From Ruminococcus flavefaciens (GTDB lineage Bacteria; Bacillota; Clostridia; Oscillospirales; Ruminococcaceae): 64,000 nt of DNA. The position numbers and the translations under genes are program-made. Location of the stretch: positions 1 through 64,000 of the forward strand of contig JAMPIL010000001.1 of assembly GCA_023662725.1 (NCBI GenBank), written 5' to 3'. The notes beneath the pieces are model-generated. The model saw only the letters and a program-made list of their open reading frames with translations. It made no database searches and was not told where the DNA came from. This document shows positions 1-64,000 of this stretch, piece by piece (within the stretch, counting starts at the first letter, position 1; each line of letters opens with the position of its first letter).

Positions 1-159
1 TTTATATTATACCACGGCTTAATCTTTTCTGTCTAATTTATTATAGACGATCCAGTTTGTCAAAGCATTTTGCTCATCCTCCTTTTTGCTTCGGCGCAAA
101 ACAGACGCACTCCTTTCCGTCGATGCCGAAGCTGACCGACAGAAGTGTAGTGTCTGGGC

Positions 160-972
160 TTATTCCACGATGTCCGTCAGCCATCCGGTCACTGGTCTGG
201 AAAGTAAACGGGCATTAAGATATGCCATCTCCAATGTCAGACAAGTGTTTCCGAGATAATATCCGTCCATTATGGAAAGTGTCATTGCCAGGTCAGGTTG
301 CTCCATGTCGGTCAGGCATATCGGCAGCAAATATTGAACTCGTCCCTGGTAGCCTTGCGGGACAACGATGCTCGGCTCGACCACCGCTTTCCGCCGCGCC
401 AGTTCAACTGCCGTTTCAAGAAGCAGTGGCAGGTTGCGCGCATTGCGGATTTCGGCGGGCAGTCGGGCGAGGTTTTCCTCGTCTCCGAGGATATGGTCAA
501 TGTTGACCCGTATCGGCCACTCAGGATTGTAATTGACGCCGTACTGCGTCATATGGTAGGTTGGCTTTTTAGGCAGCGGTGTGATATACCGAAGTTGTGG
601 TGACAGCTCGTCCGCAAAGCCTGTAAAATACCAGTCAAGCATAGAATCTTTCTTTTTATTTCGCTCGAAGCATCCGAAGATTGCTTTATATCTGCGGGTA
701 TACAGACCCGTATGAAAGCAGGCGGCTTCGTTTTCGATGTGAAAGTATGAGGGTGCTTGTCCGGCGTCGGTTTCTTCTCTGTAATCGATAAGTTGTTTTC
801 TGAAGATTGCGTGAATGTATCTTTCTAAAATCGGGGTGACCGGATTTTTTGTTAAGTAGATCGGATTTCTAAATCGCCAGGGCTCCGGCAGTGTCATCTC
901 CGCCAGTTGGTCGAGATGCAGATACCACTGCGGAACATAGGCGAAGGAAAACAAATCCAGCGTCAGGTTCAT
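160..972 (-). CDS. DUF3825 domain protein
   Basis: The protein is about 270 residues and begins MNLTLDLFSFAYVPQW. The start at 972 is chosen because GGAGGG lies just upstream, rather than the in-frame ATG five codons earlier. The pattern FAYVPQW..LDQLAEM..PEPWRF, PILERYI..IFRKQ, FHTGLYTRRYKAIFGCFERN and NIDHILGDEENLARLPAEI matches the DUF3825 (OST-HTH-associated) family, whose biochemical role is unknown; an RNA-related role is only suspected. It overlaps the HTH gene upstream by four bases, so the two are translationally coupled. A second copy of the same three-gene set is at 44287-45735. The family call is fairly sure, the function open. Confidence 0.75.
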   Translation of the reverse strand: MNLTLDLFSFAYVPQWYLHLDQLAEMTLPEPWRFRNPIYLTKNPVTPILERYIHAIFRKQLIDYREETDAGQAPSYFHIENEAACFHTGLYTRRYKAIFGCFERNKKKDSMLDWYFTGFADELSPQLRYITPLPKKPTYHMTQYGVNYNPEWPIRVNIDHILGDEENLARLPAEIRNARNLPLLLETAVELARRKAVVEPSIVVPQGYQGRVQYLLPICLTDMEQPDLAMTLSIMDGYYLGNTCLTLEMAYLNARLLSRPVTGWLTDIVE

Positions 973-1217
973 ATGAGTTCCCTCCATTTGGTTTGAATTG
1001 CGTCCACCAGCTTCATTTGCACCTGGATTTTCATATCCTCATCTATCATTTGAATGATTTCCCCGGAAGGGAGCAGCCGCTCGTAACTCACAACGGAATT
1101 GATATATGGGTCATAGATACGGAGGATTTTTTCAAGTGCTTTTTCATCACCGTGGACGGCTTGTTTGATTAAATCGTAGGTTAGTTTAAGGGTCTCTTCC
1201 TCGTCCTTGCAGTTCAT
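969..1217 (-). CDS. Small HTH_16-type helix-turn-helix protein
   Basis: This 82-residue protein (MNCKDEEETLKLTYDLIKQA...) has the layout of the helix-turn-helix family found beside sigma factors in Tn916-like elements: an AVHGDEKALEKIL helix, then YDPYINSVVS and IDEDMKIQVQMKLVDAI. The start at 1217 lies inside the end of the sigma gene (32-base overlap), and its stop overlaps the DUF3825 start. That fits one coupled transcript. It probably acts as a regulator of the element it belongs to; no target is visible. A paralogue is at 44712-44930. Confidence 0.72.
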   Translation of the reverse strand: MNCKDEEETLKLTYDLIKQAVHGDEKALEKILRIYDPYINSVVSYERLLPSGEIIQMIDEDMKIQVQMKLVDAIQTKWRELI

Positions 1218-1623
1218 AATATGTACGGATTCTTCTAAACGCACGCTGTCTGAGGTTATACACCGTGCGTACCGTGACCTCCATTCTTTTCGATATTTCT
1301 TTGTCCGATAAGTCGAGCCAGAAGTCATAGAGAAGAACCATACGCTGATTGTCGGGTAAGGATTGCAGTGCTTTATACATACGGTCGCTTTCCACGACAC
1401 AAGGGTAGCTGTCCGCATAAAACACCAACTGCTCCGACTCATAGGTATCCTCGTGGGAAAGTAGTTCAATAAGGTATTCCACCGCATCCTCGCCGGTGGC
1501 GTCATATTTTCGCTTGTTTTCCGCTGCCCGTTTTAGATTTCTGCTACAATTCCGTATAACGGTAACGCAGAACGAGTCAAACATTGCACAGATACTTTTT
1601 TCTCTGTCAGAGGGAGTTCTCAT
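1186..1623 (-). CDS. Sigma-70-like regulator (region 4 type)
   Basis: The protein has 145 residues. The C-terminal half (YKALQSLPDNQRMVLLYDF, DLSDKEISKRMEVTVRTVY, RQRAFRRI) is a sigma-70 region 4 DNA-binding helix-turn-helix. The N-terminal half (FDSFCVTVIRNCSRN) resembles the region 2 remnant of small sigma factors of conjugative elements. A GGAGGG site precedes the ATG. It is the first gene of a three-gene unit with an HTH_16 protein and DUF3825, and is paralogous to 44287-44712. A role in switching on element genes is inferred from family context only. Confidence 0.75.
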   Translation of the reverse strand: MRTPSDREKSICAMFDSFCVTVIRNCSRNLKRAAENKRKYDATGEDAVEYLIELLSHEDTYESEQLVFYADSYPCVVESDRMYKALQSLPDNQRMVLLYDFWLDLSDKEISKRMEVTVRTVYNLRQRAFRRIRTYYELQGRGRDP

Positions 1624-1684
1624 GTTACATCCCTCCTTTACCGCAGATGTGAGCTCGTGCTTTCTCGCCTCCTCGCTTATCTAA

Positions 1685-2198
1685 AACACATCTTGCATTG
1701 GCAAATCGGAAAGGTTGAAGGAAAAAATTTATATTTTTTCAAAGATTTTTTGTTCGGTCGAATCGAAAAAGGGGATATATGACAAAAGGTCAACCCACAC
1801 AAGGCGGATTGACCTTTCAGGCAAGATGCTTCGTCTTGCGAAATTCACTTTTTATATTTTTCACAATCGCATATATACAGGCTTCAGCACCATATCATGA
1901 TTTTGAGAATCTCTTTATCGGTTTCTCTCATGCCATCTCTGGCAAACTCCGACACATTTTTATTTGTCTTTTCATGTCGATTGTAACGATTCCGTCTCCG
2001 CTGACGAACTCTCTGCCATGCATATACATCTGTATACCGAGAAGCCCAGCTGCCACGGGGTCGCGTCGCAGAAAGTAGATGTATCTCATCAACTTCTCAA
2101 AAAGCCCCCTGCCAAAGAGCAATCCACAGCAAATGGATTCCGGTTCTTGACAGGGGACTTATATTACTATCGGGATGCTTTGGGTCATCCGCAGTATA
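1685..2198. other. Intergenic stretch, no supported gene
   Basis: About 510 bases separate the sigma gene from the first aldo-keto reductase pseudogene. A 64-codon minus-strand reading frame (1928-2122) looks protein-like in places but has no good ribosome binding site and no family I recognise, so it may be a remnant. The AT-rich part at 1700-1760 is a plausible promoter zone for the sigma gene on the minus strand, but I cannot pick out clear -35 and -10 boxes. Confidence 0.4.
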
Positions 2199-3947
<1,749 letters not shown>

Positions 3948-3971
3948 TTATGATTTTATAATTTTTTCTTA

Positions 3972-4940
3972 CTACATATCCTTAAGTTTGGCAATATCCG
4001 CGTCCGTGCGGTTGCCATGAATTGCGATCTTGGAGAGTTCCGACTCGATCTGTTCAAACTCGCTGTCGGTCAGTTCCACATCAGTGGCGCCGAGATTTTC
4101 AATGATGCGTTCGTCACGGCGCATACCGGGAATCGGAACGATAAAGTCCTTTTTGTGGAGCATTCACGCCAAAGAAATCTGGGCGGGCGTGGCATTCTTT
4201 TTCACCGCGACTTTATGAAGCAGGTCGAGCAAGGGCTGGTTCGCCTCCACATTTTCCTTGGAGAAGCGGGTAATTACGCGGCGAACATCGTCTCCGAAAT
4301 AGGCAGAACTGCTACTGTACTTTCCAGAAAGAAAACCGCTTGCCATAGGGCTGAACGCCACGAATCCGATTCCCAACTCCTCACAGGTGGGTATGACCTC
4401 TTTCTCAAACATCCGCTCCATCATAGAATACTCGCTCTGGATAGCGGCAAGCGGCACAACGGCATGGGCACGGCGAATCTGGTCAGGCGTGGACTGAGAC
4501 TGGCCCCAGCCCCGGATTTTTCCCTCTTTTATCAGTTTGCCCATTACCTCGGCCACTTCTTCCACCTTGTCATCTTCCTCAACCCGGTGCTGATAATAGA
4601 GGTCGATGTAGTCCGTTTTCAGACGCTTCATGGATTCATCCAAATGGCGGCGGATAACCATCTCTGTATCACCATCGGTACTGTTTAGGTGCAGTTTCGT
4701 TGCCAGTACGATTTTATCACGGAACGGTTCGATTGCCTCGCCTACCAAAAGCTCATTGTGCCCCGCACCATACCCCTCGGCGGTGTCAAAAAATGTGCAG
4801 CCCAATTCATACGCCTTGCGGATTAGGTGGATAGCTTCATCATGCTCTGGCGTAGCCCCATAGCCGTGAGACAGTCCCATACAGCCATAACCTACGGCAG
4901 ATACCTCCAATCCGCTTTTTCCAAGAAATCTATTTTTCAT
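3972..4940 (-). pseudogene. Aldo-keto reductase (YajO/IolS type), broken by one TGA
   Basis: The start MKNRFLGKSGLEVSAVGYG at 4940 follows AAGGAGC. The family features are GCTFFDTAEGYG, LATKLH, IDLYYQHR, GKIRGWGQS and AFSPMASGFLSGKY. A TGA at 4164-4166 replaces the expected Trp in ISLA-W-ML; the frame then continues HKKDFIVPIPGMRRDERIIEN to the C-terminus. This is the third consecutive reductase with one nonsense codon. It belongs to a different AKR subgroup from the other two, so the three are not simple tandem copies. The divergent LysR gene is probably their regulator. Confidence 0.8.
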
Positions 4941-5084
4941 ATTATCCGTTGCTCCTTGCTGTTCAATGTTCTGCACACCAGTCTTTCTAATTTTTTATAT
5001 TATATCAGAGATTGGCTTGCATTTGAAGTCTCGATGTGCTATAATGGCATTAACGAAAAGGTTCAAACAAAAGGAGGGATATAT

Positions 5085-5981
5085 GTGTACGACAAGCATT
5101 TAGATACTTTTTTGATGGTTGCAGATTGCGGCAGCTTTTCTAAAGCTGCAGAAAAAGTTTTTATTTCACCAAACGCAATCATTAAGCAAATCAATCTGTT
5201 AGAGAACGATTTAGGCGTTACATTGTTTGAACGCTCAAATCATGGAATAAAGCTGACAGATGCCGGAGCAAGTATTTACCATGACGCAAAGCGGATTATA
5301 AGCCTTTCAGAACAATCCGTTCAGAAGGCTAAACAAATCGAACGGGCAAAAAAGCAAGCGATTCGCATCGGGACATCTTTACTGCGACCTTGCAAAACGA
5401 TTGTAAATTTGTGGGCTGCTATCGATAAAAATTATCCGGGAATTGAATTACAGATCGTTCCGTTTGATGACACCTACGATGAATGGTTAAATTTGCTTGA
5501 AAACCTGGGGAAAGACATTGACGTTGTGGCAGGTATCTATCCGTCTACTATGTGGAAACGTCGCTGTCAAATTCTAAAAATCACAGATGTACCCCTCTGC
5601 TGTGCTGTTTCCCGCAAAAACCCGCTATCATCCAAAAGCAGTTTGAGTTTGCGAGATTTAGATGGGGAAACGCTGTTAATGGTTGAACGCGGCGATACTC
5701 TTTACATTGATGCTTTGCGGGATGAAATTGAGCAGCATCATCCGAACATTCATATTCAAGACGTCCCATCTTATGATACAAAAGTATTTAACCAATGCGA
5801 AAGCTCCGGTTGCATCATGATTACAATTTCAACTTGGGCAGAATTGCACCCATCTCTTGTCACTATTCCATGTGATTGGGAATATACCGTGCCCTATGGA
5901 ATTGTATATTCACAACATCCGTCTGATCTTGTGTTAGAATTTATTGAAGCGATAAAGCAGCATTGTGAGCGAACTGTATAA
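5085..5981 (+). CDS. LysR-family transcriptional regulator
   Basis: The 298-residue protein has an N-terminal winged helix (LDTFLMVADCGSFSKAAEK, then IIKQINLLENDLGVTLFER) and a C-terminal LysR substrate-binding domain. The start is GTG at 5085, because AAGGAGGG lies 6-7 bases upstream; the ATG two bases earlier is in another frame and stops at once. It is transcribed away from the three reductase pseudogenes, a usual arrangement for a LysR activator and its target operon. The binding domain is complete, so the regulator has outlived its targets if the stops are real. Confidence 0.88.
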   Translation: MYDKHLDTFLMVADCGSFSKAAEKVFISPNAIIKQINLLENDLGVTLFERSNHGIKLTDAGASIYHDAKRIISLSEQSVQKAKQIERAKKQAIRIGTSLLRPCKTIVNLWAAIDKNYPGIELQIVPFDDTYDEWLNLLENLGKDIDVVAGIYPSTMWKRRCQILKITDVPLCCAVSRKNPLSSKSSLSLRDLDGETLLMVERGDTLYIDALRDEIEQHHPNIHIQDVPSYDTKVFNQCESSGCIMITISTWAELHPSLVTIPCDWEYTVPYGIVYSQHPSDLVLEFIEAIKQHCERTV

Positions 5982-6073
5982 ATACGTTATATTCGTTTTG
6001 AAAACTATATCAAAGAGTTGAAATCAAACTTTCTGTAACTTTTAAGACTGCGCAAGAAATGATATAGCGCGGT

Positions 6074-6325
6074 TCACTTGCCGACAAACCACCTCAGCGA
6101 ATCTCCTTGACCACTCATCTCCAATTTTTCCACCGCATATTTCAGCCATTCCTCCGGCGTCGGTATATTGCCCTTGCGGGGAATGGCTTCCCACGATTTT
6201 CGCTTTTCAGGGTCGAGATCATTAAGCCCTTGTTTTATCCGATTCGAGATAATTTGCTTCATCTGCTCCACCGTAATATTTCTTTCATGAGCCAACCGCT
6301 CAAAGAAGTTATCTTGATTTTCCAT
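6074..6325 (-). CDS. Conserved small hypothetical protein
   Basis: An 83-residue protein (MENQDNFFERLAHERNITVEQMKQII...PTPEEWLKYAVEKLEM) of a kind often seen in gut Firmicutes beside Xre repressors. The N-terminal helix resembles a helix-turn-helix recognition segment, and the TPEEWLKY motif is conserved in my recollection of the family. No enzymatic motif is visible. It is divergent from the Xre gene at 6477, so the pair may share a control region. Function unknown. Confidence 0.6.
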   Translation of the reverse strand: MENQDNFFERLAHERNITVEQMKQIISNRIKQGLNDLDPEKRKSWEAIPRKGNIPTPEEWLKYAVEKLEMSGQGDSLRWFVGK

Positions 6326-6476
6326 TATTCAATCCTCCTGCTTTTCCAATAGTATTACCACTATTCCTCAAAAGCAACCTTAATATGACCTTTTTGGGAA
6401 ATAGCGCATCTACCTATTGTGACTATTATACCACCATTTTGGGGATTATAATAGATACAGATTGGTAGGTGAGGGT

Positions 6477-6779
6477 ATGGACGCACAAAAAAGAATTAAG
6501 CAATTGATGGAAGAGCGAGGTTGGACAGATTATCGGCTTGCAAAGGAGTCGAATCTTTCTCATTCCACCGTTACAAATATGTTTAACAGAAACAATGCGC
6601 CGACATTGCCTACATTGGAAGCAGTCTGCAAAGCGTTTCAGATTACCTTAGCACAGTTCTTCTCCGAGGGGGACGAACCGAACGCATTGACACCCGAACA
6701 GCAGGAGCTCTTTTCAAAGTGGAGTACCCTGACGGATAAGCAGAAACAACTACTACTTGATTTGATGAATACGATGTAA
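6477..6779 (+). CDS. Xre-family helix-turn-helix repressor
   Basis: This is a 100-residue protein with an N-terminal HTH_3 domain (IKQLMEERGWTDYRLAKESNLSHSTV, TLPTLEAVCKAFQITLAQFF) and a short helical tail (LTPEQQELFSKWSTLTDKQKQLLLDLM), as in phage-type repressors. The start at 6477 follows AGGTGAGGGT, and a TATAAT box lies at 6447-6452. It is divergent from 6074-6325 and next to the recombinase island, which it may control. A hairpin terminator follows directly. Confidence 0.85.
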   Translation: MDAQKRIKQLMEERGWTDYRLAKESNLSHSTVTNMFNRNNAPTLPTLEAVCKAFQITLAQFFSEGDEPNALTPEQQELFSKWSTLTDKQKQLLLDLMNTM

Positions 6780-6781
6780 AA

Positions 6782-6826
6782 AGCACATTGAACCTCCGAA
6801 CAGGGAGATGCAATGTGCTTTTTCTT
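6782..6826 (+). terminator. Rho-independent terminator after the Xre gene
   Basis: A stem AGCACATTG...CAATGTGCT with a 20-base loop is followed by TTTTCTTT, starting two bases after the stop codon. Confidence 0.75.
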
Positions 6827-6896
6827 TACCGTTTTTCTATCTTTTAACGATTACCTCTAAAATTTAACGAATACCTATCTTTTAACGATTACAAAG

Positions 6897-7142
6897 TCTA
6901 TTTGAGCCAAAATTCGCACCAAAAAACGAAAAAAGCCGCCACAGCAGGCTGCTGCGACGGCTTCATTTGACCCTGAGAAGTCCAGAAATGCCCATAAAAT
7001 AAGGCTTTTTGAGCAAAAATAAAGAACGCTAACTTTGTATCAAAATTAGCGTTCTTATTTGTGGTGAGTAACCTACTACTATTTTGATACAAAAACTCCC
7101 GAAAATACGTAGGTTTTCAAATGTACTATCATTTTGATACAA
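6897..7142. repeat. Hairpin-rich left flank of recombinase island with ATTTTGATACAA boxes
   Basis: The stretch holds a GC-rich hairpin at about 6932-6964 (AAGCCG..CAGCAG/CTGCTG..CGGCTT), then a perfect 11-bp inverted repeat (AAGAACGCTAA/TTAGCGTTCTT, 7022-7056) whose loop carries TTGTATCAAAAT. ATTTTGATACAA follows at 7081-7092 and 7131-7142. The same 12-mer and its complement recur at 10330-10381, and in slightly altered form at 54516-54567. A role as recombinase binding or end sequence is inferred from position. Confidence 0.5.
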
Positions 7143-7203
7143 TTTCTCTGAAAGTAGACTAAAATTGTAATTTCACATTGATTTACTATTTTTTGTAAAA
7201 CTC

Positions 7204-7232
7204 TTGCATTTTTGTGAAAAATATGGTATAAT
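7204..7232 (+). promoter_or_regulatory. Sigma-A promoter for the membrane/RES/recombinase genes
   Basis: -35 TTGCAT at 7204-7209, a 17-base spacer and a consensus -10 TATAAT at 7227-7232, 57 bases before the start codon at 7290. Confidence 0.75.
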
Positions 7233-7289
7233 TACCGTAGAAATGTCAAAAAAATCTTTTAATCTGATTACTAAAACAAAGGAGGAAAA

Positions 7290-7871
7290 ATGGGAAGAAA
7301 AAATCCAATTATCAAACCGGATATTAATTATGAGCAGTTAGCAGATTCAATTGCAAAAGCTATTACAAAAGTAAAAGAAAAGGAAATTAAAGAAGCTGAA
7401 AAAAAGAAAGAAGAAGAACTCAAAGAATGGCATGAAACTATCGGATTAAAAGAATATCCGACCAATGAGAAGTGGGTAAAAAGAGTCTATCATAAATTTT
7501 TGAATAATTTAAAATGCTTTAAAGCTTTTATTTTCTATAAAAAAGAATATGTAAAGACACCTGTAATGAGTTTTGAATTTATGCGAATGATAATTTCAGG
7601 ATTTTATGGATTACTCCAGATTGCACTACTATTTATTGGGATGATATTGATTATAGGTGCTTTCATATCTCGAGACAATATGATTGGCAATATAATTACT
7701 GGAATATTTATTTTATTCTTTTCAGCATTTTTCCGTATCGCACGCTTAGAAATAGAATGTACTGATAATAAAGAAATGCTGAATATGATTTTTTCAGCAT
7801 TAATTTCATTTGTATCTATAGTTATAAGTATTGCCGCACTTGCTGTTGCAATAAAAAGCCAACATTTATAA
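7290..7871 (+). CDS. Coiled-coil membrane protein next to RES toxin
   Basis: The 193-residue protein starts after AGGAGG. Residues 15-50 are a charged helix (KEKEIKEAEKKKEEELKEW) likely to form a coiled coil. Three hydrophobic helices follow at about 100-125, 130-150 and 165-190. No known domain is recognised. It is the first gene under the promoter at 7204-7232 and is followed 47 bases later by the RES-domain gene. A partner, membrane anchor or antitoxin role is possible from the pairing but is not shown by sequence. Confidence 0.65.
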   Translation: MGRKNPIIKPDINYEQLADSIAKAITKVKEKEIKEAEKKKEEELKEWHETIGLKEYPTNEKWVKRVYHKFLNNLKCFKAFIFYKKEYVKTPVMSFEFMRMIISGFYGLLQIALLFIGMILIIGAFISRDNMIGNIITGIFILFFSAFFRIARLEIECTDNKEMLNMIFSALISFVSIVISIAALAVAIKSQHL

Positions 7872-7918
7872 AAACAAATTACTTAAAACATCCAGTTTTT
7901 GAAAGGAATTATATAAAA

Positions 7919-8887
7919 ATGGACGAAAGAGATTTTGATTATAACAATGAAGATATGAAATGGTTTCTTGTATTGTACATTATTTTACTTTCTCAAAATG
8001 AAATGAACAAGAATTGGAATGAATTTAAAAATGAACTTACATATCAAAATAGGTTTAATTCTTCACATCCTATTGTAGAAATGGTGCGACAACTATCCAC
8101 TGATGCTACTCATAATTTAAAAAAGGACACCATTTTATATAGGGCTCGGATTTTCCCTCACAATCAATATCATAACATTATAAATTTATATTGTGATCTT
8201 TTAAACAAAAATGAATCAGAAGCTAAAGAGTTTTTGAGTTCTATAGATTCATTGGAAAATTCCTATTTTTCTCTTTCGTTTAAAGAAGGGGAAAAAATTT
8301 CTACGGAAGAATTAAAAAAAGCATATGAGCAATGGATAAATAAACCATATAAAGGCTTTGATTCCAAAAATTCCGGAATGCCTCCAGTTGAATTTATAAA
8401 AGCTGGACGAGCTAATCCAAATCATATTGGTTATTTATACTTATCTGAAGATGAGAATACTCCAATATATGAAGTACGTCCTACAATCGGACAAATAGTG
8501 AGTATTGCACGCTTTCATGTACAAAAAGATTTAAAGATTTATGATTTCACAAAAAGTATACCTATTGAAACGGAAGGCTGCATTAAAGATCTATCAATGT
8601 TATTTCCCTATCTTGGAAATAAATTTTCCAAACCGTACAATGGACAACAAGAAGAATATTTGCCAACACAATATTTAGCAGAAACAATTAAAAATATGGG
8701 GTTTGATGGAATACGTTTTAAAAGTTCTCTTAATGCAAACGGAATCAATATTGTTTTATTTGATGAAAAATATTGTCAGCCTTTTTCCTCAGATCTAGTA
8801 GAAATTAAAGGAATGAGTTTAGATATTCAAAAACCAGAGGTATATTCGTCTCCTGTTTTACAGGAAAAAGAATATGAAACAGTTTAA
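7919..8887 (+). CDS. RES-domain protein (NAD-degrading toxin family)
   Basis: The protein has 322 residues. The C-terminal two thirds show the RES pattern: DTILYRARIFP with the family Arg, then GRANPNHIGYLYLS, TPIYEVRP (the conserved Glu) and GQIVSIARF, and near the end YLAETIKNMGFDGIRFKSS. RES proteins such as Res of ResAB and MbcT degrade NAD+ by phosphorolysis or hydrolysis and poison the cell. The first 70 residues are helical and may be a HEPN-like or sensing extension. No Xre/MbcA-type antitoxin sits next to it, so control may come from the membrane protein upstream. A defence role is inferred from family and mobile context. Confidence 0.8.
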   Translation: MDERDFDYNNEDMKWFLVLYIILLSQNEMNKNWNEFKNELTYQNRFNSSHPIVEMVRQLSTDATHNLKKDTILYRARIFPHNQYHNIINLYCDLLNKNESEAKEFLSSIDSLENSYFSLSFKEGEKISTEELKKAYEQWINKPYKGFDSKNSGMPPVEFIKAGRANPNHIGYLYLSEDENTPIYEVRPTIGQIVSIARFHVQKDLKIYDFTKSIPIETEGCIKDLSMLFPYLGNKFSKPYNGQQEEYLPTQYLAETIKNMGFDGIRFKSSLNANGINIVLFDEKYCQPFSSDLVEIKGMSLDIQKPEVYSSPVLQEKEYETV

Positions 8888-8929
8888 TAATCATAAATTT
8901 TATTATATATAAGCAAAAGGGAAGAAACC

Positions 8930-9934
8930 ATGAGCGAAAGAAAAGTAACACCAATCCCAGTTATTCCCAAACTTGAACGGCTTCGCAAAGTCGGTATATA
9001 TTGCCGAGTAAGTTCTGCCCGTACCGATCAGCTTCGCAGCATGTCGGCCCAAGCATCTCATTTGACAAAAACAGTATTAAACAGTTCAAGATGGCGGCTT
9101 ATTGATATTTATCTTGATTTCCGTTCAGGACTTGATGATAACAGACCGGAACTTCAAAGACTGACAAATGACTGCAAGGATGGTATCATTGATACAATTC
9201 TCACAAAAAGTGTCAGTCGGTTCGGTCGTAATACTGCTGAAACGATAAATCTGTTAAGAGAACTTAGTGCAATCGGTGTAAGAGTAATATTTGAAAATGA
9301 AGAAATCGACACTTCCAAATATGAAAGTGAATTTCTAATCACACTGATTGAGGCTTTTGCTCAGGAAGAAAGTTATAACCGCAGTGAAAATATTCTCTGG
9401 GGTATTGAAAAAGGAATGAAAGACGGTACGTCACAACTTTATAACAGAAAATGCTTTGGATACAGGAAAAATAAAAACGGTACTTTAGAAATATGTCCTG
9501 AAGAGGCTGAAATTGTACGACTTATATTTGAATTATATCTTCAAGGCGGCAGTATTCTTTCTATTATTAAAGAACTTGAAAACAGAGAGATTTTGACACC
9601 TTTGGGAAAGAAAAAGTGGTGTAATCAAGCTATTGTAAAAATACTGACCAATGAAAAATATATAGGCAATGTATTGCTCAAAAAGACGTATACTGATGGT
9701 TTTCCGAATCGGAAACGGAAGAAAAATTCCGGCGAGAAACATCAGTATCTGGCAGAACAGGTGCATCCGGAGATTATTTCAAAGGAAATGTTTGACGCAG
9801 TTCAAAAAGAACGTCAAAAGAGAAGCAATATCGTAATTAATGAAAATGGTGTAAAACAAAGAGCGAGCAAACGGTATTGTTCCAAATCTGTCAACGCTGA
9901 AAAAGAATCTAAAGAAAATTCAGAAGAATCATAA
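8930..9934 (+). CDS. Serine recombinase, shortened C-terminus
   Basis: The 334-residue protein has a resolvase catalytic domain (KVGIYCRVSS with the nucleophilic Ser, then YLDFRSGLDDNRPELQRL and VSRFGRN) and a recombinase DNA-binding domain (CFGYRKNKNG, EEAEIVRLIFELYLQGGS, IVKILTNEKYIGNVLLKK). It stops soon after VQKERQKRSN with a basic tail. The zinc ribbon and coiled coil typical of 450-550-residue large serine integrases are lacking. It probably catalysed mobility of the 6.9-10.4 kb island. A C-terminal fragment of another such recombinase lies at 53931-54219, and both are followed by the same repeat element. Confidence 0.88.
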   Translation: MSERKVTPIPVIPKLERLRKVGIYCRVSSARTDQLRSMSAQASHLTKTVLNSSRWRLIDIYLDFRSGLDDNRPELQRLTNDCKDGIIDTILTKSVSRFGRNTAETINLLRELSAIGVRVIFENEEIDTSKYESEFLITLIEAFAQEESYNRSENILWGIEKGMKDGTSQLYNRKCFGYRKNKNGTLEICPEEAEIVRLIFELYLQGGSILSIIKELENREILTPLGKKKWCNQAIVKILTNEKYIGNVLLKKTYTDGFPNRKRKKNSGEKHQYLAEQVHPEIISKEMFDAVQKERQKRSNIVINENGVKQRASKRYCSKSVNAEKESKENSEES

Positions 9935-9938
9935 TATA

Positions 9939-9977
9939 AAATTCCTTCACACTTCATAGTTGTGAAGGAATTTTTTT
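9939..9977 (+). terminator. Terminator after the recombinase
   Basis: Stem AATTCCTTCACA / TGTGAAGGAATT with a 9-base loop and a T run, directly after the recombinase stop. Confidence 0.85.
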
Positions 9978-9987
9978 AGCACACTTA

Positions 9988-10021
9988 GACTACTTATCAT
10001 TATGCATAATGATAAGTAGTC
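9988..10021. repeat. Perfect 34-bp palindrome
   Basis: Two exact 17-base inverted halves (left half GACTACTTATCATTATG) meet without a spacer at ATGCAT. It is separate from the T-tailed terminator just upstream and has no T run of its own, so a dimer-binding or recombination site is more likely than a terminator. Confidence 0.8.
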
Positions 10022-10157
10022 AGCAAAGAAAACTATACATATAATATAAATCCGAATACTTTTCTAACATCTCTAATTCTCTTTTTATTCAGCTCCTTTA
10101 TGGTAATTATACTTAAAAACTCACTGTTTTCGTAGATTTCATGCGACAGAAAACTAT

Positions 10158-10381
10158 GGGGTGCAAATGAGTCAAAATAGGTGCAAAAGAAAACGCAAAC
10201 CCCTGAATTTCGATATTTTACCCCATTTTCAAGGCAAATATTCCTCCCCTATTCAAGCAACAGAAAACGGCACTTCTCAGAAAGTGCCAATACTACGTTG
10301 TTTTCAGGGCATAAAAATGCACCCCTATTTTGTATCAAAATAAGGGTGCAGGTATGCCAAAGAACGCTTATTTTGATACAA
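10158..10381 (+). repeat. Recombinase-associated structured repeat, copy 1
   Basis: About 224 bases from GGGGTGCAAA to TTTTGATACAA, repeated at 54344-54567 in the same orientation with most bases identical. Conserved parts are a hairpin GGCACTT/AAGTGCC with a variable loop (near 10269-10288), and a near-perfect palindrome at 10319-10349 (GCACCC, then TATTTTG-TAT-CAAAATA, then GGGTGC) that is identical in both copies. Both copies lie downstream of a serine recombinase 3' end, so the unit travels with, or is recognised by, that recombinase family. Confidence 0.7.
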
Positions 10382-11193
10382 TTTCGTTTGCGTTTTATTT
10401 TGCTTTTCACGTTTTCTTTTGAATATTTACATCCTTCTACTACCATGCTATACTAAAACATTCGCATATGCTCATCAATGAAGCCGCCACCTCACTTCTT
10501 TTAACCCAACACAACTTCATATTGATGCCAGAATCATTTGATATTCTATTATCAGATATCTTGATTCGGAACTCAGAAACTTTGCCAATATATTGTCTTC
10601 CAGATTGGAACTCAATATCAAGATCTATACCATGAAATGAGATTTACGCTATCTGCAAGCAGCGTAAGAAATTTGCGGTTCCTGAAAAGGAAAGAGTGTC
10701 GATTTTGATGACAAGATTATGTTTGAGTTCCCATATGATAATCGTTTCTTTCACTTCTTCTGGATGTCAAAATGTCCTCGTGTCATAATCATTCCCCTCT
10801 GTTAAAATCTACTGAAATCTGCATTATATCGTAAATCTGCCGCAGTGCATATACCTTATGATAAGCAAAAAAATTCACTTGCTCATGGGTATATCTGGCA
10901 GTTACGCTGTCACGCTCTTGTGCTGTCAGGTCTGAAAAACACATAGTTTCAACTAACTACATAGCCCAAATTGGAGAAGCCACAGTTCATATTTGACTGT
11001 GAAATATAAAAATATAAGAAATTTCGCCAGCTGTACAATAGCTGTATTTGACCCAAAAACAGCAAAAATAAGCGCTCTCAATCTCTTGAAAGCACCTATT
11101 TTACGTTGCCTTGCTACTATAAAATAGATGAATATACCTGTTTATCAACTCTTTACATAAGCAATTGATATTTATATTCAAAATAAAATAACA
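10382..11193. other. Decayed DNA with gene remnants
   Basis: No intact gene is supported. On the minus strand there are protein-like fragments. One is a roughly 70-codon tail ending near 10440 (DIEFQSGRQYIGKVSEFRIK...). The other is a 51-codon frame at 10789-10944 (MCFSDLTAQERDSVTARYTH..., ending VDFNRGE). The second keeps a start and stop and could still be a small gene, but I recognise no family. The stretch looks like the scar between the recombinase island and the secretion locus. Confidence 0.45.
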
Positions 11194-11565
11194 TTATTCC
11201 GAATTCCAAATATGTGTTAGTACAAAAGTTGAATTTGGAAGATACTCCAAACATTTCCCAAAGCATTTAACAACATCATGTAATGTCATCATTACATATC
11301 TAGAATCAAAGTGTTTCTTATTACTTACACCATAAAGTGCACTTTTTAAAATCTGAACCTTGCTATCTAGTTCTGGATTACCACTATACTTTGCGATTTG
11401 TATATATATTCTATTTACATTCACTCCAACTTTTTGGTTTGGAAATTTCTTTTCTAATTCTATGATGTCAAAATCTTCTAACTGTAGTGCATTTCTACTT
11501 CTAAAAACTTTATCGTTTTTCACTAGAACTCTCTCCCCGCTGTAAAGTGTTTTTTGCCCAACCAC
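11194..11565 (-). CDS. Hypothetical protein coupled to phosphoesterase gene
   Basis: The 123-residue protein starts MVGQKTLYSGERVLVKND and ends VLTHIWNSE. It shows mixed alpha/beta character with no membrane segment and no motif I know. Its start lies 56 bases inside the 3' end of the phosphoesterase gene, in another frame, which implies coupled translation and probably a shared function. A complex with the phosphoesterase is inferred from this overlap alone. Confidence 0.55.
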   Translation of the reverse strand: MVGQKTLYSGERVLVKNDKVFRSRNALQLEDFDIIELEKKFPNQKVGVNVNRIYIQIAKYSGNPELDSKVQILKSALYGVSNKKHFDSRYVMMTLHDVVKCFGKCLEYLPNSTFVLTHIWNSE

Positions 11566-13519
11566 AAAATTTATCTATATCTATGCAAAACGTATCTATG
11601 TATCTGCTAATTACCTCTTCCAATGTTTGTTTTATAGAAAAATAATCCATACAATAAAGTAACTCATCAAACTTCTCATTATTTGTTGTTACACCAAATG
11701 TTAAATACGGAATTTTTTTAACTCTCACTTGTTTTTTTTGCAAAAAGTTATTCTTATCAAACAAAGGAACAACTGTAATAAAATTCTTCCACTTTTCTTT
11801 TAATTTATTAGTGGAAAACTCTTCATTACATGAATATATCAAACTACATTCACCTTCATATGACTTTTCAATTAATTGTCCATACTCAATTTCAGAAACA
11901 CTATGTTGGCTTTGCTCATCTTTTTCATAAAATGAAGTGCAAAGTTGCAAATATCTAAATGATTTTTTATCGGCTAAAAATCTAAAATGGAATCTCACAA
12001 TGTCGTTTTCATCACATTTACCTTCCAATAATATTTCACTCATTTTATGACACAATGTTTGCAAAAATCCCAGAAACATATCAAATAATAAATTATCATT
12101 TCTTTTTAGTACTTTTGATACCTCTGCTCTAATTTGCTCTGATTCGTTTGCTAAATCAGCAATAAAATAATTGTACAACAATTCATCAATTTCATTAATT
12201 TCACTAATTTCATTAATTTTGTCATCTATGTCAACACTTTCAAATACCTCACTTTTATCTTTTGCAATTTTTTCACCAATTACCTCTCGAAATTGTTCCA
12301 TTCTTTTCATGTAATCTTTGATAGATTCCATGAATTCTTTTGAAATATAATATGCTTTTGACGAACGAGAATCCCCGACACTCAAAGGAATATACGTTTG
12401 TGCATTCTGTGATTGAATAGGAAACACCAGTTTTGTTCTATCAGTATATTGCTTAGATGTGTATATTCTAAAATCAGGAAAAAATGAACCATCATCATGA
12501 GTACTTCTCACATAAACATCAACAGAATTTGCATTCATGTTAAAAATATACATAGAATAAGTATGATCACCAACATGAGAACTATTAGAAGTTTCTGGCC
12601 ACCCTATTCCCGTTACAAATGTATTAATTGAATGCCGATTATTAACCCAATTATTTACTGTTCTATCATGAGTATGTCCACATAAATAAACATTAGCATC
12701 TAAACCTTCAAAAGATATCATTTCAGAAAACATTCTATCCTCTTCTTTACCAGACAATGCGCCTAAAGGATGATGCCCGATAACAATAGTTAAGTCAATA
12801 TCATCACCCATTTCACGACGACTAACTAATTGCTGAAATTGTTCTTTTATCATATTAATCTGGAATTCCCCAAGGATGATATTTCTGTTATCTTCATCAT
12901 CCAAACAACTCCAAGCAGTATTTAACAAAACAAAGCAATATTTCCTTCCAAAAATTTCGACTACATCTACACCGAATGTATTTTTTACAAATGATTTAGA
13001 TTCAACATCATTTGACATTCCGAAAATGTTATAAATCTCCTTAATTAATTCTATGTATCCGGTTCCATTATCTTGCTTATAACTTTCCAAATGATGTTCC
13101 CAAAAATTTTCAAAAAAACCTAAGTTGAATTTGGAGCAAATTTTTCCATTCAAATTTTTATATTCCTGTTCCATAGTGCGATATGCAGGTATTAAAAATT
13201 TTTCTTTCTCACTTCGATATTTGTCATGATTTCCTGGCACAATATAGATACCAACAACCTTATTAACTAAAACCATATGCAAATCATTGAAGAATTCTTT
13301 CGCATGTTCCACAGCACTAGAATTTTTTGACTTTAGTGGCCCTTGATGTAGTATATCTCCTGTAACTACAACTATTACACTATTATTTCTTACATATTGT
13401 ATTTCTTTTTGTATATCATCTATTAATTTATGTAGAAGTCTAGAATAACTAATACCAGAAGTATCAATATGTAAATCTGAAAGATGTAAAATTGTCATAT
13501 CATTCATAACATAAATCAT
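11510..13519 (-). CDS. Large calcineurin-like metallophosphoesterase
   Basis: The protein has 669 residues. The N-terminal 330 form a metallophosphoesterase domain with all metal-binding motifs: DLHID (about 15-19), GDILHQG (54-60), GNHDK (96-100), GHHPLGAL (about 248) and CGHTHDR (about 278). The remaining half is helical with no known domain. It begins three bases after the truncated toxin cassette at 13522 and overlaps the gene below it. Such enzymes cut nucleotides, nucleic acids or phosphoproteins; the substrate cannot be told. A defence or immunity-related function is possible because it sits in a toxin cassette array. Confidence 0.8.
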   Translation of the reverse strand: MIYVMNDMTILHLSDLHIDTSGISYSRLLHKLIDDIQKEIQYVRNNSVIVVVTGDILHQGPLKSKNSSAVEHAKEFFNDLHMVLVNKVVGIYIVPGNHDKYRSEKEKFLIPAYRTMEQEYKNLNGKICSKFNLGFFENFWEHHLESYKQDNGTGYIELIKEIYNIFGMSNDVESKSFVKNTFGVDVVEIFGRKYCFVLLNTAWSCLDDEDNRNIILGEFQINMIKEQFQQLVSRREMGDDIDLTIVIGHHPLGALSGKEEDRMFSEMISFEGLDANVYLCGHTHDRTVNNWVNNRHSINTFVTGIGWPETSNSSHVGDHTYSMYIFNMNANSVDVYVRSTHDDGSFFPDFRIYTSKQYTDRTKLVFPIQSQNAQTYIPLSVGDSRSSKAYYISKEFMESIKDYMKRMEQFREVIGEKIAKDKSEVFESVDIDDKINEISEINEIDELLYNYFIADLANESEQIRAEVSKVLKRNDNLLFDMFLGFLQTLCHKMSEILLEGKCDENDIVRFHFRFLADKKSFRYLQLCTSFYEKDEQSQHSVSEIEYGQLIEKSYEGECSLIYSCNEEFSTNKLKEKWKNFITVVPLFDKNNFLQKKQVRVKKIPYLTFGVTTNNEKFDELLYCMDYFSIKQTLEEVISRYIDTFCIDIDKFCGWAKNTLQRGESSSEKR

Positions 13520-13521
13520 CC

Positions 13522-14043
13522 TTATTTATAAATTAAATAGCTATTAATACGGTTTATATTTCTTCCATTAACCATACTTTCAGCAATTTGTTGAAGTGTC
13601 ATTCCTTGATCATACATATTTTGTAACTTTGCTTCATTTTCTAAATGATACTCTAAACGAGTTTGACGCACTGCTTTAGGATCTTGCATAGGATCATTAT
13701 TATAGCGATAACCATTTGCATTATGCACCCAAACGCCACAATCACCAACAAAATAAGTATGAAAATCCTCCACCTGAAAATTATAAACCAAAATAGATTC
13801 TTCTGCCAATTCTATGTAATAATTTTCAATCAGCAAATCCTCGCCAATTGCACTGACAAGCTTGTCACCAACAAGAAGATTTCCTGCTTCAATAAAACCT
13901 CAACCTATTATATAGAATGGATAGTCAACTGTTGTTACTACTTCTTCACCTTTTATCGTAAGATGAACAAACTTGTCTACTTGACGTACATAGGTTTCTA
14001 GCACAGACTAATAAACTGTCTGCATTGTATCAGGGTCAATTAG
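13522..14043 (-). pseudogene. Silent Hint-toxin cassette C, 5'-truncated with two stops
   Basis: The minus strand reads DPDTMQTVY-stop-SVLETYVRQVDKFVHL...PFYIIG-stop-GFIEAGNLLVGDKL... and ends FHTYFVGDCGVWVHN followed by a 60-residue tip. This is a Hint domain lacking its N-terminal Cys block, broken by TAG and TGA, and joined to a short unrecognised tip (DPKAVRQTRLEYHLENEAKL, then GMTLQQIAESMVNGRN). Only the last 104 codons (from 13836) are open. Homology to the intact Hint at 16639-17043 marks it as a displaced cassette, not an independent gene. Confidence 0.75.
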
Positions 14044-14056
14044 GAATTTTCGCTTA

Positions 14057-14605
14057 TTACATACAATTAATAAATTTAACACCTGTAATTTCTTTTTCAA
14101 ACACTGTATTTTGAAATTTACACTGTTCAAATACTACATTTTGAAATATGCAGTCTTTAAAACTAACAGTATCAAAATCGCAAAATTTAAATACAACATT
14201 TTTTATTTCTGCATTTTCCAGTCTCGTAAAATTACATTTAGTAAAAATACATTTCTCAAATTTACAATTATTAAGACTGATATCAAAAAAATCTGTTCTA
14301 AATGCATTCAAATGATGAAAAGAAGTGTTACAGACCTCAATATAATCCCATGTTGCTTTTTGAAGGTCATTATTAATAAATAAACAATCAACAAGTTCAC
14401 TCCCACTAAAATTCGAACGCGAACAATATACTGAATCAAAATTACATTTAACAAATTTTACTCCAAGAAATTTACTATCATTTAATTCACATCCAGTAAA
14501 GTTAAAGTTTTCAATCTTTATATCCTCATATTTTAATGAACACTCCTGATCGCTTTTTCCTCTTGAATATTCAGAAAACGATTGTATTTCTTCTTTAAAA
14601 CTCAT
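14057..14605 (-). CDS. Pentapeptide-repeat protein, likely immunity
   Basis: The 182-residue protein is made almost wholly of A(D/N)LxF-type pentapeptide repeats (for example FTGCELNDSKFLGVKFVKCN and KFEKCIFTKCNFTRLENAEI), which fold as a right-handed beta-helix that can mimic DNA. It lies 16 bases below the nuclease-tip cassette at 14622 and has its own ribosome binding site (AGGTG). Pentapeptide proteins are known immunity types in polymorphic toxin systems. Neutralising that nuclease is inferred from the order toxin then immunity, which repeats throughout the array. Confidence 0.8.
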   Translation of the reverse strand: MSFKEEIQSFSEYSRGKSDQECSLKYEDIKIENFNFTGCELNDSKFLGVKFVKCNFDSVYCSRSNFSGSELVDCLFINNDLQKATWDYIEVCNTSFHHLNAFRTDFFDISLNNCKFEKCIFTKCNFTRLENAEIKNVVFKFCDFDTVSFKDCIFQNVVFEQCKFQNTVFEKEITGVKFINCM

Positions 14606-14621
14606 AATACACCTCCATATT

Positions 14622-15546
14622 TCACGGCCAGAAAATTACATTATCAGTCAACCCATTTGTATCAACAGCATTTCGTAATGCTTCTATATGCTCAACTGAC
14701 ATATTTGTTGTATCAACAATTACATTCTCACCAGCATTAAGTTCTCCGTTTATACTTTCCATTGCTTTGTTTAATGCAAATCCACCTTTTCTAGCTGGAT
14801 AATTTGAATTAAATGATTTGATATCCCATTTCTGTCCTGAATAATCAATAAATTCAGCCTTACCTGTAGGATCTCTTACTATTTTATCAAGCCTACCTGC
14901 TTTTTCTAAACTTAATCCAATATTTCTTTCCATTTCCCCCTGTTTGATATCATCTGGTCTTAATGAATTTTTATGCGCAGGATCCTTGGCTAAATCTTCA
15001 TATTGTTCTAGAGTTCGGTTTCCTTTATAATCTCCAATATCTGTTTCATATTGTGCATTATGTACCAAAACACCATTCTCACCAACATGATATGTATGAA
15101 AATCTTCCACTTGAAAATTATAAACCGAAGCATGCTCTTCTATCAATTCAATGTTATAATTTTCAATCAGCAAATCCTCACCAATTGCACTGACAAGCTT
15201 GTCACCAACAAGAAGATTTCCTGCTTCAATAAAACCTCTGCCCTTTACATAAAACGGATGATCAATAGTTGTGATTATCTCCTCTCCGCTGATAATGAGA
15301 TAAACCAGTCTGTTAACTTTACGAATATAAGTTTCACGAACAGGCTTATATTCTGTTGTCATCGTATCAGGATCAGTTGAGAGTACACAATCTCCGGCTT
15401 TTATTGTTTCGATTGCTGCTAAACCATTCGCTGTTGCTACTAATGTTCCGGCTACAAAACAAGCTGCAGTCTTTACATACCCACCAGAATAAGCCGCAGC
15501 TCCGGAAACAACATACTGAAAAGCATTGTAAAGTGAATATACAAAG
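14622..15546 (-). pseudogene. Silent Hint-nuclease cassette B (PD-(D/E)XK/CdiA-CT-like tip)
   Basis: From 15546 the frame reads YNAFQYVVSG...TAACFVAGTLVA and a complete 135-residue Hint domain (15057-15461), ending GVLVHN, then a 143-residue tip. The tip has GEMERNIGLSLEKAGRL, DPTGKAEFIDYSG, KWDIKSF, GENVIVDTTNMS and ends VIFWP. It resembles CdiA C-terminal nuclease tips with a D...DxK metal site. The secretion N-terminus is missing: a TAA precedes the homology. The longest ATG frame is 14622-15362. The break lies exactly where similarity to the full toxin at 16147-17991 begins, so this is a recombination donor rather than a secreted toxin. Confidence 0.75.
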
Positions 15547-15590
15547 GTTTAATTTATCTCAATTTTCACATAAGCGCATACACAAATCAT

Positions 15591-16124
15591 CTAAATTAAA
15601 CCTGCTAAATCTGTTATTAATGCAATATGTTCTTTGGTTCTAACTTTTTTAATGTTATCAACATTTTCTTTACCACCTAAAGCTAATATTGGAACATATC
15701 CAAAGCATTCATCCATTGAAAGTTTTCCATATCTTTTCAACGCTTCTTGATATTTATTTAATTGAAAGAACTTATCTGTAAAACTACCATCATTCAATAA
15801 AATTAAAAATAAATCAAAGTCACTGATCATAATATCGCTTTTCCCATAACGATACTCGACAATTCCAACGTATTTATTTTTTTCCCACGTAATAATGTCA
15901 CCAAACGCAGTAACCATTATAGGAATTGCAACATCTCCTCTAAAATAAGAGCTTTTTAACAAATCAATGTAATCATCAGGGTTAATTATTCTAACATACC
16001 CACCCAAAAAAGATCCAAGCCCACATTTCATCCATATTTCTATTAAACTCTTAGGAATTTTTTGAGTATATCTATCAATAATCATATTATCTACAGAACT
16101 ATAGCTTATATAATCTTTAATCAT
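15591..16124 (-). CDS. Tdi1-like immunity protein (GAD-like + DUF1851)
   Basis: The protein has 177 residues. The first part (VDNMIIDRYTQKIPKSLIEIWMKCGLGSFLGGYVRIINPDDY) is a GAD-like fold; the second (AFGDIITWEKNKYVGIVEYRYG, MDECFGYVPILALGG, HIALITDLAGLI) is DUF1851. This is the architecture of Tdi1, the immunity to the Ntox15 DNase Tde1 of Agrobacterium. It follows an Ntox15 toxin gene by 22 bases, so toxin and immunity families match the known pair. It should bind the toxin's HxxD active-site domain in the cytoplasm. Confidence 0.82.
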   Translation of the reverse strand: MIKDYISYSSVDNMIIDRYTQKIPKSLIEIWMKCGLGSFLGGYVRIINPDDYIDLLKSSYFRGDVAIPIMVTAFGDIITWEKNKYVGIVEYRYGKSDIMISDFDLFLILLNDGSFTDKFFQLNKYQEALKRYGKLSMDECFGYVPILALGGKENVDNIKKVRTKEHIALITDLAGLI

Positions 16125-16146
16125 ATAAAATCCACTCCCAAATATA

Positions 16147-17991
16147 CTATTCTAATTTTAATTCAACATCCAAGTAGGTTTCACTCTTCTCAACTTCTGT
16201 TAATTTAGAAGCCAATTCATTTACATATGCATCTAAAGTACCTATCCTTGATTCTGCTTTCCATTGTGATCCAATAGACGAATTAATTTTCTTATCTCCC
16301 AATCCTGAAATGCTATTTGCCTTCCCTCCTGCAATCTGGTCAGGTGCATGCAAAGCTGCCTGCCCTTTTGACCAATTTGCTGCTTCTGCACTTGCTTCCT
16401 CATATGACATACCATTCTTTATATTTTCAGTTATTCTATTCGAAATTGCTTCTTGTCTAGCAGCCTGCTGATAACTTGAACTATCAGATGCACGTCCATT
16501 TGCTTCATATGCTGCACGATTTTTTTGATATTCTTCAACAGTCATTTTATTCAATCCATTTTGCTGATCTAATAACTGTTGATTCAACTCATCTTCATCA
16601 TAACCAGGCTTATTTTTGAATTCAATCGTACAATTGGCATTATGCACCCAAACACCATTCTCACCAACATGATAAGTATGGAAATCTTCCACTTGAAAAT
16701 TATATACTGGAATAGATTCTTCTGCCAATTCTATGTGATAATTTTCAATCAACAAATCCTCGCCATTTATGCTGACAAGCTTGTCGCCAACAAGAAGATT
16801 ACCTGCTTCAATAAATCCTCTGCCTTGCACATAAAACGGATGATCAATAGTTGTGATTATCTCCTCTCCGCTGATAATGAGATGAACCAGTCTGTCAACT
16901 TTACGAATATAAGTTTCACTAACGGGCTTATAAGCTGTTTTCATTGTATCAGGATCAGTTGAAAGTACATAATCCCCGACTTTTACTGTTTCGATAGCTG
17001 CTAAACCATTTACTGTTGCTACTAATGTTCCTGCTACAAAACAAGCTGCTGTCTTTACATATCCGCCTGAGAAAACCGCAGTTCCGGAAACCACGTATTG
17101 AAAAGCATTATAAATTGAATTTGAATGTGCTTTATGATTCAGATCTGATATGAATCCACCGATATAAGGATTAACCAAACCAAGATATATCCCTGTATCT
17201 TGAAAAAGCCTGTTCTGAAAATCATTTGCAAGTGCTGTAATATCAAATGCCATCATGCCTAACGCAAACTTGCTGGAAACAGAAAACGCACCTGCCATAA
17301 AAGCGCTGCATCCGAATAATTTTCCTGACAGAGAACCTACTCCTCCCAAACCTCCAAAAGCCGCACCTAAAAGTGCACCATCTTTTGCACCATTCAACAT
17401 TCCGCCCAGTATACCTTCAACTCCGTTTTGGGCATATCCGGATATTCCTCCAATAACAGCTCCTATCACTAAGCCGGAAATTAATCCTTTAAGCATATTT
17501 TCAAGGATCAATGCTCCAAAGCCTTGTAATCCTGGAACACAAAAGCATACAACTGCCACAATTATCTCTATGACAATCATTATTTCTTTCCAATGCTCTT
17601 TACACCAATCTCCGACTTTTTTCAAATCGTCACAAAATCTTTCCCAGTCGGACTTTTCACTGTCTGGCTTCAGATAAGAATACTCTTTATAGAATTCATC
17701 TTTCGCTTTTGAAACAGCATTCGCTGCGGAATTGTCACGATTGATTGTAAGGTCTATGAATGCATTTACTTCCTTTTGTGTCGCTTCCAGACCTGCAATC
17801 TGCTGTTCCTGTGTCTGAGAAGATGATGAGATACTGCTAACAACATTGTCACAAACACTGCTGTTGATTCCAAGAATTTTGGATTTTAACGCAGATAAAT
17901 CTAAGCAAAAGTCGCTGACTGCATTCTTTGCTTGCTCTATGTAATTAGACATACTGTTGATCTTATCTTTATACAGCTCAATTATCGCCAT
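16147..17991 (-). CDS. T7-type polymorphic toxin with Hint domain and Ntox15 DNase tip
   Basis: The protein has 614 residues and starts MAIIELYKDKINSM after AAAGGATG; an upstream in-frame start is less likely because the paralogue at 38522 begins at the same point. The order is: an Esx/LXG-like helical N-terminus (1-130); a hydrophobic glycine-rich segment (about 140-270); a Hint autoprocessing domain (16639-17043) from CFVAGT to VHN, with the Cys1 nucleophile and terminal His-Asn; and an Ntox15 tip with NGLNKMTVEEYQKNR, ALHAPDQIAGG (the HxxD site) and SSIGSQWK. The tip should be a metal-dependent DNase released by Hint cleavage. It has its own consensus promoter. Confidence 0.87.
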   Translation of the reverse strand: MAIIELYKDKINSMSNYIEQAKNAVSDFCLDLSALKSKILGINSSVCDNVVSSISSSSQTQEQQIAGLEATQKEVNAFIDLTINRDNSAANAVSKAKDEFYKEYSYLKPDSEKSDWERFCDDLKKVGDWCKEHWKEIMIVIEIIVAVVCFCVPGLQGFGALILENMLKGLISGLVIGAVIGGISGYAQNGVEGILGGMLNGAKDGALLGAAFGGLGGVGSLSGKLFGCSAFMAGAFSVSSKFALGMMAFDITALANDFQNRLFQDTGIYLGLVNPYIGGFISDLNHKAHSNSIYNAFQYVVSGTAVFSGGYVKTAACFVAGTLVATVNGLAAIETVKVGDYVLSTDPDTMKTAYKPVSETYIRKVDRLVHLIISGEEIITTIDHPFYVQGRGFIEAGNLLVGDKLVSINGEDLLIENYHIELAEESIPVYNFQVEDFHTYHVGENGVWVHNANCTIEFKNKPGYDEDELNQQLLDQQNGLNKMTVEEYQKNRAAYEANGRASDSSSYQQAARQEAISNRITENIKNGMSYEEASAEAANWSKGQAALHAPDQIAGGKANSISGLGDKKINSSIGSQWKAESRIGTLDAYVNELASKLTEVEKSETYLDVELKLE

Positions 17992-18009
17992 AAATTCATC
18001 CTTTCCTAA

Positions 18010-18039
18010 ATTATACAACATTGAAAGTTGTTTTGTCAA
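18010..18039 (-). promoter_or_regulatory. Consensus promoter of the Ntox15 toxin gene
   Basis: On the minus strand: -35 TTGACA (18034-18039), an 18-base spacer, and -10 TATAAT (18010-18015), 19 bases before the start codon at 17991. Both boxes are perfect, so constitutive strong expression is likely unless repressed. Confidence 0.85.
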
Positions 18040-18062
18040 TGGCGTATAATTTATTTAAAAAG

Positions 18063-18098
18063 TAAATGTGCCACGAAAGAAATTCCGTGACACATTCG
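18063..18098 (-). terminator. Terminator of the Ig-like surface protein gene
   Basis: On the minus strand, AATGTG-TCACG / CGTG-GCACATT forms an imperfect hairpin followed by TACTTTTT, just after the stop at 18105. It separates the secretion operon from the toxin gene. Confidence 0.6.
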
Positions 18099-18104
18099 CA
18101 AATT

Positions 18105-21100
18105 TTATTTGTTAACGGCTCTCTTCTTTTTTACAATTATAATTACCACACCTGCAATAACGCCTGCTATAAATATACTACATAGGATTCTGAACCACAA
18201 ACAGTAAAACAAACCTACCTGAATGGATGAAATTTCTTGTACGGTATAAGTATTGCCAGCCTCATCAACAAGAACAAAGCTTAAATCATGCCAGCCCTTT
18301 TCCAAAGTGTAGGACAATGTATCTGTTTCATCTGAATAATCAAAGTAATCTGCTGAGATTGCTTTCCCATTGTCATATACGATACACTTTGATTTATCAA
18401 GTGATTCACTAATATTAGATAGAGTAATCGTCTTTGTTTTACTTGTATATGATTTCCAGTCCTTTAAATCGGAAGGAACAGTGCAAGTCGGCGCAAGTGC
18501 ATCAATACGAATCCATCCCAGTGTTATGTGTGATGTTTCTTTATTGTAAGTATTTTCTGCCCAAAGATAAAGGTCTTTATTTGTTCCCTCAGGATAATTG
18601 TCTGCAAAGTATTCTTTTGGCAAGGTATAGTTATACACACCCACTGCATACATACCTTCAGAATTTTCAGCGGTTATTCCGGTATCTTGGGATTTACCGT
18701 TTTCATCACGGAGTATAATGCTTGTTTTTGAATTTTCCTGTGCAAACACTGTAATATCCAAATCACTGAAGGCGTCAGGTCTCTTGCTTATCGGTGTATT
18801 CTCATCCTTTTGTAATGAATACCATCCTTTCGATTCTGCTTTATTACTATTAGAAATATAAGCAAGAACATCGGATTCCATCATCAAAACAGAAGTATTT
18901 CTGCAAAGAACACTTCGATTTCCCGCCTTATCTACTGCTGTAAGATCTACCGAATATACACCATCTTTTTTGAATTCAGGTAATGAATAAATTTTTTCTG
19001 AAATGTTTCCGCTATCAGTTTCAGGAATAATTGTGCCTATTTCCTTTCCATTTGAATATTCAGGAGTATAAACAGTCAGGTCATATTCAATATGATCAAA
19101 ATTTGTATCGGAAAATGTAACAGAAGGAATAAAATTTTCTTCTACACCTGTTTTTTCGTTATAGATTTCCAAATTTTTATATGATTTTTCCTCATCCTTT
19201 GCATAAACCCCGTTTCTCTCTGCAATAATCGGATTTGTAAAGTCAATTTCAAACACGACAGTTTCCTGAGCTATTGTAGAATTTGATGCCAAATCAACTG
19301 GAGTTACTCTAATAAGATATACACCGTCATCATTTTCTTCAAACGGAATTTCTAATGTATGCTCATCACCATTATCGCTCCATCCGGAAACTGTAGTTGA
19401 CTTTACACCTCTTATGTCGTGTTCACTGCCTGGTTCTAATCTGAATATCTCGGCATTTGCGTCCTTGGCTGAAAAATTATGTTCAATAATTGTGATTATT
19501 GCGGTTTTATTTATACTGTCGCATCCGAAGTAATGTTTTTCTTGTTCTGTCTCAAACTCATCGAAATTTGTTTTTATAATAGGAGATGTTTTATCTATAA
19601 CAAACATTGATTGTGTAAAGACTTCCGCAGTATTGCCTGCCATATCTGAAAAAGTAATGGAATAACTATAATCACCATCAGTATTGATCGTAAATGTTCC
19701 TATATGCACAGCAGCATCGTCTTCTCCTGTTGAAGCCCAATTACCAATAATCTGTTCACTTCCATTCAGCATAAATTTTACACCAGAAGCATCAAAATTT
19801 CTATCAGTAATTGATATAGTCACCGTCTGATCTGTATTGTAATACATCGAATTGTACGGTGTCTGGTTACTAAGTGCAGCAGTTATGGTAGGAGTTGTTG
19901 TATCAATACTGTATGTTTTTGAAACCTCACTGGAATTACCTGAACGATCCGTAAGTTTTATAAGAACAACATTACCATTTGAGTTGTCATCTACGGAAAG
20001 TGTAAACTGCATTGATGCAACTAGATTGCTTTCCATTTCTACAGTATCAATAGTTACTGCATTTGAATTACTCTCATACCTTCCATCATTTGCAACTATA
20101 ATTACACCTGATTCACCGTCATTTGCAATAGACCATTCAATAGTAGAAATACCAGAAAATGTATCCTTTACTGTAATAGTAAGGGGAATATTTCGATTGT
20201 ACAACGGCACATTTGCAGCATCTACTTTGTCAGTAGCAACTATTTCAGTAATATCAATCGATGATGTTTGATTATGGATTGCGTCATCTTCAATGATACT
20301 ACCATCTGCATTCACCAGACCTGAAGTATGTTCTACATTATCAACTGCTTCAGCGGCAACTGTTCCTTTAAATCCCATAGGAATTGTAAATACAGCATAT
20401 GTTCCAGTTTCATCTGTAATATACGCTTTTTCATCTGTGCTGTATAAAGTTTTGACAGCAGTTGCTCCATTAATATTAGAGAGATATAATGTCACTCTAT
20501 TGATACCAGACGCTATGCCAGGATCGTTCACATAAACCCTTATGGAAGTTTCTTCTTTGAAGTAGTACCCATATGTTGTCTTTACAACCTCAGAGCCATA
20601 GTCCTCCTGATCTCCGAATACAAACTTAGAAATAGCAGGCTTTTCTTTATCAATATGTACTTTTAATTCAGTACGAACACTGCTATTGCCAGCATTATCA
20701 TGAGCAATTGCGTTAATTATATAGTCGTTTGCATCAATTAACTTATATGTGTAGATGGCTTCATCCTGAAAACGATTTGCGTTAAATGTGACACCTTCAA
20801 AGTCAGTTTCTTTCTTTGATATTCCATCATTTTCTTGAATTTCAACATAATTCAAGCCGCTATTTGAATCACTTGCTGAAACCACATATTCAATGTCATC
20901 ACCATACCAAGTTTCACCACCAACAGTATACTCGATATAAGTAGAAGGTACAGTTACACTTACTGAAGGTATGTCTTTCTCAAGTACTAAGGTTACTCCA
21001 TCTGTTGTAATTTCATCTTCAAGTATAAGTTCACCAACGTTTAAAGATTCTGCTGTATCCTTGGTTGCGAAATAAAATGTGTTTGAATTTCCTATTTTAT

Positions 21101-23048
21101 CATATACAACAATATAAGGGACAGCTTCATTATCAATCGGAAGATCCTCAAATCTGTATAGGCCATTTTCTTCATCAATCGGCGTCGCACTATATTTGTG
21201 TAATTCGCCATCAGCCGTTGGTGCCCAATACAAAAATACCTTCTTTGGGTCAACACCAATACCAGAGTCGTTATCATGAACGTTAATATCTATGGATATA
21301 GTTTCCTTTCCGAAAATACCGAATGTCAAGAACTTAAGCATAGATTGATTTACTGTGTAATTAAAATTATCAATTAGTGGTGGCGTTGAATCTACCGTGA
21401 AATTGTAAGTATTAACATTGTAGTTGCCAGCTAGGTCAATAAGTTCAACTTTAACTACATAATCTTTGTTTTCTTTGTAATCATTAAGTTTCAACGAGTA
21501 TTCTGTTGATGGAATTATCACATTGTATTGAATGGTACTTGTTACTGTTTCTGTTTGTTCCTCACCATCTGTGTCGGTAACAACAGCGCCACTATGATCT
21601 GTTACAACTACTGTTTCAGTTATTGTTTCCGTAGCTGTTTCTTCGCACACAACTGATGTGACGCAAGCATCATCCACATAGACCTTGTACTCAGCGATAC
21701 CCACATCATCAGACATAGAAATTGCAATAGCGTTATCTTCAGTAATCTCACCAAAGAAGCTATCCCCTACGGGTGTAATGTCGGGTTTAAAAGAAATCTT
21801 ACAATCTTCGGCACTCTTAGGATCATAGAGAACTGTGCATTCTACATCATCGATTGCAAGCTTAATTTCATCACTATCATTTTGATCATCTGATGCAATT
21901 ACAGAAATGGCATTTGCCTCATTTTTCTTCATGCTATCATCAAAATGTGAAAGCTCAATATAATATGTTTTTTCAATAGAATTTGATGTATCGTTGCAAA
22001 TCCAATCTTCTGATGTGATAGATTTAACCTCACCATTTATATTAACAATAATTTCCGTTAAATCTTCTTCGTTGATCGTAACGCTGAGAAAATATTTGTC
22101 ATTTGCATAAATATGCCTAATCAGATTTTCTAGTGCTTCATTGCCAAAAGTAAGACACTCAAGAATGGTTGCTCCTTGCTGTGCTTCGCTTGTAATAGCT
22201 ACTTCAATAATCTGAGGAATGGTTGGATCATTTGTAACGTTCTCTATTTTTTGTTCGTTTACATTTCCAGCCATATCTTCAATGTATACTGTGATTGTAG
22301 CTTCTTCAAGCCAGTCAGCAATTCTGAATGAAAAGCCGACAATATTACCATAGACATCATATTTTATCTGATCTTGACTAAGAAGATTTGTATTCCAATC
22401 GTTAATCTTATAATAAATCTTATTTATACCTGAGATAGCATCCGAAATTTCATTCTCATTACTAATTACAAAATATTTTGTATTCCATTCCTCTTCAGTT
22501 TTGTTATCTAAGTTAAAAGGTTCTGGTTCTGATTTATCAAGATGATACTGATAAACTTCTGAAACCGATGCTCCGCATTTTCCATCTGGGTACACAGCCC
22601 AAAATACAATATAATAACTTCCTTCTAAGAGCTTGTCTACACCTTCCCAATTTTTTGCATCTTTAACATCAGGTTTAATTCTTTCTGTTTCAGTAGTTAT
22701 ATCATAAGTTTGATATAAGATTGTTGCACCTTCAGAAGCTGATATCTGCCAATTTTGAAGATCATCATACTTAATCCATTTATCTTGAATCGGAATGTTA
22801 ACATTAAGATTTGGAGGAGATGTATCCTTAGTTGTAGTTGTTGTCGTTTCCGTTGTTGTTTCAAGGCTTGTAGTAGTTGTTGTTTCCTCGCCCACCTCGT
22901 CATCAACTGTATTATTTGTATCAATTGGCATTTCAACATTCGTAGTTTCAGATTTATCTGCAATCGCTACAAATCCACTATTAAGCGAAATGCTCATAAA
23001 CATTACAATCGCTGAAATACCAGCAACGATTCTCTTACGTAGTTTCAT
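18105..23048 (-). CDS. Giant Ig-like repeat surface protein with C-terminal membrane anchor
   Basis: The protein has 1647 residues. The start at 23048 follows AGAGGAGC. A signal peptide (MKLRKRIVAGISAIVMFMSI) is followed by a Thr-rich linker (TTTTTSLETTTETTTTTTKD). At least ten bacterial Ig-like/FN3-like repeats come next, marked by recurring VTVxDNxSGI, YSITFSDMAGNTAEV and xDKTxPxI boundaries. The end has one transmembrane helix (CSIFIAGVIAGVVIIIV) and a basic tail, with no LPxTG. It is co-directional and last in the secretion block, so it may form the outward part of the apparatus or an adhesin. That role is inference; the architecture is plain. Confidence 0.85.
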   Translation of the reverse strand: MKLRKRIVAGISAIVMFMSISLNSGFVAIADKSETTNVEMPIDTNNTVDDEVGEETTTTTSLETTTETTTTTTKDTSPPNLNVNIPIQDKWIKYDDLQNWQISASEGATILYQTYDITTETERIKPDVKDAKNWEGVDKLLEGSYYIVFWAVYPDGKCGASVSEVYQYHLDKSEPEPFNLDNKTEEEWNTKYFVISNENEISDAISGINKIYYKINDWNTNLLSQDQIKYDVYGNIVGFSFRIADWLEEATITVYIEDMAGNVNEQKIENVTNDPTIPQIIEVAITSEAQQGATILECLTFGNEALENLIRHIYANDKYFLSVTINEEDLTEIIVNINGEVKSITSEDWICNDTSNSIEKTYYIELSHFDDSMKKNEANAISVIASDDQNDSDEIKLAIDDVECTVLYDPKSAEDCKISFKPDITPVGDSFFGEITEDNAIAISMSDDVGIAEYKVYVDDACVTSVVCEETATETITETVVVTDHSGAVVTDTDGEEQTETVTSTIQYNVIIPSTEYSLKLNDYKENKDYVVKVELIDLAGNYNVNTYNFTVDSTPPLIDNFNYTVNQSMLKFLTFGIFGKETISIDINVHDNDSGIGVDPKKVFLYWAPTADGELHKYSATPIDEENGLYRFEDLPIDNEAVPYIVVYDKIGNSNTFYFATKDTAESLNVGELILEDEITTDGVTLVLEKDIPSVSVTVPSTYIEYTVGGETWYGDDIEYVVSASDSNSGLNYVEIQENDGISKKETDFEGVTFNANRFQDEAIYTYKLIDANDYIINAIAHDNAGNSSVRTELKVHIDKEKPAISKFVFGDQEDYGSEVVKTTYGYYFKEETSIRVYVNDPGIASGINRVTLYLSNINGATAVKTLYSTDEKAYITDETGTYAVFTIPMGFKGTVAAEAVDNVEHTSGLVNADGSIIEDDAIHNQTSSIDITEIVATDKVDAANVPLYNRNIPLTITVKDTFSGISTIEWSIANDGESGVIIVANDGRYESNSNAVTIDTVEMESNLVASMQFTLSVDDNSNGNVVLIKLTDRSGNSSEVSKTYSIDTTTPTITAALSNQTPYNSMYYNTDQTVTISITDRNFDASGVKFMLNGSEQIIGNWASTGEDDAAVHIGTFTINTDGDYSYSITFSDMAGNTAEVFTQSMFVIDKTSPIIKTNFDEFETEQEKHYFGCDSINKTAIITIIEHNFSAKDANAEIFRLEPGSEHDIRGVKSTTVSGWSDNGDEHTLEIPFEENDDGVYLIRVTPVDLASNSTIAQETVVFEIDFTNPIIAERNGVYAKDEEKSYKNLEIYNEKTGVEENFIPSVTFSDTNFDHIEYDLTVYTPEYSNGKEIGTIIPETDSGNISEKIYSLPEFKKDGVYSVDLTAVDKAGNRSVLCRNTSVLMMESDVLAYISNSNKAESKGWYSLQKDENTPISKRPDAFSDLDITVFAQENSKTSIILRDENGKSQDTGITAENSEGMYAVGVYNYTLPKEYFADNYPEGTNKDLYLWAENTYNKETSHITLGWIRIDALAPTCTVPSDLKDWKSYTSKTKTITLSNISESLDKSKCIVYDNGKAISADYFDYSDETDTLSYTLEKGWHDLSFVLVDEAGNTYTVQEISSIQVGLFYCLWFRILCSIFIAGVIAGVVIIIVKKKRAVNK

Positions 23049-23163
23049 TTTCTTGCTCCTCTGCATTTTCTTTTAGATTTTTCCTCCAGAAACTTATTGA
23101 AGATATAACAAAACACACTATGCTGCATAATAAAGCATATTTGTATTTTTATACGCTATAATA

Positions 23164-23526
23164 TCACTTCTTCTCGTCACTCTGTTTAACCAACATACTA
23201 TGTAAAGCTTTATAAGAAGTTCCATTGGTATATTCTTTTTTGAAAAGGTTGTTTCCTTTTCTCTTATATGGAAAAAACGCCATAGCTCCAATAACAAAAA
23301 CAATAACTGCAACAACAGCAGCTATAATGATATAAATCCGCCACGTTCGATAATCAATATCCAGTCTGCCATAAATTCCTGTTACCGCCAGTACCCCCAA
23401 TATCAACAGTATTACGCAAAGAGACCCCACCAAACCCACTAATCCACCATAAACTATGTATCCTGCTATGGGATGCTTTTGAAAACGCTTATTCAGATAA
23501 ACTTTGATTTTTTTTACACTCTCCAT
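23164..23526 (-). CDS. Two-TM membrane protein of the secretion locus
   Basis: The 120-residue protein starts MESVKKIKVYLNKRF at 23526, set by GAGGTG seven bases upstream. Two strong hydrophobic helices (GYIVYGGLVGLVGSLCVILL and the segment after YRTWRIYII) are joined by a short loop, with a basic cytoplasmic tail (PYKRKGNNLFKKEY). No known family. It lies directly below the kinase gene (10 bases) and above the Ig-like gene, so it may be a small membrane component in place of EssA. That assignment is inference. Confidence 0.65.
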   Translation of the reverse strand: MESVKKIKVYLNKRFQKHPIAGYIVYGGLVGLVGSLCVILLILGVLAVTGIYGRLDIDYRTWRIYIIIAAVVAVIVFVIGAMAFFPYKRKGNNLFKKEYTNGTSYKALHSMLVKQSDEKK

Positions 23527-23536
23527 AATATTCACC

Positions 23537-25468
23537 TCAGTCGATCTTTTCCAGGCGATCTAAAAATTCTGCAATTTCTGAACGACTTATACCTTTCGTA
23601 TCGGATATAGCATTTATTGCTATATCGCCCTTGTTGTTAAGCGCAATAGCAAGGTGTCCCACAGAATATCTATATACGGGATTATTTTCGTTTTCCTCTA
23701 GCAGAGTATATGCATCGCTGTAGTTGTAATTGTTAATGTTCTCTACACTATGGATAGCAAGAGCTAATTCATATGCAGTGCTCGTTTCTGACAATTCCAG
23801 CTCACTTATTGCTGTTGAAATAGAGGAAAGTTCAGCCGCATTTGCCTTTTCCATTATTTTATCAACATACACTATTTTTTCACTGTCATCATCAAACTGC
23901 TCCAGAAGTGACACCATAAGAGATGCTTCCATTGTACTAATGACATCGTCCTTAGACAGATAATTAAAACATTCATTACATACGACTTTTTTCCGTCCAT
24001 CATCAGCAAGTTCCATTCTTTCAAGTGATATTTCGGATATCTTGCCAAACTGCGTTGCCTGATATGTTATGGTATTTTCATTTTGGCTGTTTATTCCTTC
24101 CAAAAGCTCCTCCCAGTCACTTGTAGCGATCTGATAACCGATTACCTTATAGACAAATGAGAATAATAACAGCGTTATGATGCAGCCGATGCATGCACCA
24201 AAAATAGTTGCAGCATTTCGCACCTGCTTGTTCTCTCCTTTTTTTACAGAAGGAATACTATCTCGGGCATCGTCAAGATCATCTTTCAGATCTTTATAAT
24301 AATGGTAATAATCATCACTTTCAAGATATCCTGTTTTACGCTGCCTTGTACATTTGCTTATAATCTTTTGCAGTGATAAATGATATCGTCCACCTAAAGG
24401 TCCAGTACATTCAAGAGATAAATCTCTATTAAAATACGCTTCGTCACTCAGAAGATTTGCTTCATAGAAATTATGCGGAGATTCAGCAAACAGCTCATTA
24501 TTTGTCATAAGCTCCACAATATTCATACATTCCCAAAATGTTGCTCCAAATGAAAATATGTCGCTTTCTATTGATATTTTTCCAATTTCATATCCTTCTT
24601 GTGAGAATGGAAACTTCGACTCATTGTTAGTAGCCGCATAACATTCAGGTGCAGCGTAGCCTATTGTTCCATGTGAGAAGAGAGAATTAATATCTTCTGC
24701 TTCATTATAGTTTACACTTTGAAGATTATGATATACGAATGTTGTATCATCCGGTAAAAATATGGAACGTCCAAAGTCTATCAAAACCAGTTCTTCACTC
24801 TGACGTGTCACCATGATATTTTCAGGTTTAATGTCAAGATGAAGAACCTTTTTCTTTGAAGTTGTGCTGATAAACATCAATATTCCGCATAGGCTTTGCA
24901 TGAATCGAAGTAGTTTTTCCTGATACCGAAAAAAAGTTTTTTCATCCTTATATTTTTCTAATACCTCTTGTTTTTCGATATCTGAAAAATCATGAAAGTT
25001 TACCCACCTATTATCTTTATATTTTTCAAGTCCCCAAAATTCTCTTCTGCAATATTGTTCCAGTGACCAACCATCAATAAACTCTTCAATTACACAAAAG
25101 CAAGGCAATATATCTTCTAAACCATTGGGATTGCTGCTACGAATAAACACTTTGGTTCCCGGGATTTCCAATTCAAAGTTTTCACCGATGTCTTCCACAA
25201 CATCATATATTCTGGCAACGCTTCTGCATTCTTGAAGTTCTTCAAAGATTTTAAGTTCTTGATTCTTAAATCTGTCGAGTCTTTCACTTGATTTTGGCTT
25301 AAACTTTAATACGCAAGAGAAAGATAAATCAGACTTGCCGTTTTCATCTATAGAAACTTTTCTGCCTTTAAAAACAAAACTTTCAGTTCCAGAAGCAATA
25401 AAACCATCAGGAAAATCCTTTTTATCAATTTCATAAAGAAATTTTGTCCCTTGTATTTGAGTACTCAT
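23537..25468 (-). CDS. Membrane Ser/Thr kinase in place of EssB
   Basis: The protein has 643 residues. A cytoplasmic protein-kinase domain (about 20-390) keeps the catalytic set: the VLKFK lysine (about 55), HLDIKPEN (210-217), DFG (231-233) and the YAAPE activation-segment end. One transmembrane helix is at 418-445 and a helical repeat domain fills about 450-643. Canonical T7b systems have EssB/YukC, a pseudokinase with the same order (kinase fold, one TM, extracytoplasmic domain); here the residues needed for catalysis are present. The start overlaps the stop of the 58-residue gene above (ATGA). It probably belongs to the membrane complex and could phosphorylate components such as the basic repeat protein. 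Confidence 0.82.
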   Translation of the reverse strand: MSTQIQGTKFLYEIDKKDFPDGFIASGTESFVFKGRKVSIDENGKSDLSFSCVLKFKPKSSERLDRFKNQELKIFEELQECRSVARIYDVVEDIGENFELEIPGTKVFIRSSNPNGLEDILPCFCVIEEFIDGWSLEQYCRREFWGLEKYKDNRWVNFHDFSDIEKQEVLEKYKDEKTFFRYQEKLLRFMQSLCGILMFISTTSKKKVLHLDIKPENIMVTRQSEELVLIDFGRSIFLPDDTTFVYHNLQSVNYNEAEDINSLFSHGTIGYAAPECYAATNNESKFPFSQEGYEIGKISIESDIFSFGATFWECMNIVELMTNNELFAESPHNFYEANLLSDEAYFNRDLSLECTGPLGGRYHLSLQKIISKCTRQRKTGYLESDDYYHYYKDLKDDLDDARDSIPSVKKGENKQVRNAATIFGACIGCIITLLLFSFVYKVIGYQIATSDWEELLEGINSQNENTITYQATQFGKISEISLERMELADDGRKKVVCNECFNYLSKDDVISTMEASLMVSLLEQFDDDSEKIVYVDKIMEKANAAELSSISTAISELELSETSTAYELALAIHSVENINNYNYSDAYTLLEENENNPVYRYSVGHLAIALNNKGDIAINAISDTKGISRSEIAEFLDRLEKID

Positions 25469-25641
25469 TTCGCATTTATTCCTTTTTCATCTAATTCTGG
25501 AAGTTTCAGCAAGTCAAAAATTGTGCCGTCACTCCCCTCATTCAATATATTCAGCTTGACTCGACTATCTTTTGCCGACTGTTCTTCTTTGATTTTCACA
25601 TTAGCGAGATTCATTGACTTTTCTTCACTTTCTTTGCTCAA
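25465..25641 (-). CDS. Hidden 58-residue gene between WXG100 and kinase
   Basis: A TTG start (25639-25641) overlaps the TGA of the WXG100 gene as TTGA, and the stop overlaps the kinase ATG as ATGA, so translation is coupled on both sides. The product (M)SKESEEKSMNLANVKIKEE ... FDLLKLPELDEKGINAK is charged with one hydrophobic stretch and no known family. A shorter start at the internal ATG would give 49 residues. The tight overlaps with both neighbours argue that it is a real part of the operon. Function unknown; a chaperone or adaptor would fit the size. Confidence 0.65.
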   Translation of the reverse strand: MSKESEEKSMNLANVKIKEEQSAKDSRVKLNILNEGSDGTIFDLLKLPELDEKGINAK

Positions 25642-25970
25642 CTTTCCTCACCATCCTCAGTTGTTGGATTTTCATTAAATGCGGCTAAATCAGCATCCAA
25701 TTGTAAATATACATCTTTTGTACTCTTTAAAGCATCATTATTGATAGCATTCAGTACTTCAGCCACACTTTTGATTTTTTCTAGAATATGATCGACCTCT
25801 TTTTTATACTGATCTGCTCCCGCCCCCTTCCACTGGGTAAGCAAATTATCATTAATTTCCTTGAATTTTCTTTTTATTCTGTCGAATTCCTTTATTGCAT
25901 CTTGACTATCTGCTTCAAACTGAACAAGCTTTTCGATATCGGCACAGCGAATATTATTACCATCTGCCAT
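25638..25970 (-). CDS. WXG100/Esx family protein
   Basis: The 110-residue helical hairpin starts MADGNNIRCADIEKL at 25970, set by GGAGG upstream. The turn carries TQWKGAGADQYKKEV, a good WxG motif. The downstream helix (EVLNAINNDALKSTKDVYLQLDADLAAF) lacks a clear YxxxD/E export signal at the very end, but a Tyr is present at KDVYLQLD. Canonical Esx proteins dimerise and are secreted by the EssC motor; this one sits between the second ATPase gene and the kinase, apart from the three Esx-like genes upstream. Confidence 0.82.
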   Translation of the reverse strand: MADGNNIRCADIEKLVQFEADSQDAIKEFDRIKRKFKEINDNLLTQWKGAGADQYKKEVDHILEKIKSVAEVLNAINNDALKSTKDVYLQLDADLAAFNENPTTEDGEES

Positions 25971-25988
25971 AACATTTTCCTCCAATTA

Positions 25989-27815
25989 TTACTCTGTCTT
26001 AATAAATTTCATCTTAACAAGTCTATCTGCTTCAATGTCATAAAAATATCCGTCACCTTTTTCACAACGAGCATACTCTTCTTTCAACCCCTTTACATCC
26101 ATACTTCCAAAAACAGATTTTTGACCTCTTTCAGATGCAAATTCTGCTATATTATCCAAGAGAAAAACAGAATTAAGTGTATTATTAAAGAAATTATTCA
26201 TTTCCTGATCTGTAATCTTTTGAATATCTGTGAAGATGAATATCATATCTTCTTCTTCAGCAATAGCTGCAAGCTTTGGAAGTATATTATTAATAAATTG
26301 CTTTTCTCCGTTTGCACTCAAATACAACATTTTGCTTTGAAGAATAAACACAGTCGGCTTAATTGGCTTTCTATTTTCATCATAAGAAGGCATTAACCTC
26401 GCATTTGCCTCTCCATATATATACGTTGCAATAGGTGAATGAAGCTGATTATTTGACAAACCATTCCATGTCAAATCCATATAGTTATCATTTATGAAAT
26501 GATAAAACTGCTGATATGGAGAAACTGTTTTACTAATGCTTCCTTGAGTCTTCTTAGAGTCAATAACATCCATAAAACCATTTGACATATCAAATGAAAG
26601 GGATTCTGTTTCATTTGGCGGCAATTTCATATTCTTTTTTGACTCTATAAACTTTCTGCAATCCAGACCAAGAGATTCGCATTTTTTATAGAATTCTTCC
26701 AACTGTTTTCTTCCGTCATCAAAAAAGATAAATCTTGCATAAGATTTCTTTTTGAATAATTCATTAAGAATCAGACGAAGAAGGTTGCTCTTTCCGTATT
26801 CCTTTTTTCCATATATACCAATCACTCTTGCTTCTGAAAAGTCTACTGTCACAGGATAAAAGTCAATATAATCCAATCCCACTGATACAAGACAAGGATT
26901 CTCTTTTGGCTTTTCTTCAGAAGTTGTTGGCGTTTGCTTTAATCTGTCATATTCACTGAATGTCAAATCACCTGAAAAAGTTAAGTACTTTTTCACGCAC
27001 CTGGTATAAACATTTGAATTTTCATCAAATTTAAACTTATCTTTTAAGGTTTGAATATAATTCGTAGTATTATCAAGCGGGTCAGCTATATAACACTGTA
27101 ATTCATAGGGTGCATTCATTCTGAAGGTACCTTCAATACCATCAGGTTTTATTGTTACATTCGCAAATCCTCTACCAGCAATTGCGCCTATTTCTGTCAC
27201 CTTTGCATTAAAAATATCCATATATTTATCTGATGGCATTTCAAGTGCAATTTTCTGACCGAAACTGTTCAAATAAGATGAAAGTCCTTTAGTATCCGAG
27301 GCGGTGAACACTACTGTAATACCTTTTGATAAACCATCACGACATATCTTAGAAAATTTCTCCTGATATGCTAAATATCTTGGTTCATCCTGAAAAGCAT
27401 TGAGATTATCGATGATAAATGTTGTGTGAAGCATTTTCTTTTCACCATTGAATGATGAAAAGCTTATACCATCAAGCTCTTTTGTGTTATTTTTTATAAT
27501 TTCTTCCAGTATCTTAAATGCTCTTTTCACATATTCCTCATTAGAGTTATCAAAACAAGCTGAAACCAAAGGAAAATCTTTGTAAGAGGCTAATGCACCA
27601 CCAAAGTCAAGAATGAAGATTTGTTCATCATCTACATCATTTGTCATATGTAAAGTTTGAATCAGTAACTTAAGGAAGTTTGTTTTTCCACTCATCGAAG
27701 CGCCAAACAGTGCTATATTTTTATCAAGTAAATCAACTTGAAATAATGGCTGCTTCTGCACAATAGGAATATCATACTGTCCTAAGGTGCATATCATTGT
27801 TTTTTTCTCTTCCAA
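25989..27815 (-). CDS. EssC/EccCb-type ATPase, domains 2 and 3
   Basis: The protein has 608 residues. Two FtsK-like nucleotide domains are visible: Walker A GASMSGKT (38-45) with EQIFILDFGG, and Walker A GKKEYGKS (335-342) with ARFIFFDDG. It corresponds to the C-terminal half of EssC, and as a separate gene resembles mycobacterial EccCb. A TTG start with GGAGG about seven bases upstream is preferred; an ATG six codons in is the alternative. It follows the first ATPase gene by one base. It should recognise Esx substrates and drive secretion with the partner below. Confidence 0.85.
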   Translation of the reverse strand: MEEKKTMICTLGQYDIPIVQKQPLFQVDLLDKNIALFGASMSGKTNFLKLLIQTLHMTNDVDDEQIFILDFGGALASYKDFPLVSACFDNSNEEYVKRAFKILEEIIKNNTKELDGISFSSFNGEKKMLHTTFIIDNLNAFQDEPRYLAYQEKFSKICRDGLSKGITVVFTASDTKGLSSYLNSFGQKIALEMPSDKYMDIFNAKVTEIGAIAGRGFANVTIKPDGIEGTFRMNAPYELQCYIADPLDNTTNYIQTLKDKFKFDENSNVYTRCVKKYLTFSGDLTFSEYDRLKQTPTTSEEKPKENPCLVSVGLDYIDFYPVTVDFSEARVIGIYGKKEYGKSNLLRLILNELFKKKSYARFIFFDDGRKQLEEFYKKCESLGLDCRKFIESKKNMKLPPNETESLSFDMSNGFMDVIDSKKTQGSISKTVSPYQQFYHFINDNYMDLTWNGLSNNQLHSPIATYIYGEANARLMPSYDENRKPIKPTVFILQSKMLYLSANGEKQFINNILPKLAAIAEEEDMIFIFTDIQKITDQEMNNFFNNTLNSVFLLDNIAEFASERGQKSVFGSMDVKGLKEEYARCEKGDGYFYDIEADRLVKMKFIKTE

Positions 27816-27816
27816 T

Positions 27817-30800
27817 TCACATCCTCCATTCTGTAGTATTTTCGAGTTTTGTTTTCAATGGTGGCATAAATATCTTTTCTGGCGTTGGTCTACCTTCATT
27901 TATGGCTATGATCGTATCAACAACAAATTTCAATTGAGTAGCATTTGGATCAACGTTCTTCTGAGCTTGCTTTTGTGCTTCATTATCCTTCTGCGAACGA
28001 TAAAACTTGTCGTTGAACTTTCCGCTGTTAGGAACATATGTAATATTAACAGGGCTTTCAATGCTTAAGTTTTGATTTGCACCAGTATAAGCTGATTGAA
28101 AATATTCAAATCTTGATCCCGTACCAACAAGCAGATATGCACGTCCGTTTAGAGGCATGGTTGGTGCAGCTGCAACCGGACTGTCGATCATTTCCTTAGA
28201 AGCTTGTTTTGTAGCTACCTTCAAGCATATTCTGGCTTTTGAGTTAACACGTATGTCATCCGTAATAGCACCTTCAATATTCTGAGAAACAAGAATAATA
28301 TGAAAACCAAGTGTTCTTCCTACGCGAGCAATTGTGGTGATCTCAGCAATAAAATCAACATCATTACTCTCATTAGAAAATCTCTTTAATTCTGTAAACT
28401 CATCCACAACAAGAACAAGATGCGAAAGATGTTTAATCCTTTCTATCCCTTTAGCCTTTAATACTTCTATCTGCTTGTCATTTAGTTTTCCAATTTTTTC
28501 TAAAACAACTTGTATGCTTTCAGAATATTCAGATTCCTCTATTGCAATCTGCCTGGATTTCAAGTTTTTGTAAATAATATGTGCCTGTTGTAATGACAAA
28601 TTTTCTTCCTTATTTATAAGGTTATCAATTTCAACCATAATTCTTCTTGCACGAATATATGCATCTGCTGTATCAACACCAAATTCCTGAAGCAACAGCT
28701 TTCTCTTTTTTATTTCAGCGTTTAATGTCTCAAGAAATCTCTTCAACATATAAGCTGAAGAAATTCCATCGCTTTCACCTGCTGTATCGGTTACGACGCC
28801 TACACAATGAGGCAAATCTCCTAATCGATCTGAGAAACCTCCGCCTTTCATATCCACAAGCATTAGATTCAAGTCCATTGGAGAAAATTTCATACAAAGT
28901 CCTATTAAATATGTAATGATTGTTTCAGATTTACCCGAACCTGTTGTTCCTGCAACAAGCATATGCGGACCATCAGCTTTTTCATATAAATCAAGATGCA
29001 TATTACCATGTTCATTTGCACCAATATTGACACGAAGATTTCTGGTTACATCATATTCTTCTTTTGAGCTTGACCAAAATTTCAGTATTCTATTTGCTAT
29101 ATTTGTGGTAGATAATGGATTAGAAGAATTGTTTCTTCCAATTTTTGTATCTGCACTTGAAATATTGTGAAGTTGAAAAAGAGTTACCATACTTGGAACT
29201 TGTCCATTTTCGGCAATACGAGTATAGTAAATGGCACTCAGTCTTTTATAAGCCAGTTCATATTGCTCTTTATATTCACCAGCTTTAAAGATAAAGTCAT
29301 TCCAAAAATTAGGATATTTCTTTGTTTCCGTAACAGTTGCAAGAATATTTTCACGTGTCATTACACGGTATCTTGGAACAACATAACCATATCCGGTATT
29401 GTTATTGCCGATATTCAAATAAATGATATCACCACAATAACGTGGAAGTTTATCTTTATCATCCCGGCAAAATAAAAATGTCAATCCTAACTTATTTTGA
29501 TAATCCTCCCCTTCCTTTGGAGCTTCAGGAAGATATTTTGAAAATCCCGTAGACTTTATCCCATAATCACCAAAAATAACACAAACAATTTGTGTGAGTT
29601 TTTCAGGAACAGAATCATTTTCTTCATCAGACTGTTTCTCTTTTGCCCTTTGATTCATAATGTTCAGAAGCTGTCCATACACTTCACCGGCGCTTTCTTG
29701 ATTGAAAATGAATTGAGAAGTATTTTCAAGCAGTTCATTACAATGAGGAAGAAATTTATATGCTTTCACTCTTTCCTCCTGTTCCTCAACACTTAATTCA
29801 TCCTCAAAGAAGAACACAAATTGAATATCCTCCGGAGAATGATAATAAGCAAGATCTAATATCGTGTGTTTAATAAAGTCGTGTGCATACAGATTGTCAT
29901 CAGAAATAATACCTACAGCACCTGCATTTCTGATATCAAGCATATATGGCGCTTTTACTCCTGCGCTTCCCCAAGTTTTTCCATCTAAAAATCGAAAATA
30001 TTCTGTTGAGAAATGATATGATAATTCAGAAAGCAAGAACATATCCTCAGACATTTTTTCACTTTTTATAAGCTCTTCTTTTTTTAATGCATCTTTTCTT
30101 TTGATTTTATCCTTTGGAATATCGATATATATGCCTGAAATTCGTTTTTCCTTACCATTCTGAAAGTTTTCATAACATAAACGATAATATACATCAGAAA
30201 ATATTTCATCCTTTTTGTCATATTTTATATTGAAAAGCGGCTTCACATTCTCAGACACGCCAAGTGCAATACGCATAAAATCATTATCATTTTGTGAACG
30301 TGCAAAAATGGCTGAATCAAGTCTTGCAAGATTTTTAAAAAGTTCGGACACATCTGGATACAACTGCCGAAGATATGTTACATCAGCTTGCTGCCATTTG
30401 CCTATATTATCTATGACACGCTTTATATAATTTTCATAGTTTTCCTTCCATTCATGTTTCTTTTTGCGGTTTGTTTTTCCTTGTTTAAAGTAGTTGTATG
30501 TTGTCGTAACCAGTGTCATTACACCTGTTGCAGCTGTCATCATCCACATGGTTCCGCCTAATCCCGAAGAACTTGACATAAACGCACGTACACCAATCAT
30601 ACCGCCTGTGGAAATAACTGTGGGTATCAAAATATCAGCCAGTGAACGTTCTTCTTTTTGCGGTACTTCGCCTGGTGGCAATATTTCGATATCAGATGAT
30701 TCAACAGCCTCTAAAGTACGGCTGCTTATATTATATTCCAGAGAATTGTTATCCGATTTTAATATATAGCTGCTAGGCACTTCTTCAAATAAAACCGTTT

Positions 30801-31155
30801 CTTTGAAGCTGGAATCCATTGCTATCATCAACACACTTGAAGTTACAAATCCTAACTCAGTTAATGTGACTTTGGCATTCTTCAATTCTTTTTCACAATT
30901 AATAACCTTAAATTCACCTTTTCGAGTAAAGTTAACCGCTATTTGATTTCTCTTCTTGATATAATTCTTATACAAAAGAAAATGGCTTATGAAATGATTA
31001 TGCAGTCCATAATAAAGTCCTTCTAAAAATGCTTTCAGCGTTATATCATCTTTCACAAGAAAAGCAAGACTGTCTTTGGTGCCAGCTAATTCTCCATATA
31101 TATCGTCATTTGGAAAATTAAATTGTACTGAAATCATTATTTCATTATTTTTCAT
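27817..31155 (-). CDS. EssC/EccCa-type membrane ATPase, domain 1
   Basis: The protein has 1112 residues. The first 115 have a pattern compatible with a ubiquitin-like YukD fold. Two transmembrane helices lie at about 175-222 (ADILIPTVISTGGMIGV and MWMMTAATGVMTLV). An FtsK/SpoIIIE ATPase domain follows, with AGTTGSGKS (735-743) and Walker B LVLVVDEF (913-920). Between the Walker motifs is an unusually long charged insert (about 815-905). The protein ends where EssC would continue into its second and third ATPase domains, which are the next gene. It is the membrane motor of the type VII-like system. Confidence 0.87.
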   Translation of the reverse strand: MKNNEIMISVQFNFPNDDIYGELAGTKDSLAFLVKDDITLKAFLEGLYYGLHNHFISHFLLYKNYIKKRNQIAVNFTRKGEFKVINCEKELKNAKVTLTELGFVTSSVLMIAMDSSFKETVLFEEVPSSYILKSDNNSLEYNISSRTLEAVESSDIEILPPGEVPQKEERSLADILIPTVISTGGMIGVRAFMSSSSGLGGTMWMMTAATGVMTLVTTTYNYFKQGKTNRKKKHEWKENYENYIKRVIDNIGKWQQADVTYLRQLYPDVSELFKNLARLDSAIFARSQNDNDFMRIALGVSENVKPLFNIKYDKKDEIFSDVYYRLCYENFQNGKEKRISGIYIDIPKDKIKRKDALKKEELIKSEKMSEDMFLLSELSYHFSTEYFRFLDGKTWGSAGVKAPYMLDIRNAGAVGIISDDNLYAHDFIKHTILDLAYYHSPEDIQFVFFFEDELSVEEQEERVKAYKFLPHCNELLENTSQFIFNQESAGEVYGQLLNIMNQRAKEKQSDEENDSVPEKLTQIVCVIFGDYGIKSTGFSKYLPEAPKEGEDYQNKLGLTFLFCRDDKDKLPRYCGDIIYLNIGNNNTGYGYVVPRYRVMTRENILATVTETKKYPNFWNDFIFKAGEYKEQYELAYKRLSAIYYTRIAENGQVPSMVTLFQLHNISSADTKIGRNNSSNPLSTTNIANRILKFWSSSKEEYDVTRNLRVNIGANEHGNMHLDLYEKADGPHMLVAGTTGSGKSETIITYLIGLCMKFSPMDLNLMLVDMKGGGFSDRLGDLPHCVGVVTDTAGESDGISSAYMLKRFLETLNAEIKKRKLLLQEFGVDTADAYIRARRIMVEIDNLINKEENLSLQQAHIIYKNLKSRQIAIEESEYSESIQVVLEKIGKLNDKQIEVLKAKGIERIKHLSHLVLVVDEFTELKRFSNESNDVDFIAEITTIARVGRTLGFHIILVSQNIEGAITDDIRVNSKARICLKVATKQASKEMIDSPVAAAPTMPLNGRAYLLVGTGSRFEYFQSAYTGANQNLSIESPVNITYVPNSGKFNDKFYRSQKDNEAQKQAQKNVDPNATQLKFVVDTIIAINEGRPTPEKIFMPPLKTKLENTTEWRM

Positions 31156-31167
31156 AAGCTATACTCC

Positions 31168-32391
31168 TTATAATTCCCTATGTACTATATTCAAAATGTT
31201 TTTTACATCAATTTCAGAACAATTCGGTGTATTTATATTTACCATTGGAATTTTATCCTTTTCAATCGTTACTTTCTTAATAGGTTTGGCTAAAATACAT
31301 GGTTCTTTAATCTTCTGTGGCGCTATTGCAGTTACGTTTCTACATGACAGAGGTGTAAACTTATTCACAGACGGTATCGAAACAGCTTTCAATGGTGAAA
31401 GAGCAACCTTATATTTCGGCTTCATGTAAGATTTTATACTTGATATAGACAACATATGCTTCTCAAATGGCTGCACTTTTCCTAACGAAGTAGAGCTAAT
31501 CTGCCGATGTATGGCTGAAAAATCACAATTAACCGCAGGTATCTGCACTTGAGGCATATTTTGAATTTTATGTTTTTGTTTTTCAAATGTAATTTCAGGG
31601 ATACTAACATTAATCTTTAGAATATCTTTTACTTCACATTTAGGAGCACTGAAAACTTTATTTGAAACTTCGGCTTTGGAAAGAGATGGCATATCTTTAA
31701 TTTTGACACTACCAGCAAAATTGAACTTGACAGATTTGGGAAGGGGGATCAAAATTTGAGGAGCATCAGTGAATTTTTTTTCATATTCAAAATTCATAGG
31801 CAAAATCTCTGGAATATTTTTCTTTGGAATGCCCGTTATTTTTCTTGGCATCATTTCGGTGAATTTGCATTGCGGAACAGCAATTGTTTTATTACAGTTC
31901 GATATGCCATGAATCAAATGCTTTGTCTTTTTGGAAAATGAAACTGAAGGGATAATTAAACTCGGCTTTGATAGAGAAACTATTCGCTTCTGCATATTAT
32001 GATACGGTTTTAACGAAGGAAGAGTGACCTTAGTCATAGGTTTTATTCTTACACATACAGCCGAACTTTCAGACATTCTTTTTCTAATTTTCACAGCACT
32101 TAAAGATCTATTTTCTAACTGTTGTAAAAATAAATTTCTATTTGTTTCTGATTTCGGCAGTTTTATCTTAACAATTCCAATCGACTGATATTTAGGAATA
32201 TCCAACTTTGGAACCGGTTTTATTCTTTTTAATTTCGGTTTTGTATATTGAATATTTGCATTTTCAATCTGTTCAAGTTTCTCAACAAACGCAACTCTCT
32301 CACGGTATATTTTTAATTGTTTTTCGTACTGCTTTCTCTCCGATTCATTCAGCAAAGAAATTTCGTCTTCACTTAATTCTCTAAATGCCAT
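31168..32391 (-). CDS. Lysine/proline-rich repeat protein, unknown
   Basis: The 407-residue protein starts MAFRELSEDEISLLNESE after GGAGGTGG. After a short charged helix (about 1-45) the rest is very basic and poor in acidic residues, with loose repeats every 20-25 residues of the form K-x-x-x-I-P-x-[VI]-x-[FC]-x-K, for example LIIPSVSFSKK, IPEILPMNFEYEKK and VQIPAVNCDFS. No transmembrane helix and no known domain. It lies between the Esx genes and the motor gene, 12 bases from the latter. It could be an unstructured scaffold, tether or kinase substrate; that is speculation. Confidence 0.75.
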   Translation of the reverse strand: MAFRELSEDEISLLNESERKQYEKQLKIYRERVAFVEKLEQIENANIQYTKPKLKRIKPVPKLDIPKYQSIGIVKIKLPKSETNRNLFLQQLENRSLSAVKIRKRMSESSAVCVRIKPMTKVTLPSLKPYHNMQKRIVSLSKPSLIIPSVSFSKKTKHLIHGISNCNKTIAVPQCKFTEMMPRKITGIPKKNIPEILPMNFEYEKKFTDAPQILIPLPKSVKFNFAGSVKIKDMPSLSKAEVSNKVFSAPKCEVKDILKINVSIPEITFEKQKHKIQNMPQVQIPAVNCDFSAIHRQISSTSLGKVQPFEKHMLSISSIKSYMKPKYKVALSPLKAVSIPSVNKFTPLSCRNVTAIAPQKIKEPCILAKPIKKVTIEKDKIPMVNINTPNCSEIDVKNILNIVHREL

Positions 32392-32415
32392 ATAAATCCA
32401 CCTCCGATATATGAA

Positions 32416-32452
32416 AAACAGCCTCAGCCATAAGAATAGCCTGAGGCTGTTT
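32416..32452 (-). terminator. Attenuating hairpin between Esx genes and ATPase genes
   Basis: A 12-bp stem (AAACAGCCTCAG / CTGAGGCTGTTT) with a 13-base loop is followed on the minus strand by TTTTTC. It lies between the last Esx gene and the basic repeat protein, so it should lower expression of the motor genes relative to the abundant substrates. Confidence 0.7.
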
Positions 32453-32491
32453 ACAATCATAAATTATTTCTCCGTTCCGGATTCAATAATT

Positions 32492-32791
32492 TTAGTTACC
32501 TCTGATACTTGCTGCTATTTGTGCATCTGTATCATCAAAATTAGTTGCATTCGCTTCCAAAAGAGACGCAAGTCCCCTAACTGCACCAGGTAAGTCTGCT
32601 GTTACAAAACCTTCAACATTCGTATTAAAGAACTCTTCCAAGGCATCTTTTGAATCGCCTTCCATTTCTTCAATTGCTGCCTTGAATGCAGTTACAAAGG
32701 TAGTTCCCGCATCTTCATACTTTGTGCCAAAATCATTCAGATTTTTAACGCTTGCATCCATAGATGCTTTTACAACTCTACAACCTGCCAT
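32492..32791 (-). CDS. Esx-like protein 3
   Basis: A 99-residue all-helical protein (MAGCRVVKASMDASVKNLNDFG ... EEMEGDSKDALEEFF ... NFDDTDAQIAASIRGN). The size, two-helix pattern and M-E-G-D turn in place of W-x-G place it with the Esx/WXG100 group. It is the third of three consecutive small helical genes and is followed by the attenuating hairpin. Likely a secreted substrate or a heterodimer partner of its neighbours. Confidence 0.7.
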   Translation of the reverse strand: MAGCRVVKASMDASVKNLNDFGTKYEDAGTTFVTAFKAAIEEMEGDSKDALEEFFNTNVEGFVTADLPGAVRGLASLLEANATNFDDTDAQIAASIRGN

Positions 32792-32808
32792 GATAAAATA
32801 CCTCCTTA

Positions 32809-33147
32809 TTATTGCTGATTACTTGATGTATTCGCTGTACCCAGTTGTTCGTCAACACCCTCTGTATCCGGTATTGCGGATTTTATGCTGTTACAAATCT
32901 GTTCCAACGTATCCAATATTTTTGTAAGGCTTTCGCCTGTTGCCTTGCTAATATTATTAGTGTAAAAGTTTTCAAACCCTTTTGATGCAGAGCCTGTAAA
33001 GTCACTCGATATAAGATTAGTTACCTCAGTTCCTACACTCGTATGCAGAGTTCCTGTTGTAGTACGATATTCAGTAATCGCCTTAATAGCTGCATCCATC
33101 ATTTCCGGTGTAATATTTACCGTTCCGGTTTTTCCCATACCTGCCAT
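32809..33147 (-). CDS. Esx-like protein 2
   Basis: The 112-residue protein has an N-terminal helix beginning VNITPEMMDAAIKAITEYR, a turn with DFTGSASKGFENFY (F-x-G in place of W-x-G), and a second helix (SLTKILDTLEQICNSIKSAI) with a flexible acidic tail. The family fit is good despite the missing Trp. GGAGG precedes the start. It sits 17 bases above Esx-like 3 and may form a pair with it. Confidence 0.75.
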   Translation of the reverse strand: MAGMGKTGTVNITPEMMDAAIKAITEYRTTTGTLHTSVGTEVTNLISSDFTGSASKGFENFYTNNISKATGESLTKILDTLEQICNSIKSAIPDTEGVDEQLGTANTSSNQQ

Positions 33148-33170
33148 AATTGATTCCTCCTAAAATTATA

Positions 33171-33479
33171 TTATCCGTTCAGTTCTTCATACTGTACGAA
33201 TATATCCTTGTAATATCCTGAACCAATAATTGTGTTCAGCGTATTTGAAATATGCTGAATTACTACACTCATATCTTCAATTGGCTGTAATAATACATCC
33301 TTTGCAGTAACCTGAATTTCCTCTCCAGCTGTAGTATCCAATGCACTTGATACATTTTCATACATTTTTTCAAGCTTGGCTTTCAAATTAGCAGCGTCTT
33401 GTTTCAAAATAGCCATTTCTTGTGAAGCTGCCGTAAATGCAGTATCATCCAGTACAATATCATGAAACAGAAATGCCAT
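33171..33479 (-). CDS. Esx-like protein 1
   Basis: The 102-residue helical protein starts MAFLFHDIVLDDTAFTAASQEM and continues LKAKLEKMYENVSSAL, VIQHISNTLNTIIGSG and YYKDIFVQYEELNG. The size and two-helix pattern match Esx or TIGR04197-type T7 substrates or partners, but no W-x-G is present. It begins one base after the TPR gene's stop. It is probably a secreted partner or a chaperone for the Esx-like proteins next to it. Confidence 0.65.
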   Translation of the reverse strand: MAFLFHDIVLDDTAFTAASQEMAILKQDAANLKAKLEKMYENVSSALDTTAGEEIQVTAKDVLLQPIEDMSVVIQHISNTLNTIIGSGYYKDIFVQYEELNG

Positions 33480-33480
33480 A

Positions 33481-34965
33481 TTATGTACCTCCGTTCCTTG
33501 CCTTGTTTATTTCTTCCAGAAGAGATTCTTGCAATTCCTTCTTCAAGTAACCACACTTTTCTTCTGCTTCTTCATACTGCTTGATATCAATAAGACATCT
33601 TACTCGCAGCATCATAGCATTAAGATCTGTCGGATCCTTCAAAATTGCATTACGTAACTTTTTCTGAACTTCTGTATATTTATCCTGCCATCCGGCAAGA
33701 TTCATATCTTTCATTGCCTTTGCTTCTGTATACCAACCAAGTTCAACAAGGTAGTCTTGTGTACTCTTCTGCAATTCAAGAGCATAGTACATAACTTTCC
33801 TGAAATCTTCTTTCAAAGTATATGCACCGATGTATATGCGATTGATTCTGTCTTTGTTTTCCGGAGAAACATCAATTTTCTCACTTTCAGAAAGCCTATA
33901 TTCATCACTTCGTGCATTCTCATTTTCAACCGGCGAAAGATATGTTCCATTTTTTCGCATAGCTTCCAATTGTTCTGTGCTTAACTGCTCATAACGATAC
34001 AAGTTTGCATTCATCTCATTTAAGATTGAATTCGAATCTGCTTGTTTCGGGTTATACTCATAATAAAAAACTCCGTTATTATATGAGAAAATAGGATTTT
34101 CTGCACCTTTCAGGCATATAAGTACACCGTCAGCATCTTCAATCTGTAAATACAAATCAGCTGCTTTCAGGTAACATTCTACCACTTCCTGTAATGCAGG
34201 CTCCTCTGTTTTCATATAATGCTTTATATACGTTAATGCTCTCTGAAAACGATTTAAATCATGATCTTTTTCGTATGCAGTCAGCTCAAAATTAACCATA
34301 TCTTCGCAGAGTGCAAAAGGAAAATTCATGAGATTCTTTCTTGCATAAACAAGTTCCTTAAATGCATCTTCCAAACGATTCGCCTGTTTCAACATGATAT
34401 ATGCAACCTGATATCCTGCATAATCAGACGGTGCAAAGAGCTTCATTTGATTTGCAACATTCAGTCCGTTTGTAATTTCATCTTTTATACCGTAAATTGC
34501 AGCCTTACGTTTCATGACATCCATATCAGCCGGTACAAGCAATTCGGACTTTTTCAAATTGATCAGTGCATCATCTAATCTTCCAAGCTGCTGATTGACT
34601 ATACCAAGAATATGATACATCTGTGCCGCTGCGTCTTCATTTAAGCCAAGTTCATCTGCTTTAGCGAAGCTCTGCATAGTGTCGGCAATTTTATTGATAC
34701 TTGCCTGCGCATATCCGAGATTGAAATAACGATTTCCGTTATCCGAGTCGCAATTTACCGCCTGTTGGTAGTATTCTATCGCATCTTCATAACGACTAAG
34801 AGACATACATACATTAGCGGCACACTGATAAGCATCTGCACATTTCGGATCAAGTTTAATTGCAGATTTTGCAAGGCTGAACGCTTCTTGCATCTTTCCA
34901 TTTAAAAAAGCTACTTGTGCGTTAGATATGAGCTCGGTTAATTGTTCTTTGCTGTTTGTTAACAT
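33481..34965 (-). CDS. TPR-repeat protein of the secretion locus
   Basis: The protein has 494 residues. The first 200 contain at least four clear TPR units (AFLNGKMQEAFSLAKSAIKL, ADAYQCAANVCMSLSRYEDA, NRYFNLGYAQASINKI and YHILGIVNQQLGRLDDALIN), and a further TPR-like pair closes the C-terminus (MLRVRCLIDIKQYEEAEEKC). No signal peptide or TM, so it is cytoplasmic. It is directly upstream of three Esx-like genes and has no canonical T7 counterpart. A chaperone or assembly role is inferred. Confidence 0.8.
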   Translation of the reverse strand: MLTNSKEQLTELISNAQVAFLNGKMQEAFSLAKSAIKLDPKCADAYQCAANVCMSLSRYEDAIEYYQQAVNCDSDNGNRYFNLGYAQASINKIADTMQSFAKADELGLNEDAAAQMYHILGIVNQQLGRLDDALINLKKSELLVPADMDVMKRKAAIYGIKDEITNGLNVANQMKLFAPSDYAGYQVAYIMLKQANRLEDAFKELVYARKNLMNFPFALCEDMVNFELTAYEKDHDLNRFQRALTYIKHYMKTEEPALQEVVECYLKAADLYLQIEDADGVLICLKGAENPIFSYNNGVFYYEYNPKQADSNSILNEMNANLYRYEQLSTEQLEAMRKNGTYLSPVENENARSDEYRLSESEKIDVSPENKDRINRIYIGAYTLKEDFRKVMYYALELQKSTQDYLVELGWYTEAKAMKDMNLAGWQDKYTEVQKKLRNAILKDPTDLNAMMLRVRCLIDIKQYEEAEEKCGYLKKELQESLLEEINKARNGGT

Positions 34966-34977
34966 TTTATCACCCCA

Positions 34978-35658
34978 TTATTCTGTAAAATGAGCCATAT
35001 CATACGGATAGTACATTTCGTTTTTAAGCATCTCATCTCCAAGACCTAATCGCTTAATAATAGCAGCGGCTTCAAAGCACCAATATCCATAATACACGTT
35101 AACTTTCGTTGATTTATGAGAATCAAACCAAGCACTATGATCATGATCGTTATACCATCCATGCAGATATTCTAGTAAAACATCTATATTTCGGTCACCA
35201 ATAAAATCCACTAATTTTCGATAAGACTCAGAATAAGATAAATCTTCCTTGTCAAGGCTGCTGTTCTGATCAATCAAAACAAAATCTATCAGATAATCAT
35301 AATGTTTAGCATTTTTTAATTTCTCTCTAATTCGTTCCTTTAAATTAGTATCAACATTCAAAAGATAGGCTAATGAAGCAAATCTTAGATTATCTTCATA
35401 TGATTCCAAATTCCACGCTTCAACAAACAAGTCTATTAAAGCCTCGAATTCATTCTTCAATAATTCAATGGAATCTCCTCTTGAATATTTAGCTATAATA
35501 ATTCCTATTTTTATTTGTATCAATTTATCTTTTACGGGAAGAATTCTGTCATCCTTGACTGATCCCGACTTAATTTTATTTTCAAATTTTTCAACTCTAT
35601 CGCTATCTTCAAGAATAAAAATATCAAAATATTCCCTTGATTTTATAAAATCCCTCAT
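34978..35658 (-). CDS. PoNi-type immunity protein (DUF1910/DUF1911)
   Basis: The 226-residue helical protein has the DUF1911 signature near the end: VYYGYWCFEAAAIIKRLGLG and YYPYDMAHF. PoNi proteins neutralise PoNe DNase toxins. The gene lies 15 bases below a PoNe-like tip (35674-36301), exactly the expected partner. It has an AAGGAG-like site and looks intact, although its toxin cassette is truncated, so it probably protects against kin that still use that tip. Confidence 0.85.
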   Translation of the reverse strand: MRDFIKSREYFDIFILEDSDRVEKFENKIKSGSVKDDRILPVKDKLIQIKIGIIIAKYSRGDSIELLKNEFEALIDLFVEAWNLESYEDNLRFASLAYLLNVDTNLKERIREKLKNAKHYDYLIDFVLIDQNSSLDKEDLSYSESYRKLVDFIGDRNIDVLLEYLHGWYNDHDHSAWFDSHKSTKVNVYYGYWCFEAAAIIKRLGLGDEMLKNEMYYPYDMAHFTE

Positions 35659-35673
35659 TTAATTTTCTCCTTA

Positions 35674-36301
35674 TTATAGACTCTTCACAGTAACTTCTCC
35701 AACATTCACTCTAATAAGCTGTCTGTCATATCCTTCTAACAAAATTTCGTCTGCAAGATCTTTTCCAACAGCAGACTCTAATCTATCAGTAATCCAGCGT
35801 TCAGACATTTGTTTTCCGCTACTTTTTGTATTACTTAATTGCGAAGATCCGTATTTAGCTTCAGCTACCACATAAGGCGGTTCACCATCAGCCTTATGGT
35901 ATACACCATCTATACCATGATGAATAGGATCATCCAATGATTCTATGGAATCAAGGCTCACCCTTTCATAACCTTGCCCCTCATAATATTGATCCATTTT
36001 CATCTCACCATAATTGCCCTTTTGTTTGTTGGTTTTAAGTTCAGTTTCACCAGATTCTACCGAATCAATATACTCTTTGGGAGTGCACTCCGCATTATGC
36101 ACCCAAACAGCACAATTACCGACAAAATAAGTATGGAAATCTTCTACCTGAAAATTATACACCGAAACAGGCTCTTCTGTCAATGCAATGTGATAATCTT
36201 CAATCAGCAAGTCATCGCTGTTAGCACTTATAAGCTTATCTCCAACAAGAAGATTGCCTGCTTCGATAAATCCCCTGCCCTGTACATAAAACGGATGATT
36301 A
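35674..36301 (-). pseudogene. Silent Hint-PoNe DNase cassette F
   Basis: The Hint homology starts mid-domain at NHPFYVQGRGF (near 36301) and runs to VWVHN (36094), leaving about 69 of 135 residues with no secretion N-terminus. The tip has GNYGEMKMDQYY, GYERVSLDSI, HHGIDGVYHKADG, VVAEAKYGSSQL and GKQMSERWITDRL. This is the PoNe PD-(D/E)XK nuclease pattern, with GID and EAK as the metal and catalytic residues. The longest ATG frame is 35674-36210. It is a recombination donor in the array at 35-40 kb. Confidence 0.8.
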
Positions 36302-36341
36302 TATTCAAAGAGTATTAGCTTTGTTTGGAATGCTATTTAAA

Positions 36342-36722
36342 TTACTTCTTTTTTAGTAATATGCCATCGTGATTTCCAAGATACGATACATTGTACAAAT
36401 CGTCACACATTACAATGTCAAGTCCTTCTTCCTTATCTTCATCGAAATTTTCAGAAATAAACAAAACAGCTTGACTTTTGGTGAAAAGGTATATCTCATG
36501 TGCTTGTTCATCTGAATAATCAGTAAACAAAGCCCAAAAATTATCTCTTGAACTCATTTTAATATCGTCAATCATTTCTTCCTTTGATATTACATCAAGT
36601 TTCTTCCATAATTCAAGCGGAGTAACATTTTCAGGATTTATTGCAAAAATTATTTTTTGTGATTCTGCCGAAAAATTATCATTTAAGGCAGTAAGCATTG
36701 GTTTAACATCTAATATACTCAT
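36342..36722 (-). CDS. Putative immunity protein of cassette E
   Basis: The 126-residue protein starts MSILDVKPMLTALNDNF with ELWKKLDVISKEEMIDDI and ends YLGNHDGILLKKK. It is soluble, mixed alpha/beta, with no known family that I can name. It is assigned as immunity only because it lies 14 bases below the cassette at 36737, in the toxin-then-immunity order of this array. It has its own ribosome binding site. Confidence 0.6.
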   Translation of the reverse strand: MSILDVKPMLTALNDNFSAESQKIIFAINPENVTPLELWKKLDVISKEEMIDDIKMSSRDNFWALFTDYSDEQAHEIYLFTKSQAVLFISENFDEDKEEGLDIVMCDDLYNVSYLGNHDGILLKKK

Positions 36723-36736
36723 AAATATTCTCCATT

Positions 36737-37433
36737 TTAAGTTTTATTAAAAAATATATGTCCTGTGCCACTAGAGTCTCCACTAAGCCAATCCTTCCAC
36801 TTGATATGCGGAAGATTATTATGGGGTGCATGAATGGTATTACTCTCATTTGGATGAACTGAGTATCCCTTTTTTGCATCTTTAAACGCCTTAGAATATC
36901 GCTTATATCTGTTCATGTTTCCACGTCCTTCTTTCAAAAGTTCCTTAGCTTCCCCAATAGTTTCAACTCTAAAATTATTACCTTTTCCGCCAGCTTTTAT
37001 CTTTGTGACCGCATCATTCCATTCTTTTGTACCTTTTTTTATAGTCTGCAATTCAGTTGCTGGTGTACACTCCGCATTATGCACCCAAACAGCACAATCA
37101 CCAACAAAATATGTATGAAAATCCTCTACTTGAAAATTATAAACCGAAATAGGCGCTTCTGTCAATTCTGTGTAATAATCTTCAATAGTTAAATCATCAC
37201 CATTCACACTAACAAGCTTATCTCCTACAAGAAGATTTCCTGCATTTATGAATCCTCTGCCCTGTACATAAAAAGGATGATTATCTGTTGTAACGATTTC
37301 TTCACCATTAATAGTAATATGTACAAGCTTGTCTACTTGCCGGACATAAGTCTCAAGAACAGTTTTCTCCGCAATTTCAAAAGTGTCCGAATCAGCTGTC
37401 ATAATCTTGTCACCGACAACGATATCTTCGATT
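36737..37433 (-). pseudogene. Silent Hint-toxin cassette E
   Basis: Homology to the full-length toxin at 38522 begins at IEDIVVGDKIM (near 37433) just after a TAA, so the Hint lacks its Cys block. It ends VWVHN at 37076. The tip is about 110 residues (KGTKEWNDAVTKIKAGGKG, GNMNRYKRYSKAFKDA, HIKWKDW, ending GHIFFNKT). The repeated His/Lys/Asp pattern suggests an RNase or nuclease of the Rhs/T7 tip kind, but I cannot name the family. The open ATG frame is 36737-37402; expression needs fusion to a secretion N-terminus. Confidence 0.72.
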
Positions 37434-37444
37434 TATCACCTCAT

Positions 37445-37915
37445 TTATTCATCTAAATAAAGAAGATTTAGGAATTCTGAAAATGATGATGCAATTTTAT
37501 CCATTAACAGATTTCCTGTTTCTGCGTCCTCATATTCATGGTTACAGAAATATATATTTCCATAAGTTTTGGGATTTAATGAAATACACACATAATTCCC
37601 AGCTGGATCTTCAGCAATAGCTAAATAATCTTTAGTTAATGCTTTATCATTCCATAAAGTAAAACAGATATTTTTCAAGTTATATACCTCATAATTTTCT
37701 TCTTCATATATAATGTAAAACATTTGTATCAAGCTACGTGAATCTTTGTCATTGACACTATTATGATAGTTAAACATCAAATCATCTTCAGGCATTCCTC
37801 CGTTATGTGCAAGCATAAATGCTTTATAATCAACTGGTAATTTAATCTTTAACTCATTTTCAAATATCTGAAGTTTTTCTTCATTAAGTTTTAAACCGCC
37901 ATCCATCAGAATCAT
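37445..37915 (-). CDS. SMI1/KNR4 (SUKH) immunity protein
   Basis: The 156-residue protein has the SUKH pattern: LQIFENELKIKLPVDYKAFM, LAHNGGMP, YLAIAEDPAGNYVCISL and NIYFCNHEYED. SUKH proteins are the commonest immunity family for nuclease tips, especially WHH/HNH. A WHH-type toxin fragment lies just upstream (37934-38075), which fits a toxin-immunity pair whose toxin has been eroded. The gene looks intact. Confidence 0.85.
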   Translation of the reverse strand: MILMDGGLKLNEEKLQIFENELKIKLPVDYKAFMLAHNGGMPEDDLMFNYHNSVNDKDSRSLIQMFYIIYEEENYEVYNLKNICFTLWNDKALTKDYLAIAEDPAGNYVCISLNPKTYGNIYFCNHEYEDAETGNLLMDKIASSFSEFLNLLYLDE

Positions 37916-37933
37916 TTTTTATTCTCCTCTTTC

Positions 37934-38075
37934 TTATAAACTATTTCTTGCTATAGATGCTCCACCAGTATGTGGAAAATTGCTATGCACGTCAGTTCTA
38001 ACAAGTAGCATATGCTCTCCATCTTCTATATGATGCCAAGTATAGCCTGCTGGAGATTTTGACCCATTTCTTCAT
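37934..38075 (-). pseudogene. WHH-type nuclease tip fragment
   Basis: The minus-strand frame reads GSKSPAGYTWHHIEDGEHM, then LLVRTDVHSNFPHTGGASI and ends RNSL-stop. This is the C-terminal core of a WHH/LHH HNH nuclease tip (the TWHH...DG...MLLV...H...HTGG pattern). No Hint or N-terminus remains, so it is the eroded end of another cassette. Confidence 0.7.
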
Positions 38076-38099
38076 ACATTATTGATTAAAATAATTAAA

Positions 38100-38525
38100 T
38101 CAATCATAGTAGTGCTGAGTGTAAATGATTACATTCTCTACACAATTATCGAGACAAAATAATCCTAAACCAAGCTTATTACTATTATATCCTTCACTAT
38201 CTTCAAGCAAGTCATCTGTTATAGATTTTAATGCTGCAACAGTTTTTTCAATATCATTACTTAACTCAATCTTTTTTCCATAACAATCTAAAATAATAAT
38301 ATTCTCTGTATATTCAGGAAAAATTTCTATTGCCTCAAAAAGGCCATTAGAATTGCTAAATATATAGAAAAAGCCATAATCATCTAAAAAACCATTTGCT
38401 AATGGATAACCATATGGTTTTGTTGATAACGGTTCTCCTAAAACTTCTATGATTTTCTTGCGTTCCATTCCAAAAACGCACTCTCCAATTTGGTTATATG
38501 GTTTAAAAGTATACTCTAAAATCAT
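38100..38525 (-). CDS. Putative immunity protein of the HNH toxin
   Basis: The 141-residue soluble protein starts MILEYTFKPYNQIGECVFGM and contains IEVLGEPLSTKPYGYPLANG and FYIFSNSNGLFEAIEIFPE. This resembles small immunity proteins found after Rhs/WXG toxins, but I cannot name a family. Its start overlaps the toxin stop by four bases, the tightest toxin-immunity coupling in the window, which supports the assignment. Confidence 0.7.
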   Translation of the reverse strand: MILEYTFKPYNQIGECVFGMERKKIIEVLGEPLSTKPYGYPLANGFLDDYGFFYIFSNSNGLFEAIEIFPEYTENIIILDCYGKKIELSNDIEKTVAALKSITDDLLEDSEGYNSNKLGLGLFCLDNCVENVIIYTQHYYD

Positions 38526-40231
38526 TTTATTTTACCCTCCTTAATCAATTCGTTTAAATATTGTTGTGCTTCATCAATACTTGAATCGTATTTTCCAGGA
38601 AATTTTGATTTAATATCAGCAACATCCATATCAAACGCTTCTTGAAATTTTCCGTTTTTAATTAGTTCATTTTGTTTTGCACGATATTTTTTAGCTGCTG
38701 CACCTCTGCCATAACTAGCAGTTTGAGTATGGTCACCATTCTCCATTGATATAGCTGGACCATTAACTTTATCCTTATTACCACTTTTAACAGTTCCTAT
38801 TTTATCTTTCAAATCATTTGGATAAGCATCATCTGCTGGTATATGATGTGCATCACATTGTTCTCTTTTACTCTTTCCCTTATTTCCAGCTTTGTTTTTT
38901 TCCTTAACGTCTTTATAAGAACCACCACACTCCGCATTATGCACCCAAATAGCACAATCGCCAACGAAGTAAGTATGGAGATCCTCCACCTGAAAATTAT
39001 ACACTGAAACAGGCTCTTCTGTCAATTCAATATGATAATCTTCAACAATTAAGTCCTCACCATTTACGCTGATAAGCTTATCTCCAACAAGCAAATTGCC
39101 TGCATCAATAAAACCTCTGCCTTGCACATAGAACGGATGATTATCGGTTGTAACTATTTCTTCACCATTGATAGTAATATGTACAAGCTTGTCTACTTGC
39201 CGGACATAAGTCTCAAGAACAGTTTTCTCCGCAATTTCAAAAGTGTCCGGATCAGCTGCCATAATCTTGTCACCGACAACGATATCCTCGATTCGCTTAA
39301 AGCCGTCCAATGCAAGTACATATGTACCTGCAATAAAACAAGCCATTGTACTTGATGCTCCGCCGGTAAATGTTGCAATAACTCCAGTTGCTTCCTGGAA
39401 TCCATTATACAGCTTACTTTGATGAAGCTTGTCATTTAATGCTGTTAGAGGATTATCTGGGTCTATCATTCCCGCACACATTGCAAGCGTATCAAATCCG
39501 CCCATTACACTGGACATTCCTCCGCTAACTTTTGCAGTAATCTTAATCGCTTTTCCAAGCTTGCTCAAGCATGAAACAGACTTGCCAAATAACGCACCAG
39601 CACCGCCAATGCCTCCCATAATAGCTCCGCTTATCGCACCTGAAAAAGCACCTTCTTCAAAACCATCAAGGAACGATCCCCCAGACAGTACACTGGAGAT
39701 TCCGCCCATTAAACCACCTGAACCAGCACCCATCAATGCACCAATCGCAGCAGCACCAAGAATACCGCCCACACCTGTACATATCAGGGCAATAGCAGCA
39801 ATGCAGATAACAACTGTAACAATCAGCTTCCAATGTTCTTTACAAAATTCACCAACTTTTTTCAGACCATCACAGAATTTTTCCCAATCGGATTTTTCGC
39901 ATTCTGGTTTCAGGTAAGAATATTCTTTGTAGAAATCATCTTTTGCTTTTGATACAGCATTAGCTGCGGAATTATCTCGTTTGATCGTAAGATCTATGAA
40001 AGCATTTACTTCCTTTTGTGTTGCCTCCAAATCTGCAATCTGCTGTTCCTGCGTCTGAGAAGATGAGGAAATGCTGCTGACAACATTATCACAAACACTG
40101 CTATTGATTCCAAGAATTTTAGATTTTAATGCAGATAAATCAACGCAAAAATCACTGACTGCATTTTTAGCTTGCTGTATGTAATTTGACATACTATTGA
40201 TCTTATCTTTATACAGCTCAATTGTTGCCAT
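38522..40231 (-). CDS. T7-type polymorphic toxin with Hint domain and HNH-like tip
   Basis: The protein has 569 residues. The N-terminus (MATIELYKDKINSMSNYIQQ) is nearly identical to the toxin at 16147, so the two share the secretion region. A hydrophobic glycine/alanine-rich segment is at about 135-235. The Hint domain (38936-39340) runs from CFIAGT to VHN. The tip has CDAHHIPADDAY, ISMENGDHTQTASYGR and KYDSSIDEAQQYLNELI, a His-rich HNH/His-Me-finger nuclease pattern. It lies 18 bases below a coiled-coil gene and overlaps its likely immunity gene. Hint cleavage would free the tip after export. Confidence 0.83.
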   Translation of the reverse strand: MATIELYKDKINSMSNYIQQAKNAVSDFCVDLSALKSKILGINSSVCDNVVSSISSSSQTQEQQIADLEATQKEVNAFIDLTIKRDNSAANAVSKAKDDFYKEYSYLKPECEKSDWEKFCDGLKKVGEFCKEHWKLIVTVVICIAAIALICTGVGGILGAAAIGALMGAGSGGLMGGISSVLSGGSFLDGFEEGAFSGAISGAIMGGIGGAGALFGKSVSCLSKLGKAIKITAKVSGGMSSVMGGFDTLAMCAGMIDPDNPLTALNDKLHQSKLYNGFQEATGVIATFTGGASSTMACFIAGTYVLALDGFKRIEDIVVGDKIMAADPDTFEIAEKTVLETYVRQVDKLVHITINGEEIVTTDNHPFYVQGRGFIDAGNLLVGDKLISVNGEDLIVEDYHIELTEEPVSVYNFQVEDLHTYFVGDCAIWVHNAECGGSYKDVKEKNKAGNKGKSKREQCDAHHIPADDAYPNDLKDKIGTVKSGNKDKVNGPAISMENGDHTQTASYGRGAAAKKYRAKQNELIKNGKFQEAFDMDVADIKSKFPGKYDSSIDEAQQYLNELIKEGKIK

Positions 40232-40249
40232 TTCGTCATCTCTTTTCTT

Positions 40250-40819
40250 TTATGCTTGCTGAATTATTTTTTCATAATATGCCATATTTACAAGTGCTGT
40301 TTGCTTACTTGATTCATACTGGTCAATCATATATTGCGCATTGCGAATCTCCATATCAATTTCCTGAATCTGAGAGTTTATCATTTGTAATTCTTGATTC
40401 AATGCTTCAATCATTTGAGAAACAGAAGATTTTCCTGAACTTATGAAATCAAATACTTCTGTTAACTTAGAATTCGCCTTTGTAGCATTTTCTCCAAATG
40501 CTTCTTCTAGATTGAAAGCGTTTACTGTACTGGAACTTACCATGGTGCTGAAATTAGTTGCAGCTTCCTGAACTTTACTATTAATTTTGGTTAGATGTGA
40601 GAAAAGTCCATCTCTATTTCCAGTAGTATTACTAATTGAATCATATAATTCCTGATTTCTCTGTATTTCATTTTGTTTTTCATCCGCCAAAACATTTTTA
40701 TTCTGTCGGTCACACTGTAATTCACCTATTCTATTTTGATAGGTTTGGATATAACTACAGTATTCATAGTAATTGCGTTGTTCCATGTTATAGTACTCGA
40801 CAGCTTCTTCCGGTGTCAT
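40250..40819 (-). CDS. Coiled-coil partner protein of T7 toxin
   Basis: The 189-residue protein is almost all helical: MTPEEAVEYYNMEQRNYYEY, IQTYQNRIGELQCDRQNKNV, then a long coiled coil ending YDQYESSK-like and YYEKIIQQA. It resembles the DUF5082/Lap class of small helical proteins encoded before LXG toxins, which bind the toxin N-terminus and help target it. Position directly before the toxin gene supports this; the family match is approximate. Confidence 0.7.
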   Translation of the reverse strand: MTPEEAVEYYNMEQRNYYEYCSYIQTYQNRIGELQCDRQNKNVLADEKQNEIQRNQELYDSISNTTGNRDGLFSHLTKINSKVQEAATNFSTMVSSSTVNAFNLEEAFGENATKANSKLTEVFDFISSGKSSVSQMIEALNQELQMINSQIQEIDMEIRNAQYMIDQYESSKQTALVNMAYYEKIIQQA

Positions 40820-41047
40820 TTTATCCCCCTTATAGGATTCTTTATTATATCGTAAAATTAAATAATAGAAATCAATGTATCATTCTTATCTATCATATAA
40901 ATTTTATTTATAAACATATTAAATTGCAAAATAATGATTTATATTCACAAATTGATAAATACGCACTTTTCAGCATACTTTTCTGATAACATGCAATCAA
41001 AATCAAGCATGCTAGAAAAGACGTATATATCACTTGTGAAAAAAATC

Positions 41048-41185
41048 TTACTTTTTCATCTGTTTTAAAGCAGCTGGCTCTTTTGGCTGATGAGTACCAC
41101 CAACTGAAACTTGTCCAGCAGCTTTATGAGCAGCATTCATAGCGAATGTTGTCACCTTCTGAGCCATTTTCTTTTTAAGATTCAT
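41048..41185 (-). CDS. agrD: AgrD-like autoinducer precursor, serine type
   Basis: A 45-residue peptide (MNLKKKMAQKVTTFAMNAAH, then KAAGQVSVGGTHQPKEPAAL, then KQMKK) starts after GGAGGAG and overlaps the end of agrB by 11 bases. The amphipathic leader, a small core and a Pro-rich acidic-type tail (HQPKEPAAL) match AgrD. Aligned to S. aureus AgrD, the five-residue ring would be S-V-G-G-T, with Ser in place of the usual Cys, giving a lactone as in S. intermedius AIP and enterococcal GBAP. There is no Cys anywhere in the peptide. Confidence 0.78.
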   Translation of the reverse strand: MNLKKKMAQKVTTFAMNAAHKAAGQVSVGGTHQPKEPAALKQMKK

Positions 41186-41774
41186 TATTACTCCTCCTTT
41201 CAGCTATAGTACCAATTGGCAAAAGTACAACAACCGACAAAAGTGTCAATGCCGTAATAATACCGTAATATGGTTTCCAAAGATATAAAAATACAGAAAC
41301 TGCAAAGTCTGCTATATAAATATACTTTGCAATTGTATGACATTGCTGTAATTGAACCTCAGTAACTGGTTTGTATTTATTTTCAACAGGACCTAAATAC
41401 CACACACCTAACCCGCTCCATAAAAGAATTAAAATAAGTATGCTGATATTAACCCAGTTTAAAAGTATTTGCCCTAATAGCAGTACCGAAACAAATATTC
41501 CACAAAACGTCAGATTACAACGTAAATATGTTGTACAATGATATCCACCAATGTAGTGACGAATAGTTGTAAATACAATCCCAAAAATTACAGCAGAAAT
41601 AACGCTTTTAAATACCAATCCTATTGCAAGCAACAAAACATAATTTACTATCGTTGAAAGCGTAATCTCAATTCCATAAGCACAAATCTCCTGAGACTCT
41701 GTTTTATTCAATTCAGCATTATTATGTTCTAATTTTTTCACTATCCACCATGCAACATTATGATACATAATCAA
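41175..41774 (-). CDS. agrB: AgrB-like peptide-processing membrane protease
   Basis: The 199-residue protein has several hydrophobic helices and the AgrB active-site block TTIRHYIGGYHCTTYLRCN (GGYH with the catalytic His; the Cys lies six or seven residues on). It cuts the AgrD tail and forms the ring at the membrane. The best starts are TTG at 41774 or ATG at 41768; neither has its own good site, but a 9-codon leader ends in TTGA overlapping the TTG. It lies upstream of agrD in one transcript from the promoter at 41856-41884. Confidence 0.85.
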   Translation of the reverse strand: MIMYHNVAWWIVKKLEHNNAELNKTESQEICAYGIEITLSTIVNYVLLLAIGLVFKSVISAVIFGIVFTTIRHYIGGYHCTTYLRCNLTFCGIFVSVLLLGQILLNWVNISILILILLWSGLGVWYLGPVENKYKPVTEVQLQQCHTIAKYIYIADFAVSVFLYLWKPYYGIITALTLLSVVVLLPIGTIAERRSNNES

Positions 41775-41800
41775 ATTGATGATAACACATAGTTAATCAT
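41771..41800 (-). CDS. Nine-residue leader ORF before agrB
   Basis: ATG at 41800 with AAAGGAATAG upstream encodes MINYVLSSI and stops at TGA overlapping the agrB TTG start (TTGA). The agrB start lacks its own site, so coupled translation through this leader is plausible. Confidence 0.4.
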   Translation of the reverse strand: MINYVLSSI

Positions 41801-41855
41801 CTATTCCTTTCACCTTTTTTCACTGAAGAAAATAATGCTATTTTTTACAATTTTC

Positions 41856-41884
41856 ATTGTATATCGATGAAATGTGAAAGTCAA
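41856..41884 (-). promoter_or_regulatory. agrBD promoter
   Basis: On the minus strand: -35 TTGACT (41879-41884), 17-base spacer, -10 TACAAT (41856-41861). The direct-repeat box lies directly upstream of the -35, as in AgrA-activated promoters. Confidence 0.75.
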
Positions 41885-41886
41885 TT

Positions 41887-41920
41887 ACTTTGGCACGAAC
41901 TCCCGTAACTTTGGCACGAA
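41887..41920. promoter_or_regulatory. Direct-repeat box, likely LytTR/AgrA site
   Basis: ACTTTGGCACGAA occurs twice (41887-41899, 41908-41920), start-to-start 21 bp, two helical turns, as expected for a LytTR dimer. It lies between the divergent agrBD and agrAC promoters. Confidence 0.75.
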
Positions 41921-41933
41921 AAAAATTTGTTAC

Positions 41934-41962
41934 TTGCACCTTATGTGAAAATTTGTTATAAT
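41934..41962 (+). promoter_or_regulatory. agrA-agrC promoter
   Basis: -35 TTGCAC (41934-41939), 17-base spacer, -10 TATAAT (41957-41962), followed by AAGGAGG before the start at 41982. Confidence 0.8.
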
Positions 41963-41981
41963 AAAAAAAGGAGGCGATAAA

Positions 41982-42710
41982 ATGCTCAGAGCAGCAATTT
42001 GTGATGATGAGAGCGTCATACTTTCCATGATGAAGTCCAGTATTGAAAAAACCTTTTTACAAGAGAAATTCGATTGCAGTATACAAGCTTTTTCTTCCGG
42101 TGAAGAATTATTGAAAAGTCATAAGGCTCAACCATACGATATTCTGTTTTTGGATATTTACATGACCGGATGCAGCGGATTCGATGTTGCCAAAACAGTC
42201 GGCAAGCTAACACCAAATACACTATTAATTTTTGTAACTTCACAAGATTCTATGGTATATAACAGCTTAGATTACAGACCATTCCAATTTGTAAGAAAAA
42301 ATCGGATTCAAAAAGATAATAGTGAACTTGTTATAGTTACAAGAAAGTTGATTAAATATTATCGTGAACATAAATCCATTACATTGTATTTAGGAGTGGG
42401 AGAAAACCGCTGCGTTTCTTTTCAAGAAATTTCATATCTAAAAAGCAGTCTGCATTACATAGAATATCATCTTACAAGTGGTGAAGTATTGCGTGTGCGT
42501 CAAAAAATTACTGATGCTGAAAAGGAACTTAATTCTTATGGATTCGCTAAAATTCATAGACAATATATCGTAAACCTAAATGCCATTGAACGTATCAGTA
42601 CAACGAATTCGTTTCTGCGTCTGCATTCTGGAAAAACACTGAATATCAGTAAAACATATTTGGATTCAGTAATGCATAAATACCAACAGCAAATGAGGAA
42701 TATGCCGTGA
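41982..42710 (+). CDS. agrA: LytTR response regulator (AgrA-like)
   Basis: The protein has 242 residues. A receiver domain (AAICDDES acidic pocket, DILFLDIYMTG with the phosphorylated Asp, IFVTSQDS, PFQFVRKN) is joined to a LytTR DNA-binding domain (ISYLKSSLHYIEYHL, FAKIHRQYIVNLNAIERIS, TLNISKTYLDSV). It is the AgrA of the local circuit and should bind the direct-repeat box in its own upstream region, activating agrBD. It overlaps the kinase gene by four bases (ATGCCGTGA region). Confidence 0.88.
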   Translation: MLRAAICDDESVILSMMKSSIEKTFLQEKFDCSIQAFSSGEELLKSHKAQPYDILFLDIYMTGCSGFDVAKTVGKLTPNTLLIFVTSQDSMVYNSLDYRPFQFVRKNRIQKDNSELVIVTRKLIKYYREHKSITLYLGVGENRCVSFQEISYLKSSLHYIEYHLTSGEVLRVRQKITDAEKELNSYGFAKIHRQYIVNLNAIERISTTNSFLRLHSGKTLNISKTYLDSVMHKYQQQMRNMP

Positions 42711-44062
42711 TAAATATCTTTTGGAACATTTTTGAATTAGCTGTCAATATTTTTGAAGCAGCAAATGTTATGTACTTTATATGTACATTTCTTAATGGTA
42801 ATATTCGTCATAAAGGAGAATATAGATATTGGATCATCGGAAGTTTAATATATGCTACAACTACAACAGTTTTAAACACTATTTTAGACTATGAAGGTAT
42901 TTTATTATCTATATATGTTGTCATAGCATTCCTGTATTCACTATTATTTTTAAATGGTACTATTTTACAAAAGCTTTTCATATCTGTTTTTCAATTAGCT
43001 TGTCTTATGCTAGTATCTACTATTATCACGAATTTAGTAACATCTGCTATCAAAGCACCTTTGACTCAGGTCTATTCCGAATCAGGTTGGATCAGACTGT
43101 TAACGGTTATTCTGGTGCAAATAACAGATTTTTATCTATTTCAAATTTTGATACGAATATTCAGAAATAAAGATATTCATCTCAGAAAAACAGAATGGAT
43201 TCTGCTTTTAAGTATCTTTTTGTTATCAACTACCATCATTGTTTTAATTCAACTTGTGCAGTTGAAAAATAATCTTACAACAAGCACAAGAATACTTTTA
43301 CTGTTTGCAGATGTTTGTATTGTTATTATTAATATAATTACAATCAAAATAATTACGCTTCTTAACCAACAGTATCAAACCAAAATGGAAAATGAACTTC
43401 TTCATACTAAACTTCAATATCAGACTCAATATACTACAGCAGTACAGCAACAAGAGGAATCTGTTAAAAAGCAGCGGCATGATATAAAAAACAGCATGAC
43501 AGTACTACATAAACTTGCAGAGCAAGAAGATATTAACGGAATAAGAAAATACATACAGCAATATATAGAGCACTACCACACTGACATTGCTTTTGTTCAT
43601 ACAAATCATGCTATAGTAGATGCAATTATCAATACAAAACTGAGCTACGCCAATGAAATGGGTATAAATACAGTATGTTTAATTGACAGTAATCTTCCGA
43701 AAATTTCAGATACGGATTATTGTTCTTTGCTTGGAAACATGCTGGATAATGCAATTGAAGCATCACAAAATAATAAAGAATCTCCAGAAATTATATTGGA
43801 AATGGTAAGTACAAATACACAATTGCGTATTCGTGTTAAAAATAAGATACAAAAAAGCATTTTAAATACGAATCCGTATCTTCGTACAACCAAATCCGTT
43901 CCTAAAAAACATGGTTATGGCATATCAATTTTAAAAGAAATAGCTGCAAGATATGATGGCTCTACTGATTTTTTTGAAGAGGATTCATACTTCATAGCAC
44001 AAATTGTTTTATATACTATAACAGAAAAAACAAGTGATTTAAAAGAACATGTTTACAAATAA
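42707..44062 (+). CDS. agrC: GHKL sensor histidine kinase (AgrC-like)
   Basis: The 451-residue protein has about six membrane helices over residues 1-215, then a cytoplasmic helix with the His box KKQRHDIKNSM, the N box LLGNMLDNAIEASQN and the G box KKHGYGISILKEIA of the HPK10/GHKL ATPase. The start (GTG) overlaps the regulator stop. It should sense the cyclic peptide made by AgrBD. A strong terminator follows. Confidence 0.88.
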   Translation: MINIFWNIFELAVNIFEAANVMYFICTFLNGNIRHKGEYRYWIIGSLIYATTTTVLNTILDYEGILLSIYVVIAFLYSLLFLNGTILQKLFISVFQLACLMLVSTIITNLVTSAIKAPLTQVYSESGWIRLLTVILVQITDFYLFQILIRIFRNKDIHLRKTEWILLLSIFLLSTTIIVLIQLVQLKNNLTTSTRILLLFADVCIVIINIITIKIITLLNQQYQTKMENELLHTKLQYQTQYTTAVQQQEESVKKQRHDIKNSMTVLHKLAEQEDINGIRKYIQQYIEHYHTDIAFVHTNHAIVDAIINTKLSYANEMGINTVCLIDSNLPKISDTDYCSLLGNMLDNAIEASQNNKESPEIILEMVSTNTQLRIRVKNKIQKSILNTNPYLRTTKSVPKKHGYGISILKEIAARYDGSTDFFEEDSYFIAQIVLYTITEKTSDLKEHVYK

Positions 44063-44109
44063 AAGCGAAAAACAGAATACTTTCAATATATCGCATTTTA
44101 AAAGTCTAA

Positions 44110-44154
44110 AGCATAACCTTCGGCATGTAAGGCCGAAGGTTATGCTCTTTTTTT
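44110..44154 (+). terminator. Strong terminator after agrC
   Basis: A 15-bp perfect stem (AGCATAACCTTCGGC / GCCGAAGGTTATGCT), a 7-base loop and a T run. Confidence 0.92.
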
Positions 44155-44286
44155 ATATCCTCAGCTTTTGTTCACGAAAAGTTTACAAATCCCACCTTCC
44201 GATTTTGCCCCCTTAATTTGTCTTAATATTTCTAGGAGGGCAAATAAGGCTCATTCTCAAAACTGAATATGGAGGGAGGAAAAGCT

Positions 44287-44712
44287 ATGTCTAATCCCTC
44301 GCATAACGATAGAATGGAACTTGAGATTTTCGATAGTTTCAGTAAAACAGTGATGGGAAATACAGGCAGAAATATAGCCTCTGCTTCTAAAATCATAAAG
44401 ACAAACGAAACTGTCAGTACAGATACGGTGCAGTACATACTGGAAACACAGGGTGAAAGAGAAATTTATCCGTCTGAACATATTATCAATGACGGCAACG
44501 GTCACAGCTGTGTTGTTACAACAGAATGGCTGTATCAGGCAATGATCCTGCTGACAGCAAAACAGAAGGAAGTGATAATTTTGGAATTCTGGTACGGAAT
44601 GTCTGTTTTTGAAATTTCCGAAGCGCTGCATATTTCCAAACGTTCCGTATTTGAAAGGAAAAGAAACGCATTTACAAACATCAGAAATTACTATGAAAGG
44701 AATCAAAAATAA
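44287..44712 (+). CDS. Sigma-70-like regulator, second copy
   Basis: The 141-residue protein starts MSNPSHNDRMELEIFDSF at 44287 (GGAGGGAGG upstream). It has a region-4 helix-turn-helix (LTAKQKEVIILEFWYGMSVF, EISEALHISKRSVFERKRNA). It is paralogous to 1186-1623, though the two are clearly diverged. It is followed by the same HTH_16 and DUF3825 genes, with one-base or four-base overlaps. It probably controls genes of the adjoining mobile element. Confidence 0.77.
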   Translation: MSNPSHNDRMELEIFDSFSKTVMGNTGRNIASASKIIKTNETVSTDTVQYILETQGEREIYPSEHIINDGNGHSCVVTTEWLYQAMILLTAKQKEVIILEFWYGMSVFEISEALHISKRSVFERKRNAFTNIRNYYERNQK

Positions 44713-44930
44713 TGGAACTTGATTATAACACTGTGCGCCGTGCCATCAAAGGCGACCGTAATGCGCAGACCAAACTTCTGAACCACTATGACGGTTACAT
44801 AAACGCCTTGTCAACTGTTATTGAAGTCAGACCTGACGGTACAGAACGCCGCTATGTAGACGAGGATATGAAAGCAGAGATACAGACAAAGTATCTTGAG
44901 GCACTTCCCAAGTGCAGGGTGATAAAATGA
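44712..44930 (+). CDS. HTH_16-type helix-turn-helix protein, second copy
   Basis: The 72-residue protein (MELDYNTVRRAIKGDRNAQT, LLNHYDGYINALSTV, YVDEDMKAEIQTKYLEALPK) matches the Tn916-type HTH_16 family. It is shorter at the C-terminus than the copy at 969-1217. It starts on the last base of the sigma gene and overlaps the DUF3825 start. Confidence 0.75.
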   Translation: MELDYNTVRRAIKGDRNAQTKLLNHYDGYINALSTVIEVRPDGTERRYVDEDMKAEIQTKYLEALPKCRVIK

Positions 44931-45735
44931 TACCGACAGATTTGTTTGAATTTGCCTACGTACCAGACTGGTACGGGCAATTGGACGAGCTCGCTGCAAT
45001 GGTACTGCCTGAATCATGGCGATTTAAAAAATTGACAGCAGCAACCCAAAATACAGATACGCCTATATTAGAGCGATATGTCAATATGATATTTCGTAAG
45101 CAAAGCATTGATTACAATACAGAATCTGATTCGGACAAGGCAGCAAGATTTTTTCACATTGAAAACGAGTATGCCTGCTTTCATACAGGACTGTATAATC
45201 ATCGATACAAGGCGATTTACGATGCTTTGAACGCAATAAAAAACTTGATACCACATTTAAATGGTATTTTCGTGGATTTTGCGATGAAGTGTCTCCACGA
45301 ATGAAATACATCGAACCGCTGCCGGAACGTCCGAGTTATCCGACAATACAGAATGGTATTAACTTTAATCCGGAATGGTCCATCAGAGTGAATGTGGAAC
45401 ATATCTTAGGTGATGAAGAAAACTTTGAACGCATTCCGGCTAAAATCCGAAAGGCTAAGAATCTGCCGCTTCTTCTTGAAACAGCAGTAGAGCTTGCAAG
45501 AAGAAAAGCCGTGATAGAACCCGGACTTGTTGTTCCGCAAGGCTATCAGAATAAATTACAGCACTTGATTCCAATTTATCTGACCAATATGAAGAAACCC
45601 GACCTTGCCATGACGCTTTCCGTTATGGACGGTTATTATCTTGGAAACACCTGTCTGACGCTTGAAATGGCATATTTGAATGCAAGAATGATTGCACGTC
45701 CGACAGCCGGATGGCTGACAGACTTAGTAAAATAA
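44927..45735 (+). pseudogene. DUF3825 protein, second copy, one-base frameshift
   Basis: It begins MIPTDLFEFAYVPDWYGQLD. The frame is correct up to HRYKAIYD near 45220, then one G is missing (family: I-[YF]-G-C-F-E-R-N; here TACGATGC...). The continuation FERNKKLDTTFKWYFRGFCD lies one frame over and runs intact to the stop at 45735. Both halves match the copy at 160-972 closely. A one-base deletion or a sequencing error at GG explains it. Confidence 0.8.
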
Positions 45736-45755
45736 TCACTACATATAAAATCAGA

Positions 45756-45800
45756 GAGTCCGACAAGCTGCACTGAGTTTGTAGCTTGCCGGACTTTTTT
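45756..45800 (+). terminator. Terminator after the DUF3825 copy
   Basis: Stem AGTCCG(A)CAAGCT / AGCTTG(C)CGGACT and a TTTTTT run. Confidence 0.8.
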
Positions 45801-45953
45801 ATTTTAGAAAATCGTTAATATAAGCGTGGATTTGGAGTCTAAAATTTATAAATGTGAATTTTTTGTGAACTTTTCTTATTTAGGAAATGGGCTTTCCTAT
45901 ATAGGTTGTACAATTAAATGTAGGAAATATACAACGAAGGGAGGGGAAAAGCT

Positions 45954-46049
45954 GTGAATGCAGTCGAACGCAGAGAAGAAATCATGCGTATTTTAATTAT
46001 AAGACGTCATGAACCTATGCAGGTTCTTTCTCACTTTGCAGGACTTTGA
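45954..46049 (+). pseudogene. N-terminal stub of an HTH regulator
   Basis: GTG at 45954 after GGGAGGGG encodes MNAVERREEIMRILIIRRHE and about 11 more residues, then stops. This is the first part of an HTH_11/WYL-type regulator helix. The rest is missing because of a deletion that joins it to the next phage gene in another frame. Confidence 0.6.
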
Positions 46050-46725
46050 TCTTGCCAATGTTATGAGCGAGGAAATGGACGGTCTTTCCGCTACTTTTGA
46101 GCGAATCAAGATACCGTCAGGCGGCGGAATCATGTTTGAGATTCCCGGCGATGATCCAGATGAACCGGAAACTGTCAAGGAATTTTCGGCAGTTATCCTC
46201 TATCAACATTCCCTGAATGCCTACTACAAAAACGATTATCAGGGCGGCTCGAATCCTCCCGACTGCGGCAGCTATGACGGTCACAACGGTGAGGGGGATC
46301 CCGGCGGCAACTGCGATGTTTGTCCGCTGAATCTGTATGGTTCAGGTAAAAACGGTGCGAAAGCCTGCAAAAACCGCCGCCGTCTGTATCTGCTCCGTGA
46401 GGGCGAGATTTTCCCTATGATTCTATCTCTGCCCACCGGTTCACTAAAGGCATTTACACGTTATTTAATGCGAGTGATTCCAAAGTACAAAAATTCCAAT
46501 GCTGTGGTGACCAAATTTACGCTGAAGAAAGCGTCGAGCAACACAGGCATCAACTATAGTCAGGCACAGTTTGCGGTGGAACGTGCCTTGTCGCCGAAGG
46601 AATATCAGCTTATCTCTGCTATGACGGAACAGGTCAAGGCACTCAGCAGAAGCGTTGGCTATGAAGCGGAGGATGCATTAAATGTTGACCCCGAAACAGG
46701 CGAAATCATCGAGCCGCTGAATTAA
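46009..46725 (+). CDS. Phage-type conserved protein, 5' end replaced
   Basis: Recognisable sequence starts at about 46036 (TLQDFDLANVMSEEMDGLSA) and includes FERIKIPSGGGIMFEIPGDD, FSAVILYQHSLNAYYK, CDVCPLN..G..KACKNRRRLYLLREGE and YSQAQFAVERALSPKEYQLI. The four Cys (PPDCGSY, CDVC, ACKN) suggest a metal or redox site. It is a common protein of Clostridia prophages next to DNA polymerase; its function is not known to me. The true N-terminus has been lost in the deletion that created the stub at 45954. Confidence 0.6.
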   Translation: MNLCRFFLTLQDFDLANVMSEEMDGLSATFERIKIPSGGGIMFEIPGDDPDEPETVKEFSAVILYQHSLNAYYKNDYQGGSNPPDCGSYDGHNGEGDPGGNCDVCPLNLYGSGKNGAKACKNRRRLYLLREGEIFPMILSLPTGSLKAFTRYLMRVIPKYKNSNAVVTKFTLKKASSNTGINYSQAQFAVERALSPKEYQLISAMTEQVKALSRSVGYEAEDALNVDPETGEIIEPLN

Positions 46726-46735
46726 GGAGAATGTT

Positions 46736-47497
46736 ATGGAAAATTACAGATGCGTTACTTCGGTGCAGGAAATTCAGGAGTACATAGGCAATGCGGCGGT
46801 GGTTGCTTTTGACTGTGAAACATCGCCGGACAAGCCTTACCGAATGGAAGAAAAAGCTGCTCTCGATCCGCATAAAAGTCATATTGTAGGATGCAGTTTT
46901 TCTGTGAAAGAGCATACAGGGATCTATGTCCCTGTTGCTCATAAAATTGGAGAAAACATTGATAACACGCACTTTTTCAATTTCCTGCACAGCTTTCTCA
47001 TAAATAAAAATATCATCAAAATCGCCCACAATATCGCCTTTGAATCTGCGGTGTCCTGTCATCAGGACATCGTGATTCAACCGCCTGTTTATGATACGAT
47101 TTGTGCGGCGCAGATGACCTTGAAAAGCAATTATGAATTCCGCAAACTTGCCGACAGTGGTCTGAAAAGACTGGCGGCGGAGCTTTGCCATGAGCCCTTG
47201 CCAACGTTTACAGATGTTACAAACGGCAGGCATTTTGATGAACTGGACGCACAGGATTCTGAAACGGTGTGTTACGGCTGTGCGGACTCTGATTTTGCAC
47301 TTCGCCTGTATCATATCTTCAACAACTGGTTTGACCGTTTTCTGCTGAAACATCGGTATATTGTGGAGCAGATCGAATCTCCTACAGCGGTGTATCTCGG
47401 CATTATGAAGCATAACGGTGTGCCGGTTGATGAGGATTTAATGAAATCTCGTCAGCAGGAGGCGGAGCAGCAAATGCAGCGTATTCGGAACTGGTGA
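46736..47497 (+). pseudogene. Phage DNA polymerase A, only 3'-5' exonuclease part
   Basis: The 253 residues show the DEDDy exonuclease motifs: VVAFDCETSP, KIAHNIAFESAV and CYGCADSDFALRLYHIF. The family then has a 400-residue polymerase domain, but here the frame ends soon after HNGVPVDEDLMKSRQQEAEQ. No polymerase motif A, B or C is found downstream; the PP-loop gene follows at once. This is a deletion remnant of the prophage replication module. Confidence 0.75.
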
Positions 47498-47512
47498 AAG
47501 AGGTGGAACAGC

Positions 47513-48328
47513 GTGAATAAACCGCTATTTTTCGTATGTTCCCTGTCCGGAGGAAAGGATTCCACAGCCATGCTGCTCCGATTACTCGAAGAAAATCGTC
47601 CGGTCGATATGATTCTGTTCTGCGATACAGGGCTTGAATTCCCCGATATGTACGCACATCTGGAGAAACTGGAAAAATATATCGGCAGACCTGTCACAAG
47701 AATCAAGGCAGAACACAGCTTTGAATACTATTTTTCTGAAGCGCCGATAAAGCGAGGAAATCCTGAAAAATTCCGTGCTTTATTCGGTAAGGATTACAAC
47801 GGCTACGGCTGGATGGGTCCGAAAATACGGTGGTGTACCAATCGTCTGAAAGACCAACCGAGAGAGCAGTTTCTCCGCAGTCTGCGTGAAAAATATGATA
47901 TTCGCCAGTATGTCGGCATTGCGGCTGATGAACAGTATCGCTTGGAACGAAAAAATAATCAGCGTTCCGAGTGCATCCACCCGCTTGTTGAGTGGAACAT
48001 GACAGAAGTTGATTGCCTGCAATACTGTAAAGAGCGTGATTTTGACTGGAACGGATTGTACGATAGATTCGAACGTGTAAGCTGCTGGCTTTGTCCGCTG
48101 CAATCGTTGTCAGGACTGCGGAAACTATGGACGTTTTATCCTGATTTGTGGGCAAAACTCCGTCATTATGATAAAATGACATGGCGAAAATACCGTGCGG
48201 ATTACTCCGTAAAAGAACTTGAAATACGCTTTGCTTTTGAGAATGAATGCCTTGCAAAAGGTGTTTCAGTCAGAAACAAAGCGTTTTTTACTGCGCTGAA
48301 AGAGAGGTTGGAATCTGAAAATGAATAA
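47513..48328 (+). CDS. PAPS-reductase-like PP-loop protein
   Basis: The 271-residue protein starts at GTG 47513 after AGGTGG. The PP-loop CSLSGGKDSTAML (about 9-20) is complete, with LFCDTGLEFPDMY and a Cys set in WCTNRLK, CIHPLVEW and SCWLCPLQS, which suggests an Fe-S or Zn site. The family adenylates or activates sulphur/nucleotide substrates; phage members beside DNA methylases may act in DNA modification. It overlaps the methylase start by eight bases. A DndC-like phosphorothioation role is possible but not supported by other Dnd genes here. Confidence 0.8.
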   Translation: MNKPLFFVCSLSGGKDSTAMLLRLLEENRPVDMILFCDTGLEFPDMYAHLEKLEKYIGRPVTRIKAEHSFEYYFSEAPIKRGNPEKFRALFGKDYNGYGWMGPKIRWCTNRLKDQPREQFLRSLREKYDIRQYVGIAADEQYRLERKNNQRSECIHPLVEWNMTEVDCLQYCKERDFDWNGLYDRFERVSCWLCPLQSLSGLRKLWTFYPDLWAKLRHYDKMTWRKYRADYSVKELEIRFAFENECLAKGVSVRNKAFFTALKERLESENE

Positions 48329-50281
48329 TAAACTCACTCTCGGAAGCCTCTTCGACGGCTCAGGAGGATTTCCACTTGCGGGACTTCTCTGCGGCATCAC
48401 ACCGAAGTTCGCATCGGAAATCGAACCGTTCCCGATTGCCGTTACAAAAAACGTCTCCCCATGATGAAGCACGTGGGAGACGTTTCAAAAATCAAAGGAA
48501 GTGACCTTGAGCCTGTGGACATTATAACATTTGGCAGTCCGTGTCAAGACATGAGCATTGCCGGAAAACGCTCTGGACTGGAAGGTTCACGCTCCAATCT
48601 CTTCTTTCAAGCTATCAGAATCATCAAAGAAATGAGGTGTGCGACCAATGGCAAATATCCAAGATTCGCAGTGTGGGAGAACGTTCCTGGATGCCAGTCC
48701 TCCAACGGCGGAGAAGACTTTCGCCGAGTCCTCGAAGAATTCTGCTGGGTTAAAGATGAATCCATATCTGTTCCTAAACCTGCAAAATGGACAAAAGCAG
48801 GATATATCGTGGGAAACGATTACTCCATTGCGTGGCGTCTGCTGGACAGTCAACACTTCGGAGTCGCTCAGAGACGCAGACGTCTGTTTGCTGTCGCAGA
48901 TTTTAGAGGTCGGTGTGCCGCCAAAATATTATTTGAGTCCGAAGGCTTGTCAGGGTATTCTCCGCAGAGCTTCCGTTCGTGGAAAAGAGCTGCCGAGGGT
49001 ACTGAAAATGGCTCTGAAACGGCAGGCACAGTCTGTATGTGCGACCAAGGTGGAGAGCGAATCGACATTCTGATGGACAAAACTTCCACTCTAAGAGCCG
49101 AGGCACATCATCCACCATGCGTAATGGAATCCGCCGGATTCTGCACAGAGCATTCCGCAAAAGCACATGGTATCGGCTATGAAGAAGAAATTTCCCCAAC
49201 GCTGCGTGCAGGAGTTGTTCCTGCGGCAATTGCTCTTGAAAATCATCCTGCTGACAGCAGAGTGAAAATTTCTGATGATGATATCTGTCAGACGCTCACA
49301 AGCCGATGCGGAACTGGCGGTGGGAATGTCCCGCTTCTGCTGGATACTCCGAAAACTATGAAAATACGCTGCGGAAAATCCGGAGGCGGCAAGGGCATTC
49401 TTCTGCAAGATGATAAATCCGCTACTCTCGCCTGCAATAATGACCAGACACTTTTCGTTCCGAAAGCATACGTCATCTGCTCCAAGCACAGCAATTCCAT
49501 GATGTCAAACAATCCAAACAGCGGATTTTACGAAGCTGATACAGCTCGGATAATTGATACGAGCAATCAATCGCCTTGCAAGAATCAGGGTGGAATGGTA
49601 GTCATTGAGGGCAACGGCTCTCGTCCGTCACATCATGGTGACGGCTACAAAGAAGCCGATACAATGTACACTTTGAATTGTACAGAAAATCATGCAGTTG
49701 CATATGGCATCGGCAGACCTGCATTCAATCAGGGATATAACGCAATGTTCAGTTTTCAGATTGAGGAAGAATCGCAGCCTACAATGGTTGCAAAAGGTCC
49801 GGGAGCCGTTGCTGCACCTGTGTATTCCACAAGTAAAAGTTCCTACCATACCATTGCCGAAGAAGAAAAAGCAGGAACACTCGTTGCATCGGATTACAAA
49901 GATCCTCCGACTGTCAATGACAACAGTTCAGAAACCGAGTATATTGTGAGACGACTCACCCCATCTGAATGTGCAAAATTACAGGGTTTCCCATCTTGGT
50001 GGTGCAAAGGACTTGAAAATCCCGATCCTACTGAATCCGAGATAAATGAGTGGATGCAGATTTTTGAAACATATCGACTTGCAGTAAATCCCGACAGCAA
50101 ACCGAAAACACGGAAAGCCATAGAGAAATTTCTCAAAAATCCGCACAGCGATTCTGCCGAGTATCGCCTTTGGGGAAATGGCGTGTCACTTCCGGTCGTA
50201 TGGTTTGTTTTGGCTGGGATTGCCTATTATGCAAACCTTGGAGCAAATTGTGAACGAAGTGATACTAAAGCAGAAGAATAG
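48321..50281 (+). pseudogene. Phage C5-cytosine DNA methylase, one-base frameshift
   Basis: It starts MNNKLTLGSLFDGSGGFPLA (motif I). At 48446-48452 an A is missing from an A run (ACAAAAAACG), shifting the frame. The rest follows from MMKHVGDVSKIKG with motif IV GSPCQDMSIAGKR (catalytic Cys), motif VI WENVPG, motif VIII QRRRRLFAVADF and the late LTPSECAKLQGFP. The long target-recognition region has seven loose repeats of the type [ST]-x-T-L-x-A (for example PTLRAGVV, QTLTSRCG, ATLACNND, GTLVASDY). Internal translation could give only an inactive part lacking motif I. Confidence 0.82.
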
Positions 50282-50318
50282 CTTCGGAGTTGTTTGTTAT
50301 AGTGAGAATCGTAAAGTA

Positions 50319-50702
50319 TTAAACTGTTATTTCTATCTGATTTCCTTCAATTCCGACAACGCAGCTTTCATAGTACCCATCGCCCGTTGTTCTTGGTCCG
50401 GATAAAACTTCATATCCATCATCATTTAGTTTCTGCGTTAATTCATCGACGTTTTCTTGCGAACCGACACTAAAAGCTATATGAATCAGTCCGGTTCTTC
50501 TGATTCCCTTTTCTGAATCCTGCATATCAGGACAATTCATCAGTTCAATTCTTGCTCCGTCGTCAAAAGTCAAAAAATAAGAGCGAAAATTTCGTGTTTG
50601 ATTATAATAACCATCATTTGCAGTGGCGTCGAAATACTTGACGAAGAAGTTTTTTGCACGTTCAAGATCATTCACATACATTGCAATATGTTCTATTTTC
50701 AT
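50319..50702 (-). CDS. VOC (glyoxalase/bleomycin-resistance fold) protein
   Basis: The 127-residue protein has the paired beta-alpha-beta pattern: MKIEHIAMYVNDLERAKNFF, RSYFLTFDDGARIELMN, GLIHIAFSVGSQENVDELTQ and GYYESCVVGIEGNQIEI. His-5 and the Glu of the IELMN and IEI strands form the usual metal site. It is a single gene on the minus strand, between plus-strand phage genes. Substrate unknown; a lactoylglutathione-lyase-like or resistance role is typical. Confidence 0.87.
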   Translation of the reverse strand: MKIEHIAMYVNDLERAKNFFVKYFDATANDGYYNQTRNFRSYFLTFDDGARIELMNCPDMQDSEKGIRRTGLIHIAFSVGSQENVDELTQKLNDDGYEVLSGPRTTGDGYYESCVVGIEGNQIEITV

Positions 50703-50816
50703 TACTTACCTCCATTCACACAAACAATTCTCATTTCAAATATGTTAATCCAATTGTATCACATCTCACCCGAAAAAGCAACAGTTTTACGTCTGATATT
50801 TTGTCATATCTCACAC

Positions 50817-50845
50817 TTGCTATCTGTGAAAAAATGCGGTAACAT
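50817..50845 (+). promoter_or_regulatory. Repeated phage promoter module, copy 1
   Basis: -35 TTGCTA, 17-base spacer, -10 TAACAT. Least conserved of four copies; the spacer ends ATGCGG. It is followed by the start at 50894. Confidence 0.65.
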
Positions 50846-50893
50846 GTGATTACGAAAACGCCGCAGAGACGGCAAAAAAATGGAGGTAATCAC

Positions 50894-51550
50894 ATGAATA
50901 TCGAATTCAATCTCACAGGGGAGGAACGTAAAAAACTGGTCAGGGCAGTCAGCGAAATAGCCGAAATTCCTGCCGAGTATCAGTATATGCCGACCTGTGC
51001 ATACACCATCGGCGAGCATTACACCGTCACCAAAGACGGAACGCTAATCATCAGCGATGATGTGGACGAAAAGAAAGTCAGCAATCTGCTGTCAAAACTG
51101 GAACAGCAGGGCTATTCTGCGGCATCGGACAACACGAGGCTTACTGTTCAGATGCCGAGGGATTCCCTTGATGAAATAACCCTGAACAGAATCAGGCGGA
51201 TTCTTGAAAACAAAGGTGAACTTTTCAAAGCAGCATTTAAAACTGACAGCCTTGAAATAGAAATTAGCGAAAAATCGGTAGATTTCCCTTGGTTCACGGC
51301 TGAACAGGACGGCGATGCGGACGCTTACAGCACCTTTATTTCGATGCTCTGCAAGTTTGCAAAAAATCTGAATCGCATCAACAACAAGCCCGACACCAGT
51401 GACAATCTAAAATACGCATTCCGGTGTTTTCTGCTGCGAATGGGTATGATCGGGACAGAATTCAAGGCAACAAGAAAAGTTTTGCTTCGCAATCTCCCCG
51501 GCAGTTCAGCGTTCAGACATGGAGGTGTAAACAATGCGATTTCCGAATGA
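50894..51550 (+). CDS. Phage-associated protein ("virulence-related" family)
   Basis: The 218-residue protein starts MNIEFNLTGEERKKLVRAVS at 50894 with GGAGG upstream. It contains YQYMPTCAYTIG, VTKDGTLIISDDVDEKKVSN, DAYSTFISMLCKFAKNLNRI and KYAFRCFLLRMGMIGTEFKA. The family is common in gut Firmicutes phages and often labelled virulence-related without evidence. It is soluble with no enzyme motif. The 3' end overlaps 51534-51728 by 17 bases. Probably an accessory gene of the prophage. Confidence 0.7.
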   Translation: MNIEFNLTGEERKKLVRAVSEIAEIPAEYQYMPTCAYTIGEHYTVTKDGTLIISDDVDEKKVSNLLSKLEQQGYSAASDNTRLTVQMPRDSLDEITLNRIRRILENKGELFKAAFKTDSLEIEISEKSVDFPWFTAEQDGDADAYSTFISMLCKFAKNLNRINNKPDTSDNLKYAFRCFLLRMGMIGTEFKATRKVLLRNLPGSSAFRHGGVNNAISE

Positions 51551-51728
51551 AAAGGAGCTTGCAATGCTCCGAGAAAAATATCCCACAGGAACAATGGTAC
51601 GGCTTATGGATAACGAAACCCTAATTTGTACTGATTGCTCAACCCGTGAAGCACTTGATGCCATCGGAGTTTCCGCCGAGGAACAGGAAAAAATCATCAG
51701 CATTATTCATCGGAATTACGCTGAATAA
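51534..51728 (+). CDS. DUF4314-like small phage protein
   Basis: A 64-residue protein (MRFPNEKELAMLREKYPTGT, MVRLMDN, ... EQEKIISIIHRNYAE) starts in the 3' end of the gene above after GGAGGTG. The first half matches the DUF4314 opening (RFPxxxELxxLREKYPxGTxVxL); the second half differs, so it may be a hybrid or a shorter subfamily. Function unknown. Confidence 0.6.
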   Translation: MRFPNEKELAMLREKYPTGTMVRLMDNETLICTDCSTREALDAIGVSAEEQEKIISIIHRNYAE

Positions 51729-51731
51729 TCG

Positions 51732-51825
51732 CTACAAAGCCGCCACGTTGCCGCACGTCCGCCGATTCAACTTCCTCCGCAAAGTTATGGGATTTACGAA
51801 TCGGCGGCACACGGCGCGTTTGTGG
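51732..51825 (+). ncRNA. Candidate structured RNA element, copy 1
   Basis: CTACAAA pairs with TTTGTGG around a block that contains GCCGCCACGTT, a long stem TCCGCCGATTC/GAATCGGCGG and GCGGCACACG. The outer pairing is kept in copy 2 by compensating changes (CCCACA/TGTGGG). It lies upstream of promoter copy 2. It could be a terminator-like or trans-acting RNA, or a DNA hairpin. Confidence 0.45.
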
Positions 51826-51899
51826 GGCTGTTGTTGCAAGGCATAAACTACACAATTATGGTGTCTGTTTTTTCTCGATATTTCGTTGATTTTAGTCGC

Positions 51900-51928
51900 T
51901 TGATAAGTGTAAAAAACTATGGTAATAT
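51900..51928 (+). promoter_or_regulatory. Repeated phage promoter module, copy 2
   Basis: -35 TTGATA, 17-base spacer (AGTGTAAAAAACTATGG), -10 TAATAT, preceded by TACACAATTATG and TCGATATTTCGT blocks shared with copies 3 and 4. It serves 51987-52349. Confidence 0.75.
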
Positions 51929-51986
51929 ACTACACAACGAAAGCGGAGAACCGCACCGAAAATTACGAAATTTGGAGGAAAATCAC

Positions 51987-52349
51987 ATGAAAACAATTGA
52001 GCTTTTTGAAAAGGCAATGACTGAGGGAAACGAGTTCTTCAAGGAAAACGGCATCAACTTTACGCTTTTCGCAGCCTACAGACAGCAGAAGAACAGCGGC
52101 AACGAGCTGATCGACTTCTCCGAGGTTATCTGGACACAAGACATTGAGCCAATCAGCGAATTTTTCAAGGCACAGGGCATTACGGAATTTACGATTTCAA
52201 GCACCTTCAGCAGCCTCATCGAAACCCTCGCAGCCTTTGAAAAGCAGGGATTCTGCATGAACGGACTGACCGAGGTCAGGGCAAACTACACCGACTTCAC
52301 CACAGGGGAAAAGAAAATCATTCCCGCAATTCACATGAAACTGAGCTGA
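51987..52349 (+). CDS. Small phage-type hypothetical protein
   Basis: The 120-residue soluble protein starts MKTIELFEKAMTEGNEFFKE after TTGGAGG, with INFTLFAAYRQQKNSGNELI, FTISSTFSSLIETLAAFEKQ and a C-terminal LTEVRANYTDFTTGEKKIIP. It has its own copy of the repeated promoter. I recognise it only as a recurrent gene of Ruminococcus-type phages and plasmids; function unknown. Confidence 0.7.
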   Translation: MKTIELFEKAMTEGNEFFKENGINFTLFAAYRQQKNSGNELIDFSEVIWTQDIEPISEFFKAQGITEFTISSTFSSLIETLAAFEKQGFCMNGLTEVRANYTDFTTGEKKIIPAIHMKLS

Positions 52350-52390
52350 AGCAACGAGCCAAGGGACGGCAGTTCCGCCCCTGATTTTCG

Positions 52391-52477
52391 CCCACAAAGC
52401 CGCCACGTTCGCTGTTTTGATTTTCCTTGCAAGGTTACCCCTTATGCAAAACGGCGGCACACGTTGGCGACTGTGGG
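52391..52477 (+). ncRNA. Candidate structured RNA element, copy 2
   Basis: CCCACA/TGTGGG outer pairing and GCCGCC/GGCGGC inner pairing, with shared blocks AAAGCCGCCACGTT and CGGCGGCACACG. The middle differs from copy 1 while the stems are kept, which argues for structure. Confidence 0.45.
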
Positions 52478-52550
52478 GCTGTTACGGCGAAGCATATATT
52501 ACACAATTATGAGGGTTGATTTTCCTCGATATTTCGTCAGATTTAGCCGC

Positions 52551-52579
52551 TTGATAAGTGTAAAAAACTATGGTAATAT
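52551..52579 (+). promoter_or_regulatory. Repeated phage promoter module, copy 3
   Basis: -35 TTGATA, the same 17-base spacer as copy 2, -10 TAATAT. It serves 52638-52907. Confidence 0.75.
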
Positions 52580-52637
52580 ACTACACAACGGAAGCGAAGA
52601 ACGCACCGAAATTTAAACCAAAACGGAGGAAACAATT

Positions 52638-52907
52638 ATGAAATGGGAACAGGTTACAACAATGGAGCGCCTCGAAATGAACGGATGTGCAGAACAGGGT
52701 GCAGTGCTGAAATACGGCGAAAAGGTTCTGGTCTGCGGACTGACCTGCAGAGGTTTTGAGGCGGCGGTTTACGAGTTCATCGATGATGAGGAAGAGGCTG
52801 GACTTTCCTACGTAGAATGCCGCATCAACCTCAGAACAACCGCACCGACGCCCTTTGACGACGGCGGTGATGCTATAAAGTGGTGTTTCGATCACCTGAA
52901 CGACTAA
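52638..52907 (+). CDS. Small phage-type hypothetical protein
   Basis: The 89-residue acidic protein (MKWEQVTTMERLEMNGCAEQ, GAVLKYGEKVLVCGLTCRGF, FIDDEEEAGLSYVECRINLR) starts after CGGAGG. No known domain. It lies in the row of small genes that each have a promoter copy, so it is probably expressed independently. Confidence 0.7.
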   Translation: MKWEQVTTMERLEMNGCAEQGAVLKYGEKVLVCGLTCRGFEAAVYEFIDDEEEAGLSYVECRINLRTTAPTPFDDGGDAIKWCFDHLND

Positions 52908-53009
52908 GGACAAGGGGCTGAAAAATGCCCCTTTTTCGCTTTCCTTCAATGGTGTATATCACACAATTGTGAGGGCTGTTTTTTCCCGATATTCTGTAGT
53001 TTTAGCGGC

Positions 53010-53038
53010 TTGATAAGTGTGCGGTTGTATGGTAATAT
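53010..53038 (+). promoter_or_regulatory. Repeated phage promoter module, copy 4
   Basis: -35 TTGATA, 17-base spacer ending TATGG, -10 TAATAT. A CACACAATTGTG palindrome lies about 40 bases upstream. It serves 53092-53271. Confidence 0.72.
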
Positions 53039-53091
53039 GGTTACAACGCAAGGGGAAAAACCAAGCGAAAAAACAAACGGAGGAATCGAAA

Positions 53092-53271
53092 ATGAACAAG
53101 AACATCGAAAAGGCACTGGAGAAAATCGCAATGGAAGAAAGCTACAGCATCGAGGTGAGAGGCGGACTTGACAGCCGCAACAACGCCGACGAGGATTTCA
53201 AGGAAATCAGCGTGACAGCACTCCGCAGAATGCTCGAAAGAGCCTACGAACTGGGCAAAAACAGCAAGTAA
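53092..53271 (+). CDS. DUF6900 small protein
   Basis: The 59-residue protein (MNKNIEKALEKIAMEESYSI, EVRGGLDSRNNADEDFKEIS, VTALRRMLERAYELGKNSK) matches the DUF6900 pattern of phage and plasmid genes in Firmicutes. Start after CGGAGG, own promoter copy. Function unknown. Confidence 0.75.
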   Translation: MNKNIEKALEKIAMEESYSIEVRGGLDSRNNADEDFKEISVTALRRMLERAYELGKNSK

Positions 53272-53487
53272 TCAAAAGCGACAGCCCTCGCAAGAGGGTC
53301 TGTTGCTCGTACTGCCGTTTTTCGTTTCCTCCGGCAGTACAATTTACACCGATTTTTAGGCTTATCTTTGTGCAGTTTATTGTTTCAAAATGACTTGATT
53401 TACCTGCTTTTTTATGGCATAATAGAGTAAAATGGAAGAGTGATCTCAATTAAAAATCGCCCCAAGGGGTGTTTAAAATAACGTTTC

Positions 53488-53515
53488 AGACCTGATTTTT
53501 CAGGTCTTTTTTCAT
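53488..53515 (+). terminator. Terminator before the terminase gene
   Basis: AGACCTGA/TCAGGTCT stem with a TTTT loop and a T run, about 220 bases after the DUF6900 stop. Confidence 0.85.
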
Positions 53516-53536
53516 GCCGCAACGGAGGTGAACACA

Positions 53537-53941
53537 ATGGCAAAATTCAAACCGACACGCTTTATGGCGGAGGATTCAAAATACAGCAAAAAGGCGGCAG
53601 ATTACGCCGTCAATTTCATTCAGTGCCTTTCACATACCAAAGGTACATGGGCAGGGAAAAAGTTTGAACTGCTCGACTGGCAGGAACAGATTATCCGTGA
53701 TCTTTTCGGTGTTCTGAAACCGAATGGGTATCGACAGTTTAACACGGCTTACATCGAAATCCCGAAGAAAAACGGCAAACAGCTGTCACTTGATACGCTG
53801 ATTCCAACGCCTGACGGATTCACGACAATGGGTGAAATTCAGGTCGGCGACACGGTTTTTGACGAAAACGGAAATCACTATCACGTTGTTGCGAAAAGTA
53901 AAATTGACTTTGAAGAACAGGCTTTCAGAACAATATTGTGA
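53537..53941 (+). pseudogene. Terminase large subunit fragment with intein start
   Basis: It starts MAKFKPTRFMAEDSKYSKKA after GGAGGTG. Terminase-type sequence (AADYAVNFIQCLSHTKGTWA, LLDWQEQIIRDLFG, AYIEIPKKNGKQ) runs to the Walker A region. Then an intein/Hint N-terminal block begins inside the P-loop (SLDTLIPTPDGFTTMGEIQV, GDTVFDENGNHYHVVAKSK). After about 40 intein residues it is cut by joining to a recombinase fragment. The remaining terminase and intein parts are gone. Confidence 0.8.
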
Positions 53942-54219
53942 CTGCCAAAAACAAGGATGCCTTTGACAAACGTCATGATGAACTGGTTCAGCAATACGAA
54001 AATCAAAAAGCAGTTTATGATAAGCTTATGCAGAAAAAAGACGATCGGCAAAATAAGATAAAGCAGCTTCAACAGCTTATTCTTCAGCTTGATAAAACAG
54101 ATTATCCTGTCGATTCTTTTGATGAGAACCTGTGGAGAACTATGATCGATAAGGTTACCGTGTTTCATGACAACAAAATGATTTTTCAGTTTCTTGATGG
54201 AACAGAGATTGAAGCCTGA
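53931..54219 (+). pseudogene. C-terminal fragment of a serine recombinase
   Basis: The frame NNIVTAKNKDAFDKRHDELV, then KKDDRQNKIKQLQQLILQLD and DSFDENLWRTMIDKVTVFHD, ending FQFLDGTEIEA, is the coiled-coil and end domain of large serine recombinases. The catalytic and recombinase domains are absent. The junction with the terminase/intein is within CTTTCAGAACAATATTG. The fragment is followed by a terminator and then the same repeat as after the intact recombinase at 8930. Confidence 0.8.
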
Positions 54220-54222
54220 TTT

Positions 54223-54264
54223 ACCGCCACAGTAGTCAATGCGATTACTGCGGCGGTCTTTTTT
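54223..54264 (+). terminator. Terminator after the recombinase fragment
   Basis: ACCGCCACAGTA / TACTGCGGCGGT stem (one mismatch), then a T run. Confidence 0.8.
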
Positions 54265-54343
54265 ATATTCTGATGAAAGAAAATTATGGTGAGATTTGAA
54301 ATTTGCCTATTTTTCAGCATTTTTGCTTGCGATGAAAAACTGT

Positions 54344-54567
54344 GGGGTGCAAACAGGTCAAAATGGGTGCAAAAGAAAACGCAAACCCCTGAATTTCAGT
54401 ATTTTACCCCATTTTCAAGATCTATATTACTCCCCTGCTCAGGCAACAGAAAACGGCACTTTTTGAAAAGTGCCGATACTGCGTTGTTTTCAGGGCATAA
54501 AAAAGCACCCCTATTTTGTATCAAAATAAGGGTGCAGGTATGGCTAAAAACTCAATCTTTGATACAA
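54344..54567 (+). repeat. Recombinase-associated structured repeat, copy 2
   Basis: Same order as copy 1 at 10158-10381: GGGGTGCAAA, ACGCAAACCCCTGAATTTC, hairpin GGCACTT/AAGTGCC with a different loop, GTTTTCAGGGCATAAAA, the identical 31-base near-palindrome (54505-54535), and a final TTTGATACAA. Confidence 0.7.
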
Positions 54568-54681
54568 TGCAACCATTTGAATGGTATCGTTTCTTTGCTT
54601 GGGTTGCATTTCTTTGGTCATGGTTGCATTTTTCGTGTCCACTTTTCGGGGAACAGTTTAGTTTAAATGGATTCCGTCATT

Positions 54682-54888
54682 TTATTTTGGCACTGCAATG
54701 GGTACGATTGCCGGTGCTGTTGCTGCACATTTCTCACGGAGCTTCCGCGGATGATAATAATAGGTCATGACATTGATCCCGTTCTCTTCACACCACTCCT
54801 GTACTGTCTTTCTGCTTGCCTGCTACACTTTAATCTGCTCCGCCCAGTCACGCATCCTTGCCTCCTTCTTCACTGCGGTAATGGCGGT
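54682..54888 (-). pseudogene. IS66-type TnpA-like fragment
   Basis: The minus strand reads KEARMRDWAEQIKV-stop-QASRKTVQEWCEENGINVMT, then YYYHPRKLREKCAATAPAIV and ends PIAVPK. This is the accessory helix-turn-helix protein of IS66-like elements, with a TAG inside. No other part of the IS is recognisable. Confidence 0.7.
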
Positions 54889-55061
54889 GTTATTTCTCCC
54901 ATGTTCTTATCATCCTGTGTCTAATTTGATCCAACACACTCTATAGACTTACTTAGACTTTCTAATCTGCTCTATAGAGGTGCTTGGTCTTTATTATACT
55001 CCAAAGTTCAATTATTTGGAATACGGGGAGTTGTTTTACGCTTACAGATAAACTCCAAAAT

Positions 55062-55117
55062 AGTTAACCGAAAGCAGGGAGCACCTTTAGAATGGTACTC
55101 CCTGTTTTCGGTTAACT
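55062..55117. terminator. Long hairpin, probably bidirectional terminator
   Basis: AGTTAACCGAAA(G)CAGGGAG pairs with CTCCCTG(T)TTTCGGTTAACT around a short loop, about 90 bases beyond the stop of the M48 gene. A terminator or an IS end are both possible. Confidence 0.6.
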
Positions 55118-55203
55118 TACTTTGTTTTGATTTTGAATAGATATATGCTTTATTACAACGTATATAGCTTTAATTAAGTAATAATTTTTTGATATAAATA
55201 AAG

Positions 55204-56100
55204 TTACATTCTAAAGTCGCTTAATCGAAGATAGTTAGAGCCAAGCATTTGTAAATGCGCTACTCGATCATTTGAAGTTGGATGTTTAGAATACAATGCC
55301 TTTAAGAATCCATTTTCTGGTGCTGAACACAAATGATTATCCAGAACGTATGCTAATGCATCTCCCCATCCCAATCTATAAGCATATTTGTCAGCAACAA
55401 ATTCATTTTGCCTCATTGACCACATCAAGAATATCATGCAAAACTTTGTCCATGCCCATATTAAAAAAGTAGGTATAGCACCAACAATCGTTAAAATTAG
55501 TATCCCAGATATTTTTTTTGTTGAAAGCCCTATCAATGTAATAATTGAGGTAAATATCCAACACATCAATTTTATTATTACCAAGAATCCAGAAATAAAT
55601 AGATTACCTCCACCTATTAGTAATTGTATTACAGAATGGCTATATACAATGTGCCCGATTTCATGAGCAAATACAGCCATGATTTCTTCATCTGATAAAT
55701 TTAACAAGCCCTCTGTAACGCAGATAGTTCTTCTTCCGATTGCAAAAGCATTTGGTGAATTATCATATATTATTTTCAGTCTAATAGAATTTACGATTGT
55801 TGGATTTCTTTTCTTTGCAGCACTATATACAACCTCAAGTAAAGGAATAAGACGGATTTGCATATCTTTACGTTTAATTTCTTTTGCACCTGCAAAAAAT
55901 GAAAGTGACCATTCTCCGATAGGCGATAAACCAATTATTATTGATAAAACATAGAATAAAATAATAGGCGATATGGTATTAAAAGTTATATTTGTTGGAC
56001 AAAAAACAATAATAATTAACCAAATGTTTAATAGGAAGAAGATTAAAGTGCCTAAATTAGCTATCCGAACGATTCTGCCAATTCTATGCCATATATCCAT
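55204..56100 (-). CDS. M48-family membrane metallopeptidase (HtpX-like)
   Basis: The 298-residue protein has two N-terminal hydrophobic helices (about 17-35 and 43-60), then the zinc site HEIGH within IMAVFAHEIGHIVYSHS, two or more further helices, and the third ligand in RQNEFVADKYAYRLG. YSKHPTSNDRVAHL is the usual M48 end motif. HtpX-type enzymes degrade misfolded membrane proteins. It lies below a toxin-immunity pair remnant in the same direction, and could be a stress gene or an effector-like peptidase. Confidence 0.87.
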   Translation of the reverse strand: MDIWHRIGRIVRIANLGTLIFFLLNIWLIIIVFCPTNITFNTISPIILFYVLSIIIGLSPIGEWSLSFFAGAKEIKRKDMQIRLIPLLEVVYSAAKKRNPTIVNSIRLKIIYDNSPNAFAIGRRTICVTEGLLNLSDEEIMAVFAHEIGHIVYSHSVIQLLIGGGNLFISGFLVIIKLMCWIFTSIITLIGLSTKKISGILILTIVGAIPTFLIWAWTKFCMIFLMWSMRQNEFVADKYAYRLGWGDALAYVLDNHLCSAPENGFLKALYSKHPTSNDRVAHLQMLGSNYLRLSDFRM

Positions 56101-56115
56101 AAATAGCCTCTTTTT

Positions 56116-56370
56116 TTAATACATATATTCGTTATTGATTTCGACACCGAGATTATCCATGAGTTTATCTTCTCCCGTTTCTAAACATCGCTGCATTTCC
56201 TTTTTTATATCATCTAATGATATTCCGTCTGGAAGCATGGCTCTTGGAATACTATGTCCGAACATCTTTATATATTGTTCTTCTATATTATAGTATTCTT
56301 CATCAGTTTTTGGAGCAGCACTCTCCAAAAACGATATCATGAATTCTTCTACATTTCGTTCATTACTCAT
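56116..56370 (-). CDS. Small acidic protein, likely immunity to zincin toxin
   Basis: The 84-residue soluble protein (MSNERNVEEFMISFLESAAP, YIKMFGHSIPRAMLPDGISL, DDIKKEMQRCLETGEDKLMD) has no known family. It lies nine bases below the metallopeptidase toxin remnant, in the toxin-then-immunity order, with its own site. The role is inferred from position. Confidence 0.6.
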   Translation of the reverse strand: MSNERNVEEFMISFLESAAPKTDEEYYNIEEQYIKMFGHSIPRAMLPDGISLDDIKKEMQRCLETGEDKLMDNLGVEINNEYMY

Positions 56371-56379
56371 ATTATAATC

Positions 56380-56922
56380 CTACCTTTCTAATACCCGTTC
56401 ACGTTGAACAGGTAAAATCGATTCAATCATAGAACTAAAAATGCCAAATGCAGTTGGAAAGAAGTTTGAAAGCATTTCTAATTTTTCGGTATCGCCCATA
56501 GATGCTTCAAAGAAATGCGCAAATGCTTCGGCTTGTAAATTCCCAGGACGTTCCCAATACTCTCGTGAATGACCATAACTCCCATGCAACTGTCCTTGTG
56601 TTGTGGCATCAATTAAATCAGAAAAAGAGTGTGCTCTGTCAGATCTGATTCGAGTTAAAAACGAATGCTGTCGTTCAGGTGGTAACGAGTTATAAAGTCG
56701 CAAGATTGTTTGTCCGTCATGATTTAATGCATCTGCAAATTCTTGTGAATTTGAGAGATTATATTGGTATCCAGTTGATGCGTGATCTATCATGTGGGCA
56801 AGTTCGTGAAAATATGTTGTACCAGCACCTCGCGGATTATTCACATCACTACTTGCATTATAATATACACTTCTGGGATGTCTGTAGAATTTCACTAATA
56901 TCTGCGTTTACTATTGCCATGT
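56380..56922 (-). pseudogene. Zincin-type toxin, N-terminal secretion part deleted
   Basis: ATG at 56922 opens MAIVNADISEIL, the typical start of Esx/LXG-like toxins (compare MSVVNADTSEVV at 58123), then the frame is lost. The catalytic part continues one frame over as KFYRHPRSVYYNASSDVNNP, with TTYFHELAHMIDH (HExxH zinc site), and EAFAHFFEA giving the third ligand. An ATG frame exists from 56895. The WXG-like domain between the two parts is gone by deletion. Confidence 0.75.
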
Positions 56923-56991
56923 ATTTTCACTCCAATATTTATAGCAAACGCTTAAGATTTGCTTAAGTATGTATCTTTCATTCATAATCAG

Positions 56992-57352
56992 TCAAAATAT
57001 TCTAATATAGAAGTCTTGGGGCAATATTTAACATCATCTACAATATTAAATTTGTACCATTGATTTTCTAATATATAAAATGCAATATAGTCATTGTCAC
57101 CAATATCTATTATGGGAATCATACTAATACCAATGAAATCGACTGCCATATCTTCAGAAGCTTCAAGAACTTCTATAAGACTCAGTATTTTGGCAAACCT
57201 ACCTTCAAAAAAACAGGTTGTGAATTGAGTGTAGAAATAATTGAACGAATCTCACCGCTTAAATTTGTAGCATATAATTGTTCAACACTTTTTAAATTAT
57301 CGTTTTCTTGCGAGCGACTAAACGCCTTGAGTAAATATTCTTTAACTTTCAA
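56992..57352 (-). pseudogene. SMI1/KNR4-like immunity gene with one-base frameshift
   Basis: A TTG start at 57352 (GAGGGC upstream) gives LKVKEYLLKAFSRSQENDNL, KSVEQLYATNLSGEIRSIIS and TLNSQPVF. One T is missing from a T run near 57211; the frame then continues FEGRFAKILSLIEVLEASED, FIGISMIPIIDIGDNDYIAF and ends KTSILEYFD. It is the SUKH-type partner of the HNH toxin just upstream. Decay or a homopolymer sequencing error would both explain it. Confidence 0.72.
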
Positions 57353-57355
57353 AAT

Positions 57356-58123
57356 TTAGCCCTCATTTCTAATAGAATTAAGTAACCGACCATAAAACCC
57401 TGTCGGTGAATGGACACCTTGTTTGTCGTAATGGAATAATGCGTGTAAGGGTGTGATATTAAATGCAGAATTTTGTCCTCCAAATGTAAGTGGATGAATA
57501 TGATGAGCATCGTACCTATCACCTGCTTTGTGCAACAAACGTCCTTTGTGCGTGTACACATCATGTGAATATGTTGGCCATTGGATTTGATGTAATTTTT
57601 CCCACTCATTTATCAGACTATCTTTTATATTATCAAATTCGTTGCGCATATTGCTGGTGCTTTCGGGTGATTGCTTAATCCATGTTGTTGTATCTATATC
57701 CAAAGATATGGTTTCCGGATATTCACTTTGTTCTTTCAAATCGGAAATATAATCATTTATCAATTGTTCGATATCAGCACTATTTTGCGATTCCGTCAAT
57801 GAATTAAAATTTGTATTAGCCGCTGCAGAATTGCTCGAATACGTTCTGTTCAAATTAACGTTCTCGTATTCGTTTAAATATTTTATTAGTGAAAACAAAA
57901 ACTTTTCTCCCTGATGTAACGTTTTCAAAATATTGTTAAATGTTTTGTAACAGTCATTAATAACAATTCCGAGTTCATAATATTTTCTATCTTTCCACTC
58001 AACTCCAAGCTGCTGATATTTTTTTGATATTAATTTTTTTGTAAATTCAATACTTGAAATTGCAGTTTTTATTTTTTTATATGATTTTACTACTTCACTG
58101 GTATCAGCGTTAACAACAGACAT
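57356..58123 (-). CDS. WXG-type toxin with C-terminal HNH nuclease
   Basis: The 255-residue protein starts MSVVNADTSEVVKSYKKIKT at 58123 after AGGTGATG. The N-terminus is a WXG100-like helical hairpin (YQQLGVEWKDRKYYELGIVI). A linker is followed by an HNH nuclease: HKGRLLHKAGDRYDAHHIHP, LTFGGQNSAFNITPLHALFH. There is no Hint domain, unlike the two large toxins. The pair with a SUKH gene below is standard. It belongs to a second, smaller T7-effector cluster. Confidence 0.82.
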   Translation of the reverse strand: MSVVNADTSEVVKSYKKIKTAISSIEFTKKLISKKYQQLGVEWKDRKYYELGIVINDCYKTFNNILKTLHQGEKFLFSLIKYLNEYENVNLNRTYSSNSAAANTNFNSLTESQNSADIEQLINDYISDLKEQSEYPETISLDIDTTTWIKQSPESTSNMRNEFDNIKDSLINEWEKLHQIQWPTYSHDVYTHKGRLLHKAGDRYDAHHIHPLTFGGQNSAFNITPLHALFHYDKQGVHSPTGFYGRLLNSIRNEG

Positions 58124-58240
58124 ATGCATCACCTATTTATATGATTAACTTATTAAATATTATGTGCTGTATTCAAAGAAAAACTATGCATCTTGAATAT
58201 GTGGCATACGCATTTTTTGTATGCGTATGCTACGATAAGA

Positions 58241-59584
58241 CTAAAAAATCAATTTCAATTCATGTGCTTTCGGAGAAATATACGGTTTTAACTGGAACGT
58301 ATTTTTTACTCCGTCTGTATAATATACAGTGTTGTCCTTTAAGCCTGTAACAGAAACATTGTCAACAAGATTGTCAGCATCATTTGAGTTGAGTGAGAAA
58401 ATAATACGTTCAGGGAATTTAGATAACACATTTTCGCCATAATACATACTTTCTCTAACTGTCTGATACTCTAATGATGTCACAACAAAATAAATCCCAA
58501 ATCCTGAGCCGTCATCAATTAGTTTTATAAGTTTTTCCCCAGTTGACATATTCTCTGAACTGATGCTATTAGAAAACATATTATTAACAGATGCAAATGG
58601 ATCAGAAAGATTAATTTCAGGTTCTTTAGTAGGAGTGTCAACATAATCACTTTCATCAATGTTTTCACCCTTTAGCATTGATTTTACTATGTCTAAGGAC
58701 TGAAGATTCTTTATTACAATAAAAATAGCATCATGTTCATTTTGCTTTTTGCGAGAAATGTAACTTAAAAAAACTTCTCTAATGAAATGGATAATGTCAG
58801 AACGATTTAGTGCTATCTTTAAAGATGCTCCCAATGAACATAATTCATTGTAAACATCACTGGAACCTTCATCACCCACCATTTTATCTCCATCAATAAC
58901 ATATACTGTCGAATTTGAATTCAATAATGCAGAAATAATAAAATTGTTAGTAATAACACTTGCCATTCGCTCATTAGCACCACAAACTAAAAGATTATGT
59001 TTCTTTTTACGATCCATAACAATTTCAAATGGCGGAGCAACTTTTATTAAAGATCCCATATGTATCTTTACTGGAAGTTCCGATGTTTTCTGAATATTAG
59101 CTAAACGGAAGTAATCCAGTAAGTTTACAGTGCGTCCACCTTCAAAGGTTTGTAAATTGTATGGATAGCTTGAAAATGTGTTGCTTATGATATTGAGAAA
59201 TTCTTGATGCGTATCATCATCACAATATGCTGCTCTAAAGCCAATATTTGCTTGCTCTGTAAAATCAAGGTTCATAACAGCGGTACCAATAGGACCTTTC
59301 ATCATTTCAAGAGCTTTTGTTTCGTTTTGATCAGAGAAAAGATATCGGGCATCATTTTCACCGCATTTCAGACCTATTCTTATTCTCATTTGTTCTATTG
59401 TTCCTTGAGATAATGTTAAATCTGAAATAACTTTAGTTGATTGTGTTGCCATAAGCAAATGAATTCCAAACGCACGACCTTCCATCATCTTTGGAACCGT
59501 ATGTACATCTCTCGATGTATACAGCTCTGTCGTTGTTAGTTCAATTAAACTCATTGATTGTTGAATATACTCATTAATTTGCAT
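58241..59584 (-). pseudogene. FtsK/EssC-like ATPase, N-terminus missing
   Basis: The 447 residues begin inside an FtsK domain after the Walker motifs: MEGRAFGIHLLMATQSTKVI, RIRIGLKCGENDARYLFSDQ, EMMKGPIGTAVM. A second ATPase-like domain follows with a degenerate P-loop (LLVCGANERMAS, no Lys). The ATG at 59584 has no good ribosome site and is 25 bases below a WYL gene, so the first domains were probably deleted. It is a separate lineage from the motor at 27817 and probably served the HNH and zincin toxins next to it. Confidence 0.75.
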
Positions 59585-59609
59585 TCCATATTTAGGTAAA
59601 GTACTTGAT

Positions 59610-60566
59610 TTATCTCATCAAAAGAAACTGCTTATCAATTCTCTCTTTCATTTTCTTTCGGAAATCTAACGGCTCTAACACTTCCAAAACGGGTCCGAAT
59701 GAAAGAAGCCGAATCAGTATTTCGGTTTCATCTTTAAAATTGTATTTCATTCTTACAAGACATTCTTTCGTTTCTTCATCATATTCGGAAATTCGCTCCA
59801 GTTCTGCAAATTCCATCATAAAACGATTGATAGCGTTTCTTTCTTCTGTAATCTTAATCACTGTTTCTCTTTTTTCATGAACTCCAACGTAGTTTACTGC
59901 TGGTGTAATGTCTGTACATTCTGTCAATATGATCTGTGAAAGATTGATAATTCCGATGTCAATTGCGTTTCCCTTCCGATATCGTACAACATGAACCCGA
60001 AAACGATCATTTTTCGAGGAATATTCCATTTTAACAGGAAGAAAATAATGCGTCACTCTATCACCTTTTCTTGTGTAAAAGCTGATTTTAATTAGCGTAT
60101 GATTATTCAAAGATCGTAATATATTGCGAAAATGATTGATGTACTGTTCTTGTTCATAATCATCACCGTCCGAAAAGCGATCGAAAAAATGCAAAAATTG
60201 ATTCTCATACAATGGTTCTACGCCCAACAAATTATATAGTTCTTTTTTCTGTTCTTTACCCAAAAACAAGTTGCTTTTCTTATCATGTAAAATCGCACAA
60301 AGCCACCTCTTTTCAAGAAATGTAAGCGGAATATGCGGTTCTTTTTTTAATATGGACCGATACATTCCATTCTTCTCTGCCAATAATCCGTAATGATCTT
60401 CACCGATCAATTTTGGTTCAAGAAACAGAACTGTTTCCGAAAAACCATTTTTACAAATGATATCCAGAACTTCAGCTTTTGTTACAACTTTCTTTTTCAA
60501 AATCTTTTCTGTGATTTGATAGTATGTACTGTATATTTCAGAAAAAATTCTCATTTCATTCTTCAC
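59610..60566 (-). CDS. WYL-domain regulator
   Basis: The 318-residue protein has a middle WYL-like region (LNNHTLIKISFYTRKGDRVT, FLPVKMEYSSKNDRFRVHVV) and a C-terminal extension (TVIKITEERNAINRFMMEFA, VRMKYNFKDETEILIRLLSF). It has no clear N-terminal HTH. It overlaps the second WYL gene by 11 bases. WYL proteins bind nucleic acid ligands and in many Firmicutes sit divergent from rtcB. Confidence 0.8.
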   Translation of the reverse strand: MKNEMRIFSEIYSTYYQITEKILKKKVVTKAEVLDIICKNGFSETVLFLEPKLIGEDHYGLLAEKNGMYRSILKKEPHIPLTFLEKRWLCAILHDKKSNLFLGKEQKKELYNLLGVEPLYENQFLHFFDRFSDGDDYEQEQYINHFRNILRSLNNHTLIKISFYTRKGDRVTHYFLPVKMEYSSKNDRFRVHVVRYRKGNAIDIGIINLSQIILTECTDITPAVNYVGVHEKRETVIKITEERNAINRFMMEFAELERISEYDEETKECLVRMKYNFKDETEILIRLLSFGPVLEVLEPLDFRKKMKERIDKQFLLMR

Positions 60567-61797
60567 CCCTATACATCCTATGCATCATTTTAATATCTCT
60601 ATCAAACTTTTCCTGCAATTCCTGATTTGAGGTTTCAAAAACAATAATTCTGCCGATAAATGTCTTTATCCACGGAGACGCTTCATTTGTATCAAACAGA
60701 TCCACATCATAGGCATATCTTCCGTCAGAAATTTTTGTAACAGTACCGTTTCTTCCTTCACGAATCAAGCGATTTATTACAAATTGTTCAGAAGCATCAT
60801 TTATCAGAAGTTCCATGTGGATATGCTCAGTCTGACCGTATTTTCTGACATTTCCAAAACTTGTTCCCCAGAGATATTTCACGTTATTCTCATAATATTG
60901 ATAATATTTGTCATAGTCTGCACACAGTGATTCTTTCATCACTTTTTTTACAGCGTCCAGACGTACAGAAAACAGTCTTTTTTGCAGAATACTATACATA
61001 ATAATATAGTTTCTGCCCGTTTGTACGGAACTGTGTATTTTCAAAGGAACAGCCGTAACATTATAAACATTATGCCGCTTAATACCAACACATGAAAGCG
61101 TAACTTCATTTTTGTTCTTCATTGCATCAAGAATGAAAAGCAACATCTCATCATCCAGCGTATGCACCATATAAGAATGCTTGCGTGTGAATATTTTGTT
61201 TGTATGGTTCAATTGATTCATCAGAAAGCTCCCTACAACGCCAAACGGAATTTCTTCGGAAAAGAATGCGATCATATCTGTGATTGCATGATATTTTTCT
61301 GCTAACATATCAGCAAAAATATCTGATTTTGAAAAAAGAATCTTATTCCCGTTCTTCTGCTGCTGAATCAATCCCTCTTTTACATATTCTTTAAGTTTAA
61401 GACGAACGATCTGCGTATCGAATACCATACCGTATTCCGATGATATTTTATCTGTAATTTCAGTAACCGTCATACTCCCACTATCCAGTAAATCCATGAA
61501 AATAAAATGAAGTCTGATATCATTATCCGTATAGGATTTGGATTTATAACATTGATACAGCGGATTTTCATACATATTTCTGCTGTCGATCTTTACAGAC
61601 ACTTTTTTCTTATGACCTGTCAGTTCTGTATGAATATGATTAGAAAGCCAACTTTCAATTCTTCTTTTTCCATTATCGTATGTACGCTTACTTTTTGCTC
61701 CATAATTATCTCTTGTACGAAATCCAAAAATATAGAATTCACGTACATAATCACGTATATGTTCAAAATTCTTGATCAATTCCGAATAAACAGCCAT
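60556..61797 (-). CDS. WYL-domain transcriptional regulator with HTH
   Basis: The 413-residue protein has a helix-turn-helix region at about 75-160 (LHFIFMDLLDSGSMTVTEIT, DKISSEYGMVFDTQIVRLKL) and a WYL region (MKNKNEVTLSCVGIKRHNVY, VPLKIHSSVQTGRNYIIMYS). It is divergent from rtcB at 61944, with a 146-base region between. It is the likely regulator of the RNA-repair genes, possibly with the partner WYL protein in one complex. Confidence 0.82.
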   Translation of the reverse strand: MAVYSELIKNFEHIRDYVREFYIFGFRTRDNYGAKSKRTYDNGKRRIESWLSNHIHTELTGHKKKVSVKIDSRNMYENPLYQCYKSKSYTDNDIRLHFIFMDLLDSGSMTVTEITDKISSEYGMVFDTQIVRLKLKEYVKEGLIQQQKNGNKILFSKSDIFADMLAEKYHAITDMIAFFSEEIPFGVVGSFLMNQLNHTNKIFTRKHSYMVHTLDDEMLLFILDAMKNKNEVTLSCVGIKRHNVYNVTAVPLKIHSSVQTGRNYIIMYSILQKRLFSVRLDAVKKVMKESLCADYDKYYQYYENNVKYLWGTSFGNVRKYGQTEHIHMELLINDASEQFVINRLIREGRNGTVTKISDGRYAYDVDLFDTNEASPWIKTFIGRIIVFETSNQELQEKFDRDIKMMHRMYRGEE

Positions 61798-61943
61798 ATG
61801 TAATTCAGCTCCTCTCCTTTTATAATTATATCAAACTTCATTTCTTTTATCAATATGACAATTTAACTTCGCACCTTTTTTTATATGATATTTTTTCCAA
61901 AATCAGATATAATCAATACATCAAAGAAAAGGAGGACATAAAA

Positions 61944-62542
61944 ATGTTTGAATACTATGATAAAAGCAAAATGCTGATACCAATCAAAATCTGGACAAAA
62001 TCCATTGTTGGATGCATCTTGCAATGGATTTTGCTTTTGAAAACAGAGCTGTTATGCTTGAAAAAGTAAAACAGATTTTTACGGAGCAAATTGAAAAACA
62101 CACTGCACTTCATCCGACTTACACAGATGAGATAAACTGTCATCACAATTACGCAGCAATTGAAAATCATTACGGAGAGAATGTGTGGGTACACCGAAAG
62201 GGTGCGATTCATGCTAAAAATGGTGAAATTGCAATCATTCCCGGTTCTATGGGTTCTAATAGTTATATTGTCAAAGGACTTGGGAATGAGGAAAGCTTTT
62301 TGACCTCTTCCCACGGTGCCGGCAGAAGTTATTCCCGCACCGGAGCAATGGAAAAGTTTTCTGTAGAATCTGTTATGGTCGATCTGAAACAGCGAAACGT
62401 TGTGCTTGGCAAAAACAGCAAAAAAGATGTCGCTGAGGAATGCAGATTTGCATACAAGGATATTGATACAGTCATGGAAAATCAAAAAGATCTTACCGAG
62501 CCAATTAAGAAATTGTTTACAGTTGGCGTGGTAAAAGGATAA
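61944..62542 (+). pseudogene. rtcB: rtcB RNA ligase with internal deletion
   Basis: ATG at 61944 after AAAGGAGG opens MFEYYDKSKMLIPIKIWTKS, the normal start of a short RtcB. The frame is then lost, and the C-terminal third follows in another frame (from about 62012): DEINCHHNYAAIENHYGENV, WVHRKGAIHAKNGE, GSMGSNSYIVKGLGNEESFL and TSSHGAGRSYSR. The His/Asn metal and guanylylation residues NCHHN and HRKGAI are present, but about 180 residues including the first metal ligands are gone. It cannot be an active ligase as read. Confidence 0.82.
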
Positions 62543-62558
62543 ACAGGAGGTTATTATT

Positions 62559-63011
62559 ATGAAACTTGCTACCGCTTTGTCAGAACGTTCTGACATTCAA
62601 AACAAAATCAGTGAAATATCTGTCAGATTGAATAACAACGCAAAGGTACAAGATGGAGATACTCCCACTGAAAATCCTATCAAGCTCATTGAGGAACTTG
62701 ACAGTATGCTTATAAGACTCGAATACCTGATGGCAAAAATCAATCTTACAAACAGCAGAACGGTATACGATGGAAAAACCATCACTGAACTGCTTGCACG
62801 CAGAGACTGTTTGAAGAAGAAAATAGAAACAATCAGGAATTTTCTTAACAATTCAAGCAACAGGGTAAATCGTATGACAAGAACAGAGATTAAAATTATC
62901 AGCACTGTTCCCGTTTCTGAAATTCAAGAAACTCTCGATTGCCTTTCCAAGGAATTGCGTCAAACAGACGAAAAAATTCAGGAATTGAATTGGACAACAG
63001 AACTGATATAG
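62559..63011 (+). CDS. DIP1984-family protein
   Basis: The 150-residue coiled-coil protein (MKLATALSERSDIQNKISEI, DGDTPTENPIKLIEELDSML, LTNSRTVYDGKTITELLARR, ISTVPVSEIQETLDCLSKEL) matches DIP1984. Comparative genomics links this family to RtcB and to tRNA-like/Y-like RNAs in bacterial RNA repair, as a presumed RNA-binding partner. GGAGG precedes the start, 16 bases after rtcB. It is followed at once by the tRNA-like transcript described next, which fits that link. Confidence 0.85.
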   Translation: MKLATALSERSDIQNKISEISVRLNNNAKVQDGDTPTENPIKLIEELDSMLIRLEYLMAKINLTNSRTVYDGKTITELLARRDCLKKKIETIRNFLNNSSNRVNRMTRTEIKIISTVPVSEIQETLDCLSKELRQTDEKIQELNWTTELI

Positions 63012-63015
63012 TGTT

Positions 63016-63201
63016 ATGGGTGGGATTTTTTACAGAGTGGATGCATCTCCGTCAGCAGAGAATGTGCTGAATCATTGGCGAAATCGGGACAGATTTCAGA
63101 GGTTCGACTCCTCGTTTTAAACGCATTGTCCAGCAATGTTACATGCGTATCGTTAATTATTTTATTACTACCTCGCATCGGCTGTGAAAATGGGTGGGGA
63201 T
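63016..63201 (+). ncRNA. Y-RNA/tRNA-like RNA next to rtcB-DIP1984
   Basis: Three hairpins in tRNA order are visible: CAGCA/TGCTG with a 7-base loop (63053-63069), GAAATC/GATTTC (63080-63097), and GAGG-TTCGACT-CCTC (63099-63113), a T-arm-like loop with GGTTCGACTCC. The flanks ATTTTTTACAG (63025-63035) and CTGTGAAAAT (63182-63191) pair as an outer stem. No normal acceptor stem or CCA is found, so it is not a tRNA gene. This matches the tRNA-mimic type of bacterial Y RNA (YrlA). A terminator ends it. Confidence 0.62.
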
Positions 63202-63205
63202 TAGT

Positions 63206-63238
63206 AAAGGCGGAAATCAAGTAGATTTCCGCCTTTTT
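63206..63238 (+). terminator. Terminator of the rtcB-DIP1984-RNA unit
   Basis: A 13-bp stem (AAAGGCGGAAATC / GATTTCCGCCTTT), loop AAGTA, T run. Confidence 0.92.
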
Positions 63239-63312
63239 ATTTGAAATTATCTATATTGTATTTGCGAGATTCTGAAATAGCACCTTATCACTTTATTTTT
63301 CACATCAGAACC

Positions 63313-63684
63313 CTACTTCTCATTTTCAATTTCGTCTGTAAGCCTTAAAATCTCCGGAGCTATTTTCTCACGTTGTTTCTGTGTAATTTTAATGTATATC
63401 GGATAAGCCGCCGTAAGTATTGTCATTCCGGCAACTCCGACGATCACTCCGGGAATAAACTCAGACCATTCAAGACACAGACACATCCCGAATCCCATTA
63501 TCAGTGTTCCTGCTATACCAACAATAATCGAAATCATAGTTCCGGGACGTGTCACGCTTTCGTCAAGACGGCGTAGTCTGTCCATTTTGCTTTCTTTCTG
63601 CAGTAAATACTTTTTACGGATATTTTCCAGTTCCGATTGCTGTTTTGCAGAGTATGTGTATTCAAATTTATCATTATTTTCCAT
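63313..63684 (-). CDS. Conserved two-TM membrane protein
   Basis: The 123-residue protein starts MENNDKFEYTYSAKQQSELE at 63684 (AAAGGAGC upstream). A soluble helix (IRKKYLLQKESKMDRLRRLD) is followed by two hydrophobic helices (GTMISIIVGIAGTLIMGFGM and FIPGVIVGVAGMTILTAAYP) and a basic-acidic tail ending EKIAPEILRLTDEIE. Databases often label this family dihydropteridine reductase, but no enzyme motif is present. It is co-directional with the membrane protein upstream. Confidence 0.78.
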   Translation of the reverse strand: MENNDKFEYTYSAKQQSELENIRKKYLLQKESKMDRLRRLDESVTRPGTMISIIVGIAGTLIMGFGMCLCLEWSEFIPGVIVGVAGMTILTAAYPIYIKITQKQREKIAPEILRLTDEIENEK

Positions 63685-63685
63685 T

Positions 63686-64000
63686 TCAAATGCTCCTTTC
63701 AAGAGACTTCAAATTTCGATTCGACCATACTATCATAAAAACTGCCATGCATAATACCATTGTGCAGACAACACCGCCTGTAATGGTATTCATCAAACGC
63801 TGATAGTTTTCTCCTCCGCCGAATGCCGAGAACATTGCAGTTTGTAGTGCAAACATTGACATCAAAGCCCCTGCAAGACTGAGTATTTTTGCCGATGAAA
63901 GTATGGGATTGTTTATCTTTGCAAATTTTATGACATTGACCACTGCGTTGATAAAACAGTAAAACGCATACAGTGCAGAAATATATATCATATATCCTCT
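63686..64000 (-). CDS. Membrane protein, may run past the window edge
   Basis: At least 102 residues with four hydrophobic segments (IYISALYAFYCFINAVVNVI, SAKILSLAGALMSMFALQTA, LMNTITGGVVCTMVLCMAVF) and a basic end WSNRNLKSLERSI. An ATG lies at 63991, but the frame is open to the window end, so the true start may lie outside. It begins the unit that continues with 63313-63684. Confidence 0.6.
   Translation of the reverse strand, partial: RGYMIYISALYAFYCFINAVVNVIKFAKINNPILSSAKILSLAGALMSMFALQTAMFSAFGGGENYQRLMNTITGGVVCTMVLCMAVFMIVWSNRNLKSLERSI

What the first reader, a model, noticed from the sequence alone, without database searches (positions are those of the whole stretch)
18105..34965. Divergent type VII-like secretion locus with an active-looking kinase and no canonical EssA, EssB or EsaA
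The core has Esx proteins, a split EssC motor, a TPR protein, a basic repeat protein, a hidden small gene, a two-TM protein, a membrane kinase and a giant Ig-like surface protein. The kinase has the fold order of EssB (kinase, one TM, outer domain) but keeps Lys, HLD and DFG residues that EssB pseudokinases lack. No EsaA, EssA or free YukD gene is visible. This may be a distinct T7 subtype with built-in phosphorylation control.
Basis: partly seen in the sequence, partly recalled or inferred. Interest (0 to 1): 0.87.

Follow-up and report, generated by a model that had tools for sequence, protein, structure and literature searches.

The report
New subtype of type VII secretion
A gut Ruminococcus and its relatives carry an apparently undescribed version of the bacterial type VII protein-export machine, whose motor is made as two chains and seems to carry a ubiquitin-like helper fused to its front end, which may show where that poorly understood helper acts.

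Summary
The locus is real: eleven same-strand genes encode a type VII secretion machine with a two-chain EssC motor, Esx/WXG100 proteins, a TPR protein, a disordered protein, a membrane kinase, a two-TM protein and a 1653-aa Ig-like protein. The cassette recurs in Ruminococcus, Ruminiclostridium and others; split motors form one clade (100/100). EssB and free YukD were not found in the genome, EsaA only at E 0.117; EssA was not tested. New: the split motor lacks detectable FHA domains and has a conserved ~115-residue N-terminal domain that best matches the ubiquitin-like EsaB/YukD subunit (HHalign P 0.0005; 0 of 200 shuffles and 0 of 39 decoy families score higher), while a YukD gene lies in 26 of 28 non-split reference loci and was found in no split-motor locus. 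The kinase shares EssB's topology, not detectable sequence. Phosphorylation control is unproven. Verdict: new T7SS variant.

The parts
33481..34965 (-). TPR protein, 494 aa, first gene of the cassette
   Evidence: TPR_19 E 2.9e-12; in 23 of 24 loci with at least 5 kb upstream
33171..33479 (-). Esx-like small protein E1, 102 aa
   Evidence: No Pfam family; homologue in 23 of 24 loci with at least 5 kb upstream
32809..33147 (-). Esx-like WXG100-type protein E2, 112 aa
   Evidence: WXG100 E 5.4e-6, 27.0 bits, cut-off 27.3
32492..32791 (-). Esx-like protein E3, 99 aa
   Evidence: WXG100 E 0.028 only; conserved place
31168..32391 (-). Low-complexity protein with conserved N-terminal stretch; ORF opens at 32460, relatives suggest the start at 32391
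   Evidence: No family; conserved place, charge not conserved
27817..31155 (-). EssC-a: N-terminal domain, two weakly hydrophobic segments, ATPase 1
   Evidence: TIGR03928 E 1e-119; P-loop at residue 736, Walker B at 914
30802..31155 (-). EssC-a residues 1-118: probable ubiquitin-like EsaB/YukD domain
   Evidence: HHalign to YukD P 0.0034 local, 0.00049 global; relatives' profile P 0.0005; no Pfam match
25989..27815 (-). EssC-b: ATPases 2 and 3, starts 1 base after EssC-a ends
   Evidence: TIGR03928 E 1.7e-36; P-loops at residues 38 and 336
25638..25985 (-). WXG100 protein, 115 aa
   Evidence: TIGR03930 E 1.3e-6, below cut-off
23537..25468 (-). Membrane kinase, 643 aa: kinase domain, TM 421-439, outer domain
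   Evidence: Pkinase E 7e-11; Lys in 16 of 16, HLD and DFG in 15 of 16 aligned relatives
23164..23535 (-). Two-TM protein, 123 aa
   Evidence: Hydrophobic segments 33-51 and 69-87
18105..23066 (-). Large Ig-like surface protein, 1653 aa
   Evidence: Big_13 E 7.3e-11, Big_3_2 E 5.9e-8; hydrophobic segments 17-35 and 1627-1645
16147..18039 (-). Candidate substrate: pretoxin-HINT protein with Ntox15 domain
   Evidence: PT-HINT E 3.2e-38, Ntox15 E 4.1e-31
15591..16124 (-). Candidate immunity protein
   Evidence: T6SS_Tdi1_C E 1.4e-22, GAD-like E 3.3e-12
38522..40231 (-). Second candidate substrate: pretoxin-HINT protein
   Evidence: PT-HINT E 1.4e-36
34978..35658 (-). PoNi-type immunity protein beside the TPR gene
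   Evidence: PoNi_N E 6.1e-24, PoNi_C E 6.5e-23

Best explanation
The locus encodes an apparently undescribed subtype of type VII secretion. Shown by sequence: an FtsK/EssC motor made as two chains (anchor with ATPase 1; ATPases 2-3), Esx/WXG100-type proteins and a conserved accessory set, with the motors forming one clade. Inferred: the motor exports the Esx proteins and the neighbouring pretoxin-HINT toxins against competing bacteria. The EsaB function is supplied in cis by a ubiquitin-like domain at the motor's N-terminus, where other motors carry FHA domains that dock EssB. A transmembrane kinase with an outer, sensor-like domain sits where EssB sits in T7SSb and phosphorylates motor or cassette proteins; the two-TM protein and the Ig-like protein form the outer part, as proposed for TsdI.
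For: Split motors: 20 of 20 on one side of a 100/100 branch, in all 200 bootstrap trees examined. Gene set kept: TPR and E1 in 23 of 24, EssC-b in 35 of 35, a kinase in 27 of 28 loci in range (one contig pair, L010/L046, is counted twice in the last two). In G417, G487 and G540 kinase, two-TM and Ig genes lie together about 18-65 kb from EssC-a. N-terminal domain against YukD: P 0.0005 end to end, 0 of 200 column shuffles and 0 of 39 decoy families score higher, FHA regions 11.0 against 20.4. A YukD homologue in 26 of 28 non-split reference loci and in 0 of 3 split ones; none in the other split-motor loci and none in the own genome. The first eight residues of the domain, as a scan pattern, also hit the starts of free yukD genes beside EssC in L044 and L047. 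FHA domain found in EssC of L106, L121, L044 and L096, none in the window or L029 motor.
Against: No Pfam or PDB match for the domain. A 25-member YukD profile gives only P 0.02, probability 2%; the best probability is 31%. The best decoy score is 22.9 against 24.5, though its P is 0.024. Pairwise scores without the first 12 residues are not significant (z 1.6). In single-sequence searches the best YukD hit fell in the first 130 residues in 9 of 22 motors. The nearest outgroups have only weak FHA matches (L103 Yop-YscD_cpl 1.9e-4, L104 FHA 0.012, both below cut-off), so 'replaced FHA' is less certain than 'no FHA'. No structure, no function test. L039 has no kinase in 9.9 kb downstream and L027's is a pseudokinase.
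Confidence: 0.55

Rival explanations
1. It is an ordinary member of a published subtype (T7SSd, T7SSe or T7SSj) with a split motor gene and some gene losses.
For: Kinase, small membrane protein and Ig-like protein match TsdD, TsdH and TsdI by description; TsdI of Olsenella uli has 1654 aa, this one 1653 (PMC11217815).
Against: Split motors form their own clade, away from loci with DUF6382-FHA and PP2C genes such as L121 and L106. No detectable FHA on the motor, no phosphatase or FHA gene in the window cassette. Named reference motors could not be added.
Confidence: 0.2
2. The motor's N-terminal domain is not YukD-like: it is a new fold or a strongly degenerate FHA domain, and EsaB has simply been lost, as reported for T7SSd.
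For: No family match; weak pairwise signal. T7SSd lacks any TsxB (PMC11217815).
Against: End-to-end profile match P 0.0005, better than shuffles and decoys; FHA regions of EssC score like background (P 0.58).
Confidence: 0.25
3. The kinase, two-TM and Ig genes are a separate envelope-sensing module that only travels near this T7SS.
For: In G417, G487 and G540 the module lies about 18-65 kb from the motor; in L042 kinase and two-TM genes lie on the other side of the motor and no Ig gene was seen; the second group has other kinases and no two-TM or Ig match.
Against: A kinase lies in reach of the motor in 27 of 28 loci, and comparable kinases and Ig proteins are proposed core parts of T7SSd, e and j (PMC11217815).
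Confidence: 0.2

Closest known systems
T7SSd and T7SSe (Garrett, Higginson and Palmer 2024, PMC11217815)
   Same: Membrane kinase with one TM, small membrane protein, Ig-like protein of about 1650 aa with signal and C-terminal TM, EssC-type motor, WXG100 proteins
   Different: Published motors are one chain with FHA domains; T7SSe has free TsxB, PPM phosphatase and DUF6382-FHA protein, all absent from this cassette; no TPR/E1-E3/disordered-protein row is described
T7SSb (EssC/EssB/EsaA/EssA/EsaB)
   Same: Motor kinship (TIGR03928), Esx/WXG100 proteins, topology of the kinase like EssB
   Different: No EssB or free EsaB found, EsaA only at E 0.117, EssA not tested; motor split and without detectable FHA
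T7SSj (PMC11217815)
   Same: Kinase and Ig-like protein
   Different: TsjD has a TPR outer domain; T7SSj has TsjB, TsjF, TsjJ and FHA on the motor
ESX-1 split motor EccCa1/EccCb1 (PMC2763215, passages)
   Same: Motor encoded by two genes that act as one unit
   Different: Different T7SS class; here a single-chain form also occurs (L012, 1728 aa)
Unnamed outgroup locus L103 (genome G241)
   Same: TPR (E 1.3e-51), E1 (8.9e-12), Esx-like proteins and a kinase beside EssC
   Different: One-chain EssC with a 230-residue extension, a free YukD gene, and a vWA-FHA protein

Membership tests
Type VII secretion system (any) | EccC/EssC-type membrane ATPase | tested here: met
   EssC-a and EssC-b match TIGR03928 in complementary parts, each below the one-chain cut-off
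Type VII secretion system (any) | WXG100-family protein encoded with the motor | tested here: met
   25638-25985 and 32809-33147, weak model scores just under cut-offs, literal W-K-G in the first
Type VII secretion system (any) | Secretion of Esx proteins by the motor | not testable with these tools
   needs an experiment
T7SSb | EssB/YukC | tested here: not met
   PF10140 and TIGR03926, own genome, no match
T7SSb | EsaA | tested here: not met
   TIGR03929 only a 38-position hit, E 0.117, 12.5 bits
T7SSb | EssA | not tested
   no search made
T7SSb | Free EsaB/YukD gene | tested here: not met
   PF08817, own genome, E up to 10, no match
T7SSd / T7SSe | Membrane kinase TsxD | tested here: met
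   Kinase with one TM; matches kinases of other T7 loci at HHalign P 3.4e-25, named TsdD/TseD not compared
T7SSd / T7SSe | Ig-like TsxI with signal peptide and C-terminal TM | tested here: met
   1653 aa, Ig-like domains, two terminal hydrophobic segments; sequence kinship to TsdI not tested
T7SSd / T7SSe | FHA domains on the motor | tested here: not met
   Pfam at E 0.1 finds none in EssC-a; found in L106, L121, L044, L096
T7SSe | PPM phosphatase TseF and DUF6382-FHA TseJ at the locus | tested here: not met
   No such domain in the eleven cassette proteins or the ten neighbours scanned; own-genome FHA and PP2C matches lie elsewhere
T7SSe | TsxC phylogenetic position | tested here: inconclusive
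   Split clade is separate from loci with T7SSe/f/j marker genes, but named TseC was not available
EssB family (kinase) | Sequence match to EssB/YukC | tested here: not met
   No match to PF10140 or TIGR03926; HHalign P 0.024 over 32 columns
EssB family (kinase) | Lost catalytic residues | tested here: not met
   Lys in 16 of 16, HLD and DFG in 15 of 16
EssB family (kinase) | EssB fold of kinase and outer domain | not tested
   structure prediction not accepted
YukD/EsaB (motor N-terminal domain) | Match to the Pfam YukD model | tested here: not met
   No YukD match in 32 members at E up to 5
YukD/EsaB (motor N-terminal domain) | Profile-profile kinship over the whole domain | tested here: inconclusive
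   P 0.0005, probability 31%, above 39 decoys and 200 shuffles; P 0.02 with another YukD set
YukD/EsaB (motor N-terminal domain) | Ubiquitin-like fold | not tested
   structure prediction not accepted

The most novel reading that the evidence does not exclude
A lineage of T7SS gave up the FHA docking platform of its motor and carries the ubiquitin-like EsaB subunit covalently at the motor's N-terminus, working with a catalytic kinase in place of the EssB pseudokinase. The fusion would show that EsaB acts directly on the motor, and the change from pseudokinase docking to a true kinase would make motor assembly or activity phosphorylation-gated.
Probability: 0.45. Interest if true: 0.8.

Novelty: new variant of a known kind. 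Interest (0 to 1): 0.6.

Why it matters
EsaB is indispensable for T7 secretion in S. aureus RN6390, yet its role is called unclear (PMC5845737, abstract and discussion read), and YukD showed no direct contact with the motor in two-hybrid tests in B. subtilis (PMC9600267, passages read). A motor that carries EsaB as its own first domain would say where EsaB works and gives a one-to-one construct to test it. It would also show that the FHA platform, needed for EssB binding in S. aureus (PMC9436818, passages read), can be done without. The cassette occurs in Ruminococcus flavefaciens, Ruminiclostridium hungatei and Acetivibrio straminisolvens; my searches of the held open-access library found no T7SS description for R. 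flavefaciens or for such a subtype.

Tried and rejected
Structure prediction of the N-terminal domain (alignment A2) and of the kinase (A3): the tool accepted no jobs, so no fold search was possible.

Pfam and PDB sequence searches for the N-terminal domain gave nothing usable. Hits to UMP-CMP kinases (E 0.14, with A5 0.023) and to the ubiquitin-like end of a NEDD8 E1 enzyme (E 0.51) cover parts only and are not used as proof. A Chou-Fasman estimate was too coarse to count.

Search of 391 Clostridia for a free-standing copy of the domain: four fused copies (own genome, G417, G487, G540); the fifth match (G333, E 0.0025) lies antisense to a longer reading frame and is taken as chance.

'Kinase is EssB' was rejected on profiles. 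'Basic' as a defining feature of the repeat protein was rejected. 'Split motor is a frameshift artefact' was rejected: the split recurs with gaps between -25 and +6 bases (67 in L043), and L012 has a one-chain form, 1728 aa. EssC-a of L028 and the kinase genes of L019 and G417 are broken into separate frames and were left so; only L019's break was looked at in DNA.

Rows dropped or doubled: L001-L006, L008 and L009 (own genome, or parts of L010) were left out of the gene maps. Near-copies of EssC-a were left out of the trees by a k-mer rule, and L105, L112 and L113 by hand. For the careful tree nine of 54 rows were dropped (L111, L118, L033, L034, L125, L012, L016, L020, L126), partly for long branches, partly to shorten the run. 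L010/L046 and L007/L021 are the same contigs and both are counted. The kinase profile was widened by iteration and covers both kinase kinds.
Full report
What is there. On the minus strand from 34965 to 18105 lie eleven genes in one direction, with gaps of 1 to 169 bases: TPR protein, three Esx-like proteins, a low-complexity protein, EssC-a, EssC-b, a WXG100 protein, a membrane kinase, a two-TM protein and a 1653-aa Ig-like protein. EssC-a and EssC-b cover complementary parts of the EssC model; EssC-a has one P-loop with a Walker B motif, EssC-b two P-loops. The contig has 1.45 Mb. GC is 0.31-0.36 from 8 to 44 kb, 0.40-0.46 in the first 8 kb and 0.41-0.45 from 44 to 56 kb, then 0.33-0.36 again. 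Pretoxin-HINT genes, some short, and immunity genes (PoNi, SUKH, GAD-like/Tdi1) stand on both sides.

How widespread. With EssC-a as query 3 of 197 genomes of the family matched at E 1e-60, the own one included. A pattern scan of the named genome collection gave 38 loci; L044, L047 and L048 hold other ATPases, so 35 hold this motor, one of them (L028) broken into pieces. Counts over 38 rows, that is the window, 35 named and two unnamed loci, with two contigs counted twice: TPR and E1 in 23 of 24 rows with at least 5 kb upstream, EssC-b in 35 of 35 with 2 kb downstream, a kinase in 27 of 28 with 6 kb downstream (missing in L039). Two arrangements exist. In the window's group, of 17 rows in range the kinase is in 17, the two-TM protein in 16, the Ig protein in 15. 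In the second group (11 rows in range with L039) the motor is followed, where scanned (L032), by two PP2C phosphatases, an FHA protein, a kinase and a PASTA protein with a kinase-like domain; across the group the kinase has HRDISPDN, and in the PASTA proteins that motif was not found. In three Clostridia of other families (G417, G487, G540) the motor cassette stands without the module, but kinase, two-TM and Ig genes sit together about 18-65 kb from EssC-a.

Motor phylogeny. In a careful tree of 45 motors the 20 split ones form one side of a branch with 100/100 support, in all 200 bootstrap trees examined (quick tree of 54 rows, same result). Nearest outside are L103 and L104, then EssC of T7SSb type. 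L103 has a one-chain EssC whose model match begins at residue 230, a free YukD, and homologues of TPR, E1, Esx and kinase. Loci with DUF6382-FHA genes, which PMC11217815 gives for T7SSe, f and j (L121, L106), lie elsewhere in the tree. The named reference motors could not be added.

The N-terminal domain. In EssC-a the EssC model begins near residue 140-150. FHA domains were found in that place in EssC of L106, L121, L044 and L096; L103 and L104 have weak FHA-type matches below cut-off; the window and L029 motors have none. The stretch before the model is conserved in 32 relatives (13 invariant columns). Against YukD proteins from reference loci: P 0.005 over 42 columns (A2); trimmed, P 0.0034 local and 0.00049 global; with the window's group led by R. 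flavefaciens, P 0.0005, probability 31%, end to end (A5). Controls: 0 of 100 and 0 of 200 column-shuffled YukD profiles reached the score; none of 39 families built from the same loci did, the best scoring 22.9 against 24.5 and the lowest P being 0.011; EssC FHA regions scored 11.0 against 20.4. A YukD homologue was found in 26 of 28 non-split reference loci and in 0 of 3 split ones; in the other split-motor loci the same model found only weak hits, among them the EssC-a N-termini of L023, L025 and L031. The eight-residue start pattern of the domain also hit the start of yukD beside EssC in L044 and L047. Against: no Pfam or PDB match; P 0.02 with a 25-member YukD set; pairwise scores beyond the first 12 residues not significant; best single-sequence YukD hit in the first 130 residues in only 9 of 22. 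I put a ubiquitin-like fold at about 0.75.

The kinase. The catalytic Lys is kept in 16 of 16 aligned relatives, HLD and DFG in 15 of 16; L027 has YKNIKADN and NPLN and is a pseudokinase by sequence. Profiles match other kinases of T7 loci (P 3.4e-25) but hardly YukC (P 0.024), and the outer domains match none of three sets tested. By topology it sits where EssB sits; by the tests made it is not an EssB. In T7SSb the FHA part of the motor binds EssB: FHA2 is needed for EssB association in S. aureus (PMC9436818, passages), and YukB's FHA region binds YukC's pseudokinase domain (PMC9600267, passages). Neither partner was detected here, so kinase and motor must meet in another way if they do. The cassette has no phosphatase, and the genome's only FHA match lies beside RodA- and PBP-like genes (named by eye); five PP2C matches, four over cut-off, lie elsewhere. 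Phosphorylation control is plausible and unshown.

What is known. PMC11217815 (read from abstract to discussion; supplements not readable here) describes T7SSc-j, predicted membrane kinases in c, d, e and j, and TsxI in d, e and j. Its main text has no hit for Ruminococc, split or TPR, and one for tetratricopeptide, about TsjD. Library searches for later subtypes or for T7SS in R. flavefaciens gave nothing further. Splitting of the motor gene is known in ESX-1 (PMC2763215, passages).

Verdict. As a kinase story it is largely anticipated; as a motor story it looks new: a separate subtype with a split motor, no detectable FHA domains, and probably EsaB fused to the motor.

Noticed in passing
window 41175-44062: AgrB-like protein (E 2.3e-33), LytTR response regulator and GHKL sensor kinase stand right beside the toxin array, a possible quorum-sensing neighbour.
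   Followed up: partly
window 14622-15362, 35674-36210, 36737-37402: Short genes carry partial pretoxin-HINT domains with other C-terminal parts, next to immunity genes, like spare toxin ends.
   Followed up: partly
window 58241-59584 and 57356-58132: A 447-aa protein with a weak FtsK_SpoIIIE match (20.7 bits, cut-off 24) lies beside a helical protein with an HNH-like end (by eye).
   Followed up: partly
L027:5619-7547: The kinase relative has lost HLD and DFG and, by eye, carries a CAP/SCP-like C-terminal part: a kinase of this family turned pseudokinase.
   Followed up: partly
L140:3428-6457: In G966 (the genome of L019) the two-TM protein and the Ig-like protein are in one reading frame, by fusion or by sequence error.
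   Followed up: no
L096 and L114 (genome G540): One genome carries two T7SS loci, one with a one-chain FHA motor and one with the split motor.
   Followed up: partly
L032:19418-21655 and counterparts: The second group pairs a kinase with a PASTA protein whose kinase-like domain lacks the HRD-type motif searched for, perhaps a kinase-pseudokinase pair.
   Followed up: no
window 7919-9934: A RES-domain protein and a serine recombinase stand at the edge of the low-GC stretch, which hints at a mobile origin.
   Followed up: no
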